From Fimbriiglobus ruber (GTDB taxonomy: Bacteria; Planctomycetota; Planctomycetia; Gemmatales; Gemmataceae): DNA of 64,000 nucleotides. The stretch covers positions 372,001 through 436,000 of the forward strand of contig NZ_NIDE01000002.1 of the NCBI RefSeq assembly GCF_002197845.1, written 5' to 3'. This document shows, one piece after another, positions 1 to 64,000 of this stretch. The notes beneath the pieces are model-generated. The model had not been told where the DNA came from. It saw only the letters and a program-made list of their open reading frames with translations, and made no database searches. Each line of letters opens with the position of its first letter. Position 1 is the first letter of the stretch. The position numbers were made by a program, and so were the translations under genes.

Positions 1-1020
1 GAGTACGAAGAGAAGGTCGTCACCGCCCAGGAGCGGAGCCAGGCCCTGGAATTTGAGCTGTTCCTCCAGCTCCGCGACCAGATCGCGGCCCAGACGCTCC
101 GCCTGCTCCAGACCGCCGACATCCTCGCCCTGTTGGACTTCTTGGCCGGGCTGGCGGACCTGGCCGCGAGCCGCAACTACGTCCGCCCGGTGATGACCGA
201 CGACCCGGTCCTCAACATCCGCGACGGCCGACACCCTGTTCTCGATCAAGTCCTCCCGCCCGGCACGTTCGTCCCGAACGACGCCGCGTTCGGCCCGAAC
301 GACGGGACGTTTTGGCTCATCACCGGCCCGAACATGGCAGGCAAGAGTACGTTCATCCGGCAGGTCGCGCTCGTCACGCTGCTCGCCCACATCGGCAGTT
401 TCGTCCCGGCCAAGGCCGCCACGGTCGGCATCACCGACCGCATCTTCACCCGCGTCGGGGCGAGCGACGAGTTGAATCGCGGACAGAGTACATTCATGGT
501 CGAAATGACCGAGGCCGCGAACATCCTGAACAACGCCACCCCGCGCAGCCTGGTGATTCTCGACGAGATCGGCCGGGGAACCAGTACCTACGACGGCGTG
601 TCGCTCGCGTGGGCGATCACGGAGTACCTGCACGACACCGTCGGCTGCCGGGCGCTGTTCGCCACACACTACCACGAACTCGCGCAACTGGCCCCCGCGC
701 TACCGCGGCTGCGGAACTATACGGTTCAAGTTCAGGAGCTGGAAAAAGAGGTGATCTTCCTACACAAGATCGCGCCGGGCAGCGCGGACAAGAGCTACGG
801 CATCCACGTCGCCCGGCTGGCCGGCGTCCCCGAGCCGATCCTCGGCCGGGCCGAGCAAGTGTTGGCGTCGTTGGAGACCCGCCAGCCACTTCGTGCAGCG
901 CCGCTCACCGTGCCCCCGCGCCGGCCCGAAAAACCCATCACCGTCGACCCGCCCGAGCGACCGCGCCGCCGCGTGAAGGAGCCGACGGGGCCGAGTTTGT
1001 TCGGGGACGGGCAGGAATAA
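1..1020 (+). CDS. mutS: DNA mismatch repair protein MutS, C-terminal part (5' end outside window)
   Basis: The reading frame is open from the first base, so this is the 3' end of a longer gene; a TTG at 133 is only an internal codon. The visible part carries the end of the lever/clamp helices and then the MutS ATPase domain. The Walker A stretch GPNMAGKST lies near 325-351, followed by STFMVEMTEAANIL, the Walker B-like VILDEIGRGTS and the ATHYHEL switch. The tail is basic and proline-rich and ends FGDGQE. MutS binds mismatched DNA as a dimer and recruits MutL in an ATP-dependent way. The motifs make the family certain. The AT-richer gene downstream starts 57 bases after the stop and appears unrelated. 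Confidence 0.97.
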   Translation, partial: EYEEKVVTAQERSQALEFELFLQLRDQIAAQTLRLLQTADILALLDFLAGLADLAASRNYVRPVMTDDPVLNIRDGRHPVLDQVLPPGTFVPNDAAFGPNDGTFWLITGPNMAGKSTFIRQVALVTLLAHIGSFVPAKAATVGITDRIFTRVGASDELNRGQSTFMVEMTEAANILNNATPRSLVILDEIGRGTSTYDGVSLAWAITEYLHDTVGCRALFATHYHELAQLAPALPRLRNYTVQVQELEKEVIFLHKIAPGSADKSYGIHVARLAGVPEPILGRAEQVLASLETRQPLRAAPLTVPPRRPEKPITVDPPERPRRRVKEPTGPSLFGDGQE

Positions 1021-1077
1021 TGGCAGCGATGAAAATGACAATATTGCAAATATTTTCGTATTTGTGAAAGGTTCTTT

Positions 1078-2811
1078 ATGAAAATCTTGTCTGTCACACC
1101 AGTTCACAAACCATCATACTTCGACGGACTTCAACCACTCAATATAAATGGGCTTGGAAGAGTTGTCATTCTTGTCGGACCGAACGGTTCTGGAAAGACC
1201 AGAGTAATCCGCCGAATTATTCAATTAAATGGCCAGTCACGCGAGCAAGCTGAAATCTTAGGTTTCCATATTGATGGACTGCAATATGGTGCAAATGTAT
1301 CTGTTGCTTATTACTCTTTTCACGCAAATGCACTCACTGATCCGGCACAGTTAAATAACAAACAACTGGAAGCCACGGTAACACAAGCCCAATCTCTTGG
1401 GCTACAAAACGTCGGTAATGGAGCGGCGGCCTACATCCAAGCATTCCAGGATCGCTGGTTTGAAGTCACGCACCCTTATTTCAGCGGAGATTCTACTACT
1501 CGCGATAGGGTGACAAAAAGCTATCTAGAATTATGCAGCCAGTTAGAATTGTTACTCAATGAAAAGTTGAGTCGTAACACAGATGGTTTGGCAACACTTT
1601 TTGGCCGCCCTATTGCAGATGCTGTACTTTCGGACGGACAACGATCTCTGTTGACTTGGGCTATTGCCTTGCACGCCCAAGGCGTAAAATTGGGCAACGT
1701 CTTATTGGTCATGGATGAACCGGAGAATCATCTTCATCCAGACGCTGCGCTTCAAGTAATATGCCGAGCAATCGAAACGAATCCGAGTGGCCAAGTTTGG
1801 ATTGGGACACATTCGCTGCCACTACTGGCAGGGTTGGAGTCGAAGTACCGCGAAGAAGTTTCCATTTTCTTCATGAACGCGGGTAGTGCCAAGTATGCTG
1901 GCCGAGAACCAGAGAAAATCGTTCTTTCTCTTATGGGCGGTGAAGAGAACGTCCAGGCAGTGCGAGATTTTTTGGACTTGCCGGAAGTCCTGGCCGCAAA
2001 CAACTTCGCGGCTGAATGCTTGCGACAGCCGCCTGTGGTTGCCGGTGCGAGTCCGGATGATCCCCAAGTGAAGGCAGTCAAAGATTGCCTTCCACAAGTC
2101 GCCGGCAGATTGTCCAAGGTTCTCGACTTTGGGGCCGGTGACGGGCGACTGGTTGAGAGCTTAGCCGCCATCCATGGCCCGCTCGATGAAGCATTGGACT
2201 ACGTCGCCTGGGACATTCCTGAATCGAAAGGGGATCGATGTGAATCGGCCTTAAAGAGGGCGTACCGTAATCTCGATCTCGGGCACCGTCGGTTTACAAA
2301 TCGCGATGCGCTATTCGGCAAACATCCACCCGGAACGTTTGATGCTGTGGTCATGTGCAACGTGCTGCACGAAATCGATCCGAGTGAGTGGCCGGCAGTA
2401 TTTGATAAGAACGGAATGGTAGCTCAAGCCCTTGGACCCGACGGCACTTTTGTCGTGGTGGAAGACTATCTGATGCCGAAGGGCGAACACGCTCACCGTT
2501 ATGGGTTCATCGTGCTAAATACCGAATCGCTCATTGCGCTCTTCGGGGCTGGACCGCGGGATGAAATCGAAGTACGAGAGTCTGAGGGCCGTTACAAAGG
2601 CCGAATCCGTGCCCACGTTGTTCCTAAGCGACTTTTGAGCAACGTGACCAAGGACACACGACGGAAAGCTCTCGAACTGGCCCAACGGAGGGCGAGTGAA
2701 GAAATCCATGGCTTGCGCGGTCAGAACAAACACGACTTCAGGTCTGGACAGGCACACGCATTCTGGGTCCAACAGTATGCCAACACAAGCCTTGCCCTGA
2801 ACGACCTGTAA
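1078..2811 (+). CDS. AAA/ABC-type ATPase fused to a SAM-dependent methyltransferase-like domain
   Basis: This 577-residue protein has two parts. Residues 1 to about 300 form an SMC/OLD-like ATPase: Walker A GPNGSGKT at 34-41, a signature-like LSDGQRSLLTWAIAL near 184-198, Walker B LLVMDEPENHLHP near 209-221, and a switch IGTHSLPLLAG. From about residue 340 a class I methyltransferase fold is suggested by VLDFGAGDGR (near 347), an acidic DIPES after the next strand, and DAVVMCNVLHEIDP (near 422) followed by GTFVVVEDY. Single-protein ATPases of this kind are often anti-phage or stress modules, but I know of no named system with this exact fusion. Base composition is visibly more AT-rich than mutS or the protease gene, suggesting transfer. 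No partner gene is adjacent. The target of methylation, if the domain is active, is unknown. Confidence 0.8.
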   Translation: MKILSVTPVHKPSYFDGLQPLNINGLGRVVILVGPNGSGKTRVIRRIIQLNGQSREQAEILGFHIDGLQYGANVSVAYYSFHANALTDPAQLNNKQLEATVTQAQSLGLQNVGNGAAAYIQAFQDRWFEVTHPYFSGDSTTRDRVTKSYLELCSQLELLLNEKLSRNTDGLATLFGRPIADAVLSDGQRSLLTWAIALHAQGVKLGNVLLVMDEPENHLHPDAALQVICRAIETNPSGQVWIGTHSLPLLAGLESKYREEVSIFFMNAGSAKYAGREPEKIVLSLMGGEENVQAVRDFLDLPEVLAANNFAAECLRQPPVVAGASPDDPQVKAVKDCLPQVAGRLSKVLDFGAGDGRLVESLAAIHGPLDEALDYVAWDIPESKGDRCESALKRAYRNLDLGHRRFTNRDALFGKHPPGTFDAVVMCNVLHEIDPSEWPAVFDKNGMVAQALGPDGTFVVVEDYLMPKGEHAHRYGFIVLNTESLIALFGAGPRDEIEVRESEGRYKGRIRAHVVPKRLLSNVTKDTRRKALELAQRRASEEIHGLRGQNKHDFRSGQAHAFWVQQYANTSLALNDL

Positions 2812-2885
2812 GGCATTCGATAGCAAATACTTAGCCCGACCCCACCGCCTCGATAACTGTGGCGATCCGTCGGTCCCAAATCAGC

Positions 2886-3000
2886 GATTTCAGCGCAATA
2901 AATGCAAAAAATGCTCCACATCGGCCAAGGTTCGGCAGATGCGGAGATGTGCCCATCCTAAAAACAGGGATTTCAGCGCAATAAATGCAAAAAATGCTCC
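2886..3000. repeat. Pair of perfect 32-bp direct repeats
   Basis: Positions 2886-2917 and 2969-3000 are identical (starting GATTTCAGCGCAATAAATGC). They are 83 bases apart start to start and lie between the ATPase-methyltransferase gene and the convergent protease gene. The unit contains an A-rich centre. No gene is seen in 2812-3097. This could be a boundary of the AT-rich insertion or a small repeat family. Confidence 0.85.
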
Positions 3001-3097
3001 CTGGCGTCACGACTCAGCGACCTCGTGGCACGTCACTCCAGGCCATGCCACGAGAAGTTCCACAGGTTGGGTGGGCCATATGTGAACACCTGGATTT

Positions 3098-4114
3098 CTA
3101 CTCCCCCGCCTCGATCACCGAGCGGATCTCGGCCGCCGGCGTGGTCAGTTTGATGACCATCTGGAGGCGCGATTCCCGTATCATCGGCGGGTCGATCTTA
3201 TCGTCCCCTTTACCCTTGGGCTTGTCGTCTTTGCCTTTGGGCTTGTCGTCCCCTTTATCCTTGGGCTTCTCGTCCTTGTCGAGGGGCTTGGGCTCGTCTT
3301 CGGGGTAGTCGATGCTCTCGGTCATCGCGGCCATCCCGACCACCGCCCCGCGGCGGTCGAGGACCGGCGACCCGCTCGCGCCGTAGGCGTACTCGGCCGT
3401 GATCGACATCCACCGCTCCATCTCGCCGTCTTCCCGCTTCGTCTGCGTGTACCGGGAAACCGTTCCCTGGCTGAACGTGAAGTAGCGGTCGCCCGGGTGC
3501 CCGAGGACGCCGACCCACGCCCCGACCCGCGCCGGCCGGGTGGCCAGCGGGAGCGGCTTCAGGTTCTTCGCCGCCACCTGGAAGACCGCGACGTCCGCCT
3601 TGCGGTCGACCGCGAGGATGTCTTTCACAGGGTAGGCCCGGCCCGCGTGGTCCATGACCGCGAAGTGCTCGTCGTCCGCCGCACCGTCGAAGACGTGCCA
3701 GTTGGTGACGAGGACGCCGTTGGCGGCCAGCACCCACGCGGTCGCCAGGCGGCCGTCCTGGTAATCGCCGTCCTCGTTCTTGACCACCGAGCCGACGAGG
3801 AAGACGCTCGGCAGGATCTTCTCGTACACGTCTTCCGGGTCGAGCCGCTGTTCCGTCGGGGCGGTGGCTTTGATCGAATAAGTGAAGTCCTTCTCGATCC
3901 GCTTCCGCATCTCGGTCGGGTCCATGCACTTCTCGGCCTTCGCCAGGTCGCCGAACTTCTCGACGAGCTGGTCGAGCAGGTCCGCGTCGTCCACGTACTG
4001 CGGCTCGACCCGCTTGGGGGCGGGCGCCTCCGCCGGCTTGTCCCCCCGCGCGGGGACGGCCACGAAGGCGAGTGCGGACACCACGGCGAAGGCGATCAGT
4101 CGGCGTGCGGTCAT
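3098..4114 (-). CDS. Secreted trypsin-like serine protease
   Basis: Starting at the ATG at 4114, the protein opens with a signal peptide (MTARRLIAFAVVSALAF, then AVPARG). An upstream in-frame start at 4156 would put the signal peptide out of place. The protease domain shows His in NWHVFDG, Asp in KADVAVF and the nucleophile in YGASGSPVL, the order expected for a Trypsin_2/Do-like fold. There is no PDZ domain. A low-complexity Lys/Asp/Gly linker of KPKGKDD-type repeats lies near residues 285-315, before a conserved-looking C-terminal tail. The protein is expected to act in the periplasm or outside the cell on misfolded or surface proteins. The substrate is unknown. Confidence 0.85.
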   Translation of the reverse strand: MTARRLIAFAVVSALAFVAVPARGDKPAEAPAPKRVEPQYVDDADLLDQLVEKFGDLAKAEKCMDPTEMRKRIEKDFTYSIKATAPTEQRLDPEDVYEKILPSVFLVGSVVKNEDGDYQDGRLATAWVLAANGVLVTNWHVFDGAADDEHFAVMDHAGRAYPVKDILAVDRKADVAVFQVAAKNLKPLPLATRPARVGAWVGVLGHPGDRYFTFSQGTVSRYTQTKREDGEMERWMSITAEYAYGASGSPVLDRRGAVVGMAAMTESIDYPEDEPKPLDKDEKPKDKGDDKPKGKDDKPKGKGDDKIDPPMIRESRLQMVIKLTTPAAEIRSVIEAGE

Positions 4115-4421
4115 GAGCGCTATCCTGACGGGCGCGGCGGGACCGCGCCGCGGCACACGCCCGGCGCGGAGAATCCTCCCGGACCTAGATTAACCGGAAC
4201 CCGCGGCCGGTGGCGAGGCGAATCGGCCGGCGCGGCCGGGCCGGGGCGCGGGACGAAGCTCGCCCGCGGGTAGGGGTTCGCTTCACGTACGGGCGAACGA
4301 CCCTCGTCTGCGACGGGAACCAAGACCACCTCGAAGACGAATGACAACCGGCCGCGTACATAGGAAATAGACTGGCAGCACCGGGCTGCAGGGACGCGAA
4401 CCGGCACCCGTCGAGATCGAT
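4115..4421. other. Divergent intergenic region, no gene seen
   Basis: This gap separates two divergently transcribed genes and must hold both promoters. I see no convincing open reading frame, strong hairpin or recognisable promoter consensus. The stretch near 4340-4380 is relatively AT-rich. Confidence 0.5.
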
Positions 4422-6155
4422 GTGGACCACGTGCGACGCGTATTCGTTTGGGCGGTATGGGCCGGGATGACCGCCTGGGCGGCCGTCTTCGTCGCGCAGT
4501 TCGGCGGCCGTGCCCCCTTTCACGACGACTTCTTCGACCTGAGCCTACGCCTGTCGCGCACGCCCCCCACCTGGGCGGAACTTTGGGTGCCGCTGAACGA
4601 GCATCGGCTCGTTTTGCCGCGGCTGGTCGAGTGGAGCGTCGCCCAGGCGACCGGCACGGGGCTGCGGAACCAGATGGCGGTTAACCTCGCCCTCGTGTCT
4701 GCGTCCGCGTTCGCTTTCATCGTCGCGGCCCGCGGGCTCCGCGGGTCGACGGCCTGGGCCGATGCCCTGTTCCCGCTGGTGCTGCTCTCGGTCGGGCATT
4801 ACGAGAGCTTGCTATGGGCCGTGCAGATCAACTTTTACCTGCCCCTGCTGGTGCAAACGCTGGCGATGGTCGGCCTCGCGGGGGCGGGCGAGCGGCCGTC
4901 CGCGTGCCGGGTCGGCGGGATCGCGGTTGCCGCGGCCGCGCTGGTTCTGTGCGGCATGCAAGGGGTCGTCACCGGGCTCGCCCTGGCCGTCTGGTTGACT
5001 TATGTTGGCTACCGGGAACTTCGCAAGTCGGGTTTCACGCGGGCGGCCGGCGTGGCGTTCGCGGGGGCGGTCGTCACGTTCGGCATGGTCGCCGTCATTC
5101 TCGCGTCGTACACGCCGGTAACCAGTACGGTCCCGCCGCGCTTCGGAGCGGCTACCCTGCGCCACTTCGCCCACACGCTCGCGATCGCGTGGGGGCCGGT
5201 CGCGGAAGATTGCCGGTGGGCGGTGCCCGTGCGGTGGCCGTCGCCGCTCGGCGTGGCGACCGGCGTCGTGGTCCTGCTAACCGTCGTCCGGCTGCTTCCC
5301 GCGCTCAGAGACGACCGAGACCGTCCCGCCGCGGTGGGACTGCTGGGTATCGGGGCGAGTCTCGTCGCGGTCGCGGCGGCGCTCGCGTACAGCCGCCTCG
5401 GGCCGTTAGGGGGGCTCGTCTCGAACCGCTACGTCACGCTCATGGCGCCGCTCGTCTGCTGGTGTTACCTGACGTGGGTGCGGTTCGGCGCGGGCCGGCC
5501 GGTGGGCGAACTCGTGACCGGCGGGCTGTTCCTGACCGCGGTCGCGGTCGCGTGGCCGAACGCCGTCGCCGGGTACGCCGTCGCACGGCCGCAGCACCTC
5601 ACGCACGCCAACATCGAGCGGGACATCTACCGCGGCATGCCAGCGTCGTTCCTCGCCGAATCGTACACCTGGTTTTTGTCGCCCAACAACCCGCCCGCCG
5701 TCATTCCCGGGTTAGAGCTGTTGCGCGAGAACGGCGTTACCCCGTTTCAGCGCATCCAGCCCGAACCGCAAATTACAGATGTGCCGTCGACGTGGCGAAC
5801 CGACGGCTTTCCGCCCGGAACAAACGGATGGTACGAGACGACGGGCGACGTGCCGTATCTGTTCTTGACGGTCAGGAAGACGAGCCCGGAGCTGATCACC
5901 GGCGTCCGCATCACTTATTCGATCGAAGGCACCGCCTCGCGCGTGAGCGGCGCGGTCTCTTACCGGTACCGGGGCCCAGACGGTCAGACAGGGAACGTCA
6001 CCCTGCCGGTCTTTTTCGACGCGGGCCGCGGGTTGGAGAAACGGCTCTGGTTCGGCGACGGGGTGGACCAGTTCACGATACTCGTCAACGGGCCCGTGCG
6101 ATTCTCCGTCGATCGTGTGACGGGGTTTGAGGCGAAGGAAGCGCCCCGGCCGTGA
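4422..6155 (+). CDS. Polytopic membrane protein, GT-C-like
   Basis: This is a 577-residue protein with a GTG start at 4422; no better ATG lies in frame. An N-terminal membrane helix is followed by an extracytoplasmic loop with an acidic pair (FHDDFFDL) and NEHRLVLPRLVEW. About ten hydrophobic helices follow to near residue 400, and the last ~130 residues form a soluble, probably beta-rich domain. The helix-plus-acidic-loop layout and soluble tail resemble GT-C glycosyltransferases that use polyprenyl-phosphate sugars, but no diagnostic motif fixes this. The neighbouring glycosyltransferases on the other strand fit an envelope-sugar role. Substrate and exact family are not identifiable by eye. 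Confidence 0.7.
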   Translation: MDHVRRVFVWAVWAGMTAWAAVFVAQFGGRAPFHDDFFDLSLRLSRTPPTWAELWVPLNEHRLVLPRLVEWSVAQATGTGLRNQMAVNLALVSASAFAFIVAARGLRGSTAWADALFPLVLLSVGHYESLLWAVQINFYLPLLVQTLAMVGLAGAGERPSACRVGGIAVAAAALVLCGMQGVVTGLALAVWLTYVGYRELRKSGFTRAAGVAFAGAVVTFGMVAVILASYTPVTSTVPPRFGAATLRHFAHTLAIAWGPVAEDCRWAVPVRWPSPLGVATGVVVLLTVVRLLPALRDDRDRPAAVGLLGIGASLVAVAAALAYSRLGPLGGLVSNRYVTLMAPLVCWCYLTWVRFGAGRPVGELVTGGLFLTAVAVAWPNAVAGYAVARPQHLTHANIERDIYRGMPASFLAESYTWFLSPNNPPAVIPGLELLRENGVTPFQRIQPEPQITDVPSTWRTDGFPPGTNGWYETTGDVPYLFLTVRKTSPELITGVRITYSIEGTASRVSGAVSYRYRGPDGQTGNVTLPVFFDAGRGLEKRLWFGDGVDQFTILVNGPVRFSVDRVTGFEAKEAPRP

Positions 6156-6225
6156 GCCCTGTCTGCTACCAACATCTGGGAAGAAGCCGGACTCTCCTTC
6201 GGACGGCTGGGATCCTGGCACCGGA

Positions 6226-6634
6226 TTTTACCAAACGAACCCAATTGCGGAGACGTCCCGCCGCATCGACGGATCGCGTGTGTGGTGTCACCGACTTCGT
6301 GCCGTTATCGCCGGGCGACTCGGCGACCTCCGTCCCACGGTCCGTCCCCGGGTAGGCTTCCACCGCCGAGGGACCGACCCGCCGGACAGGGGGTTTGCCA
6401 AACGAACCCCATTTGCGTCGACTTGCATTCACTTGGGCCGACCATCCGTAGTGGCCAGACACCGTTTTTACCAAACGAACCCAATTTCGGTGGGCACTCA
6501 TTCCCCGATCGCGGCTCCCGCACGTCCCGGGCATCGGTTTGTACTAAACGAACCCACCTCGTGCCATTTGGCGGTAGTCGGCAGCAAATCGTCTGCGGTA
6601 TCCGGCACTGGTTTTTACCAAACGAACCCAATTT
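6226..6634 (+). repeat. Five degenerate copies of a ~21-bp repeat, four at ~73-bp spacing
   Basis: The core TTTTACCAAACGAACCCAAT recurs at 6226-6246, 6394-6413, 6465-6487, 6538-6556 and 6612-6634. The AACGAACCC cores begin at 6234, 6401, 6474, 6547 and 6621, so the last four are 73, 73 and 74 bases apart. Sequence between the copies is not conserved. Apparent reading frames through the array (giving YQTNPI-like peptides) are artefacts of the repeat. The whole gap 6156-6893 holds no convincing gene. Confidence 0.85.
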
Positions 6635-6893
6635 CCGTGGGGGCGGGCGACGGAGACGTCGATGCGTCCGCCACACACGAACAGGATAACCGTCTGGCGC
6701 GAGCAAACCGGGCGAATAGGAAATGAGATCCGACGGGTCACGATTCTCGCGGGTTCATTACGGAATGGCGTGCAAGATGTTGGTAATGAACCGGCCGTGA
6801 GCCCGGGGCGCTTCCCTCACCCCGACTCAGCATGCCACAAACACTTTTATCCCGCTATTACACCAGGGAAATAGGACGGTTCAGCTCCGAATC

Positions 6894-8933
6894 CTAACCG
6901 CCTGCCGGAGCCCGGTTCGTCAGGCGGGCGAGCAGCCGTTCGCTGTACGCCTTCATCGGGAGCAGTTCCCGGAGCGTCGCCTGGGCCCGCGCGCCGACCG
7001 CCCGCGCGTCCTCGCGTCGGTCGAAGACGCGACGCATGAGGTCGGCGGCGTGTTCGACCGACGGCTCCGCCCAGAGGCAGCCCTTCGGGTAGGGGAACAG
7101 GTCTTCGGTGATCGGCACCTTGCGGTAGTCGACCAGATAACTCGTGTCCGGGGTCATGAAGTCCATGTTCCCCGAGTACGCGGTGGCGATCACCGGCTTG
7201 CCCATCAGCATCGACTCGGCCATTCCCAGGCCCAGACCTTCAGACCGGTGCAGCGAGACGTAGCAGTCCGCGGTCGCGAGCAGGGCGAGCGTGTCTTCGC
7301 GGGGAAGGATACGGTTCACGAGCGTCACGTTCGGCACCGCCGCGGCGGCCGCGGTTAACTGGGCAAAACCCGTCGGGTTCGCCTGCCCGCGAGACACCTT
7401 GATGACCAGGTGGGCTCCGTCGCCCGGCCGGAACGCGCGGCGGAACGCCTCGATCACCGCGAGCGGGTTCTTCCGCAGCATCACGCTGTTCATGTCGAAC
7501 GAAAACAGGAACAGGAACCGGTCGTCCGACAGGCCGAAGTGAGCGCGGGGCTTGGGCGCGAACGCCGGCAGCTCGATCCCGGGCAGCATCGGCACGACCG
7601 GGAACGAGACGTGCTTGCGGAACGCGTCGGCGATAAACCGGGTCGGCGCCCACCCCTCGTCGGCCCACCCGATTTGGTCGAGCCATTCCGGCGGCAGATC
7701 TTCGAGTTCCCAGTACCACACTGCGATCCGCCGGACGCCGGCCCGCCGGTCGAGGCCGCACCGCGGGTACCAGAGGTCCGGGAACGTGTTCACCGAGGCG
7801 ACGTAGACGGTGGTGTCGAACAGCTCGACGCCCTGGTAGCGCTCGCGGTCGGTCCAATCGGCTTCGTAGAGGACGGGTAAGTCGCGCCGGGCCACCCGCC
7901 CCCCCGCCCGCTCCACCGCGGTCACGATCCCGGCCGCGGCCTCCTGGAGGCCGGAGGTGTACCGGAAGTGGCCCAGGACGTTGACCGACGGAGCCACCGG
8001 CACACCGGCGGTGATGTCTTCGCGCAACCGCCGCCGCCAGTCGACCGAAACCGCCGGCAGGTCCGGCCGGGCGGCCAGCCAGGCGATGACCGCGTCCGCG
8101 TCCCCCGCCCGCCCGGCGGCCTCCGGGAATGTTTCGCCAAGAACCGGCTTCGCCCGGCGGAGTAGGGTCAAGTCGTCCCACGGGCGGTACGGCGGCACCA
8201 GCACCGCGCGGTCGAGCCAGCGTCCGCCGATCCCGTATCGGCCGCGGAGGTATTGAACGAACTCCGCCCACCCGAACGGCGTCAGCGCGTGCGGGACCGC
8301 CCGTTGCCACGACGGTTCGAGCAGGTACGAGGGAACGAGCCCGCGGTCCGGCGTTTCGTCGCGCTCGTAGAAGAACCAGACCGCCTCTTCCGGGGTAAGC
8401 GTCTGTCCGCAGTCGGACGACCCGTGGGTCAGAATCCAGTTAAGGAACTTGGCCCGGTCCGGGTGCGGGGTCATGCCGAAGACGAAAACGGTCCGCATGT
8501 CCTCGCGCAGTTCGTAAATCCGCTTGATCCGCTCGCTCCCGGCCACGAACGCCGCCCGGACGTTCGCGATCGCCCCGGCGGACAGCCCGTACCGGGCAGG
8601 CCCGGCGGTCGCCAGCCACTCGCAGAACGCCCCACCCGGGCCGGCCGAGAGTGCATCGGGGAACCGGCGGCGGAGCCGGCGGTCGGACGCGAGCAGCCCG
8701 AGTACGAACCGGGCCGCACCGGGCACTCCGGCCTCGGCCTGGCGCGGGTCGGCGTGGACCGGGGGGACGTCGTGGCGCGCCAGAATCGCGTTCAGCGCGC
8801 GGAGGTTGTGAACGTCGAAGAACGTGTCGTCGGTCTCGCCCCGCCACCAGTCGCGGACGGTACGGCGGACGCGGTCGGCGATGCGGCGCAGGAGGGGCCG
8901 ACGGGGGCGAACGGGGATGGCGGGCGGGCTCAC
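6894..8933 (-). CDS. Glycosyltransferase, GT4-like C-terminal domain with long N-terminal region
   Basis: The chosen start is the GTG at 8933, which overlaps the stop of the upstream gene in a GTGA arrangement. A longer frame runs to 9080, but that would place 50 atypical Arg/Gly-rich residues in front. The protein has about 679 residues. The N-terminal half is an uncharacterised region shared with the upstream paralogue. The C-terminal ~330 residues form a GT-B fold: DDRFLFLFSFDMNS, KVSRGQANP, DCYVSLHRSEGLGLGMAES and the acceptor-side MLMGKPVIAT. It should transfer a nucleotide-activated sugar to a cell-surface glycan. The substrate is unknown. It is translationally coupled to the next gene upstream. 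Confidence 0.85.
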   Translation of the reverse strand: MSPPAIPVRPRRPLLRRIADRVRRTVRDWWRGETDDTFFDVHNLRALNAILARHDVPPVHADPRQAEAGVPGAARFVLGLLASDRRLRRRFPDALSAGPGGAFCEWLATAGPARYGLSAGAIANVRAAFVAGSERIKRIYELREDMRTVFVFGMTPHPDRAKFLNWILTHGSSDCGQTLTPEEAVWFFYERDETPDRGLVPSYLLEPSWQRAVPHALTPFGWAEFVQYLRGRYGIGGRWLDRAVLVPPYRPWDDLTLLRRAKPVLGETFPEAAGRAGDADAVIAWLAARPDLPAVSVDWRRRLREDITAGVPVAPSVNVLGHFRYTSGLQEAAAGIVTAVERAGGRVARRDLPVLYEADWTDRERYQGVELFDTTVYVASVNTFPDLWYPRCGLDRRAGVRRIAVWYWELEDLPPEWLDQIGWADEGWAPTRFIADAFRKHVSFPVVPMLPGIELPAFAPKPRAHFGLSDDRFLFLFSFDMNSVMLRKNPLAVIEAFRRAFRPGDGAHLVIKVSRGQANPTGFAQLTAAAAAVPNVTLVNRILPREDTLALLATADCYVSLHRSEGLGLGMAESMLMGKPVIATAYSGNMDFMTPDTSYLVDYRKVPITEDLFPYPKGCLWAEPSVEHAADLMRRVFDRREDARAVGARAQATLRELLPMKAYSERLLARLTNRAPAGG

Positions 8934-10765
8934 GACGCGGCCCCCGCGCGGTCGGCGAGAATCGTGCGGAGGCGGTCGGCCATTCGCCGCCCGGCCGCCT
9001 CCGGCGAGAGGACCACTTCGGCGTGCCGCTTGGCGGCGGCCCCGAGAGCCCGCGCCTCGACCGGGTGGTCGACGACCCACCGCATGTGAGCCGCAGCGTG
9101 GTCCTCGTCCGGTTCGGCCCAGACCGCGTCGGCCGCGTACGGCGGGTGGTTCGAGCCGACCGGGACGAGCCGGTAGTCGACTGGGAGGCCGGTCCCGGCG
9201 GTCAGGAACTCGGTGGTCGCCGAGTAGTTCGTGGCGACCACCGGCTTGCCGAGCAGCATGGCCTCGGCGACGGTGAGACCGAACCCCTCGGCCCGGTGGA
9301 GGGACACGTAGCAGTCACAGGCGGCCATCAGGGCGAACGATTCCGCCCGCGTCATCACGCGGTTCACGACGGTGACGCCGGCGGCCGCCGCGGCCCGCCG
9401 GAGGGCGTCGTACTCCGCCGGGATGGCTTCCCCGCGGGACACCTTGAGTACGAGGTCAACCGGCTCGTCGGGGCGGAACGCCTTCCGGAACGCCCGGATC
9501 AGCCCGGGGAAGTTCTTCCGCTCCGGCGCGCTCCCCATGTCGAACAGGAACAGGAACAGGAACCGCCCGGGTTGGAGACCGAACGCTTCACGGGCGGCCG
9601 GCGCGGCCGGCGGGGTGGCGAGCCCGGGCATCATGGCGAGGACCGGCCGGTCGGTCACGACCTTGCGGACGGCGGTCGCGCAGAATTCGCTCGGGGTCCA
9701 GACCTCGTTCGCCAGGGCGGCTTTGGCCGCGTATTCCGCGGGGAATTGTTCCAGCTCCCACGACCACGCCGCGATCCGGTAGACGCCCGGCCGGGGGGTC
9801 AGCCCGGCCGGCGGGTACAACCCGTCCAGCCCGCGGCCGGCCCCGGTCTTCGTGATCGTGATCGGGAACAACTCGGGGTCCGCGTAGTCGGCCGGGTCGT
9901 CGCAATCGCACGGGTAGTGGACGGTCAAGTCCCGGCGGGCGACCCGGAAGCCGGCCCCGGTCAGGCTGCCGATCAGCTGGACCGCCTCTTCCTGCAACCC
10001 GCACGGGACGCGGAAGTGTGCGAGCATGTTGACCGCGGGGGCGGCAGGTATCCCGGCCGCGATCGCGCCCGCGAGCCGGTCGAGCCACCGCGAGTCGGGC
10101 CGCGGGACCGCGGTCTGTCGGCGAAGCCACCGGAGGAGTGGATCGGGGTTCCCGACCCGGGCCGCCGCCGCGAGGTCGGCCGCGCGGAGGTCCGGGCGGG
10201 CCTGCCAGAGCAATTCGACCTCGTCCCACGGGGCGAATCGGTCCGGGCAGCGGGCCGCCTTCAGCCACCGGCCGCCGACGTTGTATTCGACCGCGACCCA
10301 CCGGCGGAGGGCGTCCCACCCGAACCGCGTCAGCCCGTGCGGGACGGCGGCCTGCCACTCCGGGTGCCACAAGTACGATTGCGCGAGCCCGCGGCTCGGG
10401 TCGGCCGCCAGTTCGCGAAAGTACGCGATCACGGCGGCCGGGACGGAAGCCGGGGCGAGGCCGAACTCGCGGGCGGCGTACGTCAGCAGCCAGCCGGCGT
10501 ATGCACGGCGCTGGGCGGGGGTGAGCCCGAGCGGGAAGGCTTGCCGCAGATCCTGGCGGAGTTCCCAGACCCGTCGCGCGACGTTGACCGCGTGGGGGTC
10601 GGCCGGCCCCGCGACGGCCGCGACGCCATGCGCGGCCAGGAACGAGGCCACCTGGCGCGGGTCGGTGGCGTCGAAATCCGCCCCGCCGGTCGGCCCGTGC
10701 CACCACGCCCGGGCGCGGCCGGCGAGGCGGCGGGTAACCGCGAGCGGGTTCGGGAACGTCGCCAT
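8930..10765 (-). CDS. Glycosyltransferase, GT4-like, paralogue of the following gene
   Basis: This 611-residue protein starts at the ATG at 10765 (MATFPNPLAV). Its plan matches the downstream gene: a long N-terminal region with WHPEWQAAVPHGLTRFGW, where the paralogue has the similar EPSWQRAVPHALTPFGW, followed by a GT-B domain. The domain shows GRFLFLFLFDMGSA, KVSRGEAIPAEY, DCYVSLHRAEGFGLTVAEA and LLGKPVVATNYS. The pair therefore arose by tandem duplication and probably adds successive sugars to one glycan. Donor and acceptor are unknown. A block of palindromic repeats separates it from the third glycosyltransferase gene upstream. Confidence 0.85.
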   Translation of the reverse strand: MATFPNPLAVTRRLAGRARAWWHGPTGGADFDATDPRQVASFLAAHGVAAVAGPADPHAVNVARRVWELRQDLRQAFPLGLTPAQRRAYAGWLLTYAAREFGLAPASVPAAVIAYFRELAADPSRGLAQSYLWHPEWQAAVPHGLTRFGWDALRRWVAVEYNVGGRWLKAARCPDRFAPWDEVELLWQARPDLRAADLAAAARVGNPDPLLRWLRRQTAVPRPDSRWLDRLAGAIAAGIPAAPAVNMLAHFRVPCGLQEEAVQLIGSLTGAGFRVARRDLTVHYPCDCDDPADYADPELFPITITKTGAGRGLDGLYPPAGLTPRPGVYRIAAWSWELEQFPAEYAAKAALANEVWTPSEFCATAVRKVVTDRPVLAMMPGLATPPAAPAAREAFGLQPGRFLFLFLFDMGSAPERKNFPGLIRAFRKAFRPDEPVDLVLKVSRGEAIPAEYDALRRAAAAAGVTVVNRVMTRAESFALMAACDCYVSLHRAEGFGLTVAEAMLLGKPVVATNYSATTEFLTAGTGLPVDYRLVPVGSNHPPYAADAVWAEPDEDHAAAHMRWVVDHPVEARALGAAAKRHAEVVLSPEAAGRRMADRLRTILADRAGAAS

Positions 10766-10800
10766 TCACGCACACTCTGTTTGCCGCGAAATCCGTCCGC

Positions 10801-11131
10801 CCCCGGTGTCCCCGGGTTCCCGCCCGGGTCTACGTCAGGCCGCCCCGGAGGGGCGGAAGACCGCGAACGGCCGAGGCGTCCGGTCCCTCACACAGGCGCC
10901 GGATTTCCGCCCCTCCGGGGCGGCCTGACGTAGACCCGGGCGGGAGCCCTCGTTGTACCCCATAAGTCGGAAGCGGCGAAAATGCCCCTTCCGAATGGCC
11001 TGGAAAACAAGCGATTTCCGAACGGCGAAGCGGATTTGGGCCTTCCGAATGCCGTTTCCGCAACATCTTGTTACGAAAGACGTTGCAGACTTGTGGGGTA
11101 CAACGAGGGCGGGAGCCCGGGGACACCGGGG
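10801..11131. repeat. Composite palindromic element (41-bp perfect arms nested in outer arms)
   Basis: Perfect 41-base inverted arms lie at 10818-10858 and 10905-10945. A second inverted pair (GCCCTCGTTGTACCCCA and complement) is at 10946-10962 and 11094-11110. The sequence CCCCGGTGTCCCCGGG at 10801 recurs inverted ending near 11131 with one change in the neighbouring base. The layout suggests one palindromic element split by another. A close relative of the first element is at 33886-34029. No gene is present in 10766-11160. Confidence 0.85.
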
Positions 11132-11160
11132 ACCGACCCCACCCCCTCCAACAACACAAA

Positions 11161-14100
11161 TCACGCCGCCCGCGCGACAGCCTGATCCGCGCGAACGCCG
11201 GCCGGCACCCGGGCCGCCGCGAGGATCGCCCGGGCGTATCGGTCCGTCATGCCGGCGGCCGTGAGGGCCAGGTCGAACGCCGCCCGGCTCTGCCGGCCCA
11301 TCTCGGCCCGGTACGCCGGGGCTTCGGCTAGCTTCAACAGGTGGTCAGCCAGTTGGTCCGCGCGGCCGAAGTCGAACTTTAGCGCGGACCGGCCCCAGAC
11401 GACCTGCTCGTCGAGCCCGCCGCATGGCGTCGAGACGACCGGTAAGCTGAACGCCTCGGCCTCCAGCACCGACAGGCTGAACGCCTCGACGTACGACGCG
11501 CAGACGAACACGTCGGCCGCCCGCAGGAACGTCCAGACATTGTCCGTCTCGCCGACCGGAACCACAACGTCTTCCAGCCCCCGCGACCGGATCAGATTGC
11601 GGACGTAGCTCAGGTACGGCAACCCCTCACGCGCCCCGACGAGGTAACACGTCAGGTCGCGGCGCTTGCGGGCCACCAATGCGGCCGCCTCGACGAGGAC
11701 GTGCTGCGCCTTCCGTTCGCAGACCGTCCCCACGGCCACGACGCGGAGCCGGCCGTTTGTTTTATCGGCCGGTCCGGGCAGCTGGGCGACCGCGGCGCCC
11801 TTCGATGTGGCTCGCTGGAAGGCGTCGAACGGGCCGGCGGACAGGCCGTTGTGGATCACCTCGAAATTCTTCCGCCCGTCCAGCCGCGCGTACAGCGCCG
11901 CGCACGACCGGGAGGCGAAGATCACCCGGTCCGCGAACAGGAACGCCCGCTCACACCGCCACCGGCCGTACGGGCTGAACGCCCGGGCGAACAGCGGTTC
12001 CGGGTAGCTCTCCTGGATCGCCAGGATGCCGGGGATGCCGTGCCGGGCCGCGGCCTCGACCAGCGGGAACATGCCGAGCGTGTTCGCCACCACCACCCGC
12101 GGCTTCACCTCGCGGAGCAACCGGCCCAGGTCGCGCTGGGCGGTCTCGTATTCGGCCGGCGTCCACTGGCCGTCGATGAACCGCTTGGCGTAAGGCAGCG
12201 GGGTCGCCTGCCCCGGCGCGTGGACCGGGATGCCCGCGGCTTCGTAAGCGGCAGCAGCCCGGCCGGCCGCGGGTGCGTAGACGGCGCCCGCCACGATCCG
12301 CCGGCGGGTCAGGTCGACAGCAACGTCCTGAATGATCTTCGGCGCGCCCTCGTATGCAGTCAGATTATGGGTAGCGAACAGCACCCGCACGGGGGCGGCC
12401 GGGGTCGCGGGGACGAGGTGCGGCGCGTCCGGCCGGGGGGCGAACGAATCCCAGGGGGACAGGTTCGGGTTGTAATACGGGTCCGGCGCGGAGCCGTGGG
12501 CCGCGCGGAGGGCACGGAGTTCGGCCGGCGCGGCCGCCCGGGCGGCGTCCGGGCCGGTCCACTTCAACTCCGCCCCGCCGACGTGGACGGCACGCAGCCC
12601 GAGGCCGGCGAGTCGCAGCGCGTAATCGACGTCGTACAACGTCTGCCCAAAGCGGTCGGCGTCGAACCCGCCGGCCCGGTCGAAGACGGCCCGGGGGGTG
12701 AGCAGGCAGCCGCGGCCGGGCGCGGACACGTCCCGCGCGACCTCGGCGTAAAAGTAGTAACTCACCGGCTCCGGCTTAATTCCCCCGAACGCATCGGCGG
12801 GCGCGGCCCCGTTCGCCGCCCCGAGCACGGTGCCGGCCGACGCGATCCGCCCATCGCCGGTGAGGATCAGCCCGCCCGCCGCCCCGACGCCGGGGATGCG
12901 GAGGTAGGTCATGAGCCGCGACAGCCAGCGCGGGTCGGCCGGTTCGATCCCGGCTTCGAGGAACAGTAAGAAGTCTTCCGAGCGGCCCGCGGCGATGCGG
13001 TTGAGGGCGTCCGCCGGGACCGCCGCGTCGATCACAAGGTAGGTCGTGTAGTTCGCGTAAGTGGTGGTCTGCTTTATCGCGCGGACGGTGCGGGCGGCGT
13101 CCGCCGCGGTCCCGCGGACGACGACCGCGACCGTCGGCCCGCGGTCCGGGCCGTCGAGCCCGAGGATCGGCAGGCCGAGCTTTTCCGCGAACGGCGGGAC
13201 GTACAGCGAGGCCGCGAGCTTGCGCCGGGTGCGGGCGTCCTCGACGGCTTGTCGGCCGGCCGTGTGGACGTAGGTTTTGACGCCGGCCGCCGCCGCGGTG
13301 GACGTGTCCAGTGCCCGCCAGTGGTAAAGGATCTGCGGGACGTGGTGGACGCGGTCGGTCCGCTCCGTGGCCCGCAGCAGCAGGTCGTGGTCCTGCGAGC
13401 CCTCGTACCCGGCGCGGAACCGCCCGACCTTCTCGAACACCGTCCGGCGGACGACGGTGAAGTGGTTGACGTAGTTGTAACTGAGGAGCAGTTCCGGCGA
13501 CCAGTCGGGCTTGAACTGCGGATCACAACGGTGGCCGGCGGCGTCGATTTTGTCTTCGTCCGAGTAAATCAGGTCGGCGTCCGGGTGCGACTGGAGGAAC
13601 TCGGCGACGGCGAACAGGGCGTGCGGGGCCAGTTCGTCGTCGTTATCCATGAGGGCAACGAATTCACCGGTCGCGAGGTCGGCGGCCGAGTTGGTGGCCG
13701 CGCAGATGTGGCCGTTCTCCGGCCGCCGGACGAGCTTGATCCGCGGGTCGCGCGGCAGCTGATCGAGGGCGGCGCGGGTGGCTGGGTCGGTCGAGGCGTC
13801 GTCCGCCAGGCAGAGTTCCCAGTGCGGGTACGCCTGCGCGAGGACCGAGCCGACCGCCGCCCGGAGCCACTTCGGGTCGACGTTGTAGACCGGGCAAAGG
13901 ATGCTGAACGTCGGCTTGAACCGGAACCGGGCGGCGCGGTCGGTCATCGCCCGCAGGTCGTCGGGCGAAAGCGCGGTCCGGGCGACGTAGGCGTCGTGCG
14001 GAGCCCACGGGGCGAACCGCTCGCGGATCATCAACTTGTCGCGGACGCGCTGGCGGGCCTTGGTCACCATCGCGCGGTACCGCGTCACCCGCGCCCCCCA

Positions 14101-14541
14101 CCAACTCGCCGAGAAGCATTCGCCGGACGCGAGACTCTTGCCCAGCGTCACGACAGGCGACAGCCATCGCGGCATCGGCCGGGCGGGCGGGGCATCTGGC
14201 GCGGGAGCCGCGCCGCGGTCCTTCAAGTCCGCGATCGCCCCATCAAACAGCGTGACCTCGACCCCGCCGCCGAGCAAGGCCACGGTCAGGCGTCGGGCAT
14301 CGGGCTCGGCCGGGGCGTGGAGGCCGAACTCGTAGCGTCCCGGCTCCGGCGCGCGGACGTCAGCCCGGACGCGCGGCTCGCCGTCGTAGCGGATCTCGAC
14401 TTCCAGCGACTCGGGAAACGTGCCCGCGGTCCAGCTCGCGCCGGCGCCGACCATCACCCAACCGGTGATCGGCTCCGGGAACCGTTCGACGAACACCTGT
14501 TCGCCGGGCGGCGCGGGGAGTGGCGGGACGGACACGGACAC
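11161..14541 (-). CDS. Bifunctional glycosyltransferase (GT2 plus GT4 domains)
   Basis: This is a large 1126-residue protein. Residues 1-110 are a beta-rich N-terminal domain of unknown role. A GT2 (GT-A) domain spans about 208-400, with FSILCPVYNVDPKWLRAAVGS, LCLADDASTDP and the metal-binding region ALMDNDDELAP. A second GT2-like segment around 470-700 has weaker motifs and may be degenerate (FLLFLEAGIEPADPRWLS). The C-terminal ~400 residues are GT4-like, with VAVGTVCERKAQHVLVEAA, YLVGAREGLPYLSYV and YVEAFSLSVLEAEAFSLPVV. This multidomain layout is typical of O-antigen or surface-glycan synthesis enzymes. It belongs with the two GT4 genes downstream on the same strand. Confidence 0.88.
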   Translation of the reverse strand: MSVSVPPLPAPPGEQVFVERFPEPITGWVMVGAGASWTAGTFPESLEVEIRYDGEPRVRADVRAPEPGRYEFGLHAPAEPDARRLTVALLGGGVEVTLFDGAIADLKDRGAAPAPDAPPARPMPRWLSPVVTLGKSLASGECFSASWWGARVTRYRAMVTKARQRVRDKLMIRERFAPWAPHDAYVARTALSPDDLRAMTDRAARFRFKPTFSILCPVYNVDPKWLRAAVGSVLAQAYPHWELCLADDASTDPATRAALDQLPRDPRIKLVRRPENGHICAATNSAADLATGEFVALMDNDDELAPHALFAVAEFLQSHPDADLIYSDEDKIDAAGHRCDPQFKPDWSPELLLSYNYVNHFTVVRRTVFEKVGRFRAGYEGSQDHDLLLRATERTDRVHHVPQILYHWRALDTSTAAAAGVKTYVHTAGRQAVEDARTRRKLAASLYVPPFAEKLGLPILGLDGPDRGPTVAVVVRGTAADAARTVRAIKQTTTYANYTTYLVIDAAVPADALNRIAAGRSEDFLLFLEAGIEPADPRWLSRLMTYLRIPGVGAAGGLILTGDGRIASAGTVLGAANGAAPADAFGGIKPEPVSYYFYAEVARDVSAPGRGCLLTPRAVFDRAGGFDADRFGQTLYDVDYALRLAGLGLRAVHVGGAELKWTGPDAARAAAPAELRALRAAHGSAPDPYYNPNLSPWDSFAPRPDAPHLVPATPAAPVRVLFATHNLTAYEGAPKIIQDVAVDLTRRRIVAGAVYAPAAGRAAAAYEAAGIPVHAPGQATPLPYAKRFIDGQWTPAEYETAQRDLGRLLREVKPRVVVANTLGMFPLVEAAARHGIPGILAIQESYPEPLFARAFSPYGRWRCERAFLFADRVIFASRSCAALYARLDGRKNFEVIHNGLSAGPFDAFQRATSKGAAVAQLPGPADKTNGRLRVVAVGTVCERKAQHVLVEAAALVARKRRDLTCYLVGAREGLPYLSYVRNLIRSRGLEDVVVPVGETDNVWTFLRAADVFVCASYVEAFSLSVLEAEAFSLPVVSTPCGGLDEQVVWGRSALKFDFGRADQLADHLLKLAEAPAYRAEMGRQSRAAFDLALTAAGMTDRYARAILAAARVPAGVRADQAVARAA

Positions 14542-14847
14542 AACACAGCTCCGGGCGGGGCGGGTTCAAGTGTCGAAGTGTATCCGGGGCAGTCGATGCG
14601 AGAAAAGGCCAAACGCGGCGCATGCCACGCGGCCTAGCGTATCTGATGATCGGTGCGGCCCAACCGCCCCGCACTTCCTCCGGCCCAAATCCACGGCGGC
14701 CCCGACTGAATGTATCTCCCTATTTCACAACAAATTAAGCCAGCATGAACGACGCGCCCGACGCAGGATGTTTACTCCGCTTAGCGCAAGTCCGAATCGC
14801 GCGCTGCAGTTGCGGCGGACGGTTCAGTCGCTTGCACGAGGTGCGTC
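14542..14847. other. Divergent intergenic region, no gene seen
   Basis: This region lies between the bifunctional glycosyltransferase gene and the lipoprotein gene, which point away from each other. It contains an AT-rich patch around 14709-14742 that may hold a promoter. I cannot assign -35/-10 boxes with confidence. Confidence 0.45.
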
Positions 14848-16749
14848 ATGCGGTTCGCCAGTCGATTCGCGTGTTTGTCGGTGGTTCTGGCCTGCGCAGT
14901 CGCGTCGGGCTGCGGGCAGAAAGCCGGGACGGGTGAGCAACCGGGCGCCGCGGACGCGCCGGCGGACGGCCATGTGGTGGCCGAGGCTGCCAAGCCCGCT
15001 GCCCCCTCACCGTTACCGACTCCCGCTGCCCCCCAACCGGTCGAGGCCGGCGCGCCCGGGAAGACGGCCTCCCCGGTGCAAGAAAAGCCACAATCCGGCG
15101 GAACCCCCGGGGGCGGGCAGGCCACGGCCGGACCGTCGGCCGGCGGCGGACAGCCTCTCTGGAAGAAAGCGATCGGTGGGAGCAAGTCCGACTCGGCGTA
15201 CCTCAAACTCCCGGCGGACGGCGGGGCGTGGCCGTGGAAGCTCGCGGCCGCCCCGGTCGAACAACCCGCCAAGCCCGTCTGGTTCAACGGGCACGGCACG
15301 GCCGAGACGCGGACGACCGGCGTCGTCGTGAGCCCGTCCGCCGGTAGGGCGGTCGCCGTACTGACCAAGACGACCCCGAAGCAGTTCACCAATCATCTGA
15401 TTTGGTGCGACCTGGGCACCGGGCAAACGACGGGCCAGTGGTCGCTCGATGGCGACTGCGTGCCGCTCGACATCCACCCGAACGGCCGGCAAGTTCTCCT
15501 CCGTCGGGAGCGTTCCCGGTCCGGCGACATAATGGGAGCCCGCATCGAACTCTGGACCCTGGCCGCGGACCAGGCGCCGAAAATTCAGCGGTGGTTCGTC
15601 GACCCGGACCACGCACCGGCCCAAACGACCCTGACGTGGGGCGGGTTCGTGGGCGGGAACCGCGTGGCCACGTTGACGGCTGCCGGGCGGTTCGAGGTGT
15701 GGGCGGCGGACACGCTCGCCCGGGTCGGGTGGTTCGACGCCGTCCCGTGCGTTCCCGCCGTCTCCCCGGACGGGACGGCCGTGGCCGTCCAGGTGCCCAC
15801 CGGGGTCGCTCTTTACTCCGCGACCACGGGCACGGTCGTCGGAACCCGCGGGGTTCCCGAAATCCCGACCTACTCGATTTTCGCGTTCCGCCCGAACGCT
15901 GGCGCGATCGCGTGCGTCGGGGAGGGGCGGGTCGTTACCCTGAATCTCGAGTCCGGGGCGACCGCCACCACCCGGATGACCGACCTCCACCCGTACACCT
16001 CCCACCGCCAACCCGAGATCGGGTGGGCCGACTCCCGGCACGTGTTCGCGCACGACACGCTCTACGAAATCGGGGTGGCACTGCCGGTGTGGAAGTACTC
16101 CCGGGCGGTGTGGGCGAAGCCGGTCGGCCGGCAGGTGTGGGCGCTGGTCCCGCCGCGGAACGAGCGGGACCTCGTACTCACCGCGTTCGACCTGCCGCAC
16201 CCGGCCGCCAAGCAAGTCGACTCGAACGCGGAGTCGCGGCCGGGGGTGTTCGTTCTCAAGCCGGGGGACGCGATCAAAATCGACGTCACGGGCGTCGAAT
16301 CCCCGCGGCGGGACGAGACCTACGCGGCTCTGGAGAAACTGGTCCGGACGACCGGGTATCGGCCGGCCAAAACCGCGGCCGCTTCGCTGGTAGCGACCGT
16401 CGACCTCGACGGCCCCACGCGCAAGTACACGACCATCGACCTCCTCGACCGGGGTTTGTCGGGTGACCTGACTTACAAGGAACGCCACGCCCGCTTGAAG
16501 TTGGTCAAGGGGGACGCGATCCTTTGGGAAAACGCTGCCACGACCCCGCCCGGGAGCGACGACCCGGACAGCACCACGTACAAAACCGGTACGCCGGATT
16601 ATCGGCTCTACAGCCGGGCCGCCTTGCCGGCGTTCATCCGGGGTCAAGCCGACCTCCCGACGGCGCCCGAATCGTATCTGACGCCCCGCGGCCGCGTCAT
16701 GACGCCGGACGCCTGGAAGAAGGACGCCAGCCCCATGGGCCCGTCGTAA
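14848..16749 (+). CDS. Lipoprotein with WD40/PQQ-like beta-propeller region
   Basis: The 633-residue protein starts MRFASRFACLSVVLACAVASGC, a lipoprotein signal whose lipobox ends at Cys22. A Pro/Ala/Gly-rich linker runs to about residue 105. The rest contains repeated blade-like segments (VVSPSAGRAVAVLTK, AVSPDGTAVAVQV, IFAFRPNAGAIACVGEGRV), as in planctomycete WD40-like surface proteins. The final ~100 residues look like a separate small domain. It is predicted to be anchored on the periplasmic face of a membrane. No enzymatic motif is seen and the function is unknown. A strong terminator follows the stop. Confidence 0.8.
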   Translation: MRFASRFACLSVVLACAVASGCGQKAGTGEQPGAADAPADGHVVAEAAKPAAPSPLPTPAAPQPVEAGAPGKTASPVQEKPQSGGTPGGGQATAGPSAGGGQPLWKKAIGGSKSDSAYLKLPADGGAWPWKLAAAPVEQPAKPVWFNGHGTAETRTTGVVVSPSAGRAVAVLTKTTPKQFTNHLIWCDLGTGQTTGQWSLDGDCVPLDIHPNGRQVLLRRERSRSGDIMGARIELWTLAADQAPKIQRWFVDPDHAPAQTTLTWGGFVGGNRVATLTAAGRFEVWAADTLARVGWFDAVPCVPAVSPDGTAVAVQVPTGVALYSATTGTVVGTRGVPEIPTYSIFAFRPNAGAIACVGEGRVVTLNLESGATATTRMTDLHPYTSHRQPEIGWADSRHVFAHDTLYEIGVALPVWKYSRAVWAKPVGRQVWALVPPRNERDLVLTAFDLPHPAAKQVDSNAESRPGVFVLKPGDAIKIDVTGVESPRRDETYAALEKLVRTTGYRPAKTAAASLVATVDLDGPTRKYTTIDLLDRGLSGDLTYKERHARLKLVKGDAILWENAATTPPGSDDPDSTTYKTGTPDYRLYSRAALPAFIRGQADLPTAPESYLTPRGRVMTPDAWKKDASPMGPS

Positions 16750-16778
16750 CCCGTTCACGAACCGCGAGATGGTCCTCC

Positions 16779-16816
16779 GCCCGCCCGCCCGAGCCCTCCG
16801 GCTCGGGCGGGCGGGC
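16779..16816 (+). terminator. Strong intrinsic-terminator-like hairpin
   Basis: A perfect 17-bp GC-rich stem (16779-16795 with 16800-16816) encloses a CTCC loop, about 30 bases after the lipoprotein stop. The following bases are T-rich (CTTTGGTTCTT) but not a clean U-tract. Confidence 0.75.
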
Positions 16817-16996
16817 GCTTTGGTTCTTGCTCTGGTGAGAAGGATGTGGGGGAGGGAATGTCCGCCCCGCGCGGCCGGCGCTCTTGCCAATCTGCCTACA
16901 ATTTCGCTATAGAAAGCCCTTCGGCCCGCATCTTGCTTCGCCGGTTCTCGCACGCTCGGCCGACGTGCGGCAAGGACCGGTGGGGGTACTGCCGTC

Positions 16997-18330
16997 ATGA
17001 CCGATACGCTGATCGACCTCCGCGCCTTGCTCGTCGAACGAGAAGAGTTCGAAGGGAGCATGGTCTCCAAACTCCGCGAAGGGCTCGCCCAAGGCGGGCA
17101 ACAGATCCGCAGCCTGCGCGAAATCAACGACACTCTGACCAAGCGGCTCGCCGCCGCCGCCCCCCGCAGCAGAAGAAGCTGCACCTCAAACTCGGGGTGA
17201 TCCAGTTCTTCCTCGGGCACATCGCCCAGGCCGTCGAACACCTGAAACAGTCGGACGGGCCGCTGGCCGCGTTCTACCTCGGCCGCGCGTACGCCCAGCA
17301 CGGGCACTTCGACGACGCCCTGAAGGCGTTCGAGAAGGCCGAGAAGTCCGGGTACGCGGCCCAGCAGGTCCAGCTCCAGCGGGCCGGGGTGCTTCGGCAG
17401 CAGAACCACGCCGGGGAAGCCAAGGCGATCCTGGTCAAGCTCAAGGACATGGCCGCCCACAACTCCGAGTTCCACTATCAGGAGGGCGGGCTCGCCGAGG
17501 CCGAGGGGGATACGCCCCGGGCCGCCAAGAGCTACGAGCGGGCCGTCGAACTCGACCCGTCGCACACCGCCTCGCTGTTCCGCCTCGGGTTCTTGAACGA
17601 CCTCACCGGGAACGACCACGACGCCATCAGCTACTACGAGAAGTGCCTCAAGCACCCGCCGGTCGGGAAAGGCACCCTGTACAACCTCGGCGTGCTGTAC
17701 GAAGACAACGGCCAGTTCGACAAGGCGGCCGACTGCTACCGCCGGCTCCAGCGGGCCGACCCGCTCGACGAGCGGGCCCGGCTGTTCTGCAAGGACGCCG
17801 AGGCGTCCCTGACCCAGTACTACAGCCCGGAAGACGAGCAGATCAGCGTCCAGTTCCGGCAGGTGATGGAAATCCCGATCACCGACTTCGAACTGTCCGT
17901 CCGCAGCCGCAACTGCCTGAAGCGGATGAACATCCGGACGCTCGGCGACCTGACCCGGGTGACCGAGCCGCAACTGCTGGCGAGCAAGAACTTCGGCGAG
18001 ACGTCGCTCGAAGAGATCAAGATCATCATGACCCAGAAGGGCCTGCGGATCGGCCAGTCGCTGGAGCAAGGCCAGCAGTACGAGATGCGGTACCGCCCGC
18101 AGCAGAACCTGTCCCCGGAAGAGCAGGCGACGCTGAACAAGCCGGTGAGCGAGCTGAACCTGTCCGTCCGCGCCCGCAAGTGCATGAACCGGCTGAACAT
18201 CGCCACCCTCGGCGAACTCTGCCAGCGGACCTCGGACGAACTGCTCGAAGCCAAGAACTTCGGGATCACGTCGCTGAACGAAGTGAAGGAAAAGCTCACG
18301 TCCTACGGGCTGAAACTGCGGGGCGACTGA
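16997..18330 (+). pseudogene. TPR protein with two RNA polymerase alpha-CTD-like domains; frameshifted in this sequence
   Basis: The natural start is the ATG at 16997 (MTDTLIDLRALLVEREEFEG). That frame loses coherence after LTKRLAAAAP, and the rest of the protein continues one base back in another frame as PPQQKKLHLKLGVIQFFLG. The switch point is the six-C run at 17160-17165, so one base is missing or the ribosome slips by -1. After the shift come TPR units (about 17250-17800) and two alpha-CTD helix-hairpin-helix modules: LSVRSRNCLKRMNIRTLGDL and LSVRARKCMNRLNIATLGEL, each ending in a SL(E/N)E(I/V)K motif. Such modules bind UP-element DNA and activators in RpoA. Here they may give a DNA-binding or RNA-polymerase-associated scaffold. 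The protein has about 444 residues if repaired. Confidence 0.8.
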
Positions 18331-18356
18331 GAAACCGGCCGGTACAGGTGACGGGC

Positions 18357-18884
18357 TTACTGTTCTGTACCGGCGGATTCGGCGGGCGGGGTCGCGGCAC
18401 GGTAACGAAAGTTGCAGTGCGGCGCCCCTTCCATGATCGTTTGCGTGCGGGTGAAGTGGATCGCCGGGTTGAACCCGGCGATCATCGCCGCATCGCGGCC
18501 GCAGGAAAGAACGGGTCCCAAGTCGGCCAACCCGAGCCGCCGGTACATTTCGGCGAACTGACAACGAACCACGTCGAATTCCAGCGCCTCGTCATCGTCC
18601 CGTAAGACATCCAATTCGAGCGCCCCGCCCTCGCGCCACCGGTCGACGACTCGACGCAGGTGGGCCAAGTCGCTTCCACCGACCGCCACGGCCGCCGCGC
18701 AGCCGCCCTGTTCGGCCAACTCGCGGATTACCCCGGCCACGATTTCCCGCGCCCGCCCGTCACCAACTTCGGCGGCGAACGCCCGGACCAAAGGTGCGAT
18801 CACGCCCGCTTCGATTTCGCGCTGGCGGAGCAGGGGAATTGGGGTCGGTGTAGCCACGGCGGTCGACCTCGGAAATGTGGACAC
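18357..18884 (-). CDS. L-2-amino-thiazoline-4-carboxylic acid hydrolase-like protein
   Basis: This 175-residue protein is a helical domain followed by a C-terminal block around LSCGRDAAMIAGFNPAIHF, then TRTQTIMEGAPHCNFRY. The Cys, Asp and His of this block match what I recall of the ATC-hydrolase family (PF14196), where Cys is catalytic. Family members hydrolyse a cyclic thiazoline to cysteine derivatives in a few pseudomonads, but most relatives have no proven substrate. The gene converges on the TPR/alpha-CTD gene with only 26 bases between stops and diverges from the next gene. The start at 18884 is the first Met (MSTFPRST). Confidence 0.75.
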   Translation of the reverse strand: MSTFPRSTAVATPTPIPLLRQREIEAGVIAPLVRAFAAEVGDGRAREIVAGVIRELAEQGGCAAAVAVGGSDLAHLRRVVDRWREGGALELDVLRDDDEALEFDVVRCQFAEMYRRLGLADLGPVLSCGRDAAMIAGFNPAIHFTRTQTIMEGAPHCNFRYRAATPPAESAGTEQ

Positions 18885-18995
18885 GTCTTTTCACAATCCG
18901 GCCCGCGGGCTCGGCGGTCAACGGAAATCCTCCCCTTCCGCGTTCGGCCGTTTTTGTGTACATCACGCACGCGCGTTGGTGCGCGGAGGCTGGTC

Positions 18996-19814
18996 ATGCT
19001 CTGTTCGTCTTTTGCCGTGGCGGTGACGCTCGCGACCGTCGCCGGCCCCCAGTCGTCGCTCCCCGCCCACCTCGCGGCGTGGGAACGGGCCATGGCCGCG
19101 ACGACGAATTTTTACTGCCCGAAACTGACCCTCGCCCGCCGGAATACGGTCGCCAAAACGACGACGATATCGACCGGTTCGTTCCTGGCCATGAAGCCGG
19201 ACCGGGTCCGTTTCCGGCTGATCCCCCAGGCAAAAAAGACTACCAAAGCCGACCCGAACAACTACTTCGCGTACATCATCACCGGCGACGCCCTGTGGGA
19301 GTACACCGGGGAAACCAAAAAGATCGTTGAGTTTCGATTTGTGCCTGGCGAAAACGCAGACGGTGCGGCGCCCTGGACGGACCCCGAACGGTGGCTGACT
19401 TCGGCACTCGCTCGGGTGTACAGCGGCCTGACAACGCACCCCGTCTTCGCGGTGGCGGCCGGGCAGTTCGAGCCGGGGCAACTGACCGAACGATTCCATG
19501 TGAGAGTGGTGAAAGAAGATAAGCACTACGTTTACCTGGAACTACGCCCCCGCAACCCGGCGGAGCAGGACCGGTACAAGAAACTGGTCGTCGCCCTGAT
19601 GTTACCGGGCGAGGGGCACAAGCCCTACGTGCCGGCTCAGGTCCGGGTGGTCACGGCCGACGGGCAGGAAATCGAGGACTGGCGGTTCGAAAACGGGGTG
19701 GTGAACGCGACCGGCGTCGCGGCCGCTCAGTTCCAATATGTCAAGCCACCGGACGGGTGGACGGTCGTGAAACTCCCGCCCGGCGCGCCGGCGAAGGACG
19801 CGCCGGCAAAGTAG
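18996..19814 (+). CDS. Secreted planctomycete protein, TIGR03009-like (LolA-like fold possible)
   Basis: The ATG at 18996 gives a 272-residue protein beginning with a short signal peptide (MLCSSFAVAVTLATVAG). An upstream frame back to 18660 lacks protein character. The body resembles the planctomycete-specific domain I recall as TIGR03009: WERAMAATTNFYCPKLTLAR, GSFLAMKPDRVRFRLIP, ALWEYTGETKKIVEFRF and a late VKPPDGWTVVKLPPG. The alternating strands and the 'dump fat'-like layout recall outer-membrane lipoprotein carrier folds, but no function is established. The product is periplasmic. Confidence 0.72.
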   Translation: MLCSSFAVAVTLATVAGPQSSLPAHLAAWERAMAATTNFYCPKLTLARRNTVAKTTTISTGSFLAMKPDRVRFRLIPQAKKTTKADPNNYFAYIITGDALWEYTGETKKIVEFRFVPGENADGAAPWTDPERWLTSALARVYSGLTTHPVFAVAAGQFEPGQLTERFHVRVVKEDKHYVYLELRPRNPAEQDRYKKLVVALMLPGEGHKPYVPAQVRVVTADGQEIEDWRFENGVVNATGVAAAQFQYVKPPDGWTVVKLPPGAPAKDAPAK

Positions 19815-19913
19815 GCAGACGGGACGTCACGTTCGCGGCGCCTGACCGCAAGCAGACGCCCGTCGAGATCGCCAGCTTGTGACGACAGTGCAAGCGAGTG
19901 GAGATCGAAGGAT

Positions 19914-20912
19914 CTATTTCTTCTTGGGAATGAACGTTCCCGTGAGATCACTTGTGTCGATCTTAATTTCGCCGAGCGAAGTCGTCCTGCTTACGGTCGC
20001 CCCAGCGATCACTGCAGGTTTCGCAGCATCATGTTCTCCGAGTTTAACAGGCAGATTCTTCTTGTTTAGAACTAGAGGAATTGTCGGTGCTTGACCGTTA
20101 CCGCCGAACGTGGGATGTCCCCATCCTGTGGCTGCATGGGCGTCGATCGCGGCACAACACCACTGATGAGTAAACAATTGCCCCACATTGGCCGGCTGGT
20201 CGTTATTCGTGCTGACGGAGAAAATCAACAACGGTAGATCCTTGCGGCCCAACTCAATTTTTTTCGCCTTTGCGGTCCAGTCATTCAGCCCAACAGGTTT
20301 ACCCTCATTGAACCGATAACTCTCCCAAAGATAGATGTCGCTATCCTTTTTTAAACTCGGCTTGATACCGCCGGGATCGGGTAAAAGAACATGGTCGGGG
20401 TCCCAGGCATTAGCGATCACGCGCAATTTCGCATTATGAACGGCATCCACCGCGTCGTTTTGACGTTCGCGGGTAACGCCGTAGTCGAATCCGAATTCGT
20501 CGAGCAATACTCCCTTTACCCCCATTGCGGACCAGCCTTGGGCGCGTGCGCGGATTTCCTTCATTGCAAGGCATTTGTCTTTGCCAGCTCGGTTGCCGAG
20601 AGGAATATAACCGAAAAACTTGGTGTCTTTGGCGGTGAGGATTATGGCTCTCGCTTTTAAATGGTCCCCATGCGTCGGTTCTTCGAGTCCGCCGCCTAAC
20701 ACGACATAGTTGTAGTTCGAAAAAATGGCAGCAGCCGCACCGATACCGTTCGGGCCATCGACATTGTTAGCACCGTTGATGCACGACGGCCAGCCGTAAT
20801 ATATCAGCAGCGACTGAGGGGCGGCCGACGGCTTTTTGATACCTTGACCCCGCGTGGCCTCACTTGTGACCAAAAAGATGACTGCAGCAATCAAGAGCTT
20901 GCTTTTCGTCAT
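19914..20912 (-). CDS. Secreted TIM-barrel glycosidase-like protein (GH114/TM1410-like?)
   Basis: This 332-residue protein begins with a signal peptide (MTKSKLLIAAVIFLVTSEA). The mature part starts LLIYYGWPSCINGANN and continues with VVLGGGLEEPTHGDHLKAR, KFFGYIPLGN, GVKGVLLDEFGFDYG and LRVIANAWDPDHVL. This order of strand ends, with an acidic pair after the fifth or sixth strand, resembles the endo-polygalactosaminidase/TM1410 barrel group. The assignment is tentative. The gene is more AT-rich than those to its left and marks the start of the accessory island extending to about 26.6 kb. No partner gene is obvious. Confidence 0.6.
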   Translation of the reverse strand: MTKSKLLIAAVIFLVTSEATRGQGIKKPSAAPQSLLIYYGWPSCINGANNVDGPNGIGAAAAIFSNYNYVVLGGGLEEPTHGDHLKARAIILTAKDTKFFGYIPLGNRAGKDKCLAMKEIRARAQGWSAMGVKGVLLDEFGFDYGVTRERQNDAVDAVHNAKLRVIANAWDPDHVLLPDPGGIKPSLKKDSDIYLWESYRFNEGKPVGLNDWTAKAKKIELGRKDLPLLIFSVSTNNDQPANVGQLFTHQWCCAAIDAHAATGWGHPTFGGNGQAPTIPLVLNKKNLPVKLGEHDAAKPAVIAGATVSRTTSLGEIKIDTSDLTGTFIPKKK

Positions 20913-21426
20913 TGTGACACCGTTGTGTAATACACTGAAAAACTTCGGTCGAGGAATTGATCAGTTTCGAGCTACGCAAGGGAATAGTCTACTTTACGGC
21001 ATTAGACACCGCAACCGATAGCCTGTCGGAACGTGGTCAATCCCTTATTTCGCGTTACGGTGCAAAACTCATTTGCAGATTTCTTGGTGACGGTCTCATC
21101 TCGTGTTAGGGCATCGCTGGCATTTTATAATTAATACTACAGCCTTGGGGCAGTATTTTTTTTAGCTCTTCAACTCCTGAAGGCGTAATTTTGGTCGCAT
21201 CAATATCGAGCGTGACCAGTTCCGTCCAGTCCTTGCATAGCTGCAAGATTCCCTGATCGGTTACTTTAGTACCGGCCAATTGCGCCGTTTTGATGGCCTT
21301 GCAGTTCTGGAAGTACGCCAAGCCGGAATCAGTCACATCTACCTTGAATAGCTCGAGGTAAAAAAGGTTGGTGCAATTTTTTTTAAAATTGGCCAGTCCA
21401 ACGTCGGTCACCTTAGTACCGCTTAG

Positions 21427-22796
21427 CAGTACAGCGCAGTAATTTAATAGGATGGGAGGGAAGGATTTAGGAGGAATCACATGACCGAGCAGGAAATCGT
21501 GGGCGTCGGCCCGGCGTTCGCCCGGTATCTGGGCCGGTATCGGGACGTGTTCCGGCAGGACCGCACGGCCGCCCACTTCGACACGTATTGTCGGGGCCTG
21601 TTATCCGACCTGCCGCGGAAATCGATCGAACCGATCGCGTTGGCGAGCGGGACGACGGTCCGTACCCTCCAGTTGTTCGTGACGACCTCGGTGTGGTCGT
21701 ACGACGAGGCCCGGACGCGGTTGCACCGATTCGTGGCCGATACGCTGGCCGATCTCCCGACCGATCCCGTCGGAACGGTCGGGGTGATCGACGAGACGAG
21801 CAGCCGGAAGTGGGGGGATCACACTCCGGGCGTCCAACGGCAGTACCTGGGGTGTGTGGGCAAGGTCGACAATGGGATCGTGACCGTCCACGTGGGGGTC
21901 ACCAAGGGCACCTTTCGTACCCTGTTGGACGCCGACCTGTTCCTACCCGAGTCGTGGGACGTGGACCGCGCGCGGTGTCAGGCGGCCGGCATCCCGGACA
22001 CCGTCCGGCACCACCCGAAGTGGCGGCTGGCCCTCGACCAACTCCTCCGGGCGAACACGAACGGGATCACGTTCGACTGGCTGACGTTCGACGAAGGGTA
22101 CGGGGCAGCCGTCCCGCTCCTGACCGTGTTGGGCGTGATGGGACAGCGGTTCGTGGGTGAAATCCCGACGAATTTCGCCGTCCGGGACGCGGCCGGGGGC
22201 CCCTCCCGGCGGGCCGACGAGCGGTTGACCGGGGGTCACGCCGAGCGGGGGCGAGTGTACCGGTTGACCCGCCAGACGACCCGCCCGTCGGTCTGGCGGG
22301 TGGCCACCGCCATCGTCTGGGTGGCCGACCGCAAGCACACCCTGATGGTCGCCCGCAACGACGCGACCGGGGAGATCAAGTACTTCCTGACGAACGCCAC
22401 GGCCGAGCCGGTGGCTCGGATTCTCGCCGTCGCCTTCCGCCGGTGGACGGTCGAGCATCTATTCCGGGTCGCCAAACAGGAAGTCGGACTGATGCACTAC
22501 GAGGGGCGGGATTACACGGGGCTGATGCGGCACCGGACCCTGGCCGTGGTCGTCCTCGGATTCGTCGCCGCCCACACGGAGCGGCTCCGGGGGGAAAAAC
22601 CCAGACGTGACGATGGAGCAGGTGTGCCGGGCGCTCAACGTCCGGTGCGCGATCCTGTTCCGGCGGCGACGGGGAACCGGGGCCACCCAACATACCAGCG
22701 ACGTAATTCAATACCACCAGCGGCGAAACAAGCAAGCCACCCGATCTCATAAGAAGCAGCGGCACAAACGTGTTACGTAAAATACGCGCTGTACTG
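21427..22796 (+). mobile_element. IS701-family insertion sequence
   Basis: The ends read CAGTACAGCGC on the left and its complement on the right, with further imperfect pairing inward. The element is 1370 bp long and is flanked by the direct repeat TTAG (21423-21426 and 22797-22800). This fits the YTAR four-base target duplication of the IS701 family. It carries one transposase gene. It splits the LRR-protein gene. Confidence 0.9.
21481..22780 (+). pseudogene. IS701-family transposase, frameshifted near its C-terminus
   Basis: The ATG at 21481 follows a good ribosome site (AGGAGG). The protein is a DDE transposase: VGVIDETSSRKWGDHTPGVQ supplies the first Asp, TFDEGYG the second and RWTVEHLFRVAKQEVGL the Glu. 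The original frame ends at 22752 with an unlikely Pro/Ala-rich tail. A +1 shift inside GGGGGGAAAAACCC (22589-22602) restores a credible end (NPDVTMEQVCRALNVRC, then HQRRNKQATRSH) that stops at 22780, just inside the right terminal repeat. The copy is either inactive, carries a sequencing indel, or uses frameshifting. I favour an indel. Confidence 0.85.
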
Positions 22797-24655
22797 TTAG
22801 ATTCAAATAATTCAAGTCATCAATTATTTTAAAATTATCCAACCCAATATCGCTTACCGCGGTATCGGACAGCTGGAGATGCTTAAGATTTTTACAGAAT
22901 CTTAAATTTTTTAGCCAATCATCGTTTATTTTCTTGTTGCCCTCGAGATTGACCGATACCAATTGTATCGGCTGGGGTGGCAACTCTGCGATGGCCGAGA
23001 CTTCTTTTACTTCGTCGTTGATGCGAATTTTCATCTTTCCGCCGATATCGAGAACAAATTTGGCCGCTGCACGATCGGCCGAATCGTCGATTGGAGTGGG
23101 CTTGATGGCTTTCGCAAGCTTGTCGAGTCTGGGAATGTGTTGTCGTGCCGCGTTGTCTTTCGGTAGCGTTTGGAGAATATTGGACATCGCATTCAAATGC
23201 AAAACGAATGCGGGGCCGAGTGTGTTCGTATCCTTGGCAAGTTTTTTGGCCTGATTGTAACTTAGAAATGCGATATCAATGCGCTGGACGGTACCGGCCT
23301 TTGCCGGGATCCTCTGTAACTCAGGAATGAAGTCGTCGCCTTTCGTAAAAAGTATTGATACGGGGCCATCGGCCGAAATCTTGATCTCATATTCTCCCTT
23401 GCTGCCCGATTGCCATTCACGCTTTCCTTCGGCCCCTGCTACGGCCTCACCAGAGATAGTGGACACTACCTCGATTTTGACATCTTGAAAACTTGCATAT
23501 TGTTGGCCTCCATACCATTCGAAGACTCGGCCCTTGAGAACGGTGCTCTTTGAGTATCTAATGGCTCCAAGTGTGATTAGCTCCCGAGCACCCCAAAAAC
23601 TCAATGGTATTTGGATGACAAGCACGGCCAGGAGCCACAGATAATTGCGCTGTAACGCCTCAAGAAACTTACGCATAATTATAGTCCCCAACAATGTGAT
23701 TGGTTATGCCGCTCATTAAATACGTTTCATTTTGTTTGAATAGCGACTTCTCTGATATCGGCTGGGAAACCTTTCTCCAGGCATTTATACGAGATCTCGT
23801 CGAGTGGATACACGACGACCAAGATCTTCAGATTCTGGATCAGTGAAGAATCGAAGGGCTTGCGGGACGAATTCGGTATGAAGCCGGTCTCGCCCTGTGC
23901 TTCCTTCGGGTTTTTCGCCTCATCGAACGCCCGGTATGCTACTGCAAAGCGATACCTCTCGTTCCAAGTAAGTTCTTGCGGCTTTGTCGCGGGCGTCATT
24001 TTTTTAATCAGAAACATCCATGAATCTTTTTGATTGCTCACCTTTTCTTCGAGTCGCATGCGATCAATAATAGCAAGCCATTGCTGATTGCTTTTTATAT
24101 CTTGACGAATAGCTGCGCTGAGGTGGACCAACCGACCGGGAATTCCGTCCGCCCGAATATAATCCCAATTTTCGATCGCTTTATTATCAAGATCTGTTGT
24201 CACGATTTCTGTAACCGGATTGGAGATAATAATAGAATCGTCTGGTTCCTTACTCGACCAGATCACAAAAGCAGAGATTGTAGCAAAGATCGCGGCAATT
24301 ACAACTAAGCCCAGCACCACGCGTCGCACTAAAACCACCGAGTCAGCGTTTGCTAGTCCTCGCCACACGAGTCTGCAGAGCTTGTCAGTGTTCGGATACG
24401 GTGTGCTGAACCGATTGATCCCTTTAAGGCGCTGGCGGTGGAGATCCTGCTCAGCTATCTGGCTCTCGCTCGGTTGATAGCCGGCCATTCGTGGAGCCTC
24501 GTCCGCGGGCCGGAACAGATAGAGATCGACACGGTGATAAATGGCAAGATAGGCTTCCCACTGTGTGTAACTGTACCGATGACCGTTCGTGGCGAGGTCC
24601 GGCAAGAACCGCAGTCTTTCCGGCAAGTCCGGATAGTGGTGTAACAAGTCACTAA

Positions 24656-26375
24656 GGTTGAAGTCTCTCTAACTCGCTGATTATGCGGCGATTCCCAGCT
24701 CGTTTGGCTCCGAAGCGACGTGACCCCTCATGATGGGCTGCGGCCGTGCGGCCAAGACCCGCCCATACACGACGTCCCAGACCCCGCTCAGGAGGATCAC
24801 CCGCAGGTTCAAGATCACTTGCGCCCCCTCTTTCGTCCACCGCATGCCGCTGAGCTTCAACCGCTGAGTGAACACCGTCTTGCACGCCGCCTCGGTTACT
24901 CCACTGCCCAACGGAACACCCACCCGTCGGTATCTCGCGTAGTCCATGTGACCCATCCGGTTTCGCAGGTACGCGTACGCCCGGTCGTACTCCTTCTTCT
25001 GGGTCCGGGTCAGCGTCCGGGCCACCCGGAACGCCGCGGCCGAGTGCAGCACCCGGTTCACCCCGCCCGGTTGGAGCATCCACTTCAGCATCTTCTTCGC
25101 CCACCCCACGGCCCCCCGGTCGCCACCGAACAACACGTTCGCCAACGTCCACACCCGCTCGCTCGCGTGGTAGTAATCGACCACCCGGACCCACTCTAAG
25201 ACCTGCTGGGTCCGCGGGTGCGTCATCCCCTTGAGCACGTCGTCGTAGTACCCGGTCTCGTTGTCCCCGGCGTCCGTCACGTAGCACCACCGGGGTAACG
25301 GACCCTCCCACCGGGTCAACACGTCGCGGATGATGGCCGTCAACGCCCCACGCATCGCGGGCTGGCCGGATGCGGGCGCGTACGCCAGGTACACGGTCCC
25401 CAACCGCGTCCCCCGGCGGTCGTACACGCTGACCGTGCCCGTGCTGGCCACCTCGTACAGACTCCCGCGTGTCATCCGCAGACGGAGCGTGATCCCGTCC
25501 CGACCGACACACACGACCGGCTTGTGTCGGCCGGTCGATGCCCCGGCCGCGACCAGCCAGGCCACGAGTTGGTCGACCTGGGCGTCGTGCCGGTATTCGG
25601 CCATCTCGTCCGACACGGCCCGACTCACCTGGCGCAACTTCTTGACCCCCCAACCGACCCCGTGGTCCGTCCGCAGGCGGGCCAGAACCCGCTGCTGGTT
25701 GGATCCGGCCTCGGCCAGGAACTGGCACGCCCGGGCGGCCAGAGCCGGACTCGCCCCGTGGATCAATCCCAGCCGGTGGGCCAGCGGGAAGAGCATCGGT
25801 TCGCCCGCCTGGGATGGCCGGTAGCCGATCCGCCGGACGACCAGTTGGCCGAACACCGTCCACACGTTCTGCGGGGTCTTTGCGCCGACCCGCGTGTACC
25901 TCTCGCACGCGAACTGGGCGTGCCGGGGTTGCTCGGCGATGGCCGCCGGTTCGACGTGGTTGTAGGTGTACTGGACGACGTGCCGGCCGAGCCCGCGGAG
26001 AGCGTTCTGAACGTCGTGCTCGAATTGCTGGGTCCGTGCCGGGGTGATGGGCTCCGACCGGAAGGCGTCGACGAGCGCCTGGAGTTGGTCCCGGGACGCG
26101 GTACACAGATCGTCGAGGGAGCGGTCCCGAGGGCTGGGCGTGTCCGATTCGCAGGGGGCCGTACACGTGGCCATGACGAGGGTCAGGGGGATAGAAAGGG
26201 TCATGCGGCGTTCCTTCGCTCGATGAGTCGTAGTAAACCCAAAGAGAGTCGGAACGCCGCACTTTTTCAAGCACAAACGGCGAATGGCATGGAGGGCGAA
26301 AAGGGACTCGCAGCGTGTTTCCCGGCCCGAACGCCAAAAACCCCGGCATTTCACAGCATCAGAGAGACTTCACCC
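24656..26375 (-). mobile_element. ISKra4-like insertion sequence
   Basis: Terminal inverted repeats GG(T/G)TGAAGTCTCTCT (15 bases, one mismatch) bound a 1720-bp element. The direct repeat GTCACTAA at 24648-24655 and 26376-26383 is an 8-bp target duplication. One transposase gene is present on the minus strand. The element sits inside the DUF4062 gene. Confidence 0.9.
24681..26204 (-). CDS. ISKra4-family-like transposase
   Basis: The ATG at 26204 is preceded by AAGGA and gives 507 residues; the frame also runs upstream to 26354 but without good sequence. Family marks are VVCVGRDGITLRLR (first Asp), YVTDAGDNETGYY and VVDYYHASERVW (second Asp), and the C-terminal VPLGSGVTEAACKTVF followed by QRLKLSGMRWT, which carries the catalytic Glu. 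This last motif is characteristic of ISKra4-type DDE transposases. The coding region looks intact, so this copy may be functional. Confidence 0.87.
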   Translation of the reverse strand: MTLSIPLTLVMATCTAPCESDTPSPRDRSLDDLCTASRDQLQALVDAFRSEPITPARTQQFEHDVQNALRGLGRHVVQYTYNHVEPAAIAEQPRHAQFACERYTRVGAKTPQNVWTVFGQLVVRRIGYRPSQAGEPMLFPLAHRLGLIHGASPALAARACQFLAEAGSNQQRVLARLRTDHGVGWGVKKLRQVSRAVSDEMAEYRHDAQVDQLVAWLVAAGASTGRHKPVVCVGRDGITLRLRMTRGSLYEVASTGTVSVYDRRGTRLGTVYLAYAPASGQPAMRGALTAIIRDVLTRWEGPLPRWCYVTDAGDNETGYYDDVLKGMTHPRTQQVLEWVRVVDYYHASERVWTLANVLFGGDRGAVGWAKKMLKWMLQPGGVNRVLHSAAAFRVARTLTRTQKKEYDRAYAYLRNRMGHMDYARYRRVGVPLGSGVTEAACKTVFTQRLKLSGMRWTKEGAQVILNLRVILLSGVWDVVYGRVLAARPQPIMRGHVASEPNELGIAA

Positions 26376-26787
26376 GTCACTAACGTTCACAGGATCAGGG
26401 TAGGAACCGGTGGCGTCACCCAGCAAATGGACGACGCCGTTGCAATTTGCGATGTACTTATCCAGCTTGGCGAGCGTATCGCCGCCCAGGTCGATGAAGT
26501 CGGTCTGTTCTTTGACTTCGAACCGTGGCCCGACGAGTTCGGCCTTGAGCGCGCGGCGGTCGTCGCCTAGTTCGTCACTCACGGCGGACAGAAACAACTT
26601 GTGAGAGGAATCTGCCAACGGAAAAAGCTCCCACATGAACAGATATATGTTTATACAATTTTAGAAGCACAAGACAATTGTAGTCATTGCCCCGGATTCC
26701 CCGCGCGTTCATCCGTCTCGGACCCGGGCGCTCCCGACCCACGACTTCTGGCGGGTTCTCATTAAGTAACCTAGACCTTGCTGTCTC

Positions 26788-26856
26788 ATTCACAACCCGG
26801 GAGGAACTGTCCGATTTACTCTGGAAAAATCGGACAGTTCCTCCCGGATTGTGAAT
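26788..26856. repeat. 30-bp inverted repeat (hairpin)
   Basis: Arms 26788-26817 and 26827-26856 pair over 30 bases with one mismatch around a 9-base loop. The region lies between the 5' end of the DUF4062 gene and the ferredoxin gene. No gene is seen in 26637-27041. It may be a small palindromic element or a terminator for the minus-strand ferredoxin operon. Confidence 0.8.
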
Positions 26857-27041
26857 CAGGCAGCCACAACGACTACCGGAAACTTCTCAACGAAAGTCGG
26901 TGAGGCTAACAGAAGCCGTTCACTTCGTCTGGCGGTAGTGGCCAACCCGCCTCACTGGTCGGCTTGAACCGTTGGCCAATTGATCATAACAGTGGCTTCG
27001 AGAGAGTGGTACGAAATAAGTAACTTTTGCCGTGAGACTTA

Positions 27042-27275
27042 TCATATGCGAGTGGTGTTGTGAATGCGTAAGTGTGTGCCCATCGCGATCGCCGTCGTCG
27101 GGCAGACCGCCGCGCACGCGGCGCACGAGACGCAGTCGGCCGGCCGTGCGAGCCACGGGAGACCGTTGGCGGACGACTCCAGGCACCGCGTCGGGCACGC
27201 GGCCACGCAGTCGCCGCAGCCCGTGCAGCGGGAGGCGTCCAGCACGGGAAGTTCGTCCGCTGGGGGCACGGTCAT
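27042..27275 (-). CDS. 2x[4Fe-4S] ferredoxin
   Basis: This 77-residue protein contains two CxxCxxCxxxCP motifs (CTGCGDCVAACP and CVSCAACAAVCP), enough for two [4Fe-4S] clusters, plus a short basic tail. It is an electron carrier. Its ATG overlaps the stop of the upstream pseudo-receiver gene by an ATGA junction, so it is the last gene of a three-gene operon. Its electron donor is unknown. The hydrogenase locus is about 16 kb away, so a link is only a guess. Confidence 0.93.
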   Translation of the reverse strand: MTVPPADELPVLDASRCTGCGDCVAACPTRCLESSANGLPWLARPADCVSCAACAAVCPTTAIAMGTHLRIHNTTRI

Positions 27276-27760
27276 TCGTCCTCGTGGCCCTCTTCCGCCA
27301 GGTCGATGAACTCCGACTCGGCCAGCGCCGTCGGGGGCGAGACCGCGGCCGCCGTTCCCCGCGCGCGGCGGACGGCGGCCGTCATCAGTCCCACCGTTAA
27401 ATCCTCAAGGATCGTCCGGACGAGTGGCGGGAACAGCACGTACCGCGCCCCGAGGTCGAGGGCCGTGGCCGTCCACGCGGCTTGCTCGCCCTCGCTCAGT
27501 TTTGCGTCGCTCACCACGACCACGGCCACATCCGGGCTCCGCGCGCAGACGTCGGCTACGAGTTGCAGCGCGTCCGGCCGGTCGGCGGCCGGGTCGGCCT
27601 GGACGAGCAGCACGGTCGGCCGCGGCGCGCACGCCAGGTCGAGGGCGGCGGCCGGCCGTCGCGTCTCGTCGAGCCGCCAGCGGTGGGCCGCGGCCGCGTC
27701 CCGGAGTTGGTTCGCGAGCCAGTCGTCGAACCCGCACACGACTACCTGGGGGTATCTCAT
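27272..27760 (-). CDS. Receiver-like (pseudo-receiver) protein
   Basis: This 162-residue protein (start MRYPQVVVCGFDDWLANQLR at 27760) has the alternating strand-helix rhythm of a CheY-like domain: VVVCGFDD, TVLLVQAD, VAVVVVSDAK and ARYVLFPP. The usual phospho-Asp position after the third strand reads VQAD and the conserved Lys is replaced by Phe (LFPP). It would therefore not be a standard phospho-acceptor. A ~35-residue acidic tail follows. It lies 5 bases after the regulator gene stop and overlaps the ferredoxin start, implying one operon and coupled translation. The family is not otherwise recognised. Confidence 0.65.
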   Translation of the reverse strand: MRYPQVVVCGFDDWLANQLRDAAAAHRWRLDETRRPAAALDLACAPRPTVLLVQADPAADRPDALQLVADVCARSPDVAVVVVSDAKLSEGEQAAWTATALDLGARYVLFPPLVRTILEDLTVGLMTAAVRRARGTAAAVSPPTALAESEFIDLAEEGHEDE

Positions 27761-27765
27761 CGCTG

Positions 27766-29172
27766 TCACGCCCCGTCCGGTTCGTTGGCTCCAGCGGGAC
27801 CGCCCGTGCCCTTCGCCTTCCGCGCCTTGGGCGGTTGCGGCGGGACCGGGATGCCGAGGGCTTCCATCCGCCGCCACAGCCGGGTCCGGAACACGCCCAG
27901 CCGTTCCGCGGCGACCGTCTGCGAGCCGCCGGCCTGCCTCAGCGCCAGCTCGATGAGCCGCTTTTCCACGGCTTCGAGAACCGCGTCGAGCGTCCAGGCT
28001 CGCTCCTCCGGCCTTACCGGCGCCGCGGCGACGAGGAACCGGTCGCGGAGGTAGCGCGGGAGGTGGTCTTTGTTGACTGGTCCGGTCCCGGCCTTCCCGA
28101 CCGCGCGGACGAGGATGTCGCCCAGTTCGCGCACGTTGCCGGGCCAGTCGTGTACCCGCAAGACCGGCCACACGTCGTCTGCGACCCGCGGCTTTTCGCC
28201 GGCGGCCGACCCGCGTTCCAGCAATCGGTCGACCAGCCTGGACAAATCGTCGAGGCGGTCGCGGAGCGGCGGGACCGTCAGTTCCAGAACCGACAGGGCG
28301 GTGTGGAACGGCGGGATGAGTTTGCCCTCGCGCATGGCATCCGCCGCGGGCCGGGCGGCCCCGCAGATCAGGCGGGGGCCGCCCGGCCGCCGGGGGGTGA
28401 ACAGGGCGGCGATTCGCGCCTGCAAGTCGCGCGGCAGGGCGGCCGGGTCTTTCAAATACAGCGTGCCCAGGCGGTCGGACGCGGCCAGGCCGCCTTTGCC
28501 GAACAGCTGGCTCTCGATCAGCGCGGCCGGAAGCCCGCCGCACTCAACCCCCCAGAACGCCCGCTCGCGGGTCGGGCCGTCGTGGTGGATCACCCGGGCC
28601 AGCGTCTCCTTCCCAGCGCCCGGTTCACCGCAGATCCACACCGGGGCGGTCGTCTCGATCGCGAGACGGACTTGAGCGGCCAACCGCTCGGCCCCGAGTG
28701 ACGGGCCGGCGATCAGGTCGAGCGAGAACCCGAGGGCCACCTGTGCCCGCAGGTCGGCGACGGCGGCCGACAGCTTGGCCCCCGGCCCGCGGGCACCGGC
28801 ATCGCCGGCGACGACCACGAACCCCACCACACCGGTCACGCGGCCGCCCGCGGCCAGCGGGACGAAGGTCACGTCCCACCAGGGCGGGCCGGTCTCGGCC
28901 GGTGGGACCGCCCGCCGCGCCCGCGCGGGCCGCCCGGCCCACACCTCGGCCGGCGGCGCGAGCGCTTGGGCGAGGTCGCCCGCGGACCGCCGCGACGAGA
29001 CCCGCATCCCGCGGGCCGCCGCGAGCGAACGGCCGACGAGTGCTTCCCACGCCGGGTTCGCGTACCGCAGTCGCCGGGCGGCGCTCACAACGAACACGGG
29101 CGTGGTCGTGCCGTGAAAGTAGGCCCGCCAGGGGAAGCGCGGGCGGTCGGAAGGAGGAGTCGGGTCGGGCAC
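27766..29172 (-). CDS. PAS-containing enhancer-binding-protein relative with degenerate AAA+ core and Fis HTH
   Basis: This 468-residue protein starts at a GTG at 29172. A PAS-like region lies near 20-130 (VVSAARRLRYANPAWEALVG). Residues 170-400 follow the sigma-54 activator plan: CGEPGAGKETLARVIH (Walker A), VECGGLPAALIESQLFGKG, GTLYLKDPAALPRDLQ and PPLRDRLDDLSRLVDRLL, then HDWPGNVREL. The loop that should contain GAFTGA is absent (FGKGGLAASDRLG), and Walker B reads LYLKDP rather than LFLDE. The C-terminal helix-turn-helix is of Fis type (LRQAGGSQTVAAERLGVFRT). It probably binds DNA but should not remodel sigma-54 polymerase in the usual way. It heads the pseudo-receiver/ferredoxin operon. 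Confidence 0.82.
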   Translation of the reverse strand: MPDPTPPSDRPRFPWRAYFHGTTTPVFVVSAARRLRYANPAWEALVGRSLAAARGMRVSSRRSAGDLAQALAPPAEVWAGRPARARRAVPPAETGPPWWDVTFVPLAAGGRVTGVVGFVVVAGDAGARGPGAKLSAAVADLRAQVALGFSLDLIAGPSLGAERLAAQVRLAIETTAPVWICGEPGAGKETLARVIHHDGPTRERAFWGVECGGLPAALIESQLFGKGGLAASDRLGTLYLKDPAALPRDLQARIAALFTPRRPGGPRLICGAARPAADAMREGKLIPPFHTALSVLELTVPPLRDRLDDLSRLVDRLLERGSAAGEKPRVADDVWPVLRVHDWPGNVRELGDILVRAVGKAGTGPVNKDHLPRYLRDRFLVAAAPVRPEERAWTLDAVLEAVEKRLIELALRQAGGSQTVAAERLGVFRTRLWRRMEALGIPVPPQPPKARKAKGTGGPAGANEPDGA

Positions 29173-29196
29173 GAGTAGTTGTCAGTTGTTAGTTGT

Positions 29197-29496
29197 TATA
29201 CTTCGCCCGGTTCGGAATGAGGTATTTCTCCATCCCGGCGAGTGAAGACGGGTGGGAGCGGCGACCTCACCCCCGGCCCCTCTCCTCCGAAAGGAGAGGG
29301 GAGCACGAGCGGACGGCTCGCGGATGGGGGGTGGCAGTCCGGGAAACGGCGTCCGCCCGTGTCGGTGACGTTCGTCCACTCGCTCCCCTCTCCTTTCGGA
29401 GGAGAGGGGCCGGGGGTGAGGTCGCACTTGCCGGGGGCGCCGACCTCGCCCACAACCAGGCGGCGAAAGACCTCATTCCGGACCGCGTAAAGTATA
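29197..29496. repeat. Nested inverted repeats, 44-bp perfect inner arms
   Basis: Inner arms 29261-29304 and 29382-29425 are perfect 44-base complements, each itself containing a CTCTCC...GGAGAG hairpin. Outer arms 29197-29223 and 29470-29496 pair with a few mismatches. AGTTGTCAGTTGTTAGTTGT-like stretches flank both sides. The gap 29173-29556 has no gene. The structure looks like a non-autonomous palindromic element inserted between a regulator gene and the exporter. Confidence 0.85.
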
Positions 29497-29556
29497 GTTG
29501 CCAGTTGTTGTCGGTTACTATTTGCTGACAACTGACAACCAACAACTGACAACTAT

Positions 29557-31347
29557 TTAAAATTCCATCGCCTTGAGTGCCCGGCCGCCGGCCCGGAGCG
29601 GGAGCCAAACGGCGACCGCCCCGAGGGCCAACCCGAGGGGAATACCGGAGAACGCCCAGAGTGGGGTTTCGCGGTCGTGCCCGCTGGCGAACCCGTGGGC
29701 CAGGCCGGCCGCGTGGATGGGCGCGGCCATCACCCCGACCACGAGGACGAGGAACAGCAGCCCGATCACCATGTTCACCGTCCCGCCGAAGCCGACCACG
29801 ATCTTCGACGGGTCGGTCTCCCGGAAGTTCGGCATGTACGCGCCCAGGCCGACGTTCAGCCCGCTCAACCCGACGGCCACCACCCCGACCGTCAGCGCGT
29901 GGGCGACGAGCGGGCCGGCCGACATGCCGAGCAGGATGTCGCTCAACAAGATCAGCGTCTCCGCGATCAGCACCGACCCGGTCGCCGAGAAGACGAACTT
30001 GCCGAACAGGATCTGCTCGCGGCGGACCGGCATCAGGCCGAGAATCCAGAACTTCCGCCCTTCCAGGCTGATGAGCGGGAAAATGAACCGGCTCAGCCCG
30101 GCGCACAACAGCACGGACGTGCCCGCGACGTTCATCAGGCTGACCACGTACTTGTCCACGGCCACCAGGTCGTTCCGGTAGAATTGGCGCAGGTTGGTCG
30201 CCCCGAGCAGCATCATCCCGCCAAAGATGAACAACAGCGCCCACTGCGTCGGGTCGCGGCGGAAAGTGCGAAAGTCCTTGACCACGAGGATGCGGGTCGG
30301 CTTGTCGAGGTAAAAGACGAGCGCGTTCATCACCCGGTCGAGGACGTTCCCGCGGTAGACCCGGCGGTCCCGCCCGCCACCCGCGATCCGGTCGAACGCG
30401 GTCCGGTAGACCCGGCCCGCCACCCACGCGGCGACGAGGTACGCGAGCAGCCCGTTGCTCCAGATCACGGCTAGCGGGAGGACCGCGCCGGCCGGCTCGC
30501 CCCGGGCGGCGGCCATGATCCCGTTCGTCATCCAGTGGCTCGGGGTGAGCGGATGCTGGACCAGGGCGAACTGCCCGATGAGCCCCTCGACCTCGTTCTT
30601 CTTCGGCGCGTGGATCGTCTGCTTGAACGCCGCCAGCACCCGCGACGCCCAGAACCCGCCCAAAACCACCAGCACGACGCCCAGCCAGATTAACGCCTGC
30701 CGGCGGTTCCGCGGGAGGTACCGGACCAGGAACAGGCAGAACAGGGCGGAGACGGACCCCGGGAGCAGCACGAACCCGAGTAGGTACGCCGGGAGCAGCG
30801 GGTAAAAGTACCACGGGACGCCGGTGCCGATGCCGTACGCGACCAGGATCGGCAGCCCGAGGATCATGAACGCCCACGAGCTGAACGCGACCGCGGCCTG
30901 GAACTTGACCGCGAACACGCGGTTGGCCCGGGCCGGGGTGGTCAACAAGAACTTGGCTTCGGGGGCGGTGAACAGGCTCGCGTAGAGGATGATGCCGGTC
31001 GAGAAGACGAGCATCGTGCCGAGCGTGAAGAACATCAGGTCGAACAGCCCGCCGACGATCAGCCCCTTGGCCGGGACTTTGAACTGAAACAACTCGCGGA
31101 CGCCGAACCAGCTCAGCCCGAAGACGAACGCCGCCACGATCGCGCTCGTCGCGAGCATCGTGATCAGCTTCACCTTGCCCGACTGCCAGGCCACGCGGAG
31201 GCCGTTCCGGGCGACCCGGTAGCGGAGCCGGTCGAACACCGCCGCCTGGTTGCCGAGGGGTGGCAGGGGTACCGGCGCGGGGGACAGCGGTGCCCGCACC
31301 GGCGGCTCGGCGGGAGGCGGGGCGAGAGTGTCGGCGGAGTCGGTCAT
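29557..31347 (-). CDS. ABC-2-type exporter permease
   Basis: This 596-residue integral membrane protein has a Pro/Ala-rich cytoplasmic N-terminus (1-40), then about twelve hydrophobic helices in two halves, separated by a soluble stretch near 260-340 (GGRDRRVYRGNVLDRV). The LTTPARANRVFAVKF segment after the third helix resembles the coupling helix of putative ABC exporters. The gene lies 60 bases downstream of an ATP-binding protein on the same strand, making a two-gene exporter. The cargo is unknown. The start at 31347 (ATG) is the only reasonable one. Confidence 0.82.
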   Translation of the reverse strand: MTDSADTLAPPPAEPPVRAPLSPAPVPLPPLGNQAAVFDRLRYRVARNGLRVAWQSGKVKLITMLATSAIVAAFVFGLSWFGVRELFQFKVPAKGLIVGGLFDLMFFTLGTMLVFSTGIILYASLFTAPEAKFLLTTPARANRVFAVKFQAAVAFSSWAFMILGLPILVAYGIGTGVPWYFYPLLPAYLLGFVLLPGSVSALFCLFLVRYLPRNRRQALIWLGVVLVVLGGFWASRVLAAFKQTIHAPKKNEVEGLIGQFALVQHPLTPSHWMTNGIMAAARGEPAGAVLPLAVIWSNGLLAYLVAAWVAGRVYRTAFDRIAGGGRDRRVYRGNVLDRVMNALVFYLDKPTRILVVKDFRTFRRDPTQWALLFIFGGMMLLGATNLRQFYRNDLVAVDKYVVSLMNVAGTSVLLCAGLSRFIFPLISLEGRKFWILGLMPVRREQILFGKFVFSATGSVLIAETLILLSDILLGMSAGPLVAHALTVGVVAVGLSGLNVGLGAYMPNFRETDPSKIVVGFGGTVNMVIGLLFLVLVVGVMAAPIHAAGLAHGFASGHDRETPLWAFSGIPLGLALGAVAVWLPLRAGGRALKAMEF

Positions 31348-31407
31348 GGGTCGCTTGCGGGAACGATGTTTGGGTGCGTCGCGAATTCTGGAAGCGGCCG
31401 GAGGCGG

Positions 31408-32154
31408 TCACACTTTGACCGGTGGCTCGGCCACCGCTTCCTCGGTGATTTTCAGGAACAGGTCTTCGAGCGAGCCGTTCATCGCGGCCTGCCGGCGGAG
31501 GTCGGTCATGGTCCCGCAGCCGAGCAACCGGCCGTGGTCGAGGATGCCGATGCGGTCGGCGAGTTCCTGGGCGATGTCGAGGGTGTGCGTGGACAGGAAC
31601 ACGGTCACGCCGCTCTCGGCCTGCTGGCGGAGCAACACCTTGAGTTCGCGAATGCTCTTCGGGTCGAGCCCGACGGTCGGCTCGTCGGCGATCAACAGCC
31701 GCGGTTCGTGGACGAGGGCGGCCGCGAAGACGGTCCGCTGCCGCATCCCGTGCGAGTACCGTTCGGTTAAATCGTCCACGAAGTCGTCGAGGTGGAACGT
31801 CTCGATCACGCGGGCGGTCTGGTCGGCGGCCCGGGCCTTGTCCATGCCGTACAGATCACAGGTGAATTGCAGGAACTCGCGGCCGGTGAGCTTTTCGTAC
31901 AGGAACGGCATGTCCGGCACGTAGCTGATGAGCCGCCGGGCGTCGTCCCCCTGCGCCCGAACGTCGTACCCGCCGACCTTCACGGTCCCTTCGGTCGGGA
32001 AGAGCAGGCCGCAGAGCATCTTGATCGTCGTCGTCTTCCCCGCGCCGTTCGGCCCGAGGAACGCGAACAACTCCCCGGCGGGGACGTTCAGGTTCAAGCC
32101 CTGGACGGCGATCTTGGTGCCGTACCGCTTGGTGACGTTGGTGATCTCGATCAT
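31408..32154 (-). CDS. ABC transporter ATP-binding protein
   Basis: The start at the internal ATG at 32154 (MIEITNVTKRYGTKIAVQGL) fits ABC proteins; the frame's earlier Met at 32196 lies inside a repeat element. Walker A is GPNGAGKTT, the signature is YSHGMRQRT (S-H-G instead of S-G-G), Walker B is LLIADEP and the switch is STHTL. The 248-residue length is normal. It powers the adjacent permease. A 37-bp hairpin repeat sits immediately upstream of the start. Confidence 0.95.
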   Translation of the reverse strand: MIEITNVTKRYGTKIAVQGLNLNVPAGELFAFLGPNGAGKTTTIKMLCGLLFPTEGTVKVGGYDVRAQGDDARRLISYVPDMPFLYEKLTGREFLQFTCDLYGMDKARAADQTARVIETFHLDDFVDDLTERYSHGMRQRTVFAAALVHEPRLLIADEPTVGLDPKSIRELKVLLRQQAESGVTVFLSTHTLDIAQELADRIGILDHGRLLGCGTMTDLRRQAAMNGSLEDLFLKITEEAVAEPPVKV

Positions 32155-32170
32155 GCTAATCCTTACTTTT

Positions 32171-32258
32171 AGCCACGGATGAACACGGATAAACACGGAT
32201 CAGAAAAATGCAGGCGATTTATTTTCTGATCCGTGTTTATCCGTGTTCATCCGTGGCT
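32171..32258. repeat. 37-bp perfect inverted repeat built of three 10-mers
   Basis: Arms 32171-32207 and 32222-32258 pair perfectly around a 14-base loop. Each arm contains three successive decamers ending CACGGAT (AGCCACGGAT, GAACACGGAT, AAACACGGAT). The element occupies most of the space between the ATP-binding gene and the next gene upstream. Confidence 0.9.
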
Positions 32259-32265
32259 AAATGAC

Positions 32266-33183
32266 TTAATCTTCCCGCTCGAAGCGGAGTTTTTCCCCGA
32301 ACCCGCTCGCCTCCTGCCGCATCACTCTCCCGTCGGCCACGTTCACCCACGTCCGCGCTTCCACGCCTTCGCCCCGGTACTCGATCACCCAGCAGTCGAC
32401 CGGGTCGCTCAATTTCCGCTCCAACCGCTCGGGGGTACTCAGGACTTCGGCGATAAGTTCCTGGCTCTCCGGCCGCGAGCCGAGGGCACCGGCCGCGAGT
32501 TCCGATTGCTTGACCACGTCCCGGGTCATGACATACACGGCATCGCGGAGCGGGTCGACGACGCGGATCACCCACCGGCGGCCGGGCTGGATGTCGCGGA
32601 GGCGGCCGACCGGGGTCATCGGGTTGAGCACCTGACCGCCCGGGACCGGAACGGGTTCGAGAGCCCGCGTGATCGTCGGGACCGTCGCGTTCGCCGGGTA
32701 AAAGATTTCGCAGTCGCCCACGAGGGTTCCGTCGCGGACGACGCCCGTCACCTTGGCAGCCGCGTGCCCGAGTTCGACCGCCAGCGGCTTGACGCCCAGG
32801 AAAAGCTTCATCTCGCCGGACAGGGATTGCTCGCGGAGTTCGCCGGCCCGGTTTACACGCACGTTCGTTTCCAGCCGCGGGCACTCGATCCGGATCTTGG
32901 CCAGGTCGAGGTCGAAGGACAGCTGCGTAAACGTGTTGTGGAACCGGAAGGTGTCGTCGGCCGGGGTGTATTCCATCCGGGTCGTGAGTGAGCCGATGTG
33001 GTCGGTGCCGCGGAACACGGTCCACCGGGCGGGCAGGGCCTGGGCGGCCTCGTCCGCGAGGTCGATCCGGACAGCCGGCGGTGCGTCCGAGAAGAACCGG
33101 GGCCAAACGTCGCGGTAGCCCACGAACGCCGTGGTCGCCAGCCAAAACGACAGAATCAGCCCGATACCAGGGCGGGACGGCAT
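32266..33183 (-). CDS. Membrane-anchored protein of unknown function
   Basis: The ATG at 33183 is preferred over a GTG one codon earlier; AAGG lies about ten bases upstream. The 305-residue protein has one N-terminal hydrophobic helix (GIGLILSFWLATTAFVGY), then a beta-rich extracytoplasmic domain with phrases such as WTVFRGTDHIGSLTTRMEY and WVIRVVDPLRDAVYVMTR. It resembles exported proteins with a DUF3108-like half-barrel but I cannot assign a family. It stands upstream of the ABC pair on the same strand, separated by the 37-bp hairpin, so it could be co-expressed and work at the cell envelope. Confidence 0.7.
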   Translation of the reverse strand: MPSRPGIGLILSFWLATTAFVGYRDVWPRFFSDAPPAVRIDLADEAAQALPARWTVFRGTDHIGSLTTRMEYTPADDTFRFHNTFTQLSFDLDLAKIRIECPRLETNVRVNRAGELREQSLSGEMKLFLGVKPLAVELGHAAAKVTGVVRDGTLVGDCEIFYPANATVPTITRALEPVPVPGGQVLNPMTPVGRLRDIQPGRRWVIRVVDPLRDAVYVMTRDVVKQSELAAGALGSRPESQELIAEVLSTPERLERKLSDPVDCWVIEYRGEGVEARTWVNVADGRVMRQEASGFGEKLRFERED

Positions 33184-33369
33184 CACGACACCTTAACGCA
33201 CCGGCCCGCGACGAAGACGTGAGCCGCCGCGCGGGGGGCGGCAGTTGTGTCATCCTAACCGACGAGCCCCGTCCGGACAACAACGCCGATTCACCTTGCC
33301 CCGCGCTCCCGGAAGTTTCACAATGTCCCCCGGCGCGGTGGTGGACACTTATACCCCATAGGAGTGCCC

Positions 33370-33843
33370 ATGACCGACCTCGCCCGCCGCCTGTTCGGGG
33401 ACGACGCGCCCCCGAAGCGGTTCGCCCTGATCGTCGATCTGGACGAAACCCTCTGCACGGCGTTCGCGTGCCCGATCCGGGCCGGGATCGACGTCCTCGC
33501 CCGGATCGATCGCCTGAAGGTGGAAGTTCATTACGTGACCGCGCGGACGGAGGTATCGCGGAAAGGGACCGAGCAGTTCATCGGCGACCACCGCCTACCC
33601 GGGTGGCGGAACCTGCACCTGTCCCCGACCGTCATCGGCTCGCGGGAGCACAAGCTGAAGGTCCACGCCCGGCTCGCCCGCGAGTTCCGCGTGATCGCCA
33701 GCATCGGCGACTCATTCGAGGAGGCGGAAGCATCGGCCGCGGCCGGCATCCCGTTCGTCCCGGTGGACGTCGAGAACCCGGTGCAGGCGTGGGTTACCCT
33801 TACCCTGTTGATAGAGGAAGCCGGCGGCTTCGTGCGGGAGTGA
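33370..33843 (+). CDS. HAD-superfamily phosphatase-like protein
   Basis: The ATG at 33370 follows TAGGAG at 33359-33364; an upstream GTG overlaps that site and is less likely. The 157-residue protein has motif I LIVDLDETL (nucleophile and general-acid Asp), motif II VTARTE, a Lys in EHKLKVH and motif IV IASIGDSFEEAEAS. It lacks a large cap domain. HAD proteins of this size dephosphorylate small molecules, and the substrate is not predictable here. Confidence 0.88.
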   Translation: MTDLARRLFGDDAPPKRFALIVDLDETLCTAFACPIRAGIDVLARIDRLKVEVHYVTARTEVSRKGTEQFIGDHRLPGWRNLHLSPTVIGSREHKLKVHARLAREFRVIASIGDSFEEAEASAAAGIPFVPVDVENPVQAWVTLTLLIEEAGGFVRE

Positions 33844-33885
33844 CCGAGCGGGTGTTCCCGAACGGCAGGACGGTTCCGGGCGGGT

Positions 33886-34029
33886 GTCCCCGGGCTCCCG
33901 CCCGGGTCTACGTTAGGCCGCCCCGGAGGGGCGGGAAAACCCCCTGCTTCGGTTGTTGTGCTGCGGGTCGGTTTACTCTTCCGCCCCTCCGGGGCGGCCT
34001 AACGTAGACCCGGGCGGGAGCCCGGGGAC
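33886..34029. repeat. Palindromic element with 49-bp perfect arms
   Basis: Arms 33886-33934 and 33981-34029 pair perfectly over 49 bases with a 46-base loop. The arm is nearly the same as in the element at 10818-10945, differing by a TTAGG/TCAGG-type change. This gives two copies of one family in the window. It sits just upstream of xseA. Confidence 0.9.
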
Positions 34030-34077
34030 GCCGGGCGGTGACAATACGTATCCCTGTGGGCCGAGAACCCTGTAACC

Positions 34078-35361
34078 ATGCCCCTGCCCGAAGGTACGAA
34101 ACCGCTGACCGTGTCCGCCTTGACCAACGCGGTCAAGTTGCGCGTGGAGGAGAATTTCCCCGGCGTCTGGGTGACGGGCGAGGTGGCGAACCTCGTCCGG
34201 GCAGCCTCCGGGCACATTTACTTCACGCTCAAGGACGCCGGGGCGACGCTGAAATGCGCGATGTTCCGCGGGTTCGCCCTGCGGCTCCGGTTCGATCCGA
34301 AGGACGGGATGAGCGTGAACGCCCGGGGCGGTATCACCGTCTACCCGCCCCGCGGCGAGTACCAGCTTGTTGTGGAGGAATTGCTCCCCAAAGGCGTCGG
34401 CGCGGCCGAGCTGGCCCTGCGGCAACTCAAGGAAAAGCTGCTCGCCAAGGGGTATTTCGATCCAAAGCGGAAGAAGCCGCTGCCCCGGTTCCCCCGCCGC
34501 ATCGCCCTGGTCGCCAGCGCGACCGGAGCCGCGATCCGCGACATGCTCGAAATCCTCACCACCCGGTGGCCCCTGGCGGACGTGGTCGTCCGGCCGAGCC
34601 GCGTCCAGGGGGCGGGCGCGGCCGAGGATGTGGCCGCGTCCGTCCGCCTGCTCAACCGCCTGCACCGGCTGAACCACCTCCCGCTCGACGCCATCGTGAT
34701 CGGCCGCGGCGGCGGCAGTTCCGAAGACCTGGCCGCGTTCAACGAGGAGATCGTCGCGGACGCGATCCACGACTCGACGGTGCCGGTCGTCTCCGCGGTC
34801 GGCCACGAGATCGACGTGAGCGTGGCCGACCTCGTGGCCGACTACCGCGCGCTGACGCCGTCGCAGGCGATCACCGCGCTGACGCCCGACCGCCGCGAGT
34901 TAATGGACGGCCTGGCCGACTTCACCGACCGCCTACGGGAGGCGGTAGTCCACCGGGTCGAACTCGGCCGCCAGCGGGTCGACCAACTCGCGGCCCGGCC
35001 TGCTCTCCGGAAGCCGCTCGAACGAGTCCGCGAACTGGAACAGAAGCTCGACGACACGGCCGCCCGCCTGCTCCGCGCGGCCAACCTTTCGGTCCGACGG
35101 AGCGGCGATCAGCTCGCCGCAACGGCCGAACGGCTGGAGGGCCTCAGCCCCCTGAACGTCCTCCGCCGCGGGTACAGCCTGACGCGGACCGCCGACGGCG
35201 ACCAGCTGATCCGCGACGCCAGCACCGTCCGCCCCGGCGACCGGATCGTGACGCGCCTGGCTGGCGGGGAGATATTGTCTGAAGTCGTCAGGTCCGAAGT
35301 CGTCAAGTCATCAAGTCATCAAGTCATCAAGTCGGAAGACACCGACCCGAGCCCCGATTAG
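34078..35361 (+). CDS. xseA: Exodeoxyribonuclease VII large subunit
   Basis: This 427-residue protein has an N-terminal OB-fold (VTGEVANLVRAASGHIYFTL, then KDAGATLKCAMFRG) and the catalytic region with IRDMLEILTTRWP, AIVIGRGGGSSEDLAAFNEE and VVSAVGHEIDVSVADLVAD. A coiled-coil follows, with the conserved LNVLRRGYSLT near the end. With XseB it degrades single-stranded DNA to oligonucleotides. The last ~25 residues (from about SEVVRSEVVKSS) are encoded by a repeat of TCATCAAG-like units, so the C-terminal tail appears to be captured repeat sequence. xseB follows after 94 bases. Confidence 0.97.
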   Translation: MPLPEGTKPLTVSALTNAVKLRVEENFPGVWVTGEVANLVRAASGHIYFTLKDAGATLKCAMFRGFALRLRFDPKDGMSVNARGGITVYPPRGEYQLVVEELLPKGVGAAELALRQLKEKLLAKGYFDPKRKKPLPRFPRRIALVASATGAAIRDMLEILTTRWPLADVVVRPSRVQGAGAAEDVAASVRLLNRLHRLNHLPLDAIVIGRGGGSSEDLAAFNEEIVADAIHDSTVPVVSAVGHEIDVSVADLVADYRALTPSQAITALTPDRRELMDGLADFTDRLREAVVHRVELGRQRVDQLAARPALRKPLERVRELEQKLDDTAARLLRAANLSVRRSGDQLAATAERLEGLSPLNVLRRGYSLTRTADGDQLIRDASTVRPGDRIVTRLAGGEILSEVVRSEVVKSSSHQVIKSEDTDPSPD

Positions 35362-35437
35362 TTCGTTGACACGCGACACCCGGCGTCATTTCCAGGGTTT
35401 TCGACTCGAAGACTTGATGACCTGACGACTTGATGAT
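35283..35437 (+). repeat. Degenerate TCATCAAGTC-type repeats in direct and inverted orientation
   Basis: Direct AAGTCATC units lie at 35283-35333, including three tandem copies. Inverted units (GACTTGATGACCTGACGACT) lie at 35411-35437. The first group is inside the end of xseA and the second just before xseB. The same family occurs at 52162-52281. Confidence 0.8.
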
Positions 35438-35455
35438 TCATTCTCAGAGGACGGC

Positions 35456-35779
35456 ATGCCCGATCAGGAACCCAAACTGAGATTCGAGCAGGCGCTCGGC
35501 GAACTCGAGCGCATCCTCCGCGATCTGGAGGACGGCACGACCACGCTCGAAGACGCCCTCGCGCGGTACGAGCGGGGCGTCGGGTTGCTGAAGCAGTGTT
35601 ACGCGCAACTCCGCGACGCCGAGCAGAAGATCCGCCAACTCTCGGGCCTGACCGAAGACGGCAAGCCGGAACTCAAGCCGTTCGAGCACACGGCCGCCGT
35701 CGAAAAATCGAAGCCCCCGGCCCGCCGCCCGAAGCCGCCGGAGCCTCCCCCGGAAAACGGCGACGAGGCACCGTTTTAA
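35456..35779 (+). CDS. xseB: Exodeoxyribonuclease VII small subunit
   Basis: This 107-residue protein starts at the ATG at 35456. The XseB helical hairpin is clear: LRFEQALGELERILRDLEDG, TTLEDALARYERGVGLLKQC and LRDAEQKIRQL. A Pro/Lys-rich tail (KPPARRPKPPEPPPENGDEA) follows and makes it somewhat longer than typical. It partners the XseA product encoded just upstream. Confidence 0.95.
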   Translation: MPDQEPKLRFEQALGELERILRDLEDGTTTLEDALARYERGVGLLKQCYAQLRDAEQKIRQLSGLTEDGKPELKPFEHTAAVEKSKPPARRPKPPEPPPENGDEAPF

Positions 35780-35865
35780 GTCGGCACCTCGTCGAGAGGT
35801 TTGGTCGCACCGTCGATATCGGATTCATCCGGCTGTTGTTCCCGCTGACGCTGTCGGTATTCGTC

Positions 35866-36378
35866 TCATTCCCGGGCCCGCCGGGCGGCCTCTTCGGCTT
35901 GTTGCCGGTCGATTTCCTCCTGCTGCCGGCGGAGTTCCGCGGCGGCCTGCTGTTGCCGGAGGTCGTCTTCCTGTCGCCGCTGTTCGGCGGCTTCGGCTTG
36001 CTGGCGGTTGATCTCCTCTTGCTGTCGGCGGAGTTCGGCGGCCGCTTGCTGCTGCCGGAGGTCGTCTTCACACCGCTGTCGCTCCGCCGCCTCGGCTTGC
36101 TGGCGGTTGATCTCCTCTTGTTGCCGCTGCATCTCGGCGGCGAGTTGCTGTTGCCGCTGTTCGTCCTCGCGTTGCTGCCGCTCCGCGGCTTCCGCCTCCC
36201 GGCGGTTGATTTCTTCTTGCTGTCGCTGCATCTCGGCGGCCGCTTGCTGTTGGCGGTTCGCCTCCTCTTGCTGCCGCTGCGCCTCGGCGGCGGGGTCGTC
36301 GTCGGCCCGGACCACGGCGGCCGACCCGAAGAGCCCCAAAGCGGCACACAAAGCCCACCGGCGGATCGATCGGAACAT
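35866..36378 (-). CDS. Secreted Gln/Glu/Arg-rich coiled-coil repeat protein
   Basis: From the ATG at 36378 there is a signal peptide (RSIRRWALCAALGLFGSAAV, then VRADDD). A 33-residue unit (AAAEMQRQQEEINRREAEAA plus a charged end) is then repeated about four times, forming a continuous charged coiled coil. At the DNA level this is a ~99-bp tandem repeat. The frame stops at TGA 35866-35868, but the repeat-like sequence continues in frame behind it (DEYRQRQREQQPDESDIDG) to a TAA at 35776. The stop may therefore be a recent nonsense change. A structural or periplasmic spacer role is possible. The family is not recognised. Confidence 0.72.
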   Translation of the reverse strand: MFRSIRRWALCAALGLFGSAAVVRADDDPAAEAQRQQEEANRQQQAAAEMQRQQEEINRREAEAAERQQREDEQRQQQLAAEMQRQQEEINRQQAEAAERQRCEDDLRQQQAAAELRRQQEEINRQQAEAAEQRRQEDDLRQQQAAAELRRQQEEIDRQQAEEAARRARE

Positions 36379-36613
36379 GGCGTGTCTCGCGTCCTGGTGT
36401 CGTGCGAAGGGTTTCTCGCGGACGTGCTCAGATAACCGGCCTCGTCGCGAGGGGCACTGTGAGCTATCCGTGCACTGAACGATGCCGCCGGGAAGGATTG
36501 CGCGGGGTGGGCCTGATGGGGTGCCTTCTATCACAATCTCTTCACGCTGCCACCCCCAGAGATGGAACACCGTTGGGTGGCTGTAGCACAGGAATGAGAG
36601 TAAGATAACGACC

Positions 36614-37924
36614 ATGCGAATCGACGCTCTTTCTCTGCAAAACTTCTGCTGCTTCGAGAATCGGCAGTTTCAACTGGCCGAGCGATTCAACCTGCTCATC
36701 GGCGACAACGGTTCGGGTAAAACCTCGATTCTGGATGGCCTGGCGGTCGGGCTCGGTTCCCTGTTCCTGGGCCTCCGGGAACGAATCGCCGCCCGGCCCA
36801 TCCACCGCGAGGAAATTCGCTTTCGTCCACTCACCGCGGGCGAAACCCACACCCGCGAAGAGCAATTCCCCGTGGTCGTTTCGTGCGACGGGGTCGTCAA
36901 CGGGCAGTCCGGCACGTGGCGCCGGGAACTGAAGGCGGCCGATAGCCACACTACGCGGCAGGACGCCAAATGGATCGAGTCGGTCGCGCTGACCCTGGAC
37001 GAGCATGTTCGCGGCGGACGGGCGATCGTCTTACCCGTCATATCGTACTACGGCACGGGCCGGCTCTGGTACCAGAAGCGACCAAAGGCGATTGACCCGC
37101 TATCTCCGGCCTCGCGGTTTCAAGGGTATCGCGACTGTCTCGATCCGGCCTCGGACGAGAAGCGCTTACTGGCGTGGTTTAAGACTCAGGAGATTCAATC
37201 CCTCCAACAAAAGAAGTCGATCGGGGTACTGGAGGCCGTGCGTCAGGCGATTCTGGCGTGCGTCGAGGGCGCGACCCACGTGTGGTTCGATGTCGCCCAA
37301 GACGAGTTACTCTTGCGCTTCCCCGACCGCGTAGTCCCGATTTACTACCTCAGCGACGGCTACCGTAACATGCTCGCGATGGTCGCGGACATCGCGATCC
37401 GCTGCGCCACACTCAATCCGGCGATGAAAAAGCAGGCGATCCGCGACACCCCGGGCGTCGTTCTGATTGACGAGATCGATCTCCACCTGCACCCCAAATG
37501 GCAGCGGCGCGTGGTAACGGACTTGCTCGCGGCGTTCCCGAAGATCCAGTTCGTCGCCACGACGCATTCGCCGTTTATCATCCAGTCACTGGTACCGAAG
37601 GACGGGATCAAACTCTTAAACCTCGACAAGCCCGAGGCCGACGATTTCGCCGATAAAAGTGTCGAAGATATTGCCGAAAACGTGCAGGGGGTAGACGTTC
37701 CTTCACGCTCTCTGCGATATCAGGACATGATGGAAACGGCGGAGCAATATTACAGGACATTGAGGCGAACGGACACGGTTGAGCCGGAGCAGTTGGAACA
37801 ACTAAAAGACCGACTTGATGAATTAGCGAGCCGGTTCAGCGACGACCCCGCTTACCACGCCATCCTGAAAGTGGAACGCGAAGCTCGACTGGGGCAGAAC
37901 GGAGTTCACAATGCGCCCCGTTGA
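36614..37924 (+). CDS. ptuA: Septu-like defence ATPase (PtuA-like)
   Basis: This 436-residue protein shows SLQNFCCFENRQF, Walker A GDNGSGKT (30-37), an ABC-type signature-like YLSDGYRNMLAMVADIA, Walker B GVVLIDEIDLHLHPKW (Asp/Glu near 286-287) and the switch FVATTHSPFIIQSL. This is the RecF/SMC-like ATPase architecture of PtuA and related retron or defence ATPases. The following gene encodes an HNH nuclease and overlaps it by 14 bases, the arrangement of Septu (PtuA with PtuB), an anti-phage system. The defence role is inferred from the pair and has not been shown. Base use resembles the neighbouring genes. Confidence 0.85.
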   Translation: MRIDALSLQNFCCFENRQFQLAERFNLLIGDNGSGKTSILDGLAVGLGSLFLGLRERIAARPIHREEIRFRPLTAGETHTREEQFPVVVSCDGVVNGQSGTWRRELKAADSHTTRQDAKWIESVALTLDEHVRGGRAIVLPVISYYGTGRLWYQKRPKAIDPLSPASRFQGYRDCLDPASDEKRLLAWFKTQEIQSLQQKKSIGVLEAVRQAILACVEGATHVWFDVAQDELLLRFPDRVVPIYYLSDGYRNMLAMVADIAIRCATLNPAMKKQAIRDTPGVVLIDEIDLHLHPKWQRRVVTDLLAAFPKIQFVATTHSPFIIQSLVPKDGIKLLNLDKPEADDFADKSVEDIAENVQGVDVPSRSLRYQDMMETAEQYYRTLRRTDTVEPEQLEQLKDRLDELASRFSDDPAYHAILKVEREARLGQNGVHNAPR

Positions 37925-38597
37925 ACGCGGAGCCGTGCCGAACGATAACGCGGGTAATCCGAAAGTGTTCGCGAATTATGCCGATGCGCGTGCGGACTTG
38001 TACGAGCGACTCGGCCGTTTTTGTTCCTTCTGTGAACGCCCCATCAAGTCGGGCTTGGCGGTTGAACACATTCAGCATCAATATGGACATTCACATCTGG
38101 CATGTGAATGGACGAATTTCTTGTTGGCGTGCCTCAACTGCAACTCGACCAAGGGAACCCAAAATGTCCACCGGAATCAAATGCTCTTTCCCGATCAAGA
38201 CAACACCTTTCGGGGCCTTGAGTATACCGCCGGTGGCGAAGTGACATCGAGAGCGTCGTTAAGACCGCCTCAAAAAGCGAAAGCCACACGGTTGATTCGG
38301 CTCGTCGGGTTGGACAAGATGCCTCTAAACAACCCTCAAGCCGCTAATCTGCGCTGGAACGATCGGCGCGAGGCTTGGGAGAAGGCGAACCGATATCTCG
38401 ACAAATTCCAAACCGGAATGGTGGCGATCGACGCCGTCGTGGATTTGTGCAAGTCCGATGGCCACTGGTCGATCTGGATGACTGTTTTCGCCAACATCCC
38501 AGATGTGTGCTTGGCTCTAATCGGAGCAATCCCCGGCACTGCCGCTTGTTTCAATACGAACGGCGCCCCCATCCAGCGTCCGGGCGGTCACATTTGA
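37911..38597 (+). CDS. ptuB: HNH endonuclease (PtuB-like)
   Basis: The ATG at 37911 lies inside the end of the ATPase gene, so translation is probably coupled. The 228-residue protein has a zinc-finger HNH core: FCSFCERP (Cys38, Cys41), AVEHIQHQ (Glu52-His53), WTNFLLACLNCNSTKG (Asn69, Cys74, Cys77, Asn78, Lys81). The C-terminal half is less conserved, with a helix-rich region around WNDRREAWEKANRYLDKF. In Septu the nuclease is held by the ATPase and cuts nucleic acid when infection is sensed. Family assignment rests on the HNH motif and its coupling to the ATPase gene. Confidence 0.85.
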   Translation: MRPVERGAVPNDNAGNPKVFANYADARADLYERLGRFCSFCERPIKSGLAVEHIQHQYGHSHLACEWTNFLLACLNCNSTKGTQNVHRNQMLFPDQDNTFRGLEYTAGGEVTSRASLRPPQKAKATRLIRLVGLDKMPLNNPQAANLRWNDRREAWEKANRYLDKFQTGMVAIDAVVDLCKSDGHWSIWMTVFANIPDVCLALIGAIPGTAACFNTNGAPIQRPGGHI

Positions 38598-38665
38598 GAA
38601 GTGATGCGATCGCCTACACGATGCTGTTTGTCGCTTCGACGCGTCAGCACGCACGGTCAACAGTG

Positions 38666-38687
38666 CCGGGCGCACAAAGGCGCCCGG
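38666..38687 (+). terminator. Possible terminator hairpin after ptuB
   Basis: An 8-bp stem (CCGGGCGC with GCGCCCGG) encloses a 6-base loop about 70 bases after the ptuB stop. No T-run follows, so this is a weak call. Confidence 0.35.
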
Positions 38688-38722
38688 TCGTCAGTGCAAA
38701 CGGCGTGAGTCTGCCCGTCTCA

Positions 38723-39076
38723 TCAACCCCGCTGTGCCCACAGCCACGCGTACCACTCCGCCAACCCGTCGCCCTTGGTCGCCGAGATCGAGATCACGCG
38801 GAGGCGGGGGTTCACCTGACGGGCGTACGCGATGCGGCGGTCGACGTCGAACGTGACGTACGGCAGCAGGTCAACCTTGTTCAGCAGCATCACCTCGCTG
38901 GCCCGGAACATGTGCGGGTACTTGATCGGCTTGTCTTCCCCCTCGGTCACGGACACGATCGCCACCTTCGCCCGCTCGCCCAGGTCGAACAGGGCCGGGC
39001 AGACCAGGTTGCCGACGTTCTCGATCATCACCACCGAGTTGGCCGGCGGGTCGAACTGCTTCAACCCGCGGCTCAA
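38723..39076 (-). pseudogene. Truncated duplicate of the hypB 3' end
   Basis: This fragment matches codons for the last ~117 residues of hypB (43819-44172), with only about 15-20 base differences in ~350 by eye. It includes VVMIENVGNLVCPALFDLGE and LLPYVTFDVD. Homology stops sharply at 39076, just after the codons for the hypB stretch GLKQLDPP (here GLKQFDPP). There is no nucleotide-binding N-terminus, and the apparent TTG start is incidental. The two copies flank the histidine kinase gene as direct repeats. Confidence 0.9.
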
Positions 39077-39273
39077 CGCCCGGGCCGATTCCCGCCGGCG
39101 TAGGAAAAATCAGGCGAGGTGCGATCTCCACATCGAATTTTGAGGCAGACACACCAATCGTCCGACTGACCGGCCGACGCTTCAAGCTATACTCGAATAA
39201 CTCCTGCAGATCCACTCGATATCGGCCCCGATACGGGCAGACTCGGGGTTCGAGCCGCCTCAGGTGCCCTTCG

Positions 39274-43602
<4,329 letters not shown>

Positions 43603-43717
43603 CGGCGGCCCCATATTCCGCGGGCCGGATAGCCGTGACGTTAACGAAGGTGAAATAAGTGATTCTGGTCGTCAGAAGGCAGATCGGTCAGCGGTTCCCC
43701 ATCGTTCTCTTCGGAGG

Positions 43718-43743
43718 CCGCGAGCGTCGATCGACGCTCGCGG
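43718..43743. terminator. Bidirectional terminator-like palindrome
   Basis: A perfect 26-base palindrome (CCGCGAGCGTCGA and its complement) lies between the convergent kinase and hypB genes, well placed to end both transcripts. No clear T-run is present on either side. Confidence 0.6.
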
Positions 43744-43818
43744 GCTGATGGCATTTCCGAAAAACACCGCACTTCGCGGTTCAACTCGCATGGCTATGTC
43801 GACTTTCTGATTCCCTCA

Positions 43819-44778
43819 TTACCCCCGTTGCGCCCGCAGCCACGCGTACCACTCCGCCAACCCATCGCCCTTGGTCGCCGAGATCGAAATCACGCGGAGG
43901 CGGGGGTTCACCTGACGGGCGTACGCGATGCAGCGGTCGACGTCGAACGTGACGTACGGCAGCAGGTCGATCTTGTTCAGTAGCATCACTTCGCTGGCCC
44001 GGAACATGTGCGGATATTTGATCGGCTTGTCTTCCCCCTCGGTCACGGACACGATCGCCACCTTCGCCCGCTCGCCCAGGTCGAACAGGGCCGGGCAGAC
44101 CAGGTTGCCGACGTTCTCGATCATCACCACCGAGTTGGCCGGCGGGTCGAGTTGCTTCAACCCGCGGCTCACCATCAAGGCGTCCAGGTGGCAGCCGGTG
44201 CCGGTATTGATCTGTACGACCCGAGCGCCCGTCGCCCGAATCCGCTCGGCGTCGTTGGCCGTCTCCTGATCGCCCTCGATGACGGTCAGCGACAGTTCAC
44301 CGCCCAGGTCGCGGATGGTGCGTTCCAGTAGGGTCGTCTTGCCCGCGCCCGGCGAGCTGACCAGATTCAGCGCGAGGATGTTCCGCCCGTCGAGCCAGCC
44401 CCGGTTCCGCTCCGCGAGGACGTTGTTCTTGCCCAGGATCTGCTCCTGGAGGTGCAACGTACTCGGGGCGTGCGAGTGCGCGGGACCGTGGTCGTGCGAA
44501 TGGGAATGCGTGTGTTCGTGGCCGTGGTCGTGCGTATGGGGGTGATCGTGATCGTGTTCGTGCGTGTGAGGGTGATCGTGGCCCGCGGCGTGTTCGTGGG
44601 AGTGACTGTGGCCTTGATCGTGCGAGTGGCTATGACCGTGCGAATGCGTGTGGCCCTGTTCGGTCGACTTGGCTCCCAAGGGGTGGACGTGGTCGTCGTG
44701 CATGAGAAACCGCTCTCCGGTTTGCAGGTCAGTTAAGACCGCCCCGTCTTCTTCGGAGCAGCCGCAGGTGAGGCACAT
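43819..44778 (-). CDS. hypB: Hydrogenase nickel incorporation GTPase HypB
   Basis: The ATG at 44778 (MCLTCGCSEEDG) is chosen because it gives the CxxCGC N-terminal metal motif and overlaps the hypA stop by one base. The 319-residue protein then has a His-rich stretch (about 48-108, many HSH/HDH units), a nickel store. The GTPase domain follows: SSPGAGKTTLLE (P-loop), EGDQETANDAERI, NTGTGCHLDA, IENVGNLVCPA and LNKIDLLPY. HypB, with HypA, delivers Ni to the hydrogenase large subunit. It is the last gene of the hydrogenase locus. Confidence 0.97.
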   Translation of the reverse strand: MCLTCGCSEEDGAVLTDLQTGERFLMHDDHVHPLGAKSTEQGHTHSHGHSHSHDQGHSHSHEHAAGHDHPHTHEHDHDHPHTHDHGHEHTHSHSHDHGPAHSHAPSTLHLQEQILGKNNVLAERNRGWLDGRNILALNLVSSPGAGKTTLLERTIRDLGGELSLTVIEGDQETANDAERIRATGARVVQINTGTGCHLDALMVSRGLKQLDPPANSVVMIENVGNLVCPALFDLGERAKVAIVSVTEGEDKPIKYPHMFRASEVMLLNKIDLLPYVTFDVDRCIAYARQVNPRLRVISISATKGDGLAEWYAWLRAQRG

Positions 44779-45107
44779 TATTCGACCTCGATTTGGGTAA
44801 CGCGCAACTCTTCGCCGGACAGCCATTCCAGGTCGGTACACCCGCACTCGCACCGGCCGAACGGCCGGTCCAAGGCCACCATTCCGGCACACGCCCGGCA
44901 CTTGGCCGTCCCCGGGATCTCGATGATTTGAAGTTCCGCCCCCGCGACCGACGTGTCTTCCGCGCACATCTCGAAACAGAACCGGACCGCGTCCGGCAGC
45001 ACGGCCGACAGGCGGCCGATTTCGACGACGACTTTACGAACGCGCCGGCCGTCGGCTCGTGCCTCGGCCAGCTCGACGATTTCCTGGGTGATGCCGAGTT
45101 CGTGCAT
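44778..45107 (-). CDS. hypA: Hydrogenase nickel chaperone HypA
   Basis: This 109-residue protein begins MHELGITQEIVELAE, with the nickel-binding His2 of HypA. A zinc site is formed by CRAC and CECGC near residues 73-95. The stop overlaps the hypB start (TAATG). HypA and HypB insert Ni into the large subunit after HypCDEF have placed Fe(CN)2CO. Confidence 0.96.
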   Translation of the reverse strand: MHELGITQEIVELAEARADGRRVRKVVVEIGRLSAVLPDAVRFCFEMCAEDTSVAGAELQIIEIPGTAKCRACAGMVALDRPFGRCECGCTDLEWLSGEELRVTQIEVE

Positions 45108-45124
45108 GTCGAAAACGAACTACC

Positions 45125-45247
45125 TTACATCGCCCGGATGCGGAGGTAACGCATCATGGACGGGATGGCGAACAACAATCCGACCAAAAAGATCGTCTCG
45201 GAGATCACCGCGATAATCCCGCCGACGATTCGCTCGAGAATAGACAT
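45125..45247 (-). CDS. 40-residue single-helix protein (DUF6893-like) in hydrogenase locus
   Basis: This short gene (ATG at 45247, TAA at 45125-45127) encodes 40 residues: MSILERIVGGIIAVISETIF, then a hydrophobic run through LVGLLFAIPSMM, and it ends RYLRIRAM. The pattern of a membrane helix followed by a basic RYLRIR tail is what I recall for DUF6893 small proteins in actinobacterial group 1h hydrogenase clusters. GGGAGG lies upstream. It sits between hypA and the maturation protease on the same strand. Its role is unknown. It might tether or couple the enzyme to the membrane. Confidence 0.75.
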   Translation of the reverse strand: MSILERIVGGIIAVISETIFLVGLLFAIPSMMRYLRIRAM

Positions 45248-45266
45248 GGACGTCCCTCCCTTGAGT

Positions 45267-45770
45267 TTAAGTCACCGTACCCGGACGGTCGTCGATCGCC
45301 GGCCCGAGGAATTCCCGGGCCAGTTCTTCGGCCATCCGGGCCGCTTCCTCGACCGCCGCCTGCACCGGCTCGCTCAGCCCCATCGCCCCTTCGTCCTCGT
45401 CGCCGAGCCACGCAGGCTCGCACCCGATCACCCGCAGCCACGGCGGGCGGCCGCCGAAGGATGCCACCAGTCTCAAAACGTGGTCGGGCGTCAAGGCGTG
45501 GGGGTCGACCGCGACGGCCTCTTCGACCGGTCCCGGTTCGATCACGTACAGCGTTCCAGGCGGCCGGCCGCGCGAAGTCGCGTCGAGCAAGACAGCGCCA
45601 TCATACCCCTCAAGCAGGGCACATGCCAGATCGAAGCCCCGTGTGCCGAAATCCTTTACGTATACGCCCTCGGCTTGCGGCCGCCCGGCCAGGACGCGGG
45701 CGACCTCGCAGCCGAACGCGTCGTCGCCCCGGAAGATGTTGCCGATGCCGGCGAGCAAGAGCCGCCGCAT
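45267..45770 (-). CDS. [NiFe]-hydrogenase maturation protease
   Basis: This 167-residue protein has the HycI/HupD layout: LLLAGIGNIFRGDDAFGCEV at the N-terminus with the nickel-binding Asp/Glu positions, DGAVLLDATSRG for the second acidic ligand, and a central RVIGCEPAW, where many relatives have a His. After Ni insertion it removes the C-terminal tail of the large subunit behind DPCxxCxxH. The start ATG overlaps the preceding gene's stop by one base (TGATG). Confidence 0.93.
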   Translation of the reverse strand: MRRLLLAGIGNIFRGDDAFGCEVARVLAGRPQAEGVYVKDFGTRGFDLACALLEGYDGAVLLDATSRGRPPGTLYVIEPGPVEEAVAVDPHALTPDHVLRLVASFGGRPPWLRVIGCEPAWLGDEDEGAMGLSEPVQAAVEEAARMAEELAREFLGPAIDDRPGTVT

Positions 45771-46126
45771 CAGCCGTTCTCCGCCGGCGGGGAGAACGGT
45801 TCGACCTCGTTGGCGCGGAAAAAGAAGCGGTGCGCAATCTGTCGGGCCACGCCCAAATCTCGGCCGGGGTCGTCGTCCACCGTCACCGCGAAATGGATGT
45901 TTCCCTCGAAGTCCTGCTCGATCGCCTCGATGGTCGCCACCTTGCCGTCCAGGGCGATGTCCATGATGTCGGCCCGGCGGCGGGGGCGCAGGCGAACGCG
46001 ATCGCCGGCCCGCACGGTCACCCCGCGCACGACGACCTCGCTCGGGGCCACGGTCGGTTCATCCCACGGGGCGGGACCGGGAAAGGGATTCACGACTAGC
46101 CTCTTGGGACGCTGACTCGAACACAT
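45770..46126 (-). CDS. Conserved hydrogenase-locus protein of unknown function
   Basis: The frame runs to 46189. I place the start at the ATG at 46126, but a GTG at 46093 (VNPFPGPAPWDEP) is also possible, since the conserved-looking part begins there. The ~118-residue product is a small beta domain: VTVRAGDRVRLRPRRRADIM, ALDGKVATIEAIEQDFEGNI, HFAVTVDDDPGRDLG. A similar ~100-residue protein accompanies group 1h hydrogenases, as far as I recall. It probably assists assembly or regulation. It is translationally coupled to the protease gene. Confidence 0.65.
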   Translation of the reverse strand: MCSSQRPKRLVVNPFPGPAPWDEPTVAPSEVVVRGVTVRAGDRVRLRPRRRADIMDIALDGKVATIEAIEQDFEGNIHFAVTVDDDPGRDLGVARQIAHRFFFRANEVEPFSPPAENG

Positions 46127-46205
46127 TTCCCGAGTTCCACAGGCCGCGTTGCAACGGGCCGCGACAATCAGGGAACACAGGGGAAGCATTTGTAGTAATC
46201 ACGAT

Positions 46206-47249
46206 TCAGGGCGTGGGCTTCGACAATTCTGCACGGAAGGTCTGGACATCGGGGCAACTTAAGGCCGTGCGAAGGAGGGCTTGCAACCGGACTTCGTCCG
46301 CGACCCCTTCCAGTTCCACGGAAAGCCCAGATTCGGCAGGGAAGCGGGTGGCCAGAGTCTCAACGACGACCTCGCGCAAGACGCCCAAGGTCTTCATCCA
46401 AGCCTCTTCCGCCTTCCTGGCTTCTTCAACCCGCTGGGCTTTTTTCAGAAACTCCTCCTCCATTTGTTTATGGAGTTTCTCGAAATCCTTTTGCTGTTTC
46501 TCCAAGCCTTCACGGACGCCTTCACGGATGCTTTCACGGATGTATGCCTCGGCTTCTTCCTTGGCTAGCTTGCGCATCAGCGCGTAGGCTTCGTCCAGGA
46601 CTGGAGATTCGATCATGGCTCGCTCCTCTCCGAACAGATCCAGCATTTTGTGACCCGGGTAGGCCAGGCCGGCCAGGATCCTGGTCACCGCGCTCAAACC
46701 TTGATAATCCCGCTTTTCCGTCACGCGGTCGAGGGCATCCTTGCACCGCCGGAGTACGTCCTCGGGCGGGTCGCCCGATCGGGCCAGCGGAACCCACGGG
46801 ACCAGTCCCGCATCGCCCGTGGCCAGCAAGTCATCCGCGTTCAACTCCCACAGCCGGGTCACGCGCCACGAACCCGCGAGCCGGGCCGTCGCCCGGCGGC
46901 TAACCCGCTCGGCCACCCCACTGACTTCCACGTTCCCCTTGGGCCGCAGCACCAACATCACGACGTCGGGCACGACTCCACGAACCAGGTTGATGAGGAA
47001 TAAATCCTCCAACACCTGGCGGTCGGCGTCGGACGACGGGTAGGTTTCGATCTCCACCAGGACCAGGGTCGGTTGGTCCTCGCCCGGGAACCGGACCTCG
47101 AGCAACCCGTCCGCGAGCCGCCGCGGGGCGACGGTTTCGGGCTGGAGGGGCCGCCAGGTGGTGAAGCCGTCCAAACCGGCCAACTTCAGGATAGCGTCTC
47201 CGTGATGGGTGAGCAGCCATTTGCCGCTGCGATCCTTGTCCTGCCGCAT
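46206..47249 (-). CDS. Rpn/PD-(D/E)XK-nuclease-like protein (DUF4351-type)
   Basis: This 347-residue protein carries LLEVRFPGEDQPTLVLVEIE followed by TYPSSDADRQVLEDLFLINL, matching the acidic and E-x-E core of the Rpn/YhgA-like PD-(D/E)XK group that is abundant in planctomycetes. A charged coiled-coil region near 230-285 (EKQQKDFEKLHKQMEEEFLK) precedes the C-terminus. It lies inside the hydrogenase gene run, on the same strand, with 79 bases on one side and 59 on the other. Unlike its neighbours it is not overlapped, so it may be an insertion into the locus. Its biological target is unknown. Confidence 0.78.
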   Translation of the reverse strand: MRQDKDRSGKWLLTHHGDAILKLAGLDGFTTWRPLQPETVAPRRLADGLLEVRFPGEDQPTLVLVEIETYPSSDADRQVLEDLFLINLVRGVVPDVVMLVLRPKGNVEVSGVAERVSRRATARLAGSWRVTRLWELNADDLLATGDAGLVPWVPLARSGDPPEDVLRRCKDALDRVTEKRDYQGLSAVTRILAGLAYPGHKMLDLFGEERAMIESPVLDEAYALMRKLAKEEAEAYIRESIREGVREGLEKQQKDFEKLHKQMEEEFLKKAQRVEEARKAEEAWMKTLGVLREVVVETLATRFPAESGLSVELEGVADEVRLQALLRTALSCPDVQTFRAELSKPTP

Positions 47250-47308
47250 CGGCCCCCCGACTCATGTACGGACCCGGCTCCCGGCGCGGATCGGGCAAAA
47301 CCGGGAAA

Positions 47309-48319
47309 TTATCTGTAACCATGTTCTTCGGCCGCCGGCTTCACGCCGCGGAGCGTGCCGTGCAGCCGCATCAGGTCGTCCCCGGTGAGCGCTTCCGTTC
47401 GGGCGAGGAGGGCGTCGGCCCGCGGGTCGGCCGCCCGCATTTCTCGCTTCTCGTCGTCCGTCATCGTCAGGATGCGGAGCGTCAGAATCTCGTCGATCTC
47501 GGTCGCGTCGAACAGGTCGCCCGGGCTCTCGGGGGCGATCTCCGGGTAGTCGTAGAGGATGATCGGGGACGCGAGCAGCGTGTCCCGCGCACCGGCCCCG
47601 CCGACCAGCACCGGCCAGACGCCGACGTTCATGCACCCGGCGACCGCTTCCCGTAATGCGTCGGGCGGGTCGAACAGGGACACGAACGCCCCGCCGCGTC
47701 CCGCTTCCAAAATCACGTGCGTCGAGACCAGTGACACCGGCAGCAGCTCCTCGCGGCCGCCGGCCGGGTGTTCCGGCTCGGTCAGGTTCACGACGCGCAC
47801 GGTGAGCCGGACGAGGCCGGCCGCCACCTCGTTCGTCTGCCATTCGACGGCCCCGCGGACCTCACTCTGGTCCCGCACGACCTCGCCGATGTCGTCGCCG
47901 GTCGGACCGCGGAGGGTTTCGCGGACCTGGCGGCGGGGGAACGAAAACTCGTGCCGGCCCTCCGACGCGCCGAGCCCAGGTATGTCGACTTCGACCCCGC
48001 GGTCCTCGGCTTCCTGCCACGCCGGGCCGCGCCGGCCGTCGGCGTGGTGCAACAACCGGGTGACCAGGTGCAGGAACCGCACGCGGATGCGGACGGTCGC
48101 CTCCGATCCGCCTTCCACCAGACACTCGGTCTGGAGGGAACTCGGCTCGTCCGCGGCGCGGGCCAACTCGCAGTCCTGCGGGAAGAGCCCGCCGAACGTC
48201 CACCGCTGCCGGTTCTTGACCGACGTCGGCCGGTACGGGTAGAGCAAATACCCTTCGTACAAGACCGCGTCCGCGATCCGGTCGACCAGCGGCCGGCTTG
48301 TGGGCTCGCCTTCGCTCAT
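47309..48319 (-). CDS. Conserved protein of group 1h hydrogenase clusters, function unknown
   Basis: The ATG at 48319 (MSEGEPTSRPLVDRIADAVL) overlaps the upstream DUF6084 stop (ATGA), fixing the start; the longer frame to 48742 is not used. The 336-residue protein opens with YEGYLLYPYRPTSVKNRQRW, followed by TFGGLFPQDCELARA. Beta-rich stretches follow (HEFSFPRRQVRE, LVRLTVRVVNLTE), then PIILYDYPEIAPESPGDLFD, an acidic DATEIDEILTLRI and a helical C-terminus. I recall this protein as a regular companion of actinobacterial-type hydrogenases. No catalytic motif is clear. It is likely an assembly or electron-transfer accessory. Confidence 0.75.
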   Translation of the reverse strand: MSEGEPTSRPLVDRIADAVLYEGYLLYPYRPTSVKNRQRWTFGGLFPQDCELARAADEPSSLQTECLVEGGSEATVRIRVRFLHLVTRLLHHADGRRGPAWQEAEDRGVEVDIPGLGASEGRHEFSFPRRQVRETLRGPTGDDIGEVVRDQSEVRGAVEWQTNEVAAGLVRLTVRVVNLTEPEHPAGGREELLPVSLVSTHVILEAGRGGAFVSLFDPPDALREAVAGCMNVGVWPVLVGGAGARDTLLASPIILYDYPEIAPESPGDLFDATEIDEILTLRILTMTDDEKREMRAADPRADALLARTEALTGDDLMRLHGTLRGVKPAAEEHGYR

Positions 48320-48957
48320 GGGCTCGCCTCCGCGGGCAGGAGCCGTTCGAGCGCCTGCTCCCAGGTCGGCAGGCCGTTCGCCGACTTGAACCGGTAGAGC
48401 CGGTCGAACACGTCTTGCGGCAGGCAGAGCCACGCGGAGTTCGGGTAGTATTGGGCCATCATCTCCCGCCACACCGCGGCCGGCAGCCGGTACTCGGTTT
48501 CCCGGTCCCACGGCACCTGGGCGACCTGGAGGCTGCCGGCCGGTCCCTCGTAGAAGATCGTCCCGCTGAACAGCAGTTTGACCACGATGTCGCCGGTTTC
48601 CAGGGCGTAAAAATATTTGGTCGCGCCGATGTTGAAGTCGAATGTACACGGCACCGGCAGGTCGAATCGGGCCTCCCCCTCGAACGCCGGCACCATCGCC
48701 GCGGCGTGCGTCCAGAGCATGCTCCGGAGCGTCTGCCCCCACCGCGACGGCTCGCCGAACAGCTCGACCAGCCGCGCCTTGTCGCCGGGCGTGTACGTCC
48801 GCGCGGTCGGGTCGATCCGCAGTTGGCAGCGGAGGGCGATGGCATGAATCGGCTCGTTCGCCGGGGTATTCGTGACCCGCAGTTTAAACACCAGTTGCGG
48901 GGCGGCGGCGTACGCGACGGCCTCCACCCCCTCGGCCCGGAAGCCCAGATCAGGCAT
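48316..48957 (-). CDS. DUF6084-family hydrogenase accessory protein
   Basis: The internal ATG at 48957 (MPDLGFRAEGVEAVAYAAAP) is preferred; it overlaps the upstream gene by 8 bases. The 213-residue product is beta-rich: LVFKLRVTNTPANEPIHAIA, LRCQLRIDP, FDLPVPCTFDFNIGATKYF and a late YYPNSAWLCLPQDVFDRLYR. The sequence and position match DUF6084, a family known to me from group 1h hydrogenase clusters. No biochemical role is known. Confidence 0.8.
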   Translation of the reverse strand: MPDLGFRAEGVEAVAYAAAPQLVFKLRVTNTPANEPIHAIALRCQLRIDPTARTYTPGDKARLVELFGEPSRWGQTLRSMLWTHAAAMVPAFEGEARFDLPVPCTFDFNIGATKYFYALETGDIVVKLLFSGTIFYEGPAGSLQVAQVPWDRETEYRLPAAVWREMMAQYYPNSAWLCLPQDVFDRLYRFKSANGLPTWEQALERLLPAEASP

Positions 48958-49555
48958 ACCACCGCTCCTTGGCCCGGGCAAAAAAGCCGTCGATCTCGGT
49001 CCAGACATCCGACCCGCCGGTCAGCCCCCGCCACCGGCTGCGGACGAGGCCGACCAGTTCGTAACAGGCGTCGATCGGGGCGCGGAAGTAGTCCCGCGTC
49101 TGGCGGACGCGGTACACCAGTAATGCTTCGACATCCGGCTCGAAGTCACCCAGGACCGGGTTCGCGGCGGTGAGTTCGTCCCACGCGCCCGCCGGCAGGT
49201 CGGACGCGGTCGCCCCGGCCGGGCTGGGGTAGAAGGCGACCGCCCGGCCGTCGCCGCGGCGGACGAAGAAGGCGAGGTTGATGGGCGTCCGGAGGTGGTC
49301 CCACTGCTCGTCCGTGAGGACGAAATCGGGCAGGAGCCGGCCGTCTCGCGGAACCGCCCGGAACTTGGCCCCGTTCTGCCCTACGAACAGCAGCGCGCAC
49401 GGGTCGCAGCTGCAGGCCAGGTCGCGGCTGGCGAGGTCGAGTAGGTGGCGGTGGCCGGGCGGGAGTTCCCGACCGCACAACTGGCACCGCTCGACCACCG
49501 GGCGCGGGCGGGCGTACTTTCGCAGTGCCCCCATCGGGCCGGTCGGCTGACTCAT
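48950..49555 (-). CDS. DUF5947-family hydrogenase accessory protein
   Basis: This 201-residue protein contains two Cys pairs near the N-terminus (ERCQLCGRELPP and LACSCDPCALLF) that could bind a metal or Fe-S cluster. PDFVLTDEQWDHLRTPINLA, AFYPSPAGAT and a C-terminal DACYELVGLVRSRWRG follow. This matches DUF5947 as I recall it. It overlaps NifU-like and DUF6084 genes at its two ends (4 and 8 bases), so translation is coupled. The cysteine pairs suggest a rubredoxin-like electron carrier, which is inference. Confidence 0.82.
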   Translation of the reverse strand: MSQPTGPMGALRKYARPRPVVERCQLCGRELPPGHRHLLDLASRDLACSCDPCALLFVGQNGAKFRAVPRDGRLLPDFVLTDEQWDHLRTPINLAFFVRRGDGRAVAFYPSPAGATASDLPAGAWDELTAANPVLGDFEPDVEALLVYRVRQTRDYFRAPIDACYELVGLVRSRWRGLTGGSDVWTEIDGFFARAKERWYA

Positions 49556-50118
49556 CCGCTCGCCCCCACGACCACTTCCCCGACCATCGGCAGGGAGAAC
49601 AGCCGGCTCGGCGCCGCCTGGGGTTGGTCCGGGGCGTCCACTTCCAGGCCGGCCCGGTCCGGGGCGGCGTCGTCCAGCGCGGTCTCGACGAGCCCGCGGA
49701 GGGTGGCGCCGGACGAGGGGCAGCCGTTGCAGTTGCCCTGCAACCGCAAGCGGATGACGCCGTCGTCCGTGCCGAGTAATTCGACCCCGCCGCCGTGCGA
49801 CGCGAGCGCCGGGCGAACGGATTCGAGCGCCCGGCGGACCCGTGTCTCGAAGTCGACCGGGTGCAACCCGTGGAGCAACAGAAGGCTCGCCACCAACCCG
49901 TCGTTCGTGTAGGCGTCGATCGCGGCGCGGCCCGGGGGGCCGGCTTCTTTCAGCACGTCGAGAGCCCGGGACAGGCCGGCCGCGTGCAATTCGAGCAGGG
50001 CGGCGATGAGATCCTGCGTGACCGCCCGGGCGGCCGGGTCGGCGAACCGCTCGGCCTCCGCGATCAAAGTCTCGACCCGGGCCATCCGCCGCCCGAACCC
50101 GCCGTCGTCGGTGGACAC
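49552..50118 (-). CDS. NifU-like Fe-S scaffold protein in hydrogenase locus
   Basis: This 188-residue protein has a helical N-terminal region and a NifU C-terminal domain near 90-155: ALESVRPALASHGGGVELL, VIRLRLQGNCNGCPSSGATL. The CxxC (NCNGC) binds a [4Fe-4S] cluster for transfer. Dedicated NifU-like proteins accompany hydrogenases of this group. Here it may load the small subunit or DUF5947. It is the first gene after the large subunit and overlaps DUF5947 by 4 bases. Confidence 0.88.
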   Translation of the reverse strand: MSTDDGGFGRRMARVETLIAEAERFADPAARAVTQDLIAALLELHAAGLSRALDVLKEAGPPGRAAIDAYTNDGLVASLLLLHGLHPVDFETRVRRALESVRPALASHGGGVELLGTDDGVIRLRLQGNCNGCPSSGATLRGLVETALDDAAPDRAGLEVDAPDQPQAAPSRLFSLPMVGEVVVGASG

Positions 50119-50146
50119 GCGTGCGATCCTTTCAGGGGGGTGTAAA

Positions 50147-50295
50147 GCGAGCGGGGGACGTCAGTCCCCTGATTCTTGTGGATTTCGAGAAACCGTTCCG
50201 GGTTCTCTGAACCCGGAACAGTTGGGGAAGGTCGTGGGCACTGTTTTCCGACACAGGTGGTTCCGAGAATCAGGGGACTGACGTCCCCCGCTCGC
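50147..50295. repeat. Cloverleaf-forming inverted repeat between hydrogenase genes
   Basis: Perfect 30-base outer arms lie at 50147-50176 and 50266-50295, each containing its own small hairpin (GGGGACGTCAGTCCCC). A central 11-bp stem is at 50195-50205/50209-50219 with a 3-base loop. It separates the large-subunit gene from the nifU-like gene and may be a mobile palindrome or an mRNA processing/attenuation site. Confidence 0.88.
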
Positions 50296-50303
50296 CGGAA
50301 AAC

Positions 50304-52115
50304 CTACGAGTGCCCGGCCTGGGAGCCGAACATCGGGGTGTGCTTCACCTGGAGTTCCTTGCCCTCGCCGAGGTACATGTGGACCCCGCACGGCAGGCAC
50401 GGGTCGAAGCTGCGGACGGCCCGCATGATGTCGATGCCCTTGAAGTCGTCCGGCCCGTTCTCCTCGAAGATCGGCGTGTCCTGCACGGCGTCTTCGTACG
50501 GCCCGGGGGTGCCGTAGATGTCCCGCGGGTTGGCGTTCCACGGGGTCGGCGGGTACGGGTGGTAGTTCGCGATCTTCCCGTCCCGGATGACGACGTGGTG
50601 CGACAGCACGCCGCGGACGGCCTCGTGGAACCCGCACCCGATCGCGTCCTTCGGCACCTTGAACTCGGTCCACGTCTTGGTCCGGCCGGCGTGCAGTTCC
50701 TTCATCGCCTGCTCGACGAAGTACAGGGCGGCCGCCGCCGAGTACGCCTGGAAGTACGTCCGAGCCCGGTCCCGTTCGAGGGCGTTGCTCCACTTCGGGA
50801 TCTTCCACTCGAACTCGACCTCGCCCTTGGTGGCCGACTTCGGCAGGTAGATCTTCACGCTCTGGCCGGTCGACTTGACGTACCCGATGTCGACCAACCC
50901 GGCGAGCGCGGTCGCCCACAGGCGGGCGATCGGGCCGCCGCCGGTGTCGATCGCCAGGTGGTCGTTGGTCCGCTTGTCCAGCCACCGGGGGGACATCACC
51001 CAGGTGTACTTCCCGCCGTTCAAGTCCCGCTTCTGCGGCCGCGGGATGGTCGTCTGGTTCCACGGGTGCTTCTGGTCGACCGGGTTGCCGAGCGGGTCCG
51101 TCTTGACGAACGTCTCGCTCTTGTCCCAGTCGTCGTAGTACGACGACCCGAGCAGGATGCGGATGTTCAGGCCGATGTCCACGAGGTCGGTGGTGACCAG
51201 CTTGCCGTCGACGATGATGCCCGGGGTGACGTACATCCCCCGGCCCCAGTTGGTCATCGTCTTGTACTGGAAGTCGCAGACCTCGGGGTTCTGGAACGAC
51301 CCCCAGCAGCCGAGCAGGACCCGCCGGCGGCCGACCTCCTCGTACCCCGGCAGCGCCTCGTACCAGAAGTCGAACAGGTCGTCGTGCAGCGGCACCACCT
51401 TCTTCATGAACTCGACGTACTTCATCAGCCGGACGAGGAAGTCCGTGAAGAGCTGGACCGTCGGCACCGTCCCGACGCCGCCCGGGTAGAGGGTGGACGG
51501 GTGGACGTGCCGGCCTTCCATCAGGCAGAACATCTCCCGCGTCAGCCGGCTCATCGACAGGGCTTCGCGGTAGAACTCGCCGGTGAACGGGTTGAGCGAC
51601 ACCAGGATGTCGCCGATCGTCCGGTACCCGTGCTCGGCCGAGTGCCGGGCGAGCGTCTTCTGGGCCTTGTCCCAGACGCTCGGGTTGGTCGCCTTGACCA
51701 TCTGCTCGCAGAAGTCGACCCCGACCAGGTTGTCCTGGTAGATGTTGTGGTCGAACATGTACTCGGCGGCCTCGCCGAGGTTCGTGATCCACTCGGCGAT
51801 CGCGGGCGGCTTGACGCCGAACGCCATGTTCTGGGCGTACACGGCGCAGGTCGCGTGGTTGTCGCCGCAGATGCCGCAGATGCGGCTGGTGATGAAGTGG
51901 GCGTCCCGCGGGTCTTTGCCCTTCATGAAGATGCTGTACCCGCGGAAGATCGACGACGTGCTGTGGCACTCGACGACCTTGCGGTTCGCGAAGTCGATCT
52001 TCGTGTAGATGCCCAAGCTCCCGACGATCCGGGTGATCGGGTCCCACGACATTTCAACCAGCCCGCCGGGGTTGGTCGGGCTCGCCTGGCGGCTCGGGGA
52101 AGCGGTCGTCGACAT
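50304..52115 (-). CDS. hhyL: [NiFe]-hydrogenase large subunit, group 1h type
   Basis: This 603-residue protein binds the NiFe centre through the L1 motif RICGICGDNHATC (Cys80, Cys83) and the L2 motif DPCLPCGVH (Cys573, Cys576). After the L2 His579 a 24-residue tail (MYLGEGKELQVKHTPMFGS to the end) is left for removal by the maturation protease. Wording around both motifs is that of the high-affinity actinobacterial-type enzymes (group 1h, formerly group 5) that oxidise trace H2. No signal peptide is present. The small-subunit gene lies 171 bases upstream on the same strand. Confidence 0.96.
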   Translation of the reverse strand: MSTTASPSRQASPTNPGGLVEMSWDPITRIVGSLGIYTKIDFANRKVVECHSTSSIFRGYSIFMKGKDPRDAHFITSRICGICGDNHATCAVYAQNMAFGVKPPAIAEWITNLGEAAEYMFDHNIYQDNLVGVDFCEQMVKATNPSVWDKAQKTLARHSAEHGYRTIGDILVSLNPFTGEFYREALSMSRLTREMFCLMEGRHVHPSTLYPGGVGTVPTVQLFTDFLVRLMKYVEFMKKVVPLHDDLFDFWYEALPGYEEVGRRRVLLGCWGSFQNPEVCDFQYKTMTNWGRGMYVTPGIIVDGKLVTTDLVDIGLNIRILLGSSYYDDWDKSETFVKTDPLGNPVDQKHPWNQTTIPRPQKRDLNGGKYTWVMSPRWLDKRTNDHLAIDTGGGPIARLWATALAGLVDIGYVKSTGQSVKIYLPKSATKGEVEFEWKIPKWSNALERDRARTYFQAYSAAAALYFVEQAMKELHAGRTKTWTEFKVPKDAIGCGFHEAVRGVLSHHVVIRDGKIANYHPYPPTPWNANPRDIYGTPGPYEDAVQDTPIFEENGPDDFKGIDIMRAVRSFDPCLPCGVHMYLGEGKELQVKHTPMFGSQAGHS

Positions 52116-52161
52116 ATGGGGTTCCTGACCTGAACTGTGTGCGGGGATGGGTTGGGGGTTC

Positions 52162-52281
52162 AGTCGTCAAGTCATCAGGTCATCAAGTCTTCAGGTCAAA
52201 AACCGCAAGTCGGCGGCCGGTGTTGCCCGAGCGCAAGAAGCCCGGGTGCTCCCGACTTGATGACTTGACGACCTGATGACT
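52162..52281. repeat. TCATCAAGTC-type repeats between hydrogenase subunit genes
   Basis: Units such as AGTCGTCAAGTCATCAGGTC at 52162-52190 face inverted units at 52253-52281, giving an imperfect hairpin between the small- and large-subunit genes. It is the same family as the repeats at 35283-35437. It could set the ratio of the two subunits through mRNA structure, though this is only an inference. Confidence 0.78.
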
Positions 52282-52286
52282 ATTTT

Positions 52287-53360
52287 TCAGACTTTCGCCG
52301 GGGGAACCTGGTAGCCGGTCGTCAGTTCTTTCCCCGGGTGCCGCCACTGCGGTTCCTTGTTGACGCTGGCCTGGGTGAACGACCGGAGGGCGCGGACGGT
52401 GCGGCCGTAGATGCCGACGGCCGTCGAGGACAGCTTGGCCCCCGGCGGCTCATCCATGAACGGCATGAACTTGTCCGGGAACCCGGGCATGGTGCAGCCG
52501 ATGCAGATGCCGCCGACGTTCGGGCAGCCGCCGATGCCGGCCATCCATCCCCGCTTGCCGACGTTGCAGTTGACCACCGGCCCCCAGCAGCCGAGCTTGA
52601 CGATGCACTTCGGCGACCCGTACTCCTTGGCGAAGTCGGCCTGCTCGTAGTACCCGGCCCGGTCGCAGCCCTCGTGGACCGTGCTGCCGAACAGCCAGGT
52701 CGGCCGCAGGTTCTCGTCCAGCGGGATCATCGGGGCCAGGCCGGCCGCCTGGTAGAGCAGGTACAGCAGCGTCTCCATGAAGTTGTCCGGCTGGACCGGG
52801 CACCCCGGGACGCACACGATCGGCAGGCCGGCCGACGACTTCCACTTCCACCCGAGGTAGTCCGGCAGGCCCATCGCCCCGGTCGGGTTGCCGGCCATCG
52901 CGTGGATGCCGCCGTAGGTCGCGCAGGTGCCGATCGCGACGACGCCCCACGCCTTCGGGGCGAGCCGGTCGATCCACTCGCAAGTGGTGATCGGTTGGCC
53001 GGTCTCTTTGTTCGTGCCGAGGGCCGCCCAGTACCCCTCGGCCTTGATCTTCTCGTTCGGAATCGACCCTTCGACGACCAGGACGAACGGCGAGAGCCGG
53101 CCGGCCTCGGCCTCGTACAGGAAGTGCATGAACTCGTCCCCGTTCTCAATACAGAGAACCGGGTTGTGGACGTGAACTTTTGGCAGGCCGGGGATCGCGC
53201 CGAGGATCACGTCCTCGATGCTCGGCTGGGTGGCGGCGGTGATGGACACCGAGTCGCCGTCGCAGCTGAGCCCGGCCGTGATCCAGACGATGTGAACTTC
53301 CTTCACGGCCGGCGGCTTCTGCGTCTTCCGCCCGTAGGGGACTGGCGTCGCGTCGGACAT
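52287..53360 (-). CDS. hhyS: [NiFe]-hydrogenase small subunit, group 1h type
   Basis: The ATG at 53360 (MSDATPVPYGRK) has GGAGG twelve bases upstream, so the longer frame from 53402 is rejected. The 357-residue protein carries three Fe-S clusters. The proximal-cluster motif reads GLSCDGDSVS, so the usual second Cys of CxxC is Asp36, the 3Cys-1Asp ligation known for oxygen-tolerant actinobacterial-type enzymes. Others lie in AIGTCATYGG, CVPGCPVQPDN, VHEGCDRAGYY, KLGCWGPVVNCNVGKRGW and GGCPNVGGICIGCTMPGFPD. No twin-arginine signal is present, so the enzyme is cytoplasmic or membrane-associated from the inside. Confidence 0.96.
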   Translation of the reverse strand: MSDATPVPYGRKTQKPPAVKEVHIVWITAGLSCDGDSVSITAATQPSIEDVILGAIPGLPKVHVHNPVLCIENGDEFMHFLYEAEAGRLSPFVLVVEGSIPNEKIKAEGYWAALGTNKETGQPITTCEWIDRLAPKAWGVVAIGTCATYGGIHAMAGNPTGAMGLPDYLGWKWKSSAGLPIVCVPGCPVQPDNFMETLLYLLYQAAGLAPMIPLDENLRPTWLFGSTVHEGCDRAGYYEQADFAKEYGSPKCIVKLGCWGPVVNCNVGKRGWMAGIGGCPNVGGICIGCTMPGFPDKFMPFMDEPPGAKLSSTAVGIYGRTVRALRSFTQASVNKEPQWRHPGKELTTGYQVPPAKV

Positions 53361-53733
53361 TACAGACTTCCTCCCGAGGACCGGTGGATTGGCTCGAAAC
53401 ACCTGCCCCCGTCGGCCGGGGGCGACATGACCCGTCTTGTCGTGATCCGTTCGCTCGTCGTCGACCGCTCACTCGCCCGAGATCGACCCGGCTATGCCGC
53501 AAGGCTATTTTTGTCCTGCAAAAACAACACCGTTCGCGGCAAATCGCCGCGGGCCAGTCTGTGCGGCAGCGTACAGTGCCCGATCGTCCGCCAGGATAAC
53601 ACGTTTGTCACCCGGGTCACGGTTTTCGCACGTTTTTTCTGAATAGTTTTCTTGAGATCTTCTTTCTGTCCGTAACGGACGGCTGAACTGAGTTTAGGTC
53701 GCTCGTTTCGGGCGGGACCATTCCCGCGTGAGT
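53361..53733. other. Intergenic region upstream of the hydrogenase structural genes
   Basis: This gap separates hypE from hhyS on the same strand and is the longest break in the locus, so it probably holds a promoter for the structural genes. The stretch 53500-53700 is more AT-rich. I found no clean sigma-54 (GG...GC) site. No gene is seen. Confidence 0.5.
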
Positions 53734-54789
53734 TTAACAAATCCGCGGCATCTGTTCGCCCGCCAGCACGGGCACCACCCGCTCGCCGCCGACCAGCGAT
53801 TCCATCGTCACGAACCCCGCTCGCCCGTCCGTCACCGTCCCGATCAGGGCCGCGTTTCGTCCGAGCGGGTGTTTGCGGACGGTCGCGAGTAGTCGTTCGG
53901 CGTCGTCCGCCGGAACGACGGCCACGAGTTTGCCTTCGTTCGCGACGTAAACCGGGTCGAGCCCGAGCATTTCGCACGCCGCCCGCACTTCGGCGCGGAC
54001 CGGCAATTTCGACTCGGTCACCCGTACCCCGACCTTCGACGCCACCGCCAGTTCGTTCAGCACGCCCGCGAGACCGCCGCGGGTGGGGTCGCGCATGCAC
54101 CGGATTGAGGGGCACGCGGTCAACATCGTGTCCGCTAACCCTGCGAGTGGAGCGACATCACTTTCTAGCACAGTCTCGAACTCGATCCCCTCGCGGACGG
54201 ACAGAATCGCGACGCCGTGGTCGCCGATGGTGCCGGAGACCAGAATGCGGTCGCCGGGCCGGGCGTTCCGGATCGATAGCGACCGGCCCGGCGGGAAGAC
54301 GCCCACGCCGGTGGTGGTCACGAACACCTGATCGCCCTTGCCGCGGTCGACCACCTTGGTATCGCCCGTGACCAGTTCCACCCCGGCCTCGTCGCAGGCG
54401 GCCCGCATTGAGGCCGCAATTTTCCGCAGGTCGGCCAGCGGCAGCCCTTCTTCCAGGATGAACGCGGCGGCCAGGAACCGCGGCGTCGCCCCGGCGACGG
54501 CCAAGTCGTTCACCGTCCCGCAGACCGCCAGCCGGCCGATGTCCCCGCCGGGGAAAAACACCGGCCGGACGACGAACGAGTCGGTGGTGAACGCGATCCG
54601 CCCGCCTCCCTCTCCGAGCGTCAACGTAGCCGAGTCTTCCAGCGCGGTCGCGTTCGCCCCGCCGAAGGCCGGCAGGAACAGCTTCCCGATCAGGTCGGCC
54701 GTGAGCCGGCCGCCGCTGCCGTGGCCGAGCAGGATGCGGTCGTAATCGGTCCGCGGCACCGGACAGTCGCCGAACCCCTTGATCGTCAC
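53734..54789 (-). CDS. hypE: Hydrogenase maturation protein HypE
   Basis: This 351-residue protein of the PurM/AIR-synthase fold starts MTIKGFGDCPVPRTDYDR. Typical blocks are LGHGSGGRLTADLI, TTDSFVVRPVFFPGGDIGRL, CGTVNDLAVAGATP, GDTKVVDRGKGD and MRDPTRGGLAGVLNELA. The C-terminus ends PRIC, whose Cys is carbamoylated and dehydrated to the thiocyanate that yields CN ligands. It follows hypD by 3 bases. Confidence 0.97.
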   Translation of the reverse strand: MTIKGFGDCPVPRTDYDRILLGHGSGGRLTADLIGKLFLPAFGGANATALEDSATLTLGEGGGRIAFTTDSFVVRPVFFPGGDIGRLAVCGTVNDLAVAGATPRFLAAAFILEEGLPLADLRKIAASMRAACDEAGVELVTGDTKVVDRGKGDQVFVTTTGVGVFPPGRSLSIRNARPGDRILVSGTIGDHGVAILSVREGIEFETVLESDVAPLAGLADTMLTACPSIRCMRDPTRGGLAGVLNELAVASKVGVRVTESKLPVRAEVRAACEMLGLDPVYVANEGKLVAVVPADDAERLLATVRKHPLGRNAALIGTVTDGRAGFVTMESLVGGERVVPVLAGEQMPRIC

Positions 54790-54792
54790 TCG

Positions 54793-55914
54793 TCATGCCC
54801 TCGCCGGTACTCGTATTCCGAGCGGTTCCAGGTGTCGCCCGTAGGCGTGGTACGCGGCGCACGCGCCTTCCGCGGACACCATCGTCGCCCCGAGCGGCGT
54901 CTGCGGCGTACACTCCGTCCCGAAGGCCGGACAATGGTGCGGCTTCTTCAACCCGCGGAGGATCTCGCCGCTGATGCAGACCTCCGACTCCTGCGTCTCG
55001 ATGTCGCCGACCGTGAACCGGTGTTCGGCGTCGAACGCCCGGTACTCGTCCCGGAGGCGCCAGCCGCTGTTCGGGATGAGCCCGACCCCGCGCCACTTCC
55101 GGTCGCAGACCTCGAACACGTCCGCGAGGAGTTGCCGCGACCGCAGGTTGCCGTCCGGCCGGACTGCCCGGGCGTAGCGGTTTTCCACCTCCGCCCGACC
55201 GGCCTCCAGTTGTTCGATCGCGCCGAGGACGCCGTCGAGCAGGTCGATCGGCTCGAACCCGGTGACGACGATCGGCACCCGGTACTGTTCGACGAGCGGT
55301 TCGTACTCGGCGCAGCCCACGACCGCGCAGACGTGGCCCGGCCCGAGGAACGCCTGGACCCGGTTGTCCGGGGCGGCCAAGATGGCCGCGATCGTCGGCG
55401 GGACCAACACGTGTGACACGAGCAGGCTGAAGTTCGTCAGCCCGCGCTTCTTGGCCATCCAGGCGGACATCGCGTTGGCCGGGGCCGTCGTCTCGAACCC
55501 GATGGCGAAGAAGACCACCTGCCGACCCGGGTTCGCGGCCGCGATGTTGACCGCGTCGAGCGGCGAGTAGACCACGCGGACGTCGGCCCCCTCGGACTTG
55601 AGCCGGAGCAGATCGCCGGTCGACCCGGGCACCCGGAGCATGTCGCCGAACGAGCAGAACGTCACGCCCGGCTTGGCCGCGATGGCGTGCGCCCGGTCGA
55701 TCATTTCGAGCGGGGTGACGCAGACCGGGCACCCCGGCCCGTGGACCAGTTCGATCCCCGGCGGCAGCAGCGTGTCGAGCCCGTAGCGGACGATCGTGTG
55801 GGTCTGCCCGCCGCAGACTTCCATGATCGTCCACGGCCGCGTGGCCGCCCGGCCGATGGCCCGCACGAGGGCCGCCGCCGCGTCCGCGTCCCGGTATTCG
55901 TCGAGGAACTTCAT
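54793..55914 (-). CDS. hypD: Hydrogenase maturation protein HypD
   Basis: This 373-residue protein has [45 protein letters not shown] and [11 protein letters not shown], then the Fe-S cluster cysteines in the C-terminal third ([24 protein letters not shown]). HypD with HypC assembles the Fe(CN)2CO group. The start overlaps the hypC stop by four bases (ATGA type). Confidence 0.97.
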
Positions 55915-56162
55915 CCGGCGGGCTCCTCAAGTTCTTCGAGTTGGCCAAATTCTTCGAGGAAGCTAAAGATCCGTTTCGCCTCGTCCTCGTCCACCCGCGA
56001 CAGCGCGAACCCGACGTGAACCAGGACGTATTCCCCGACCGTCACGTCCGGGACGTGTTCGAGGCAGGCCGCCTTCCGCACGCCGCCGAAATCGATCTTG
56101 CCCATGAGGACGCCGTGCTCGTGGTAAGTTTCGACCACCTTACCCGGGACACTCAAGCACAT
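55911..56162 (-). CDS. hypC: Hydrogenase maturation chaperone HypC
   Basis: The ATG at 56162 gives an 83-residue protein starting [20 protein letters not shown], with the essential Cys2. [20 protein letters not shown] and the [16 protein letters not shown] block are canonical. The tail is Glu-rich. It overlaps hypF by 10 bases and hypD by 4, so hypFCD are translationally coupled. HypC carries the Fe intermediate to the large subunit. Confidence 0.97.
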
Positions 56163-58435
56163 AATTTTTGCTCCGTTCGGGTCGCGACCGCCGCCGCGAC
56201 CGCCAGTTGGCCGAGGCAGAGCCCGCCGTCCCCGGCCGGCACCCGACGATGGCGACAAACCCGGAACCCGTCCGCCTGCAACCGTGCGACCGTTTCGCCG
56301 AGTAGTAGGCCGTTGTGAAAGACCCCGCCGCTCAGCGCCACCAGGGACAACCCGCTCTCGACCCGGAGGCGGTCGCAGGTGCGGGCGATGATCTCGACCA
56401 GCGTCGTGTGGAACCGCCGGGCGATCCGCGCCGCGAACTCGCCACGGGCCGCGTCCCGCTCCACCGCCGCGACCAGCGGCCGGCAGTCGATCTCCCACGC
56501 CTCCGCCCCGGCCGTCACTTCAAATGGATAACTTTCGTCCGGAGCCGCGGTCGCCGCCAGTCCTTCCAGTTCGATCGCGGCCTGTCCTTCGTAACTGACC
56601 CGGTGCCGGACGCCCGCGATGGCGGCGACCGCGTCGAACAGCCGGCCGGCGCTCGACGTGAGTGGAGCCAGCGCGCGTTTCGTGAGCAACTGCCGGGCGG
56701 TTCGAAGCGAGACCGTGGGAACCGCCGGGCTCAGTATGGCCGGTTCGACGCCCGCGTCAACTAAATACGCCAGCGCCATCCGCCACGGCTCGCGGACAGC
56801 CTGCTCGCCGCCCGGCATCGGGACCGCCCGCAGGTGCGCCGCTCGTCGGACAGATCCGCAGTCGCCGACCAGGAACTCGCCGCCCCAGATCGTGCCGTCG
56901 AGCCCGTAGCCGGAGCCGTCGAACGTCACGCCGATGGCGGGTTCGTCCAGGCCGTTCTCGGCCAGGCAACTCGCGAGGTGGGCGTGGTGGTGCTGGACCG
57001 CGATCCGGCGCGGCACGTCGTCTCGTTCCAGCGCATACCGGGTCGAGGCGTAGTCGGGGTGCAAGTCGTGTACCAGCACGGCCGGCTTGAACCCGAACAG
57101 TTGCTCGTAGTAGGCGACAGCCGCGGTAAACGCGCGGAATGCTTCCGCGTGGTCGAGGTCGCCGAGGTGGTGGCCGAGCGTGGCCTGCCGGCCGCGGCCC
57201 AGGGCGAACACCGACTTCAGTTGTCCGCCGACGGCCAACGTGGGCTCCGGGCACTCACAGGCCAGCGAGACCGTCCCCGGGGCGTACCCACGCGAGAGCC
57301 GTACCGGCGCTTCCGCGCCCGCGCTCCACCGCGTCACCGAGTCGTCGGCCCGAATGTTAATCCGTCGATCGTGCGTCAAGAACTGGTCGGCGATGCCGCG
57401 AAGTCGGGTGATGGCGTCAGCGTCGTCGAACGCGATCGGCTCGTCGGACCGGTTGCCGCTGGTCATCACGAGCGGCCCGCCCGCGTCGCGCAGCAACAGG
57501 TGGTGCAGCGGCGTGTACGGGAGCATCAGCCCGACGGCCGGGTTCCCCGGCGCGACGCCCGCCGCCAGACCGGCCGAAGGTCGCCGCCGCAACAGGACGA
57601 TCGGCCGCCGCGGATCGCGGAGCAGTGTCGCCTCGGCGTCCGAAACCTCGGCGAGTCGTTTGGCAGCCTCTATGTCCGCGACCATGACGGCGAACGGCTT
57701 CTCGTCGCGGTGCTTTCGCCGCCGCAGTTCGGCGACCGCACCCTCGTTCCCGGCGTCACAGGCGAGGTGATACCCCCCCAACCCCTTGACCGCCAGGATT
57801 TGCCCAGCCCGCACGGCCGCGACCGCCTCGCCCAACGGGTCAGCCACCGACCGCGGACTTCCGTCGCCATCAACCAGGCTCAGCCGCGGCCCGCATGCGG
57901 GGCAAGCGACCGGCTGGGCGTGGAACCGGCGGTCCGTGGGGTCGTCGTACTCGGCCCGACACGCCGGACACATCGTGAAGCCAGCCATCGTCGTTCGTTC
58001 ACGATCATATGGTGCCGAGATAATGATGGTGAGCCGGGGGCCGCATTGCGTGCAATTGAGGAACGGGTAGTGGAACCGGCGGTCGGACGGGTCGAACAAC
58101 TCGGCGAGACAAGCGTCGCAGGTGGCAAGGTCGGGGCCGATGGCAACGGGGCCGCCGTCCGCCGCGCTCGCCTCGATGCGAAAATCGCCGTCACCGACGG
58201 GAGTTCGGCTCTCCCAAGAAACGTCTTCGATTCGGGCGGCCGGCGGGGCTTCGGCGGTCAACCCGTCCAAGAACCGGCCGATGATTTCCGCCTCGCCCTC
58301 AACTTCGATCCAAACACCGCCGGTCTGATTCCGCACGTACCCGTTGAGCCCCAACCGCCGAGCGAGTCCGTAAACGAACGGCCGAAACCCCACCCCCTGG
58401 ACGAGCCCGCGAACGATGATGGCTCGCCTCTTCAT
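56153..58435 (-). CDS. hypF: Carbamoyltransferase HypF
   Basis: The ATG at 58435 (MKRRAIIVRGLVQGVGFRPF) begins directly with the acylphosphatase domain; the frame's earlier Met at 58492 is unlikely. The protein has 760 residues. Two zinc-finger pairs follow (CDACLAEL with CTQCGPR, CPACRAEY with CPACGPR), then a YrdC-like domain (ILAVKGLGGYHLACDAGNE, MTSGNRSDEPIAF). The Kae1-like C-terminal domain has AVQHHHAHLASCLAENG and VTFDGSGYGLDG. HypF makes the carbamoyl donor for HypE. It is the first gene of the locus, opposite a divergent response-regulator gene. Confidence 0.97.
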   Translation of the reverse strand: MKRRAIIVRGLVQGVGFRPFVYGLARRLGLNGYVRNQTGGVWIEVEGEAEIIGRFLDGLTAEAPPAARIEDVSWESRTPVGDGDFRIEASAADGGPVAIGPDLATCDACLAELFDPSDRRFHYPFLNCTQCGPRLTIIISAPYDRERTTMAGFTMCPACRAEYDDPTDRRFHAQPVACPACGPRLSLVDGDGSPRSVADPLGEAVAAVRAGQILAVKGLGGYHLACDAGNEGAVAELRRRKHRDEKPFAVMVADIEAAKRLAEVSDAEATLLRDPRRPIVLLRRRPSAGLAAGVAPGNPAVGLMLPYTPLHHLLLRDAGGPLVMTSGNRSDEPIAFDDADAITRLRGIADQFLTHDRRINIRADDSVTRWSAGAEAPVRLSRGYAPGTVSLACECPEPTLAVGGQLKSVFALGRGRQATLGHHLGDLDHAEAFRAFTAAVAYYEQLFGFKPAVLVHDLHPDYASTRYALERDDVPRRIAVQHHHAHLASCLAENGLDEPAIGVTFDGSGYGLDGTIWGGEFLVGDCGSVRRAAHLRAVPMPGGEQAVREPWRMALAYLVDAGVEPAILSPAVPTVSLRTARQLLTKRALAPLTSSAGRLFDAVAAIAGVRHRVSYEGQAAIELEGLAATAAPDESYPFEVTAGAEAWEIDCRPLVAAVERDAARGEFAARIARRFHTTLVEIIARTCDRLRVESGLSLVALSGGVFHNGLLLGETVARLQADGFRVCRHRRVPAGDGGLCLGQLAVAAAVATRTEQKLCA

Positions 58436-59140
58436 GCGGCATACCTTTCCGGAATTAGGGGTGAGCATAGCTTCGGGGTCCGCGCCACACAATCCAAATA
58501 TTTCAGAACTTACGTCGCGACCGCTGCCGGCGGGTGGCTTGAGAAATTGGCACCTGAATTCCCAATATCACCGTTGAAAAATGGACAGCCCGACGGGCGC
58601 GATCGCTTTTCGAAGCCCACGCCCCGGCAGGTCGCGCCCGCCAACTTTTTCCGCCGTTTCCGGTTTGTTCTCCCTTCGGCGTAAACAGTACGCCCAACTT
58701 GTGTCGCGTCGAGCGTGAAGTCTCAACCCGAGACGGATTTAGGAGTTTCCCTGACAAGTCCCGTCGGTCGGCATCCTACAGTCGCCAGAGATCACGCCAG
58801 AAACGAAGAGAAGCCGCGGGTCGTTTCGCACCCGTGCGATCCACCTTTGTTGTTGTTCCGGGCGGATTCCGGGCGAGTGCGTTCGACCTGTGGCCCGCGG
58901 AAACGGGCCTATGGACGGACACGAAAAATGCTCGCATCACGTATGAATTATTCATCCGGCACGAATTTGAGACTATGAGATTTGACGCCGGAAAGCCGTG
59001 CTATGGTTGCATGGCCCGTGCCCGGAACGAACCGGCTCGCAGCGGCGAAAGCCTCCTACTTTCCCGGTCGAAGGCCCATTTTCGATGTGGCCCGTGTCCG
59101 GACGGACGCTCCTCTTTTCGCCGTGAAATAAAGGCGCGAC
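58436..59140. other. Long divergent intergenic region, no gene seen
   Basis: This region lies between hypF (minus) and the double-receiver gene (plus). It should hold the promoters of both the hydrogenase locus and the signalling operon. I see no reading frame with protein character, no strong palindrome and no clear consensus. Short AT-rich patches occur near 58925-58985 and 59120-59145. Confidence 0.45.
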
Positions 59141-59989
59141 ATGCAACAGACTGCTTCCCTTGCCCCGACCGCCAGTCACGTTCTGATCATCGACGACGAC
59201 CCGGCGGCCCTGGAACTCCTCGCGCGGACCCTCGCCCGCGAAGGCTACCAGGTGGAAGTGGCGGAGAACGGGGGGGCGGGACTGCGGGCCGTCCGGGAGC
59301 GTCCGCCGGCGGCCATCACCCTCGACGTCGACATGCCGGGGATGGACGGCTGGGCATTTCTCTCCAGCGTCAAGGCCGACCCGAAGCTGGCCCTCATCCC
59401 GGTCATCATGATCACCACCGTGGACGAGAAGTCCCGGGGGTTCAGCGAGGGCGCGGCCGATTACTTGCTCAAACCGGTCGACCGCGCCCGGCTACTCACC
59501 GTCCTCCGGAAATTGACGCCGGCGCCCCAGGGCCGCGCCCCGATCCCGGACGCCCCCGAGGCGGTCGGCCCGAGCCCGGGCCGCGTACTGGTCGTCGAGG
59601 ACGACGTGTCCAACCGCAGCATCCTGGTGCGGATGCTGCGGAAGGAAGGGTGGGACGTCGCCGAGGCGGACACCGGGCGGACGGCCCTGGCGGCCGTCGC
59701 CGAGACCGCCCCCGACCTCATCCTGCTCGACATGGGCCTGCCGGACCTGGACGGGTTCGGGGTGCTCCGCGAACTCCGGGCGGACCCGCGGTTCGCCCGG
59801 ATCCCGGTCGTGGTCGTCTCCGCCAAGGATTTGACCTGGGACGAGCGGACCGGCCTGCGGTCGACCGTCCTCAAAATCTTTTTGAAGGGCGCGTACAGCC
59901 GGTCCGAATTGCTCAGCGACATCCGCGATTGTCTGTCGAACCGCGCGCCGAATTCGACCGACCCGGCGGGCGCCCACCGGCCGGCGTGA
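59141..59989 (+). CDS. Response regulator with two receiver domains and no output domain
   Basis: This 282-residue protein contains two CheY-like domains. The first (about 13-125) has LIIDDDPAAL, ITLDVDMPGMDGW (phospho-Asp), MITTVDE and LLKPVD. The second (about 147-265) has VLVVEDDVSNRS, LILLDMGLPDLDGF, VVSAKD and a Lys in IFLKGAY. There is no DNA-binding or catalytic end, so it probably acts as a phosphorelay intermediate. It heads an operon-like run with a receiver-kinase fusion and a histidine kinase. Confidence 0.93.
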   Translation: MQQTASLAPTASHVLIIDDDPAALELLARTLAREGYQVEVAENGGAGLRAVRERPPAAITLDVDMPGMDGWAFLSSVKADPKLALIPVIMITTVDEKSRGFSEGAADYLLKPVDRARLLTVLRKLTPAPQGRAPIPDAPEAVGPSPGRVLVVEDDVSNRSILVRMLRKEGWDVAEADTGRTALAAVAETAPDLILLDMGLPDLDGFGVLRELRADPRFARIPVVVVSAKDLTWDERTGLRSTVLKIFLKGAYSRSELLSDIRDCLSNRAPNSTDPAGAHRPA

Positions 59990-60310
59990 GTGCGGCCCGC
60001 GTTCGGGCCGCGCGAGAAAAAAAAGCCCGGAAAAAAGGCTGTTAAGCAGCGCGTACGGCCGAAACGTGAAATATCTTGCATTCGTTCGTGCGGCCGTTGA
60101 TGCGCCACCAAAACCCCCGGCTCACGGGTTCATTCCCGCCGCCGGACGCGAAATCCAGGCGGGCCGGTCGAAGTAACAAACCCCTGTGCCCGGGTCCGGT
60201 CTCCCGGGCGGGCCGTGACACTTTACTCGGCGGACGGACCCGCATTACGGGGCGGAGAGGGCCCGCGGATCGCCCAGACCCGAAACCCCCTCCCATCAAC
60301 CGGAGCCCAG
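59990..60310. other. Intergenic region within the signalling gene run
   Basis: This gap follows the double-receiver gene. A possible weak hairpin rich in A follows the stop (GAGAAAAAAAAGCCCGG, near 60012). No gene is seen. Confidence 0.4.
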
Positions 60311-62326
60311 ATGCGAACGATTCTTTATACCGAAGACAACAAGATTAACCGCGACATGCTGTCGCGGCGGCTGGAACGTAAAGGCTACCGTGTCCTCACC
60401 GCCGAAAACGGGAGCGACGGGGTGGCCCAGGCGACGGCGCACAAGCCGGACCTGATCCTGATGGACATGAGCATGCCGGTCATGGACGGGTGGGAGGCCA
60501 CCCGCCGGCTGAAGGGGAACCCGGAGACCAAGCCGATCCCGGTCATCGCGCTGACCGCCCACGCCATGCTCGGGGACCGCGAGCGGGCGATGGAAGCCGG
60601 GTGCGACGACTACGAGATGAAGCCGATCGACCTCGACCGGTTGCTGATCAAGATCGAGGCCCTGATCAGCGACGCCGCCGCCGCGGTGGCCGCCGTCCCG
60701 CAGATCCTCTCCCTGCTGATCGTCGACGACAACAAGCTGAACCGGGAAGTCCTCGGCCGGCGCCTGAAGCGGCCGGAGTACAAGATCCTCGAAGCCCGGT
60801 CCGGCCGGGAGGCGCTCGACGTCGTCCAGAAGGGCGGCATCGACCTGGTCCTGCTCGACTCGATGATGCCGGAGATGACCGGCCTGGAAGTGCTGCAAGT
60901 GATCCGGGCCGAGTACACGATCATCGACCTGCCGGTCATCATGGTGACCGCCAAGGAACAGACCGAGGAGGTGGTCGCGGCCCTGGAAGCGGGGGCGAAC
61001 GACTACGTCACCAAGCCGCTGAACTTCCCCGTCGTCCTCGCCCGCATCCACACGCAACTCGCCCTCAAACGGGCCCACCTGAGCGGCCGGTCCGCGGCCG
61101 CCCCGGCGGCCGCCCCGGCCCCCGCGAAGGCCGTCCGCCCGCCCGCGACCACGACCAAAGGAACCGTCGGACAGTCGTCCCGGCTGCCCGAGCCGTCCGC
61201 CCCGGCCACCCGGGCCACGCCGTCCCACCGGGCCGTGGTGTGGAAGTCGACGCCGAGCGCGCCCCCGCCCGCGCCGCCCGCCCCCCCGAACAGTCGCCCG
61301 CCGAGCGGCCGACCGTCGTCGCCGCCGCACCGGACCCCCGACTCCCGGACCACGTTCGGGTCGAGCGTCGGCCAGGCCGAGACCTGGAACTCGCCGCCGG
61401 CCGGGTCCGAATTCCCCAACCTGAGCGGGTACCAAATTCTCGGGGAACTCGGCCGCGGCGGGATGGGGGTGGTGTACAAGGCCCTGCACGAGCGGATGAA
61501 CCGGATGGTCGCCATCAAGGTGATCGACCGGAAGCACTGGTCCAACCCTGAGGCCACCCGGCGGTTCTACCGGGAGGTCCAGGCGGCCGCCCAGCTGTCC
61601 CACCCGAACATCGTCCTGGCCTACGACGCCGGTGAGTACGACGACTCCCACTACTTCGTCATGGAGTACGTCGAGGGGGTCGACCTCGCCACCCTGGTCA
61701 AGCAGCGGGGCCCGCTGTCCGTCGAGGAAGCCTGCCACTGCGTCCGGCAGATCGCCCGCGGCCTCCAGCACGCCCACGAACAGGGGCTCGTCCACCGGGA
61801 CATCAAGCCGACCAACCTGCTGGCCACCTGGTCGCCGGCCCCGCTGCCGCCGGGCGCCCGGCGGAACGGCCCGCGGACGGAGTGCGGGCCGCCCGAGTCC
61901 GTCGGCCGGGCGACGGTCAAGGTGCTGGACATGGGCCTGGCCCTCCTCCACCAGCCGTCCGAACTGACCCCGGCGGCGGCCGTCCAGACCCAGAACAACC
62001 GGGTCGTCGGGACCGCCGACTACATGGCCCCAGAGCAGTGGATGAACGCCCACAAGGTGGACATCCGGGCCGACCTGTACAGCCTCGGGTGTACCTTCTA
62101 CTACCTGCTCGCCGGCGAGGTCCCGTTCCCCTCGGCCGAGTCGATGGAAAAGATGCTCAAGCACCACCTGGACGAACCGGCCCCGCTCGCCACGTTCCGC
62201 CGGGACGTCCCGCCGCACGTGGCGGACGTGATCGGGAAGTTGATGGCGAAGAAGCCCGAACACCGGTTCCAAACGCCCAACGACGTCCACGACGCGCTCG
62301 CCGCCCAGGTCGCCGCCACCACCTGA
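60311..62326 (+). CDS. Two receiver domains fused to a Hanks-type Ser/Thr kinase
   Basis: The ATG at 60311 (MRTILYTEDNKINRDMLSRR) starts exactly at the first receiver domain; the frame's earlier GTG region lacks protein character. Receiver 1 has LILMDMSMPVMDGW, receiver 2 LVLLDSMMPEMTGL. A ~110-residue Pro/Ala/Ser linker follows. The kinase spans about 375-665: LGRGGMGVVYKA, VAIKVIDR (Lys), VHRDIKPTNLL, VLDMGLALL (DMG in place of DFG) and GTADYMAPEQW. The fusion would let His-Asp phosphorelay input control a Ser/Thr kinase. The total is 671 residues. Confidence 0.93.
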   Translation: MRTILYTEDNKINRDMLSRRLERKGYRVLTAENGSDGVAQATAHKPDLILMDMSMPVMDGWEATRRLKGNPETKPIPVIALTAHAMLGDRERAMEAGCDDYEMKPIDLDRLLIKIEALISDAAAAVAAVPQILSLLIVDDNKLNREVLGRRLKRPEYKILEARSGREALDVVQKGGIDLVLLDSMMPEMTGLEVLQVIRAEYTIIDLPVIMVTAKEQTEEVVAALEAGANDYVTKPLNFPVVLARIHTQLALKRAHLSGRSAAAPAAAPAPAKAVRPPATTTKGTVGQSSRLPEPSAPATRATPSHRAVVWKSTPSAPPPAPPAPPNSRPPSGRPSSPPHRTPDSRTTFGSSVGQAETWNSPPAGSEFPNLSGYQILGELGRGGMGVVYKALHERMNRMVAIKVIDRKHWSNPEATRRFYREVQAAAQLSHPNIVLAYDAGEYDDSHYFVMEYVEGVDLATLVKQRGPLSVEEACHCVRQIARGLQHAHEQGLVHRDIKPTNLLATWSPAPLPPGARRNGPRTECGPPESVGRATVKVLDMGLALLHQPSELTPAAAVQTQNNRVVGTADYMAPEQWMNAHKVDIRADLYSLGCTFYYLLAGEVPFPSAESMEKMLKHHLDEPAPLATFRRDVPPHVADVIGKLMAKKPEHRFQTPNDVHDALAAQVAATT

Positions 62327-62397
62327 CGCGACCGCGCCGGATCACCGCGGTATCGCGGGGCCGCCCGGCCCGGCTTTGCGAAAGCTTTTATGAGCGA

Positions 62398-62427
62398 CGG
62401 CCGGCGGCACGAGTGCCGCCCCGGCCG
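62398..62427 (+). terminator. Possible hairpin between signalling genes
   Basis: CGGCCGGCGGCAC pairs with GTGCCGCCCCGGCCG apart from a two-base bulge, with a two-base loop as drawn. It lies after the receiver-kinase gene. No T-run follows, so it may be only a structural or attenuation element. Confidence 0.4.
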
Positions 62428-62547
62428 TTCGTCGTCAACCCTGTCCGGCCGACGGCGCGCCGGGCCGACCGACCCGAACCACCCAGTGCGCCCGCGCGGC
62501 GCCGGCCCCCATCATTTTTCCGCCCCCCTAGCTGAGAGGACCACGAC

Positions 62548-64000
62548 GTGGTCAAGTTGAACGCCCCCTACGAGCAGTACGAGACCATCGAGGAGTGCGA
62601 GGCCATCCTCTCGCGGATGGCGAGCATGATGGTCCCGGCCGGCAGCGACCAGGCCGGCTTGGTCGCCGCCCTCGCCGCCTTGACCGACGTCGCGACCGGC
62701 GGGGAGACGGCGGCCGAGATCGAGCAGATCAAGTCCGAGAACCGCCTCCGGCAGGCGGAAGCCCGGTACAAGGCGCTGGTCGAGCAGATCCCGGCAGTGA
62801 GCTTCCTGGCCCCGCTCGACGGGTCGACCAGCGAACTGTACGTCAGCCCCCAGATCGAATCACTGCTCGGGTTCACCGCCGAGGAGTGGCTGAGCAACCC
62901 GATCCTGTGGTTCTCCCAACTCCACCCGGACGACCAGGACCGGTGGCAGGAGGGGTTCGCCCGGACGATCAACCAGGGCGAGCACTTCAAGGCCGACTAC
63001 CGGTTCATCTCGAAGGACGGGCGGATCGTCTGGGTCCACGGCGAGGCCCGGGTGATCAACGACGACCAGGGCCGCCCGCTGTTCCTCCAGGGGGTCGCGT
63101 TCGACATCACGGAAAGTAAGACGGCCGAAGAAAAGGAACGGCTGAAGCTGGTCAACGTCCACCTGTCCAAGGCCCGGGACGAGGCCCTCGAGGCGAGCAA
63201 GGCCAAGAGCGCGTTCCTGGCCAACATGAGCCACGAACTGCGGACCCCGCTGAACGCCATCGTCGGGTTCTCCGAAATGCTCCAGGAGGACATCGCGGAC
63301 GAGGGCCACGAGCGGTTCCTCCCGGACCTCCGGCAGATCCACAGCTCCGCCAAGCACCTCCTCGGGACCATCGGCGGGATCCTGGACCTGTCCAAGATCG
63401 AGGCCGGGAAGATGGACATCTTCCTGGAGCCGTTCGACGTGTCCGACCTGATCCGGGACGTGATCGGGGCGGCCCTCCCGCTGATCGAGGAGAACGGGAA
63501 CTGCCTGGAAGTCGAGTGCGCCGACGACGTCGGCGAGATGCACGCGGACGTGACCAAGGTCCGCCAGATCCTGTTCAACCTGATCAGCAACGGGGCCAAG
63601 TTCACGTCCGCCGGGACGATGACACTGTCGGCAGAGCGGGTCCACGCGGCGGACGGGGATCAACTCCGGATCAAGGTGAAGGACTCCGGGATCGGCATGT
63701 CCCCGGACCAGGTGTCCAAGCTGTTCCGGAGCTTCTCGCAGGCCGACGTGTCGACCACCCGGAAGTACGGCGGGACCGGCCTGGGGCTGACCATCACCCA
63801 GCGGTTCTGCCAGATGATGGGCGGGCGGATCGACGTCGAAAGTGAGGTCGGCCGCGGGTCCACGTTCATCGTCACGCTACCGGCCCACGTCGTTCCTCTG
63901 AAGGAGGAAGCGCCGGCCGAGGCGGAAATGCTGTCGTTCGACGTGGCCGCCACCCTGGCTCAAGTGTCCAAGACGGCCGCCGCGGCCCCGGCTCCCGCCC
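62548..64000 (+). CDS. PAS-containing histidine kinase, 3' end outside window
   Basis: The GTG at 62548 follows GAGAGGA and opens VKLNAPYEQYETIEECEAIL. A helical N-terminus of ~75 residues is followed by a PAS_3-type domain (LVEQIPAVSFLAPLDG to GVAFDITESK). HisKA carries the phospho-acceptor in FLANMSHELRTPLNAIVGF. The HATPase domain has NLISNGAKFTSAG, DSGIGMSPDQVSKLF and GTGLGLTITQRFC. After about residue 450 an Ala/Pro linker begins, so a receiver or other domain is likely beyond the window. The GTG start is an inference. It is probably the partner kinase for the receiver proteins upstream. Confidence 0.9.
   Translation, partial: MVKLNAPYEQYETIEECEAILSRMASMMVPAGSDQAGLVAALAALTDVATGGETAAEIEQIKSENRLRQAEARYKALVEQIPAVSFLAPLDGSTSELYVSPQIESLLGFTAEEWLSNPILWFSQLHPDDQDRWQEGFARTINQGEHFKADYRFISKDGRIVWVHGEARVINDDQGRPLFLQGVAFDITESKTAEEKERLKLVNVHLSKARDEALEASKAKSAFLANMSHELRTPLNAIVGFSEMLQEDIADEGHERFLPDLRQIHSSAKHLLGTIGGILDLSKIEAGKMDIFLEPFDVSDLIRDVIGAALPLIEENGNCLEVECADDVGEMHADVTKVRQILFNLISNGAKFTSAGTMTLSAERVHAADGDQLRIKVKDSGIGMSPDQVSKLFRSFSQADVSTTRKYGGTGLGLTITQRFCQMMGGRIDVESEVGRGSTFIVTLPAHVVPLKEEAPAEAEMLSFDVAATLAQVSKTAAAAPAPA

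Follow-up and report, generated by a model that had tools for sequence, protein, structure and literature searches.

Much atmospheric H2 is believed to be removed by the group 1h hydrogenases of soil bacteria. A hydrogenase locus of Fimbriiglobus ruber raises the question of what would hold such an enzyme at the membrane, and whether it would draw its H2 from the air. Group 1h has been described as membrane-associated with no anchor identified (PMC7174314, PMC13332983), the latter paper (2026) stating that none is known. The locus lies in a stretch of 64,000 nucleotides (contig NZ_NIDE01000002.1, positions 372,001 to 436,000; hereafter the window). Overall, we think it probable that the window carries a complete Gemmataceae group 1h locus whose enzyme would take up H2 at low concentration and, with less assurance, may be docked by a microprotein.

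Gene content and group assignment

By Pfam and NCBIfam, the genes for HypABCDEF, a protease, the small and large subunits, and NifU-like, DUF5947 and DUF6084 proteins all lie on the minus strand between 43,819 and 58,435, which bears out the one-strand arrangement of hyp genes, subunits and accessories claimed in the earlier note; every other gene named here is on that strand too. Reading along it, hypF, encoding the carbamoyltransferase (56,153-58,435; TIGR00143, 9.9e-235), is followed by hypC (55,911-56,162, ATG start at 56,162; TIGR00074, 3.1e-19), hypD (54,793-55,914; TIGR00075, 7.3e-147), hypE (53,734-54,789; TIGR02124, 4e-135), hhyS (52,287-53,360) and hhyL (50,304-52,115). There follow the genes for the NifU-like HhyE (49,552-50,118; PF01106, 3.5e-20), DUF5947 (48,950-49,555; PF19372, 7.5e-68) and DUF6084 (48,316-48,957; PF19562, 6.7e-91) proteins, a conserved accessory without a Pfam family (x336; 47,309-48,319), a 347-residue open reading frame (46,206-47,249), a small accessory of uncertain start (x140; 45,770-46,093), the hydrogenase maturation protease (45,267-45,770; TIGR00072, 1.6e-30), a microprotein (45,125-45,247), hypA (44,778-45,107; PF01155, 5.1e-29) and hypB (43,819-44,778, ATG start at 44,778; TIGR00073, 3.2e-81), whose product has a His-rich N-terminal stretch. 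The accessory set of group 1h (NifU, DUF5947, DUF6084, x336/x140, protease and hyp) is present in the window.

The overlapping starts described earlier are seen at hypF/hypC, hypC/hypD, nifU/DUF5947/DUF6084/x336, x140/protease and hypA/hypB, with hypD and hypE 3 nt apart. They do not extend to the gaps between hypE and hhyS (373 nt), hhyS and hhyL (171 nt), and hhyL and nifU (185 nt), nor to the 347-residue frame between two accessory genes, which the earlier note did not mention. Between hhyL and nifU lies a dispersed palindromic repeat doublet (50,119-50,303, no strand assigned) with at least 151 partial matches in the same genome; it is an insert in the operon, outside the enzyme system. 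The proposed completeness of the locus gains support from its 14-gene order, which recurs identically in three other loci, all from Planctomycetota (L042, L062 and L095).

At least 582 relatives were found and the best 80 of these kept; close kin are over-represented, the counts given here describe close kin, the Actinomycetota are represented by mycobacteria only, and one locus (L052) was dropped as a duplicate of L095. Among these best 80 of at least 582, an 8-gene core order is common to 59 of the 71 loci that reach 6.5 kb beyond the hhyL midpoint. The F. ruber genome as a whole encodes one hydrogenase large subunit.

That subunit matches HofG of Cupriavidus necator pHG1 (structure 5AA5; 1189 bits) with 82.1% identity over the full query and PF00374 at 1.6e-63, and its identity is 76 to 82% to group 1h large subunits vs 25 to 30% to the other hydrogenases compared. 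A position of HhyL outside group 1h had been named in advance as the result that would count against the assignment; when 94 large subunits were placed in a quick tree, whose reference branches are long, the window instead falls among the 88 group 1h rows that form one 100% branch, with the six other rows (1d, 2a-like, 2b and 3d references) apart from it. These comparisons support the prediction that the enzyme belongs to group 1h. The HhyL translation contains RICGICGDNHATC and DPCLPCGVHMY, which we take to be the Ni-binding Cys pairs at the two ends of the protein. Read by eye alone, the HhyS and HhyL translations gave no Tat motif and no membrane or C-terminal helix that we noticed. The occurrence of group 1h in Planctomycetes, including Singulisphaera, was published before (PMC8027828) and is not new.

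The small subunit (8.6e-187 to HofK of 5AA5 by phmmer) does carry the reported CxxD, as Cys33-Asp-Gly-Asp36. Its ligand columns give C33, D36, C146 and C187, a 3Cys-1Asp proximal cluster, and all HhyS ligands are intact. All 94 group 1h rows, several loci being counted twice, have Asp at the ligand position, vs Cys in HoxK, HyaA and HoxB; and, unlike the window, the small subunit beside a Mycobacterium gordonae large subunit that we labelled Huc-like has CSGN there.

The products of x336 and x140 correspond to the N- and C-terminal parts of a protein that is a single frame in the loci of Burkholderiales, mycobacteria, Methylocystis and Verrucomicrobia. The 347-residue frame could be read as interrupting a conserved gene in a decaying operon whose enzyme is no longer properly made. 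We regard this as very improbable: x336 and x140 are also separate frames in most acidobacterial and most Chloroflexota loci and in L042, L062, L095 and L096, so that the 347-residue frame lies between two genes, and the HhyS ligands are preserved. An initial view of this frame as a disruption, suggested by the single gene of C. necator, was accordingly dropped. The frame has no Pfam family and no informative PHROG, tblastn did not find it in the other group 1h loci compared, and its own genome contains two closer paralogues; that it is a PD-(D/E)XK (Rpn-like) protein is an unproven guess by eye.

One fused x336/x140 protein, that of L048, was modelled (pLDDT 80.0), and the larger part of the model has no convincing relative, the top match being DrmA (E 7.6e-6, TM 0.26). 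The model also matches PetP (target-based TM 0.77 and 0.67 over 75 to 76 columns), which we take for a putative C-terminal barrel, the aligned part not being given in the match rows. The DUF6084 model (pLDDT 88.6) gave weak matches to the PDB (lowest E 2.7e-4; query-based TM no higher than 0.40 among the matches listed), and a literature search gave nothing on this family among the matches listed. Fold matches of both proteins were excluded from the evidence of function. In DUF5947, for which the literature search found no paper, 6 Cys and 2 His are invariant in 75 of 75 rows, counted once rows matching over 140 residues or fewer had been removed.

A conserved microprotein as candidate anchor

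Between the protease gene and hypA lies a 40-residue, single-helix microprotein ending in RYLRIRAM. It scores 11.5 bits against DUF6893 (PF21833), under the cut-off of 24.6 (Pfam E 0.33), but a profile model built from many loci places it, which upholds the earlier label of DUF6893-like. Seven of ten group 1h microproteins tested pass the PF21833 cut-off, while that of Singulisphaera (L062) has no Pfam match; like the window member, it is divergent. DUF6893 is not mentioned among the literature matches listed from a search of combined terms.

Among the best 80 of at least 582 relatives, 74 loci besides the window have at least 650 bases beyond the protease match (L097 and L103 being excluded). 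A microprotein was found in 68 of these, from six phyla, and in 66 of the 68 it is near the protease on the same strand; one locus scored as lacking it (L037) has a contig that starts close to hhyS. It consists of a helix and a C-terminal RY motif, with the conserved tail RYL[RK][ILM]RxM, and is about 31 to 69 residues long, depending on the starts chosen. The microprotein, DUF5947 and DUF6084 are all present in 67 of the 74 loci and all absent in 4, which are compact Gemmataceae loci; five Gemmataceae loci with hhyL (L098-L102) lack the microprotein. L078, with a contig beginning only at the protease, lacks the DUF genes for that reason.

Most of the loci later counted had also served to train the model, and 3 of its 70 members (L041, L062 and L075) were accepted by position at E 0.03 to 0.4. 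With one phylum left out at a time, 47 of 70 were recovered at E<1e-3 (0 of 9 in Actinomycetota), and all 70 only at E<10. Neither the 38,053 shuffled nor the 3,385 control fragments gave any match at E<1. All 16 genomes searched (150 of 195 candidates being scored for one, G487) had the microprotein as their only match at E<=0.01, each time inside a group 1h hydrogenase locus; when the model includes the window member, this reaches E 1.6e-7 in its own genome. With pN/pS of 0.28, 0.16 and 0.25 in three sets, it is under purifying selection.

We propose the microprotein as a candidate membrane anchor of group 1h. Its helix would sit in the membrane, perhaps with the positively charged C-terminus in the cytoplasm, and it may dock the otherwise soluble HhyLS there, directly or via DUF5947, DUF6084 or x336. 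In its full form we offer the proposal tentatively: the microprotein would be a conserved subunit and the missing anchor, its tail docking HhyLS at the quinone pool; DUF5947 rather than HhyE would be the conserved metal-binding partner; and microprotein, DUF5947 and DUF6084 would form one module. A point against is that the microprotein also occurs in C. necator, where the group 1h enzyme has been characterised as a cytoplasmic one with low affinity (PMC7174314), and therefore the microprotein alone does not confer membrane binding or high affinity. A search by regular expression had suggested that C. necator lacks it; this was rejected when the profile model found it (L094:19699-19800), where the pHG1 table annotates no feature.

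Since the microprotein stands beside the protease in most loci, including the window, it may instead serve maturation or stability, acting at the membrane with the protease or the Hyp proteins rather than anchoring the finished enzyme, a role that we consider possible but short of probable. Control [NiFe] hydrogenase stretches with proteases and hyp genes (L121, L122 and L139) speak against it in having no microprotein match, as does the microprotein of Edaphobacter aggregans, which precedes a second hhyS by about 150 bases and is away from the protease and hyp genes. With such a small protein accompanying the group 1h enzyme in six phyla, the question of the membrane anchor comes down to a single-gene deletion test.

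Electron transfer and affinity for H2

HhyLS would be a cytoplasmic uptake hydrogenase, built by HypABCDEF and the co-encoded protease as assigned by homology. It may oxidise low H2 once organic carbon is exhausted and, as an addition to heterotrophy, supply the aerobic respiratory chain with the electrons. The genome has a haem-copper oxidase gene (COX1) and no match to RuBisCO (PF00016) or to the large subunit of CO dehydrogenase (CoxL-type, PF02738).

The carrier between small subunit and chain might be the NifU-like HhyE, as proposed for Mycobacterium smegmatis, where Hhy activity requires it (PMC6883350). The window protein (188 residues) keeps a NifU domain with one CxxC (CNGC at 130-133). 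It is, however, a short form that lacks the two-CxxC C-terminal domain of the M. smegmatis type, and among the best 80 of at least 582 relatives the NifU cysteine pair is intact in 35 of 85 HhyE rows and missing in 50 (L056, its frame cut, being left out of the alignment), with at least 11 changes of state on the HhyL tree. Moreover, HhyE of Edaphobacter aggregans has no Cys at all, yet the species oxidises atmospheric H2 (PMC8027828). Given this survey, a general part for the NifU cysteines in group 1h electron transfer seems unlikely, and we judge the carrier role of HhyE unlikely likewise. That DUF5947 is a split-off part of HhyE was rejected, since in mycobacterial loci HhyE is long and itself carries a two-CxxC C-terminus, while DUF5947 has a separate gene.

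As for affinity, the earlier note took CxxD as the mark of atmospheric H2 oxidisers. This argument for scavenging does not hold: C. necator has CxxD, yet its enzyme has a Km of 3.6 uM and the strain does not take up H2 from the atmosphere (PMC7174314), and the Huc-like M. gordonae enzyme has CSGN instead; CxxD is a marker of group 1h rather than of such oxidisers, and atmospheric H2 oxidation is not universal within the group (PMC7174314). Given CxxD in both and 82% identity to HofG, the window enzyme might itself be of low affinity and use H2 from micro-niches rather than air. We find this rather doubtful: a tree of six proteins (18 near-identical loci thinned, 68 to 50 rows) places the window with two planctomycete loci, apart from the Burkholderiales clade, and the acidobacterium E. 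aggregans, which has a group 1h locus, consumes H2 to less than its concentration in air, down to 0.36 ppmv with a Km of 95 nM (PMC8027828). The record compared here is DSM 19364, the consulted text of that paper giving no DSM number, and its genome has a second, weaker PF00374 match. Thermogemmatispora T81, another group 1h scavenger, draws H2 down to 120 ppbv (PMC6776052). Scavenging of trace H2 by the window enzyme is best called plausible, as judged from sequence. A literature search for Fimbriiglobus and hydrogenase returned only other subjects among the matches listed.

Comparison with known systems

The group 1h microproteins share with DUF6893 (PF21833) a helix and a C-terminal RY[LI][RK]xRxM. 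M. smegmatis HhyE/HucE and Huc (group 2a) resemble the window in that the uptake hydrogenase has a NifU-like partner but no cytochrome b subunit (PMC6883350), although the window HhyE is the short form. HofKG of C. necator (5AA5) is close to the window in its subunits (82% identity for HhyL, 76% for HhyS, CxxD in both) and in its NifU, DUF5947, DUF6084, x336/x140, protease, microprotein and hyp genes. It differs in having x336/x140 as one gene, all hyp genes after the protease, and an HhyE without both NifU cysteines. Also close are the loci of Singulisphaera sp. GP187 (L062) and the Gemmataceae genome G483 (L095, = RYN_437). Both leave no room between x336 and x140 for the 347-residue frame, unlike the window, and the start chosen gives the microprotein of G483 a longer N-terminus; but both repeat the 14-gene order, form one 99% clade with the window in the six-protein tree, and share with it a common gene cassette.

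The operon and its distribution

The operon is a further example of a known hydrogenase type, rightly recognized as group 1h in the earlier note; the HhyL tree, the identities, and the HhyS ligands all bear this out. On the minus strand (43,819-58,435), its genes run in the order hypF, hypC, hypD, hypE, hhyS and hhyL (small and large subunits), the gene for the NifU-like protein HhyE, DUF5947, DUF6084, x336, a 347-amino-acid ORF, x140, the maturation protease, a 40-amino-acid ORF, hypA, and hypB. The genome (12,363,577 bases, 20 contigs) holds one hydrogenase large subunit, matched as two stretches within one frame. The HhyL phylogeny suggested as a check was run as a quick tree with 94 large-subunit sequences, in which the window HhyL and the group 1h rows form one 100% branch; outside it, on long branches, lie HoxG and HyaB (1d), HoxC (2b), HoxH (3d), one Huc-like sequence, and a distantly related hydrogenase from a second planctomycete. 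These six branches are long, but the identities (25 to 31% to other hydrogenases versus 76 to 85% within group 1h) agree with the tree. HhyS ligands C33, D36, C146, and C187, together with further cluster ligands, are the same in all 94 group 1h rows of the alignment, some loci being represented twice. What the operon adds is its small conserved parts, on which we found no experiment in those portions of the literature that were searched.

The gap between hhyL and nifU (50119-50303) contains paired palindromes of the GGGGACGTCAGTCCCC type, part of a dispersed REP/BIME-like element with at least 151 partial matches in the genome; another inverted repeat, with units like GTCATCAAGTC, occupies the hhyS-hhyL gap (52116-52286). 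The 347-amino-acid ORF (46206-47249) has two paralogues near one another on contig C17 (86% over residues 1-244 and 78% over 1-230), and strong DNA similarity spans 46,552-47,265, its start-proximal part. In locus L048 (13873-15189), x336, an accessory without a Pfam family, is fused to x140. The structural model of this fusion includes a stretch, presumably the x140 barrel, for which PetP of the cytochrome b6f complex is a match (TM by target, 0.77 and 0.67) and nitrile hydratase beta a weak one.

Group 1h enzymes of Planctomycetes have already been published, clustering with acidobacterial ones, and such phyla carry them in <3% of genomes (PMC8027828, in excerpt). At an E value of ≤1e-30, HhyL matched in 2 of 392 genomes sampled from the phylum, the second match (G145:C271:4288-5805, planctomycete locus L004) being merely 33% identical; it is a different [NiFe] hydrogenase whose small subunit carries CSGC. 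Within the Gemmataceae, the same threshold gave matches in 10 of 95 genomes and 7 of 39 genera, two of the matches being fragments. Planctomycete rows were scattered when HhyL alone was used (94 rows); with six proteins joined, the window, Singulisphaera GP187, and genome G483 formed a 99% clade, and a Schlesneria MAG was placed elsewhere. G483, which is in the same family as the window, shares its HhyL with a named Gemmataceae record (L052), so that the window falls in the Gemmataceae. One 14-gene order, counted without the 347-amino-acid ORF and the 40-amino-acid ORF, is common to the window and planctomycete loci L042, L062, and L095, many other loci being too short for all 14 genes. Six Gemmataceae group 1h loci (L097 to L102) lack DUF6084 and the 40-amino-acid ORF, and all except L101 also lack DUF5947 and the NifU CxxC; five have a shortened, fused x336/x140, and in the five whose contig includes hhyS, all of its ligands are kept.

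A conserved 40-residue microprotein

Nineteen bases past the protease stop lies the 40-amino-acid ORF (45,125-45,247, minus strand; MSILERIVGGIIAVISETIFLVGLLFAIPSMMRYLRIRAM), previously called DUF6893-like. Its own Pfam score is under the cut-off, which 7 of 10 relatives pass, and none of nine microproteins, the window's included, passed the NCBIfam cut-offs; its placement comes from a profile drawn from many loci. This profile, built from 54 sequences (a first regular-expression set) and run on 38,053 stop-to-stop fragments, found the microprotein to be widespread among loci from the best 80 of at least 582 relatives. At an E value of <1, it matched none of 38,053 shuffled fragments and none of 3,385 fragments drawn from operons of other hydrogenases, from further loci, and from the remainder of the window. 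Seventy members were chosen, 67 at an E value of <1e-3 and three (L041, L062, and L075, at 0.03 to 0.4) accepted on their place. Met is last in all 70; position -7 is Tyr in 69 members, position -8 is Arg in 68, and position -5 is Lys or Arg in 69. The start codon is ATG in 68, and a permissive criterion finds a Shine-Dalgarno-like stretch in 61.

With the window excluded, 68 of 74 loci (from the best 80 of at least 582 relatives) contain the microprotein; in 66 of these it shares the protease strand and starts between -619 and +689 bases relative to the end of the protease match. It is ahead of the protease in nine mycobacteria and past it elsewhere. In L014, the copy is on the opposite strand, ca. 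10 kb ahead of the protease. As uncorrected pair sums, pN/pS was 0.28 in nine mycobacteria, 0.16 in six Methylocystis, and 0.25 in nine Burkholderiales, values that mark the microprotein as a selected protein. Each of 16 whole genomes gave a single match at an E value of ≤0.01, always inside the hydrogenase locus (14 contribute a model row). Among the 95 Gemmataceae genomes, three matches reached this threshold: the own genome, G466 (at its hydrogenase locus), and G421 (0.009), the last taken for chance, as it lies within a 400-amino-acid frame. That search missed the G483 member, which a larger model finds. The pHG1 feature table has no entry over the C. necator microprotein, such tables being incomplete; in the same record, the group 1h small subunit (WP_011153986.1, L094:12908-13963) is annotated "hydrogenase expression protein HypE."

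A 17-residue stretch with a mean Kyte-Doolittle hydropathy of ≥1.6 is present in 65 of 70 members, and in 62 of 70 the flank on the C-terminal side carries more positive charge. Because the more positive flank is the cytoplasmic side under the positive-inside rule, the conserved tail would lie in the cytoplasm, the same compartment as HhyLS. In E. aggregans, a second hhyS lies ca. 150 bases downstream of the sole copy and is followed by a 555-amino-acid ORF and one that is response-regulator-like by eye, so the microprotein can accompany a small subunit without maturation genes. (By eye, this cluster, L043:5050-8707, upstream of hhySL, is possibly an H2-sensing module.) According to the available part of a 2026 paper, an anchoring subunit of group 1h has not been identified so far (PMC13332983). 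Given this, the helix and tail orientation, and the E. aggregans placement, we tentatively regard the microprotein as a candidate membrane anchor of group 1h, a role that is possible but rather doubtful; a function in maturation instead is, in our estimation, equally likely. The microprotein, DUF5947, and DUF6084 are jointly present in 67 of the 74 loci (from the best 80 of at least 582) and jointly absent from four (L098, L099, L100, and L102); in the other three, either DUF5947 is the only one present (L101) or the locus is truncated at a contig end (L037 and L078).

HhyE and DUF5947

HhyE is indispensable in M. smegmatis, where it is the presumed electron acceptor, and truncated forms were noted earlier (PMC6883350, in excerpt). 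The window protein is such a form, with a NifU domain bearing CNGC and no second domain. Both NifU cysteines are kept in 35 of 85 aligned rows (window counted). The T. tikiterensis T81 protein has one of the two; that of E. aggregans DSM 19364 has no Cys at all, with the caveats that sequence record and tested culture are linked by species name alone and that the genome has a second hydrogenase-like match. Mapped on the HhyL tree (84 labelled rows), the cysteine state requires a minimum of 11 changes, and the M. bryophila protein is described as having no NifU domain (PMC12319191, in excerpt). From this survey and the M. bryophila protein, we read the NifU cysteines as dispensable in some group 1h systems, i.e., as not required in all. 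DUF5947 residues C24, C27, H35, H37, C48, C50, C53, and C164 are kept in 75 of 75 rows. The protein itself is not universal, occurring in 4 of 10 Gemmataceae genomes with an HhyL match (own genome counted), although two of the six negative genomes, G455 and G421, are just 74% and 69% complete.

Trace hydrogen and the C. necator enzyme

The earlier note took CxxD in the small subunit as the mark of atmospheric H2 oxidizers. By itself, this motif does not predict such uptake: the C. necator group 1h enzyme has a Km of 3.6 μM, and the strain cannot use atmospheric H2 (PMC7174314, in excerpt). The case for scavenging by the window enzyme would rest on its kin. E. aggregans takes H2 to 0.36 ppmv with a Km of 95 nM (PMC8027828), Thermogemmatispora T81 takes it to 120 ppbv (PMC6776052), and the Km for Methylocystis bryophila, a strain with further hydrogenases too, is 35 nM (PMC12319191; all in excerpt). 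The own genome has a COX1 match, and searches of it found neither PF02738 (CoxL type) nor RuBisCO, which fits a heterotroph with H2 as a supplement. This sole COX1 match (G000:C17:926330-927657) is in two pieces with a TGA inside the first, through a frameshift or sequencing error.

That C. necator has the microprotein speaks against a simple tie between it and high affinity. The pHG1 large subunit of this organism is 82.1% identical to the window HhyL over its full length, and the closest solved relatives of the window HhyL and HhyS are HofG and HofK from the same organism's group 1h enzyme (structure 5AA5).
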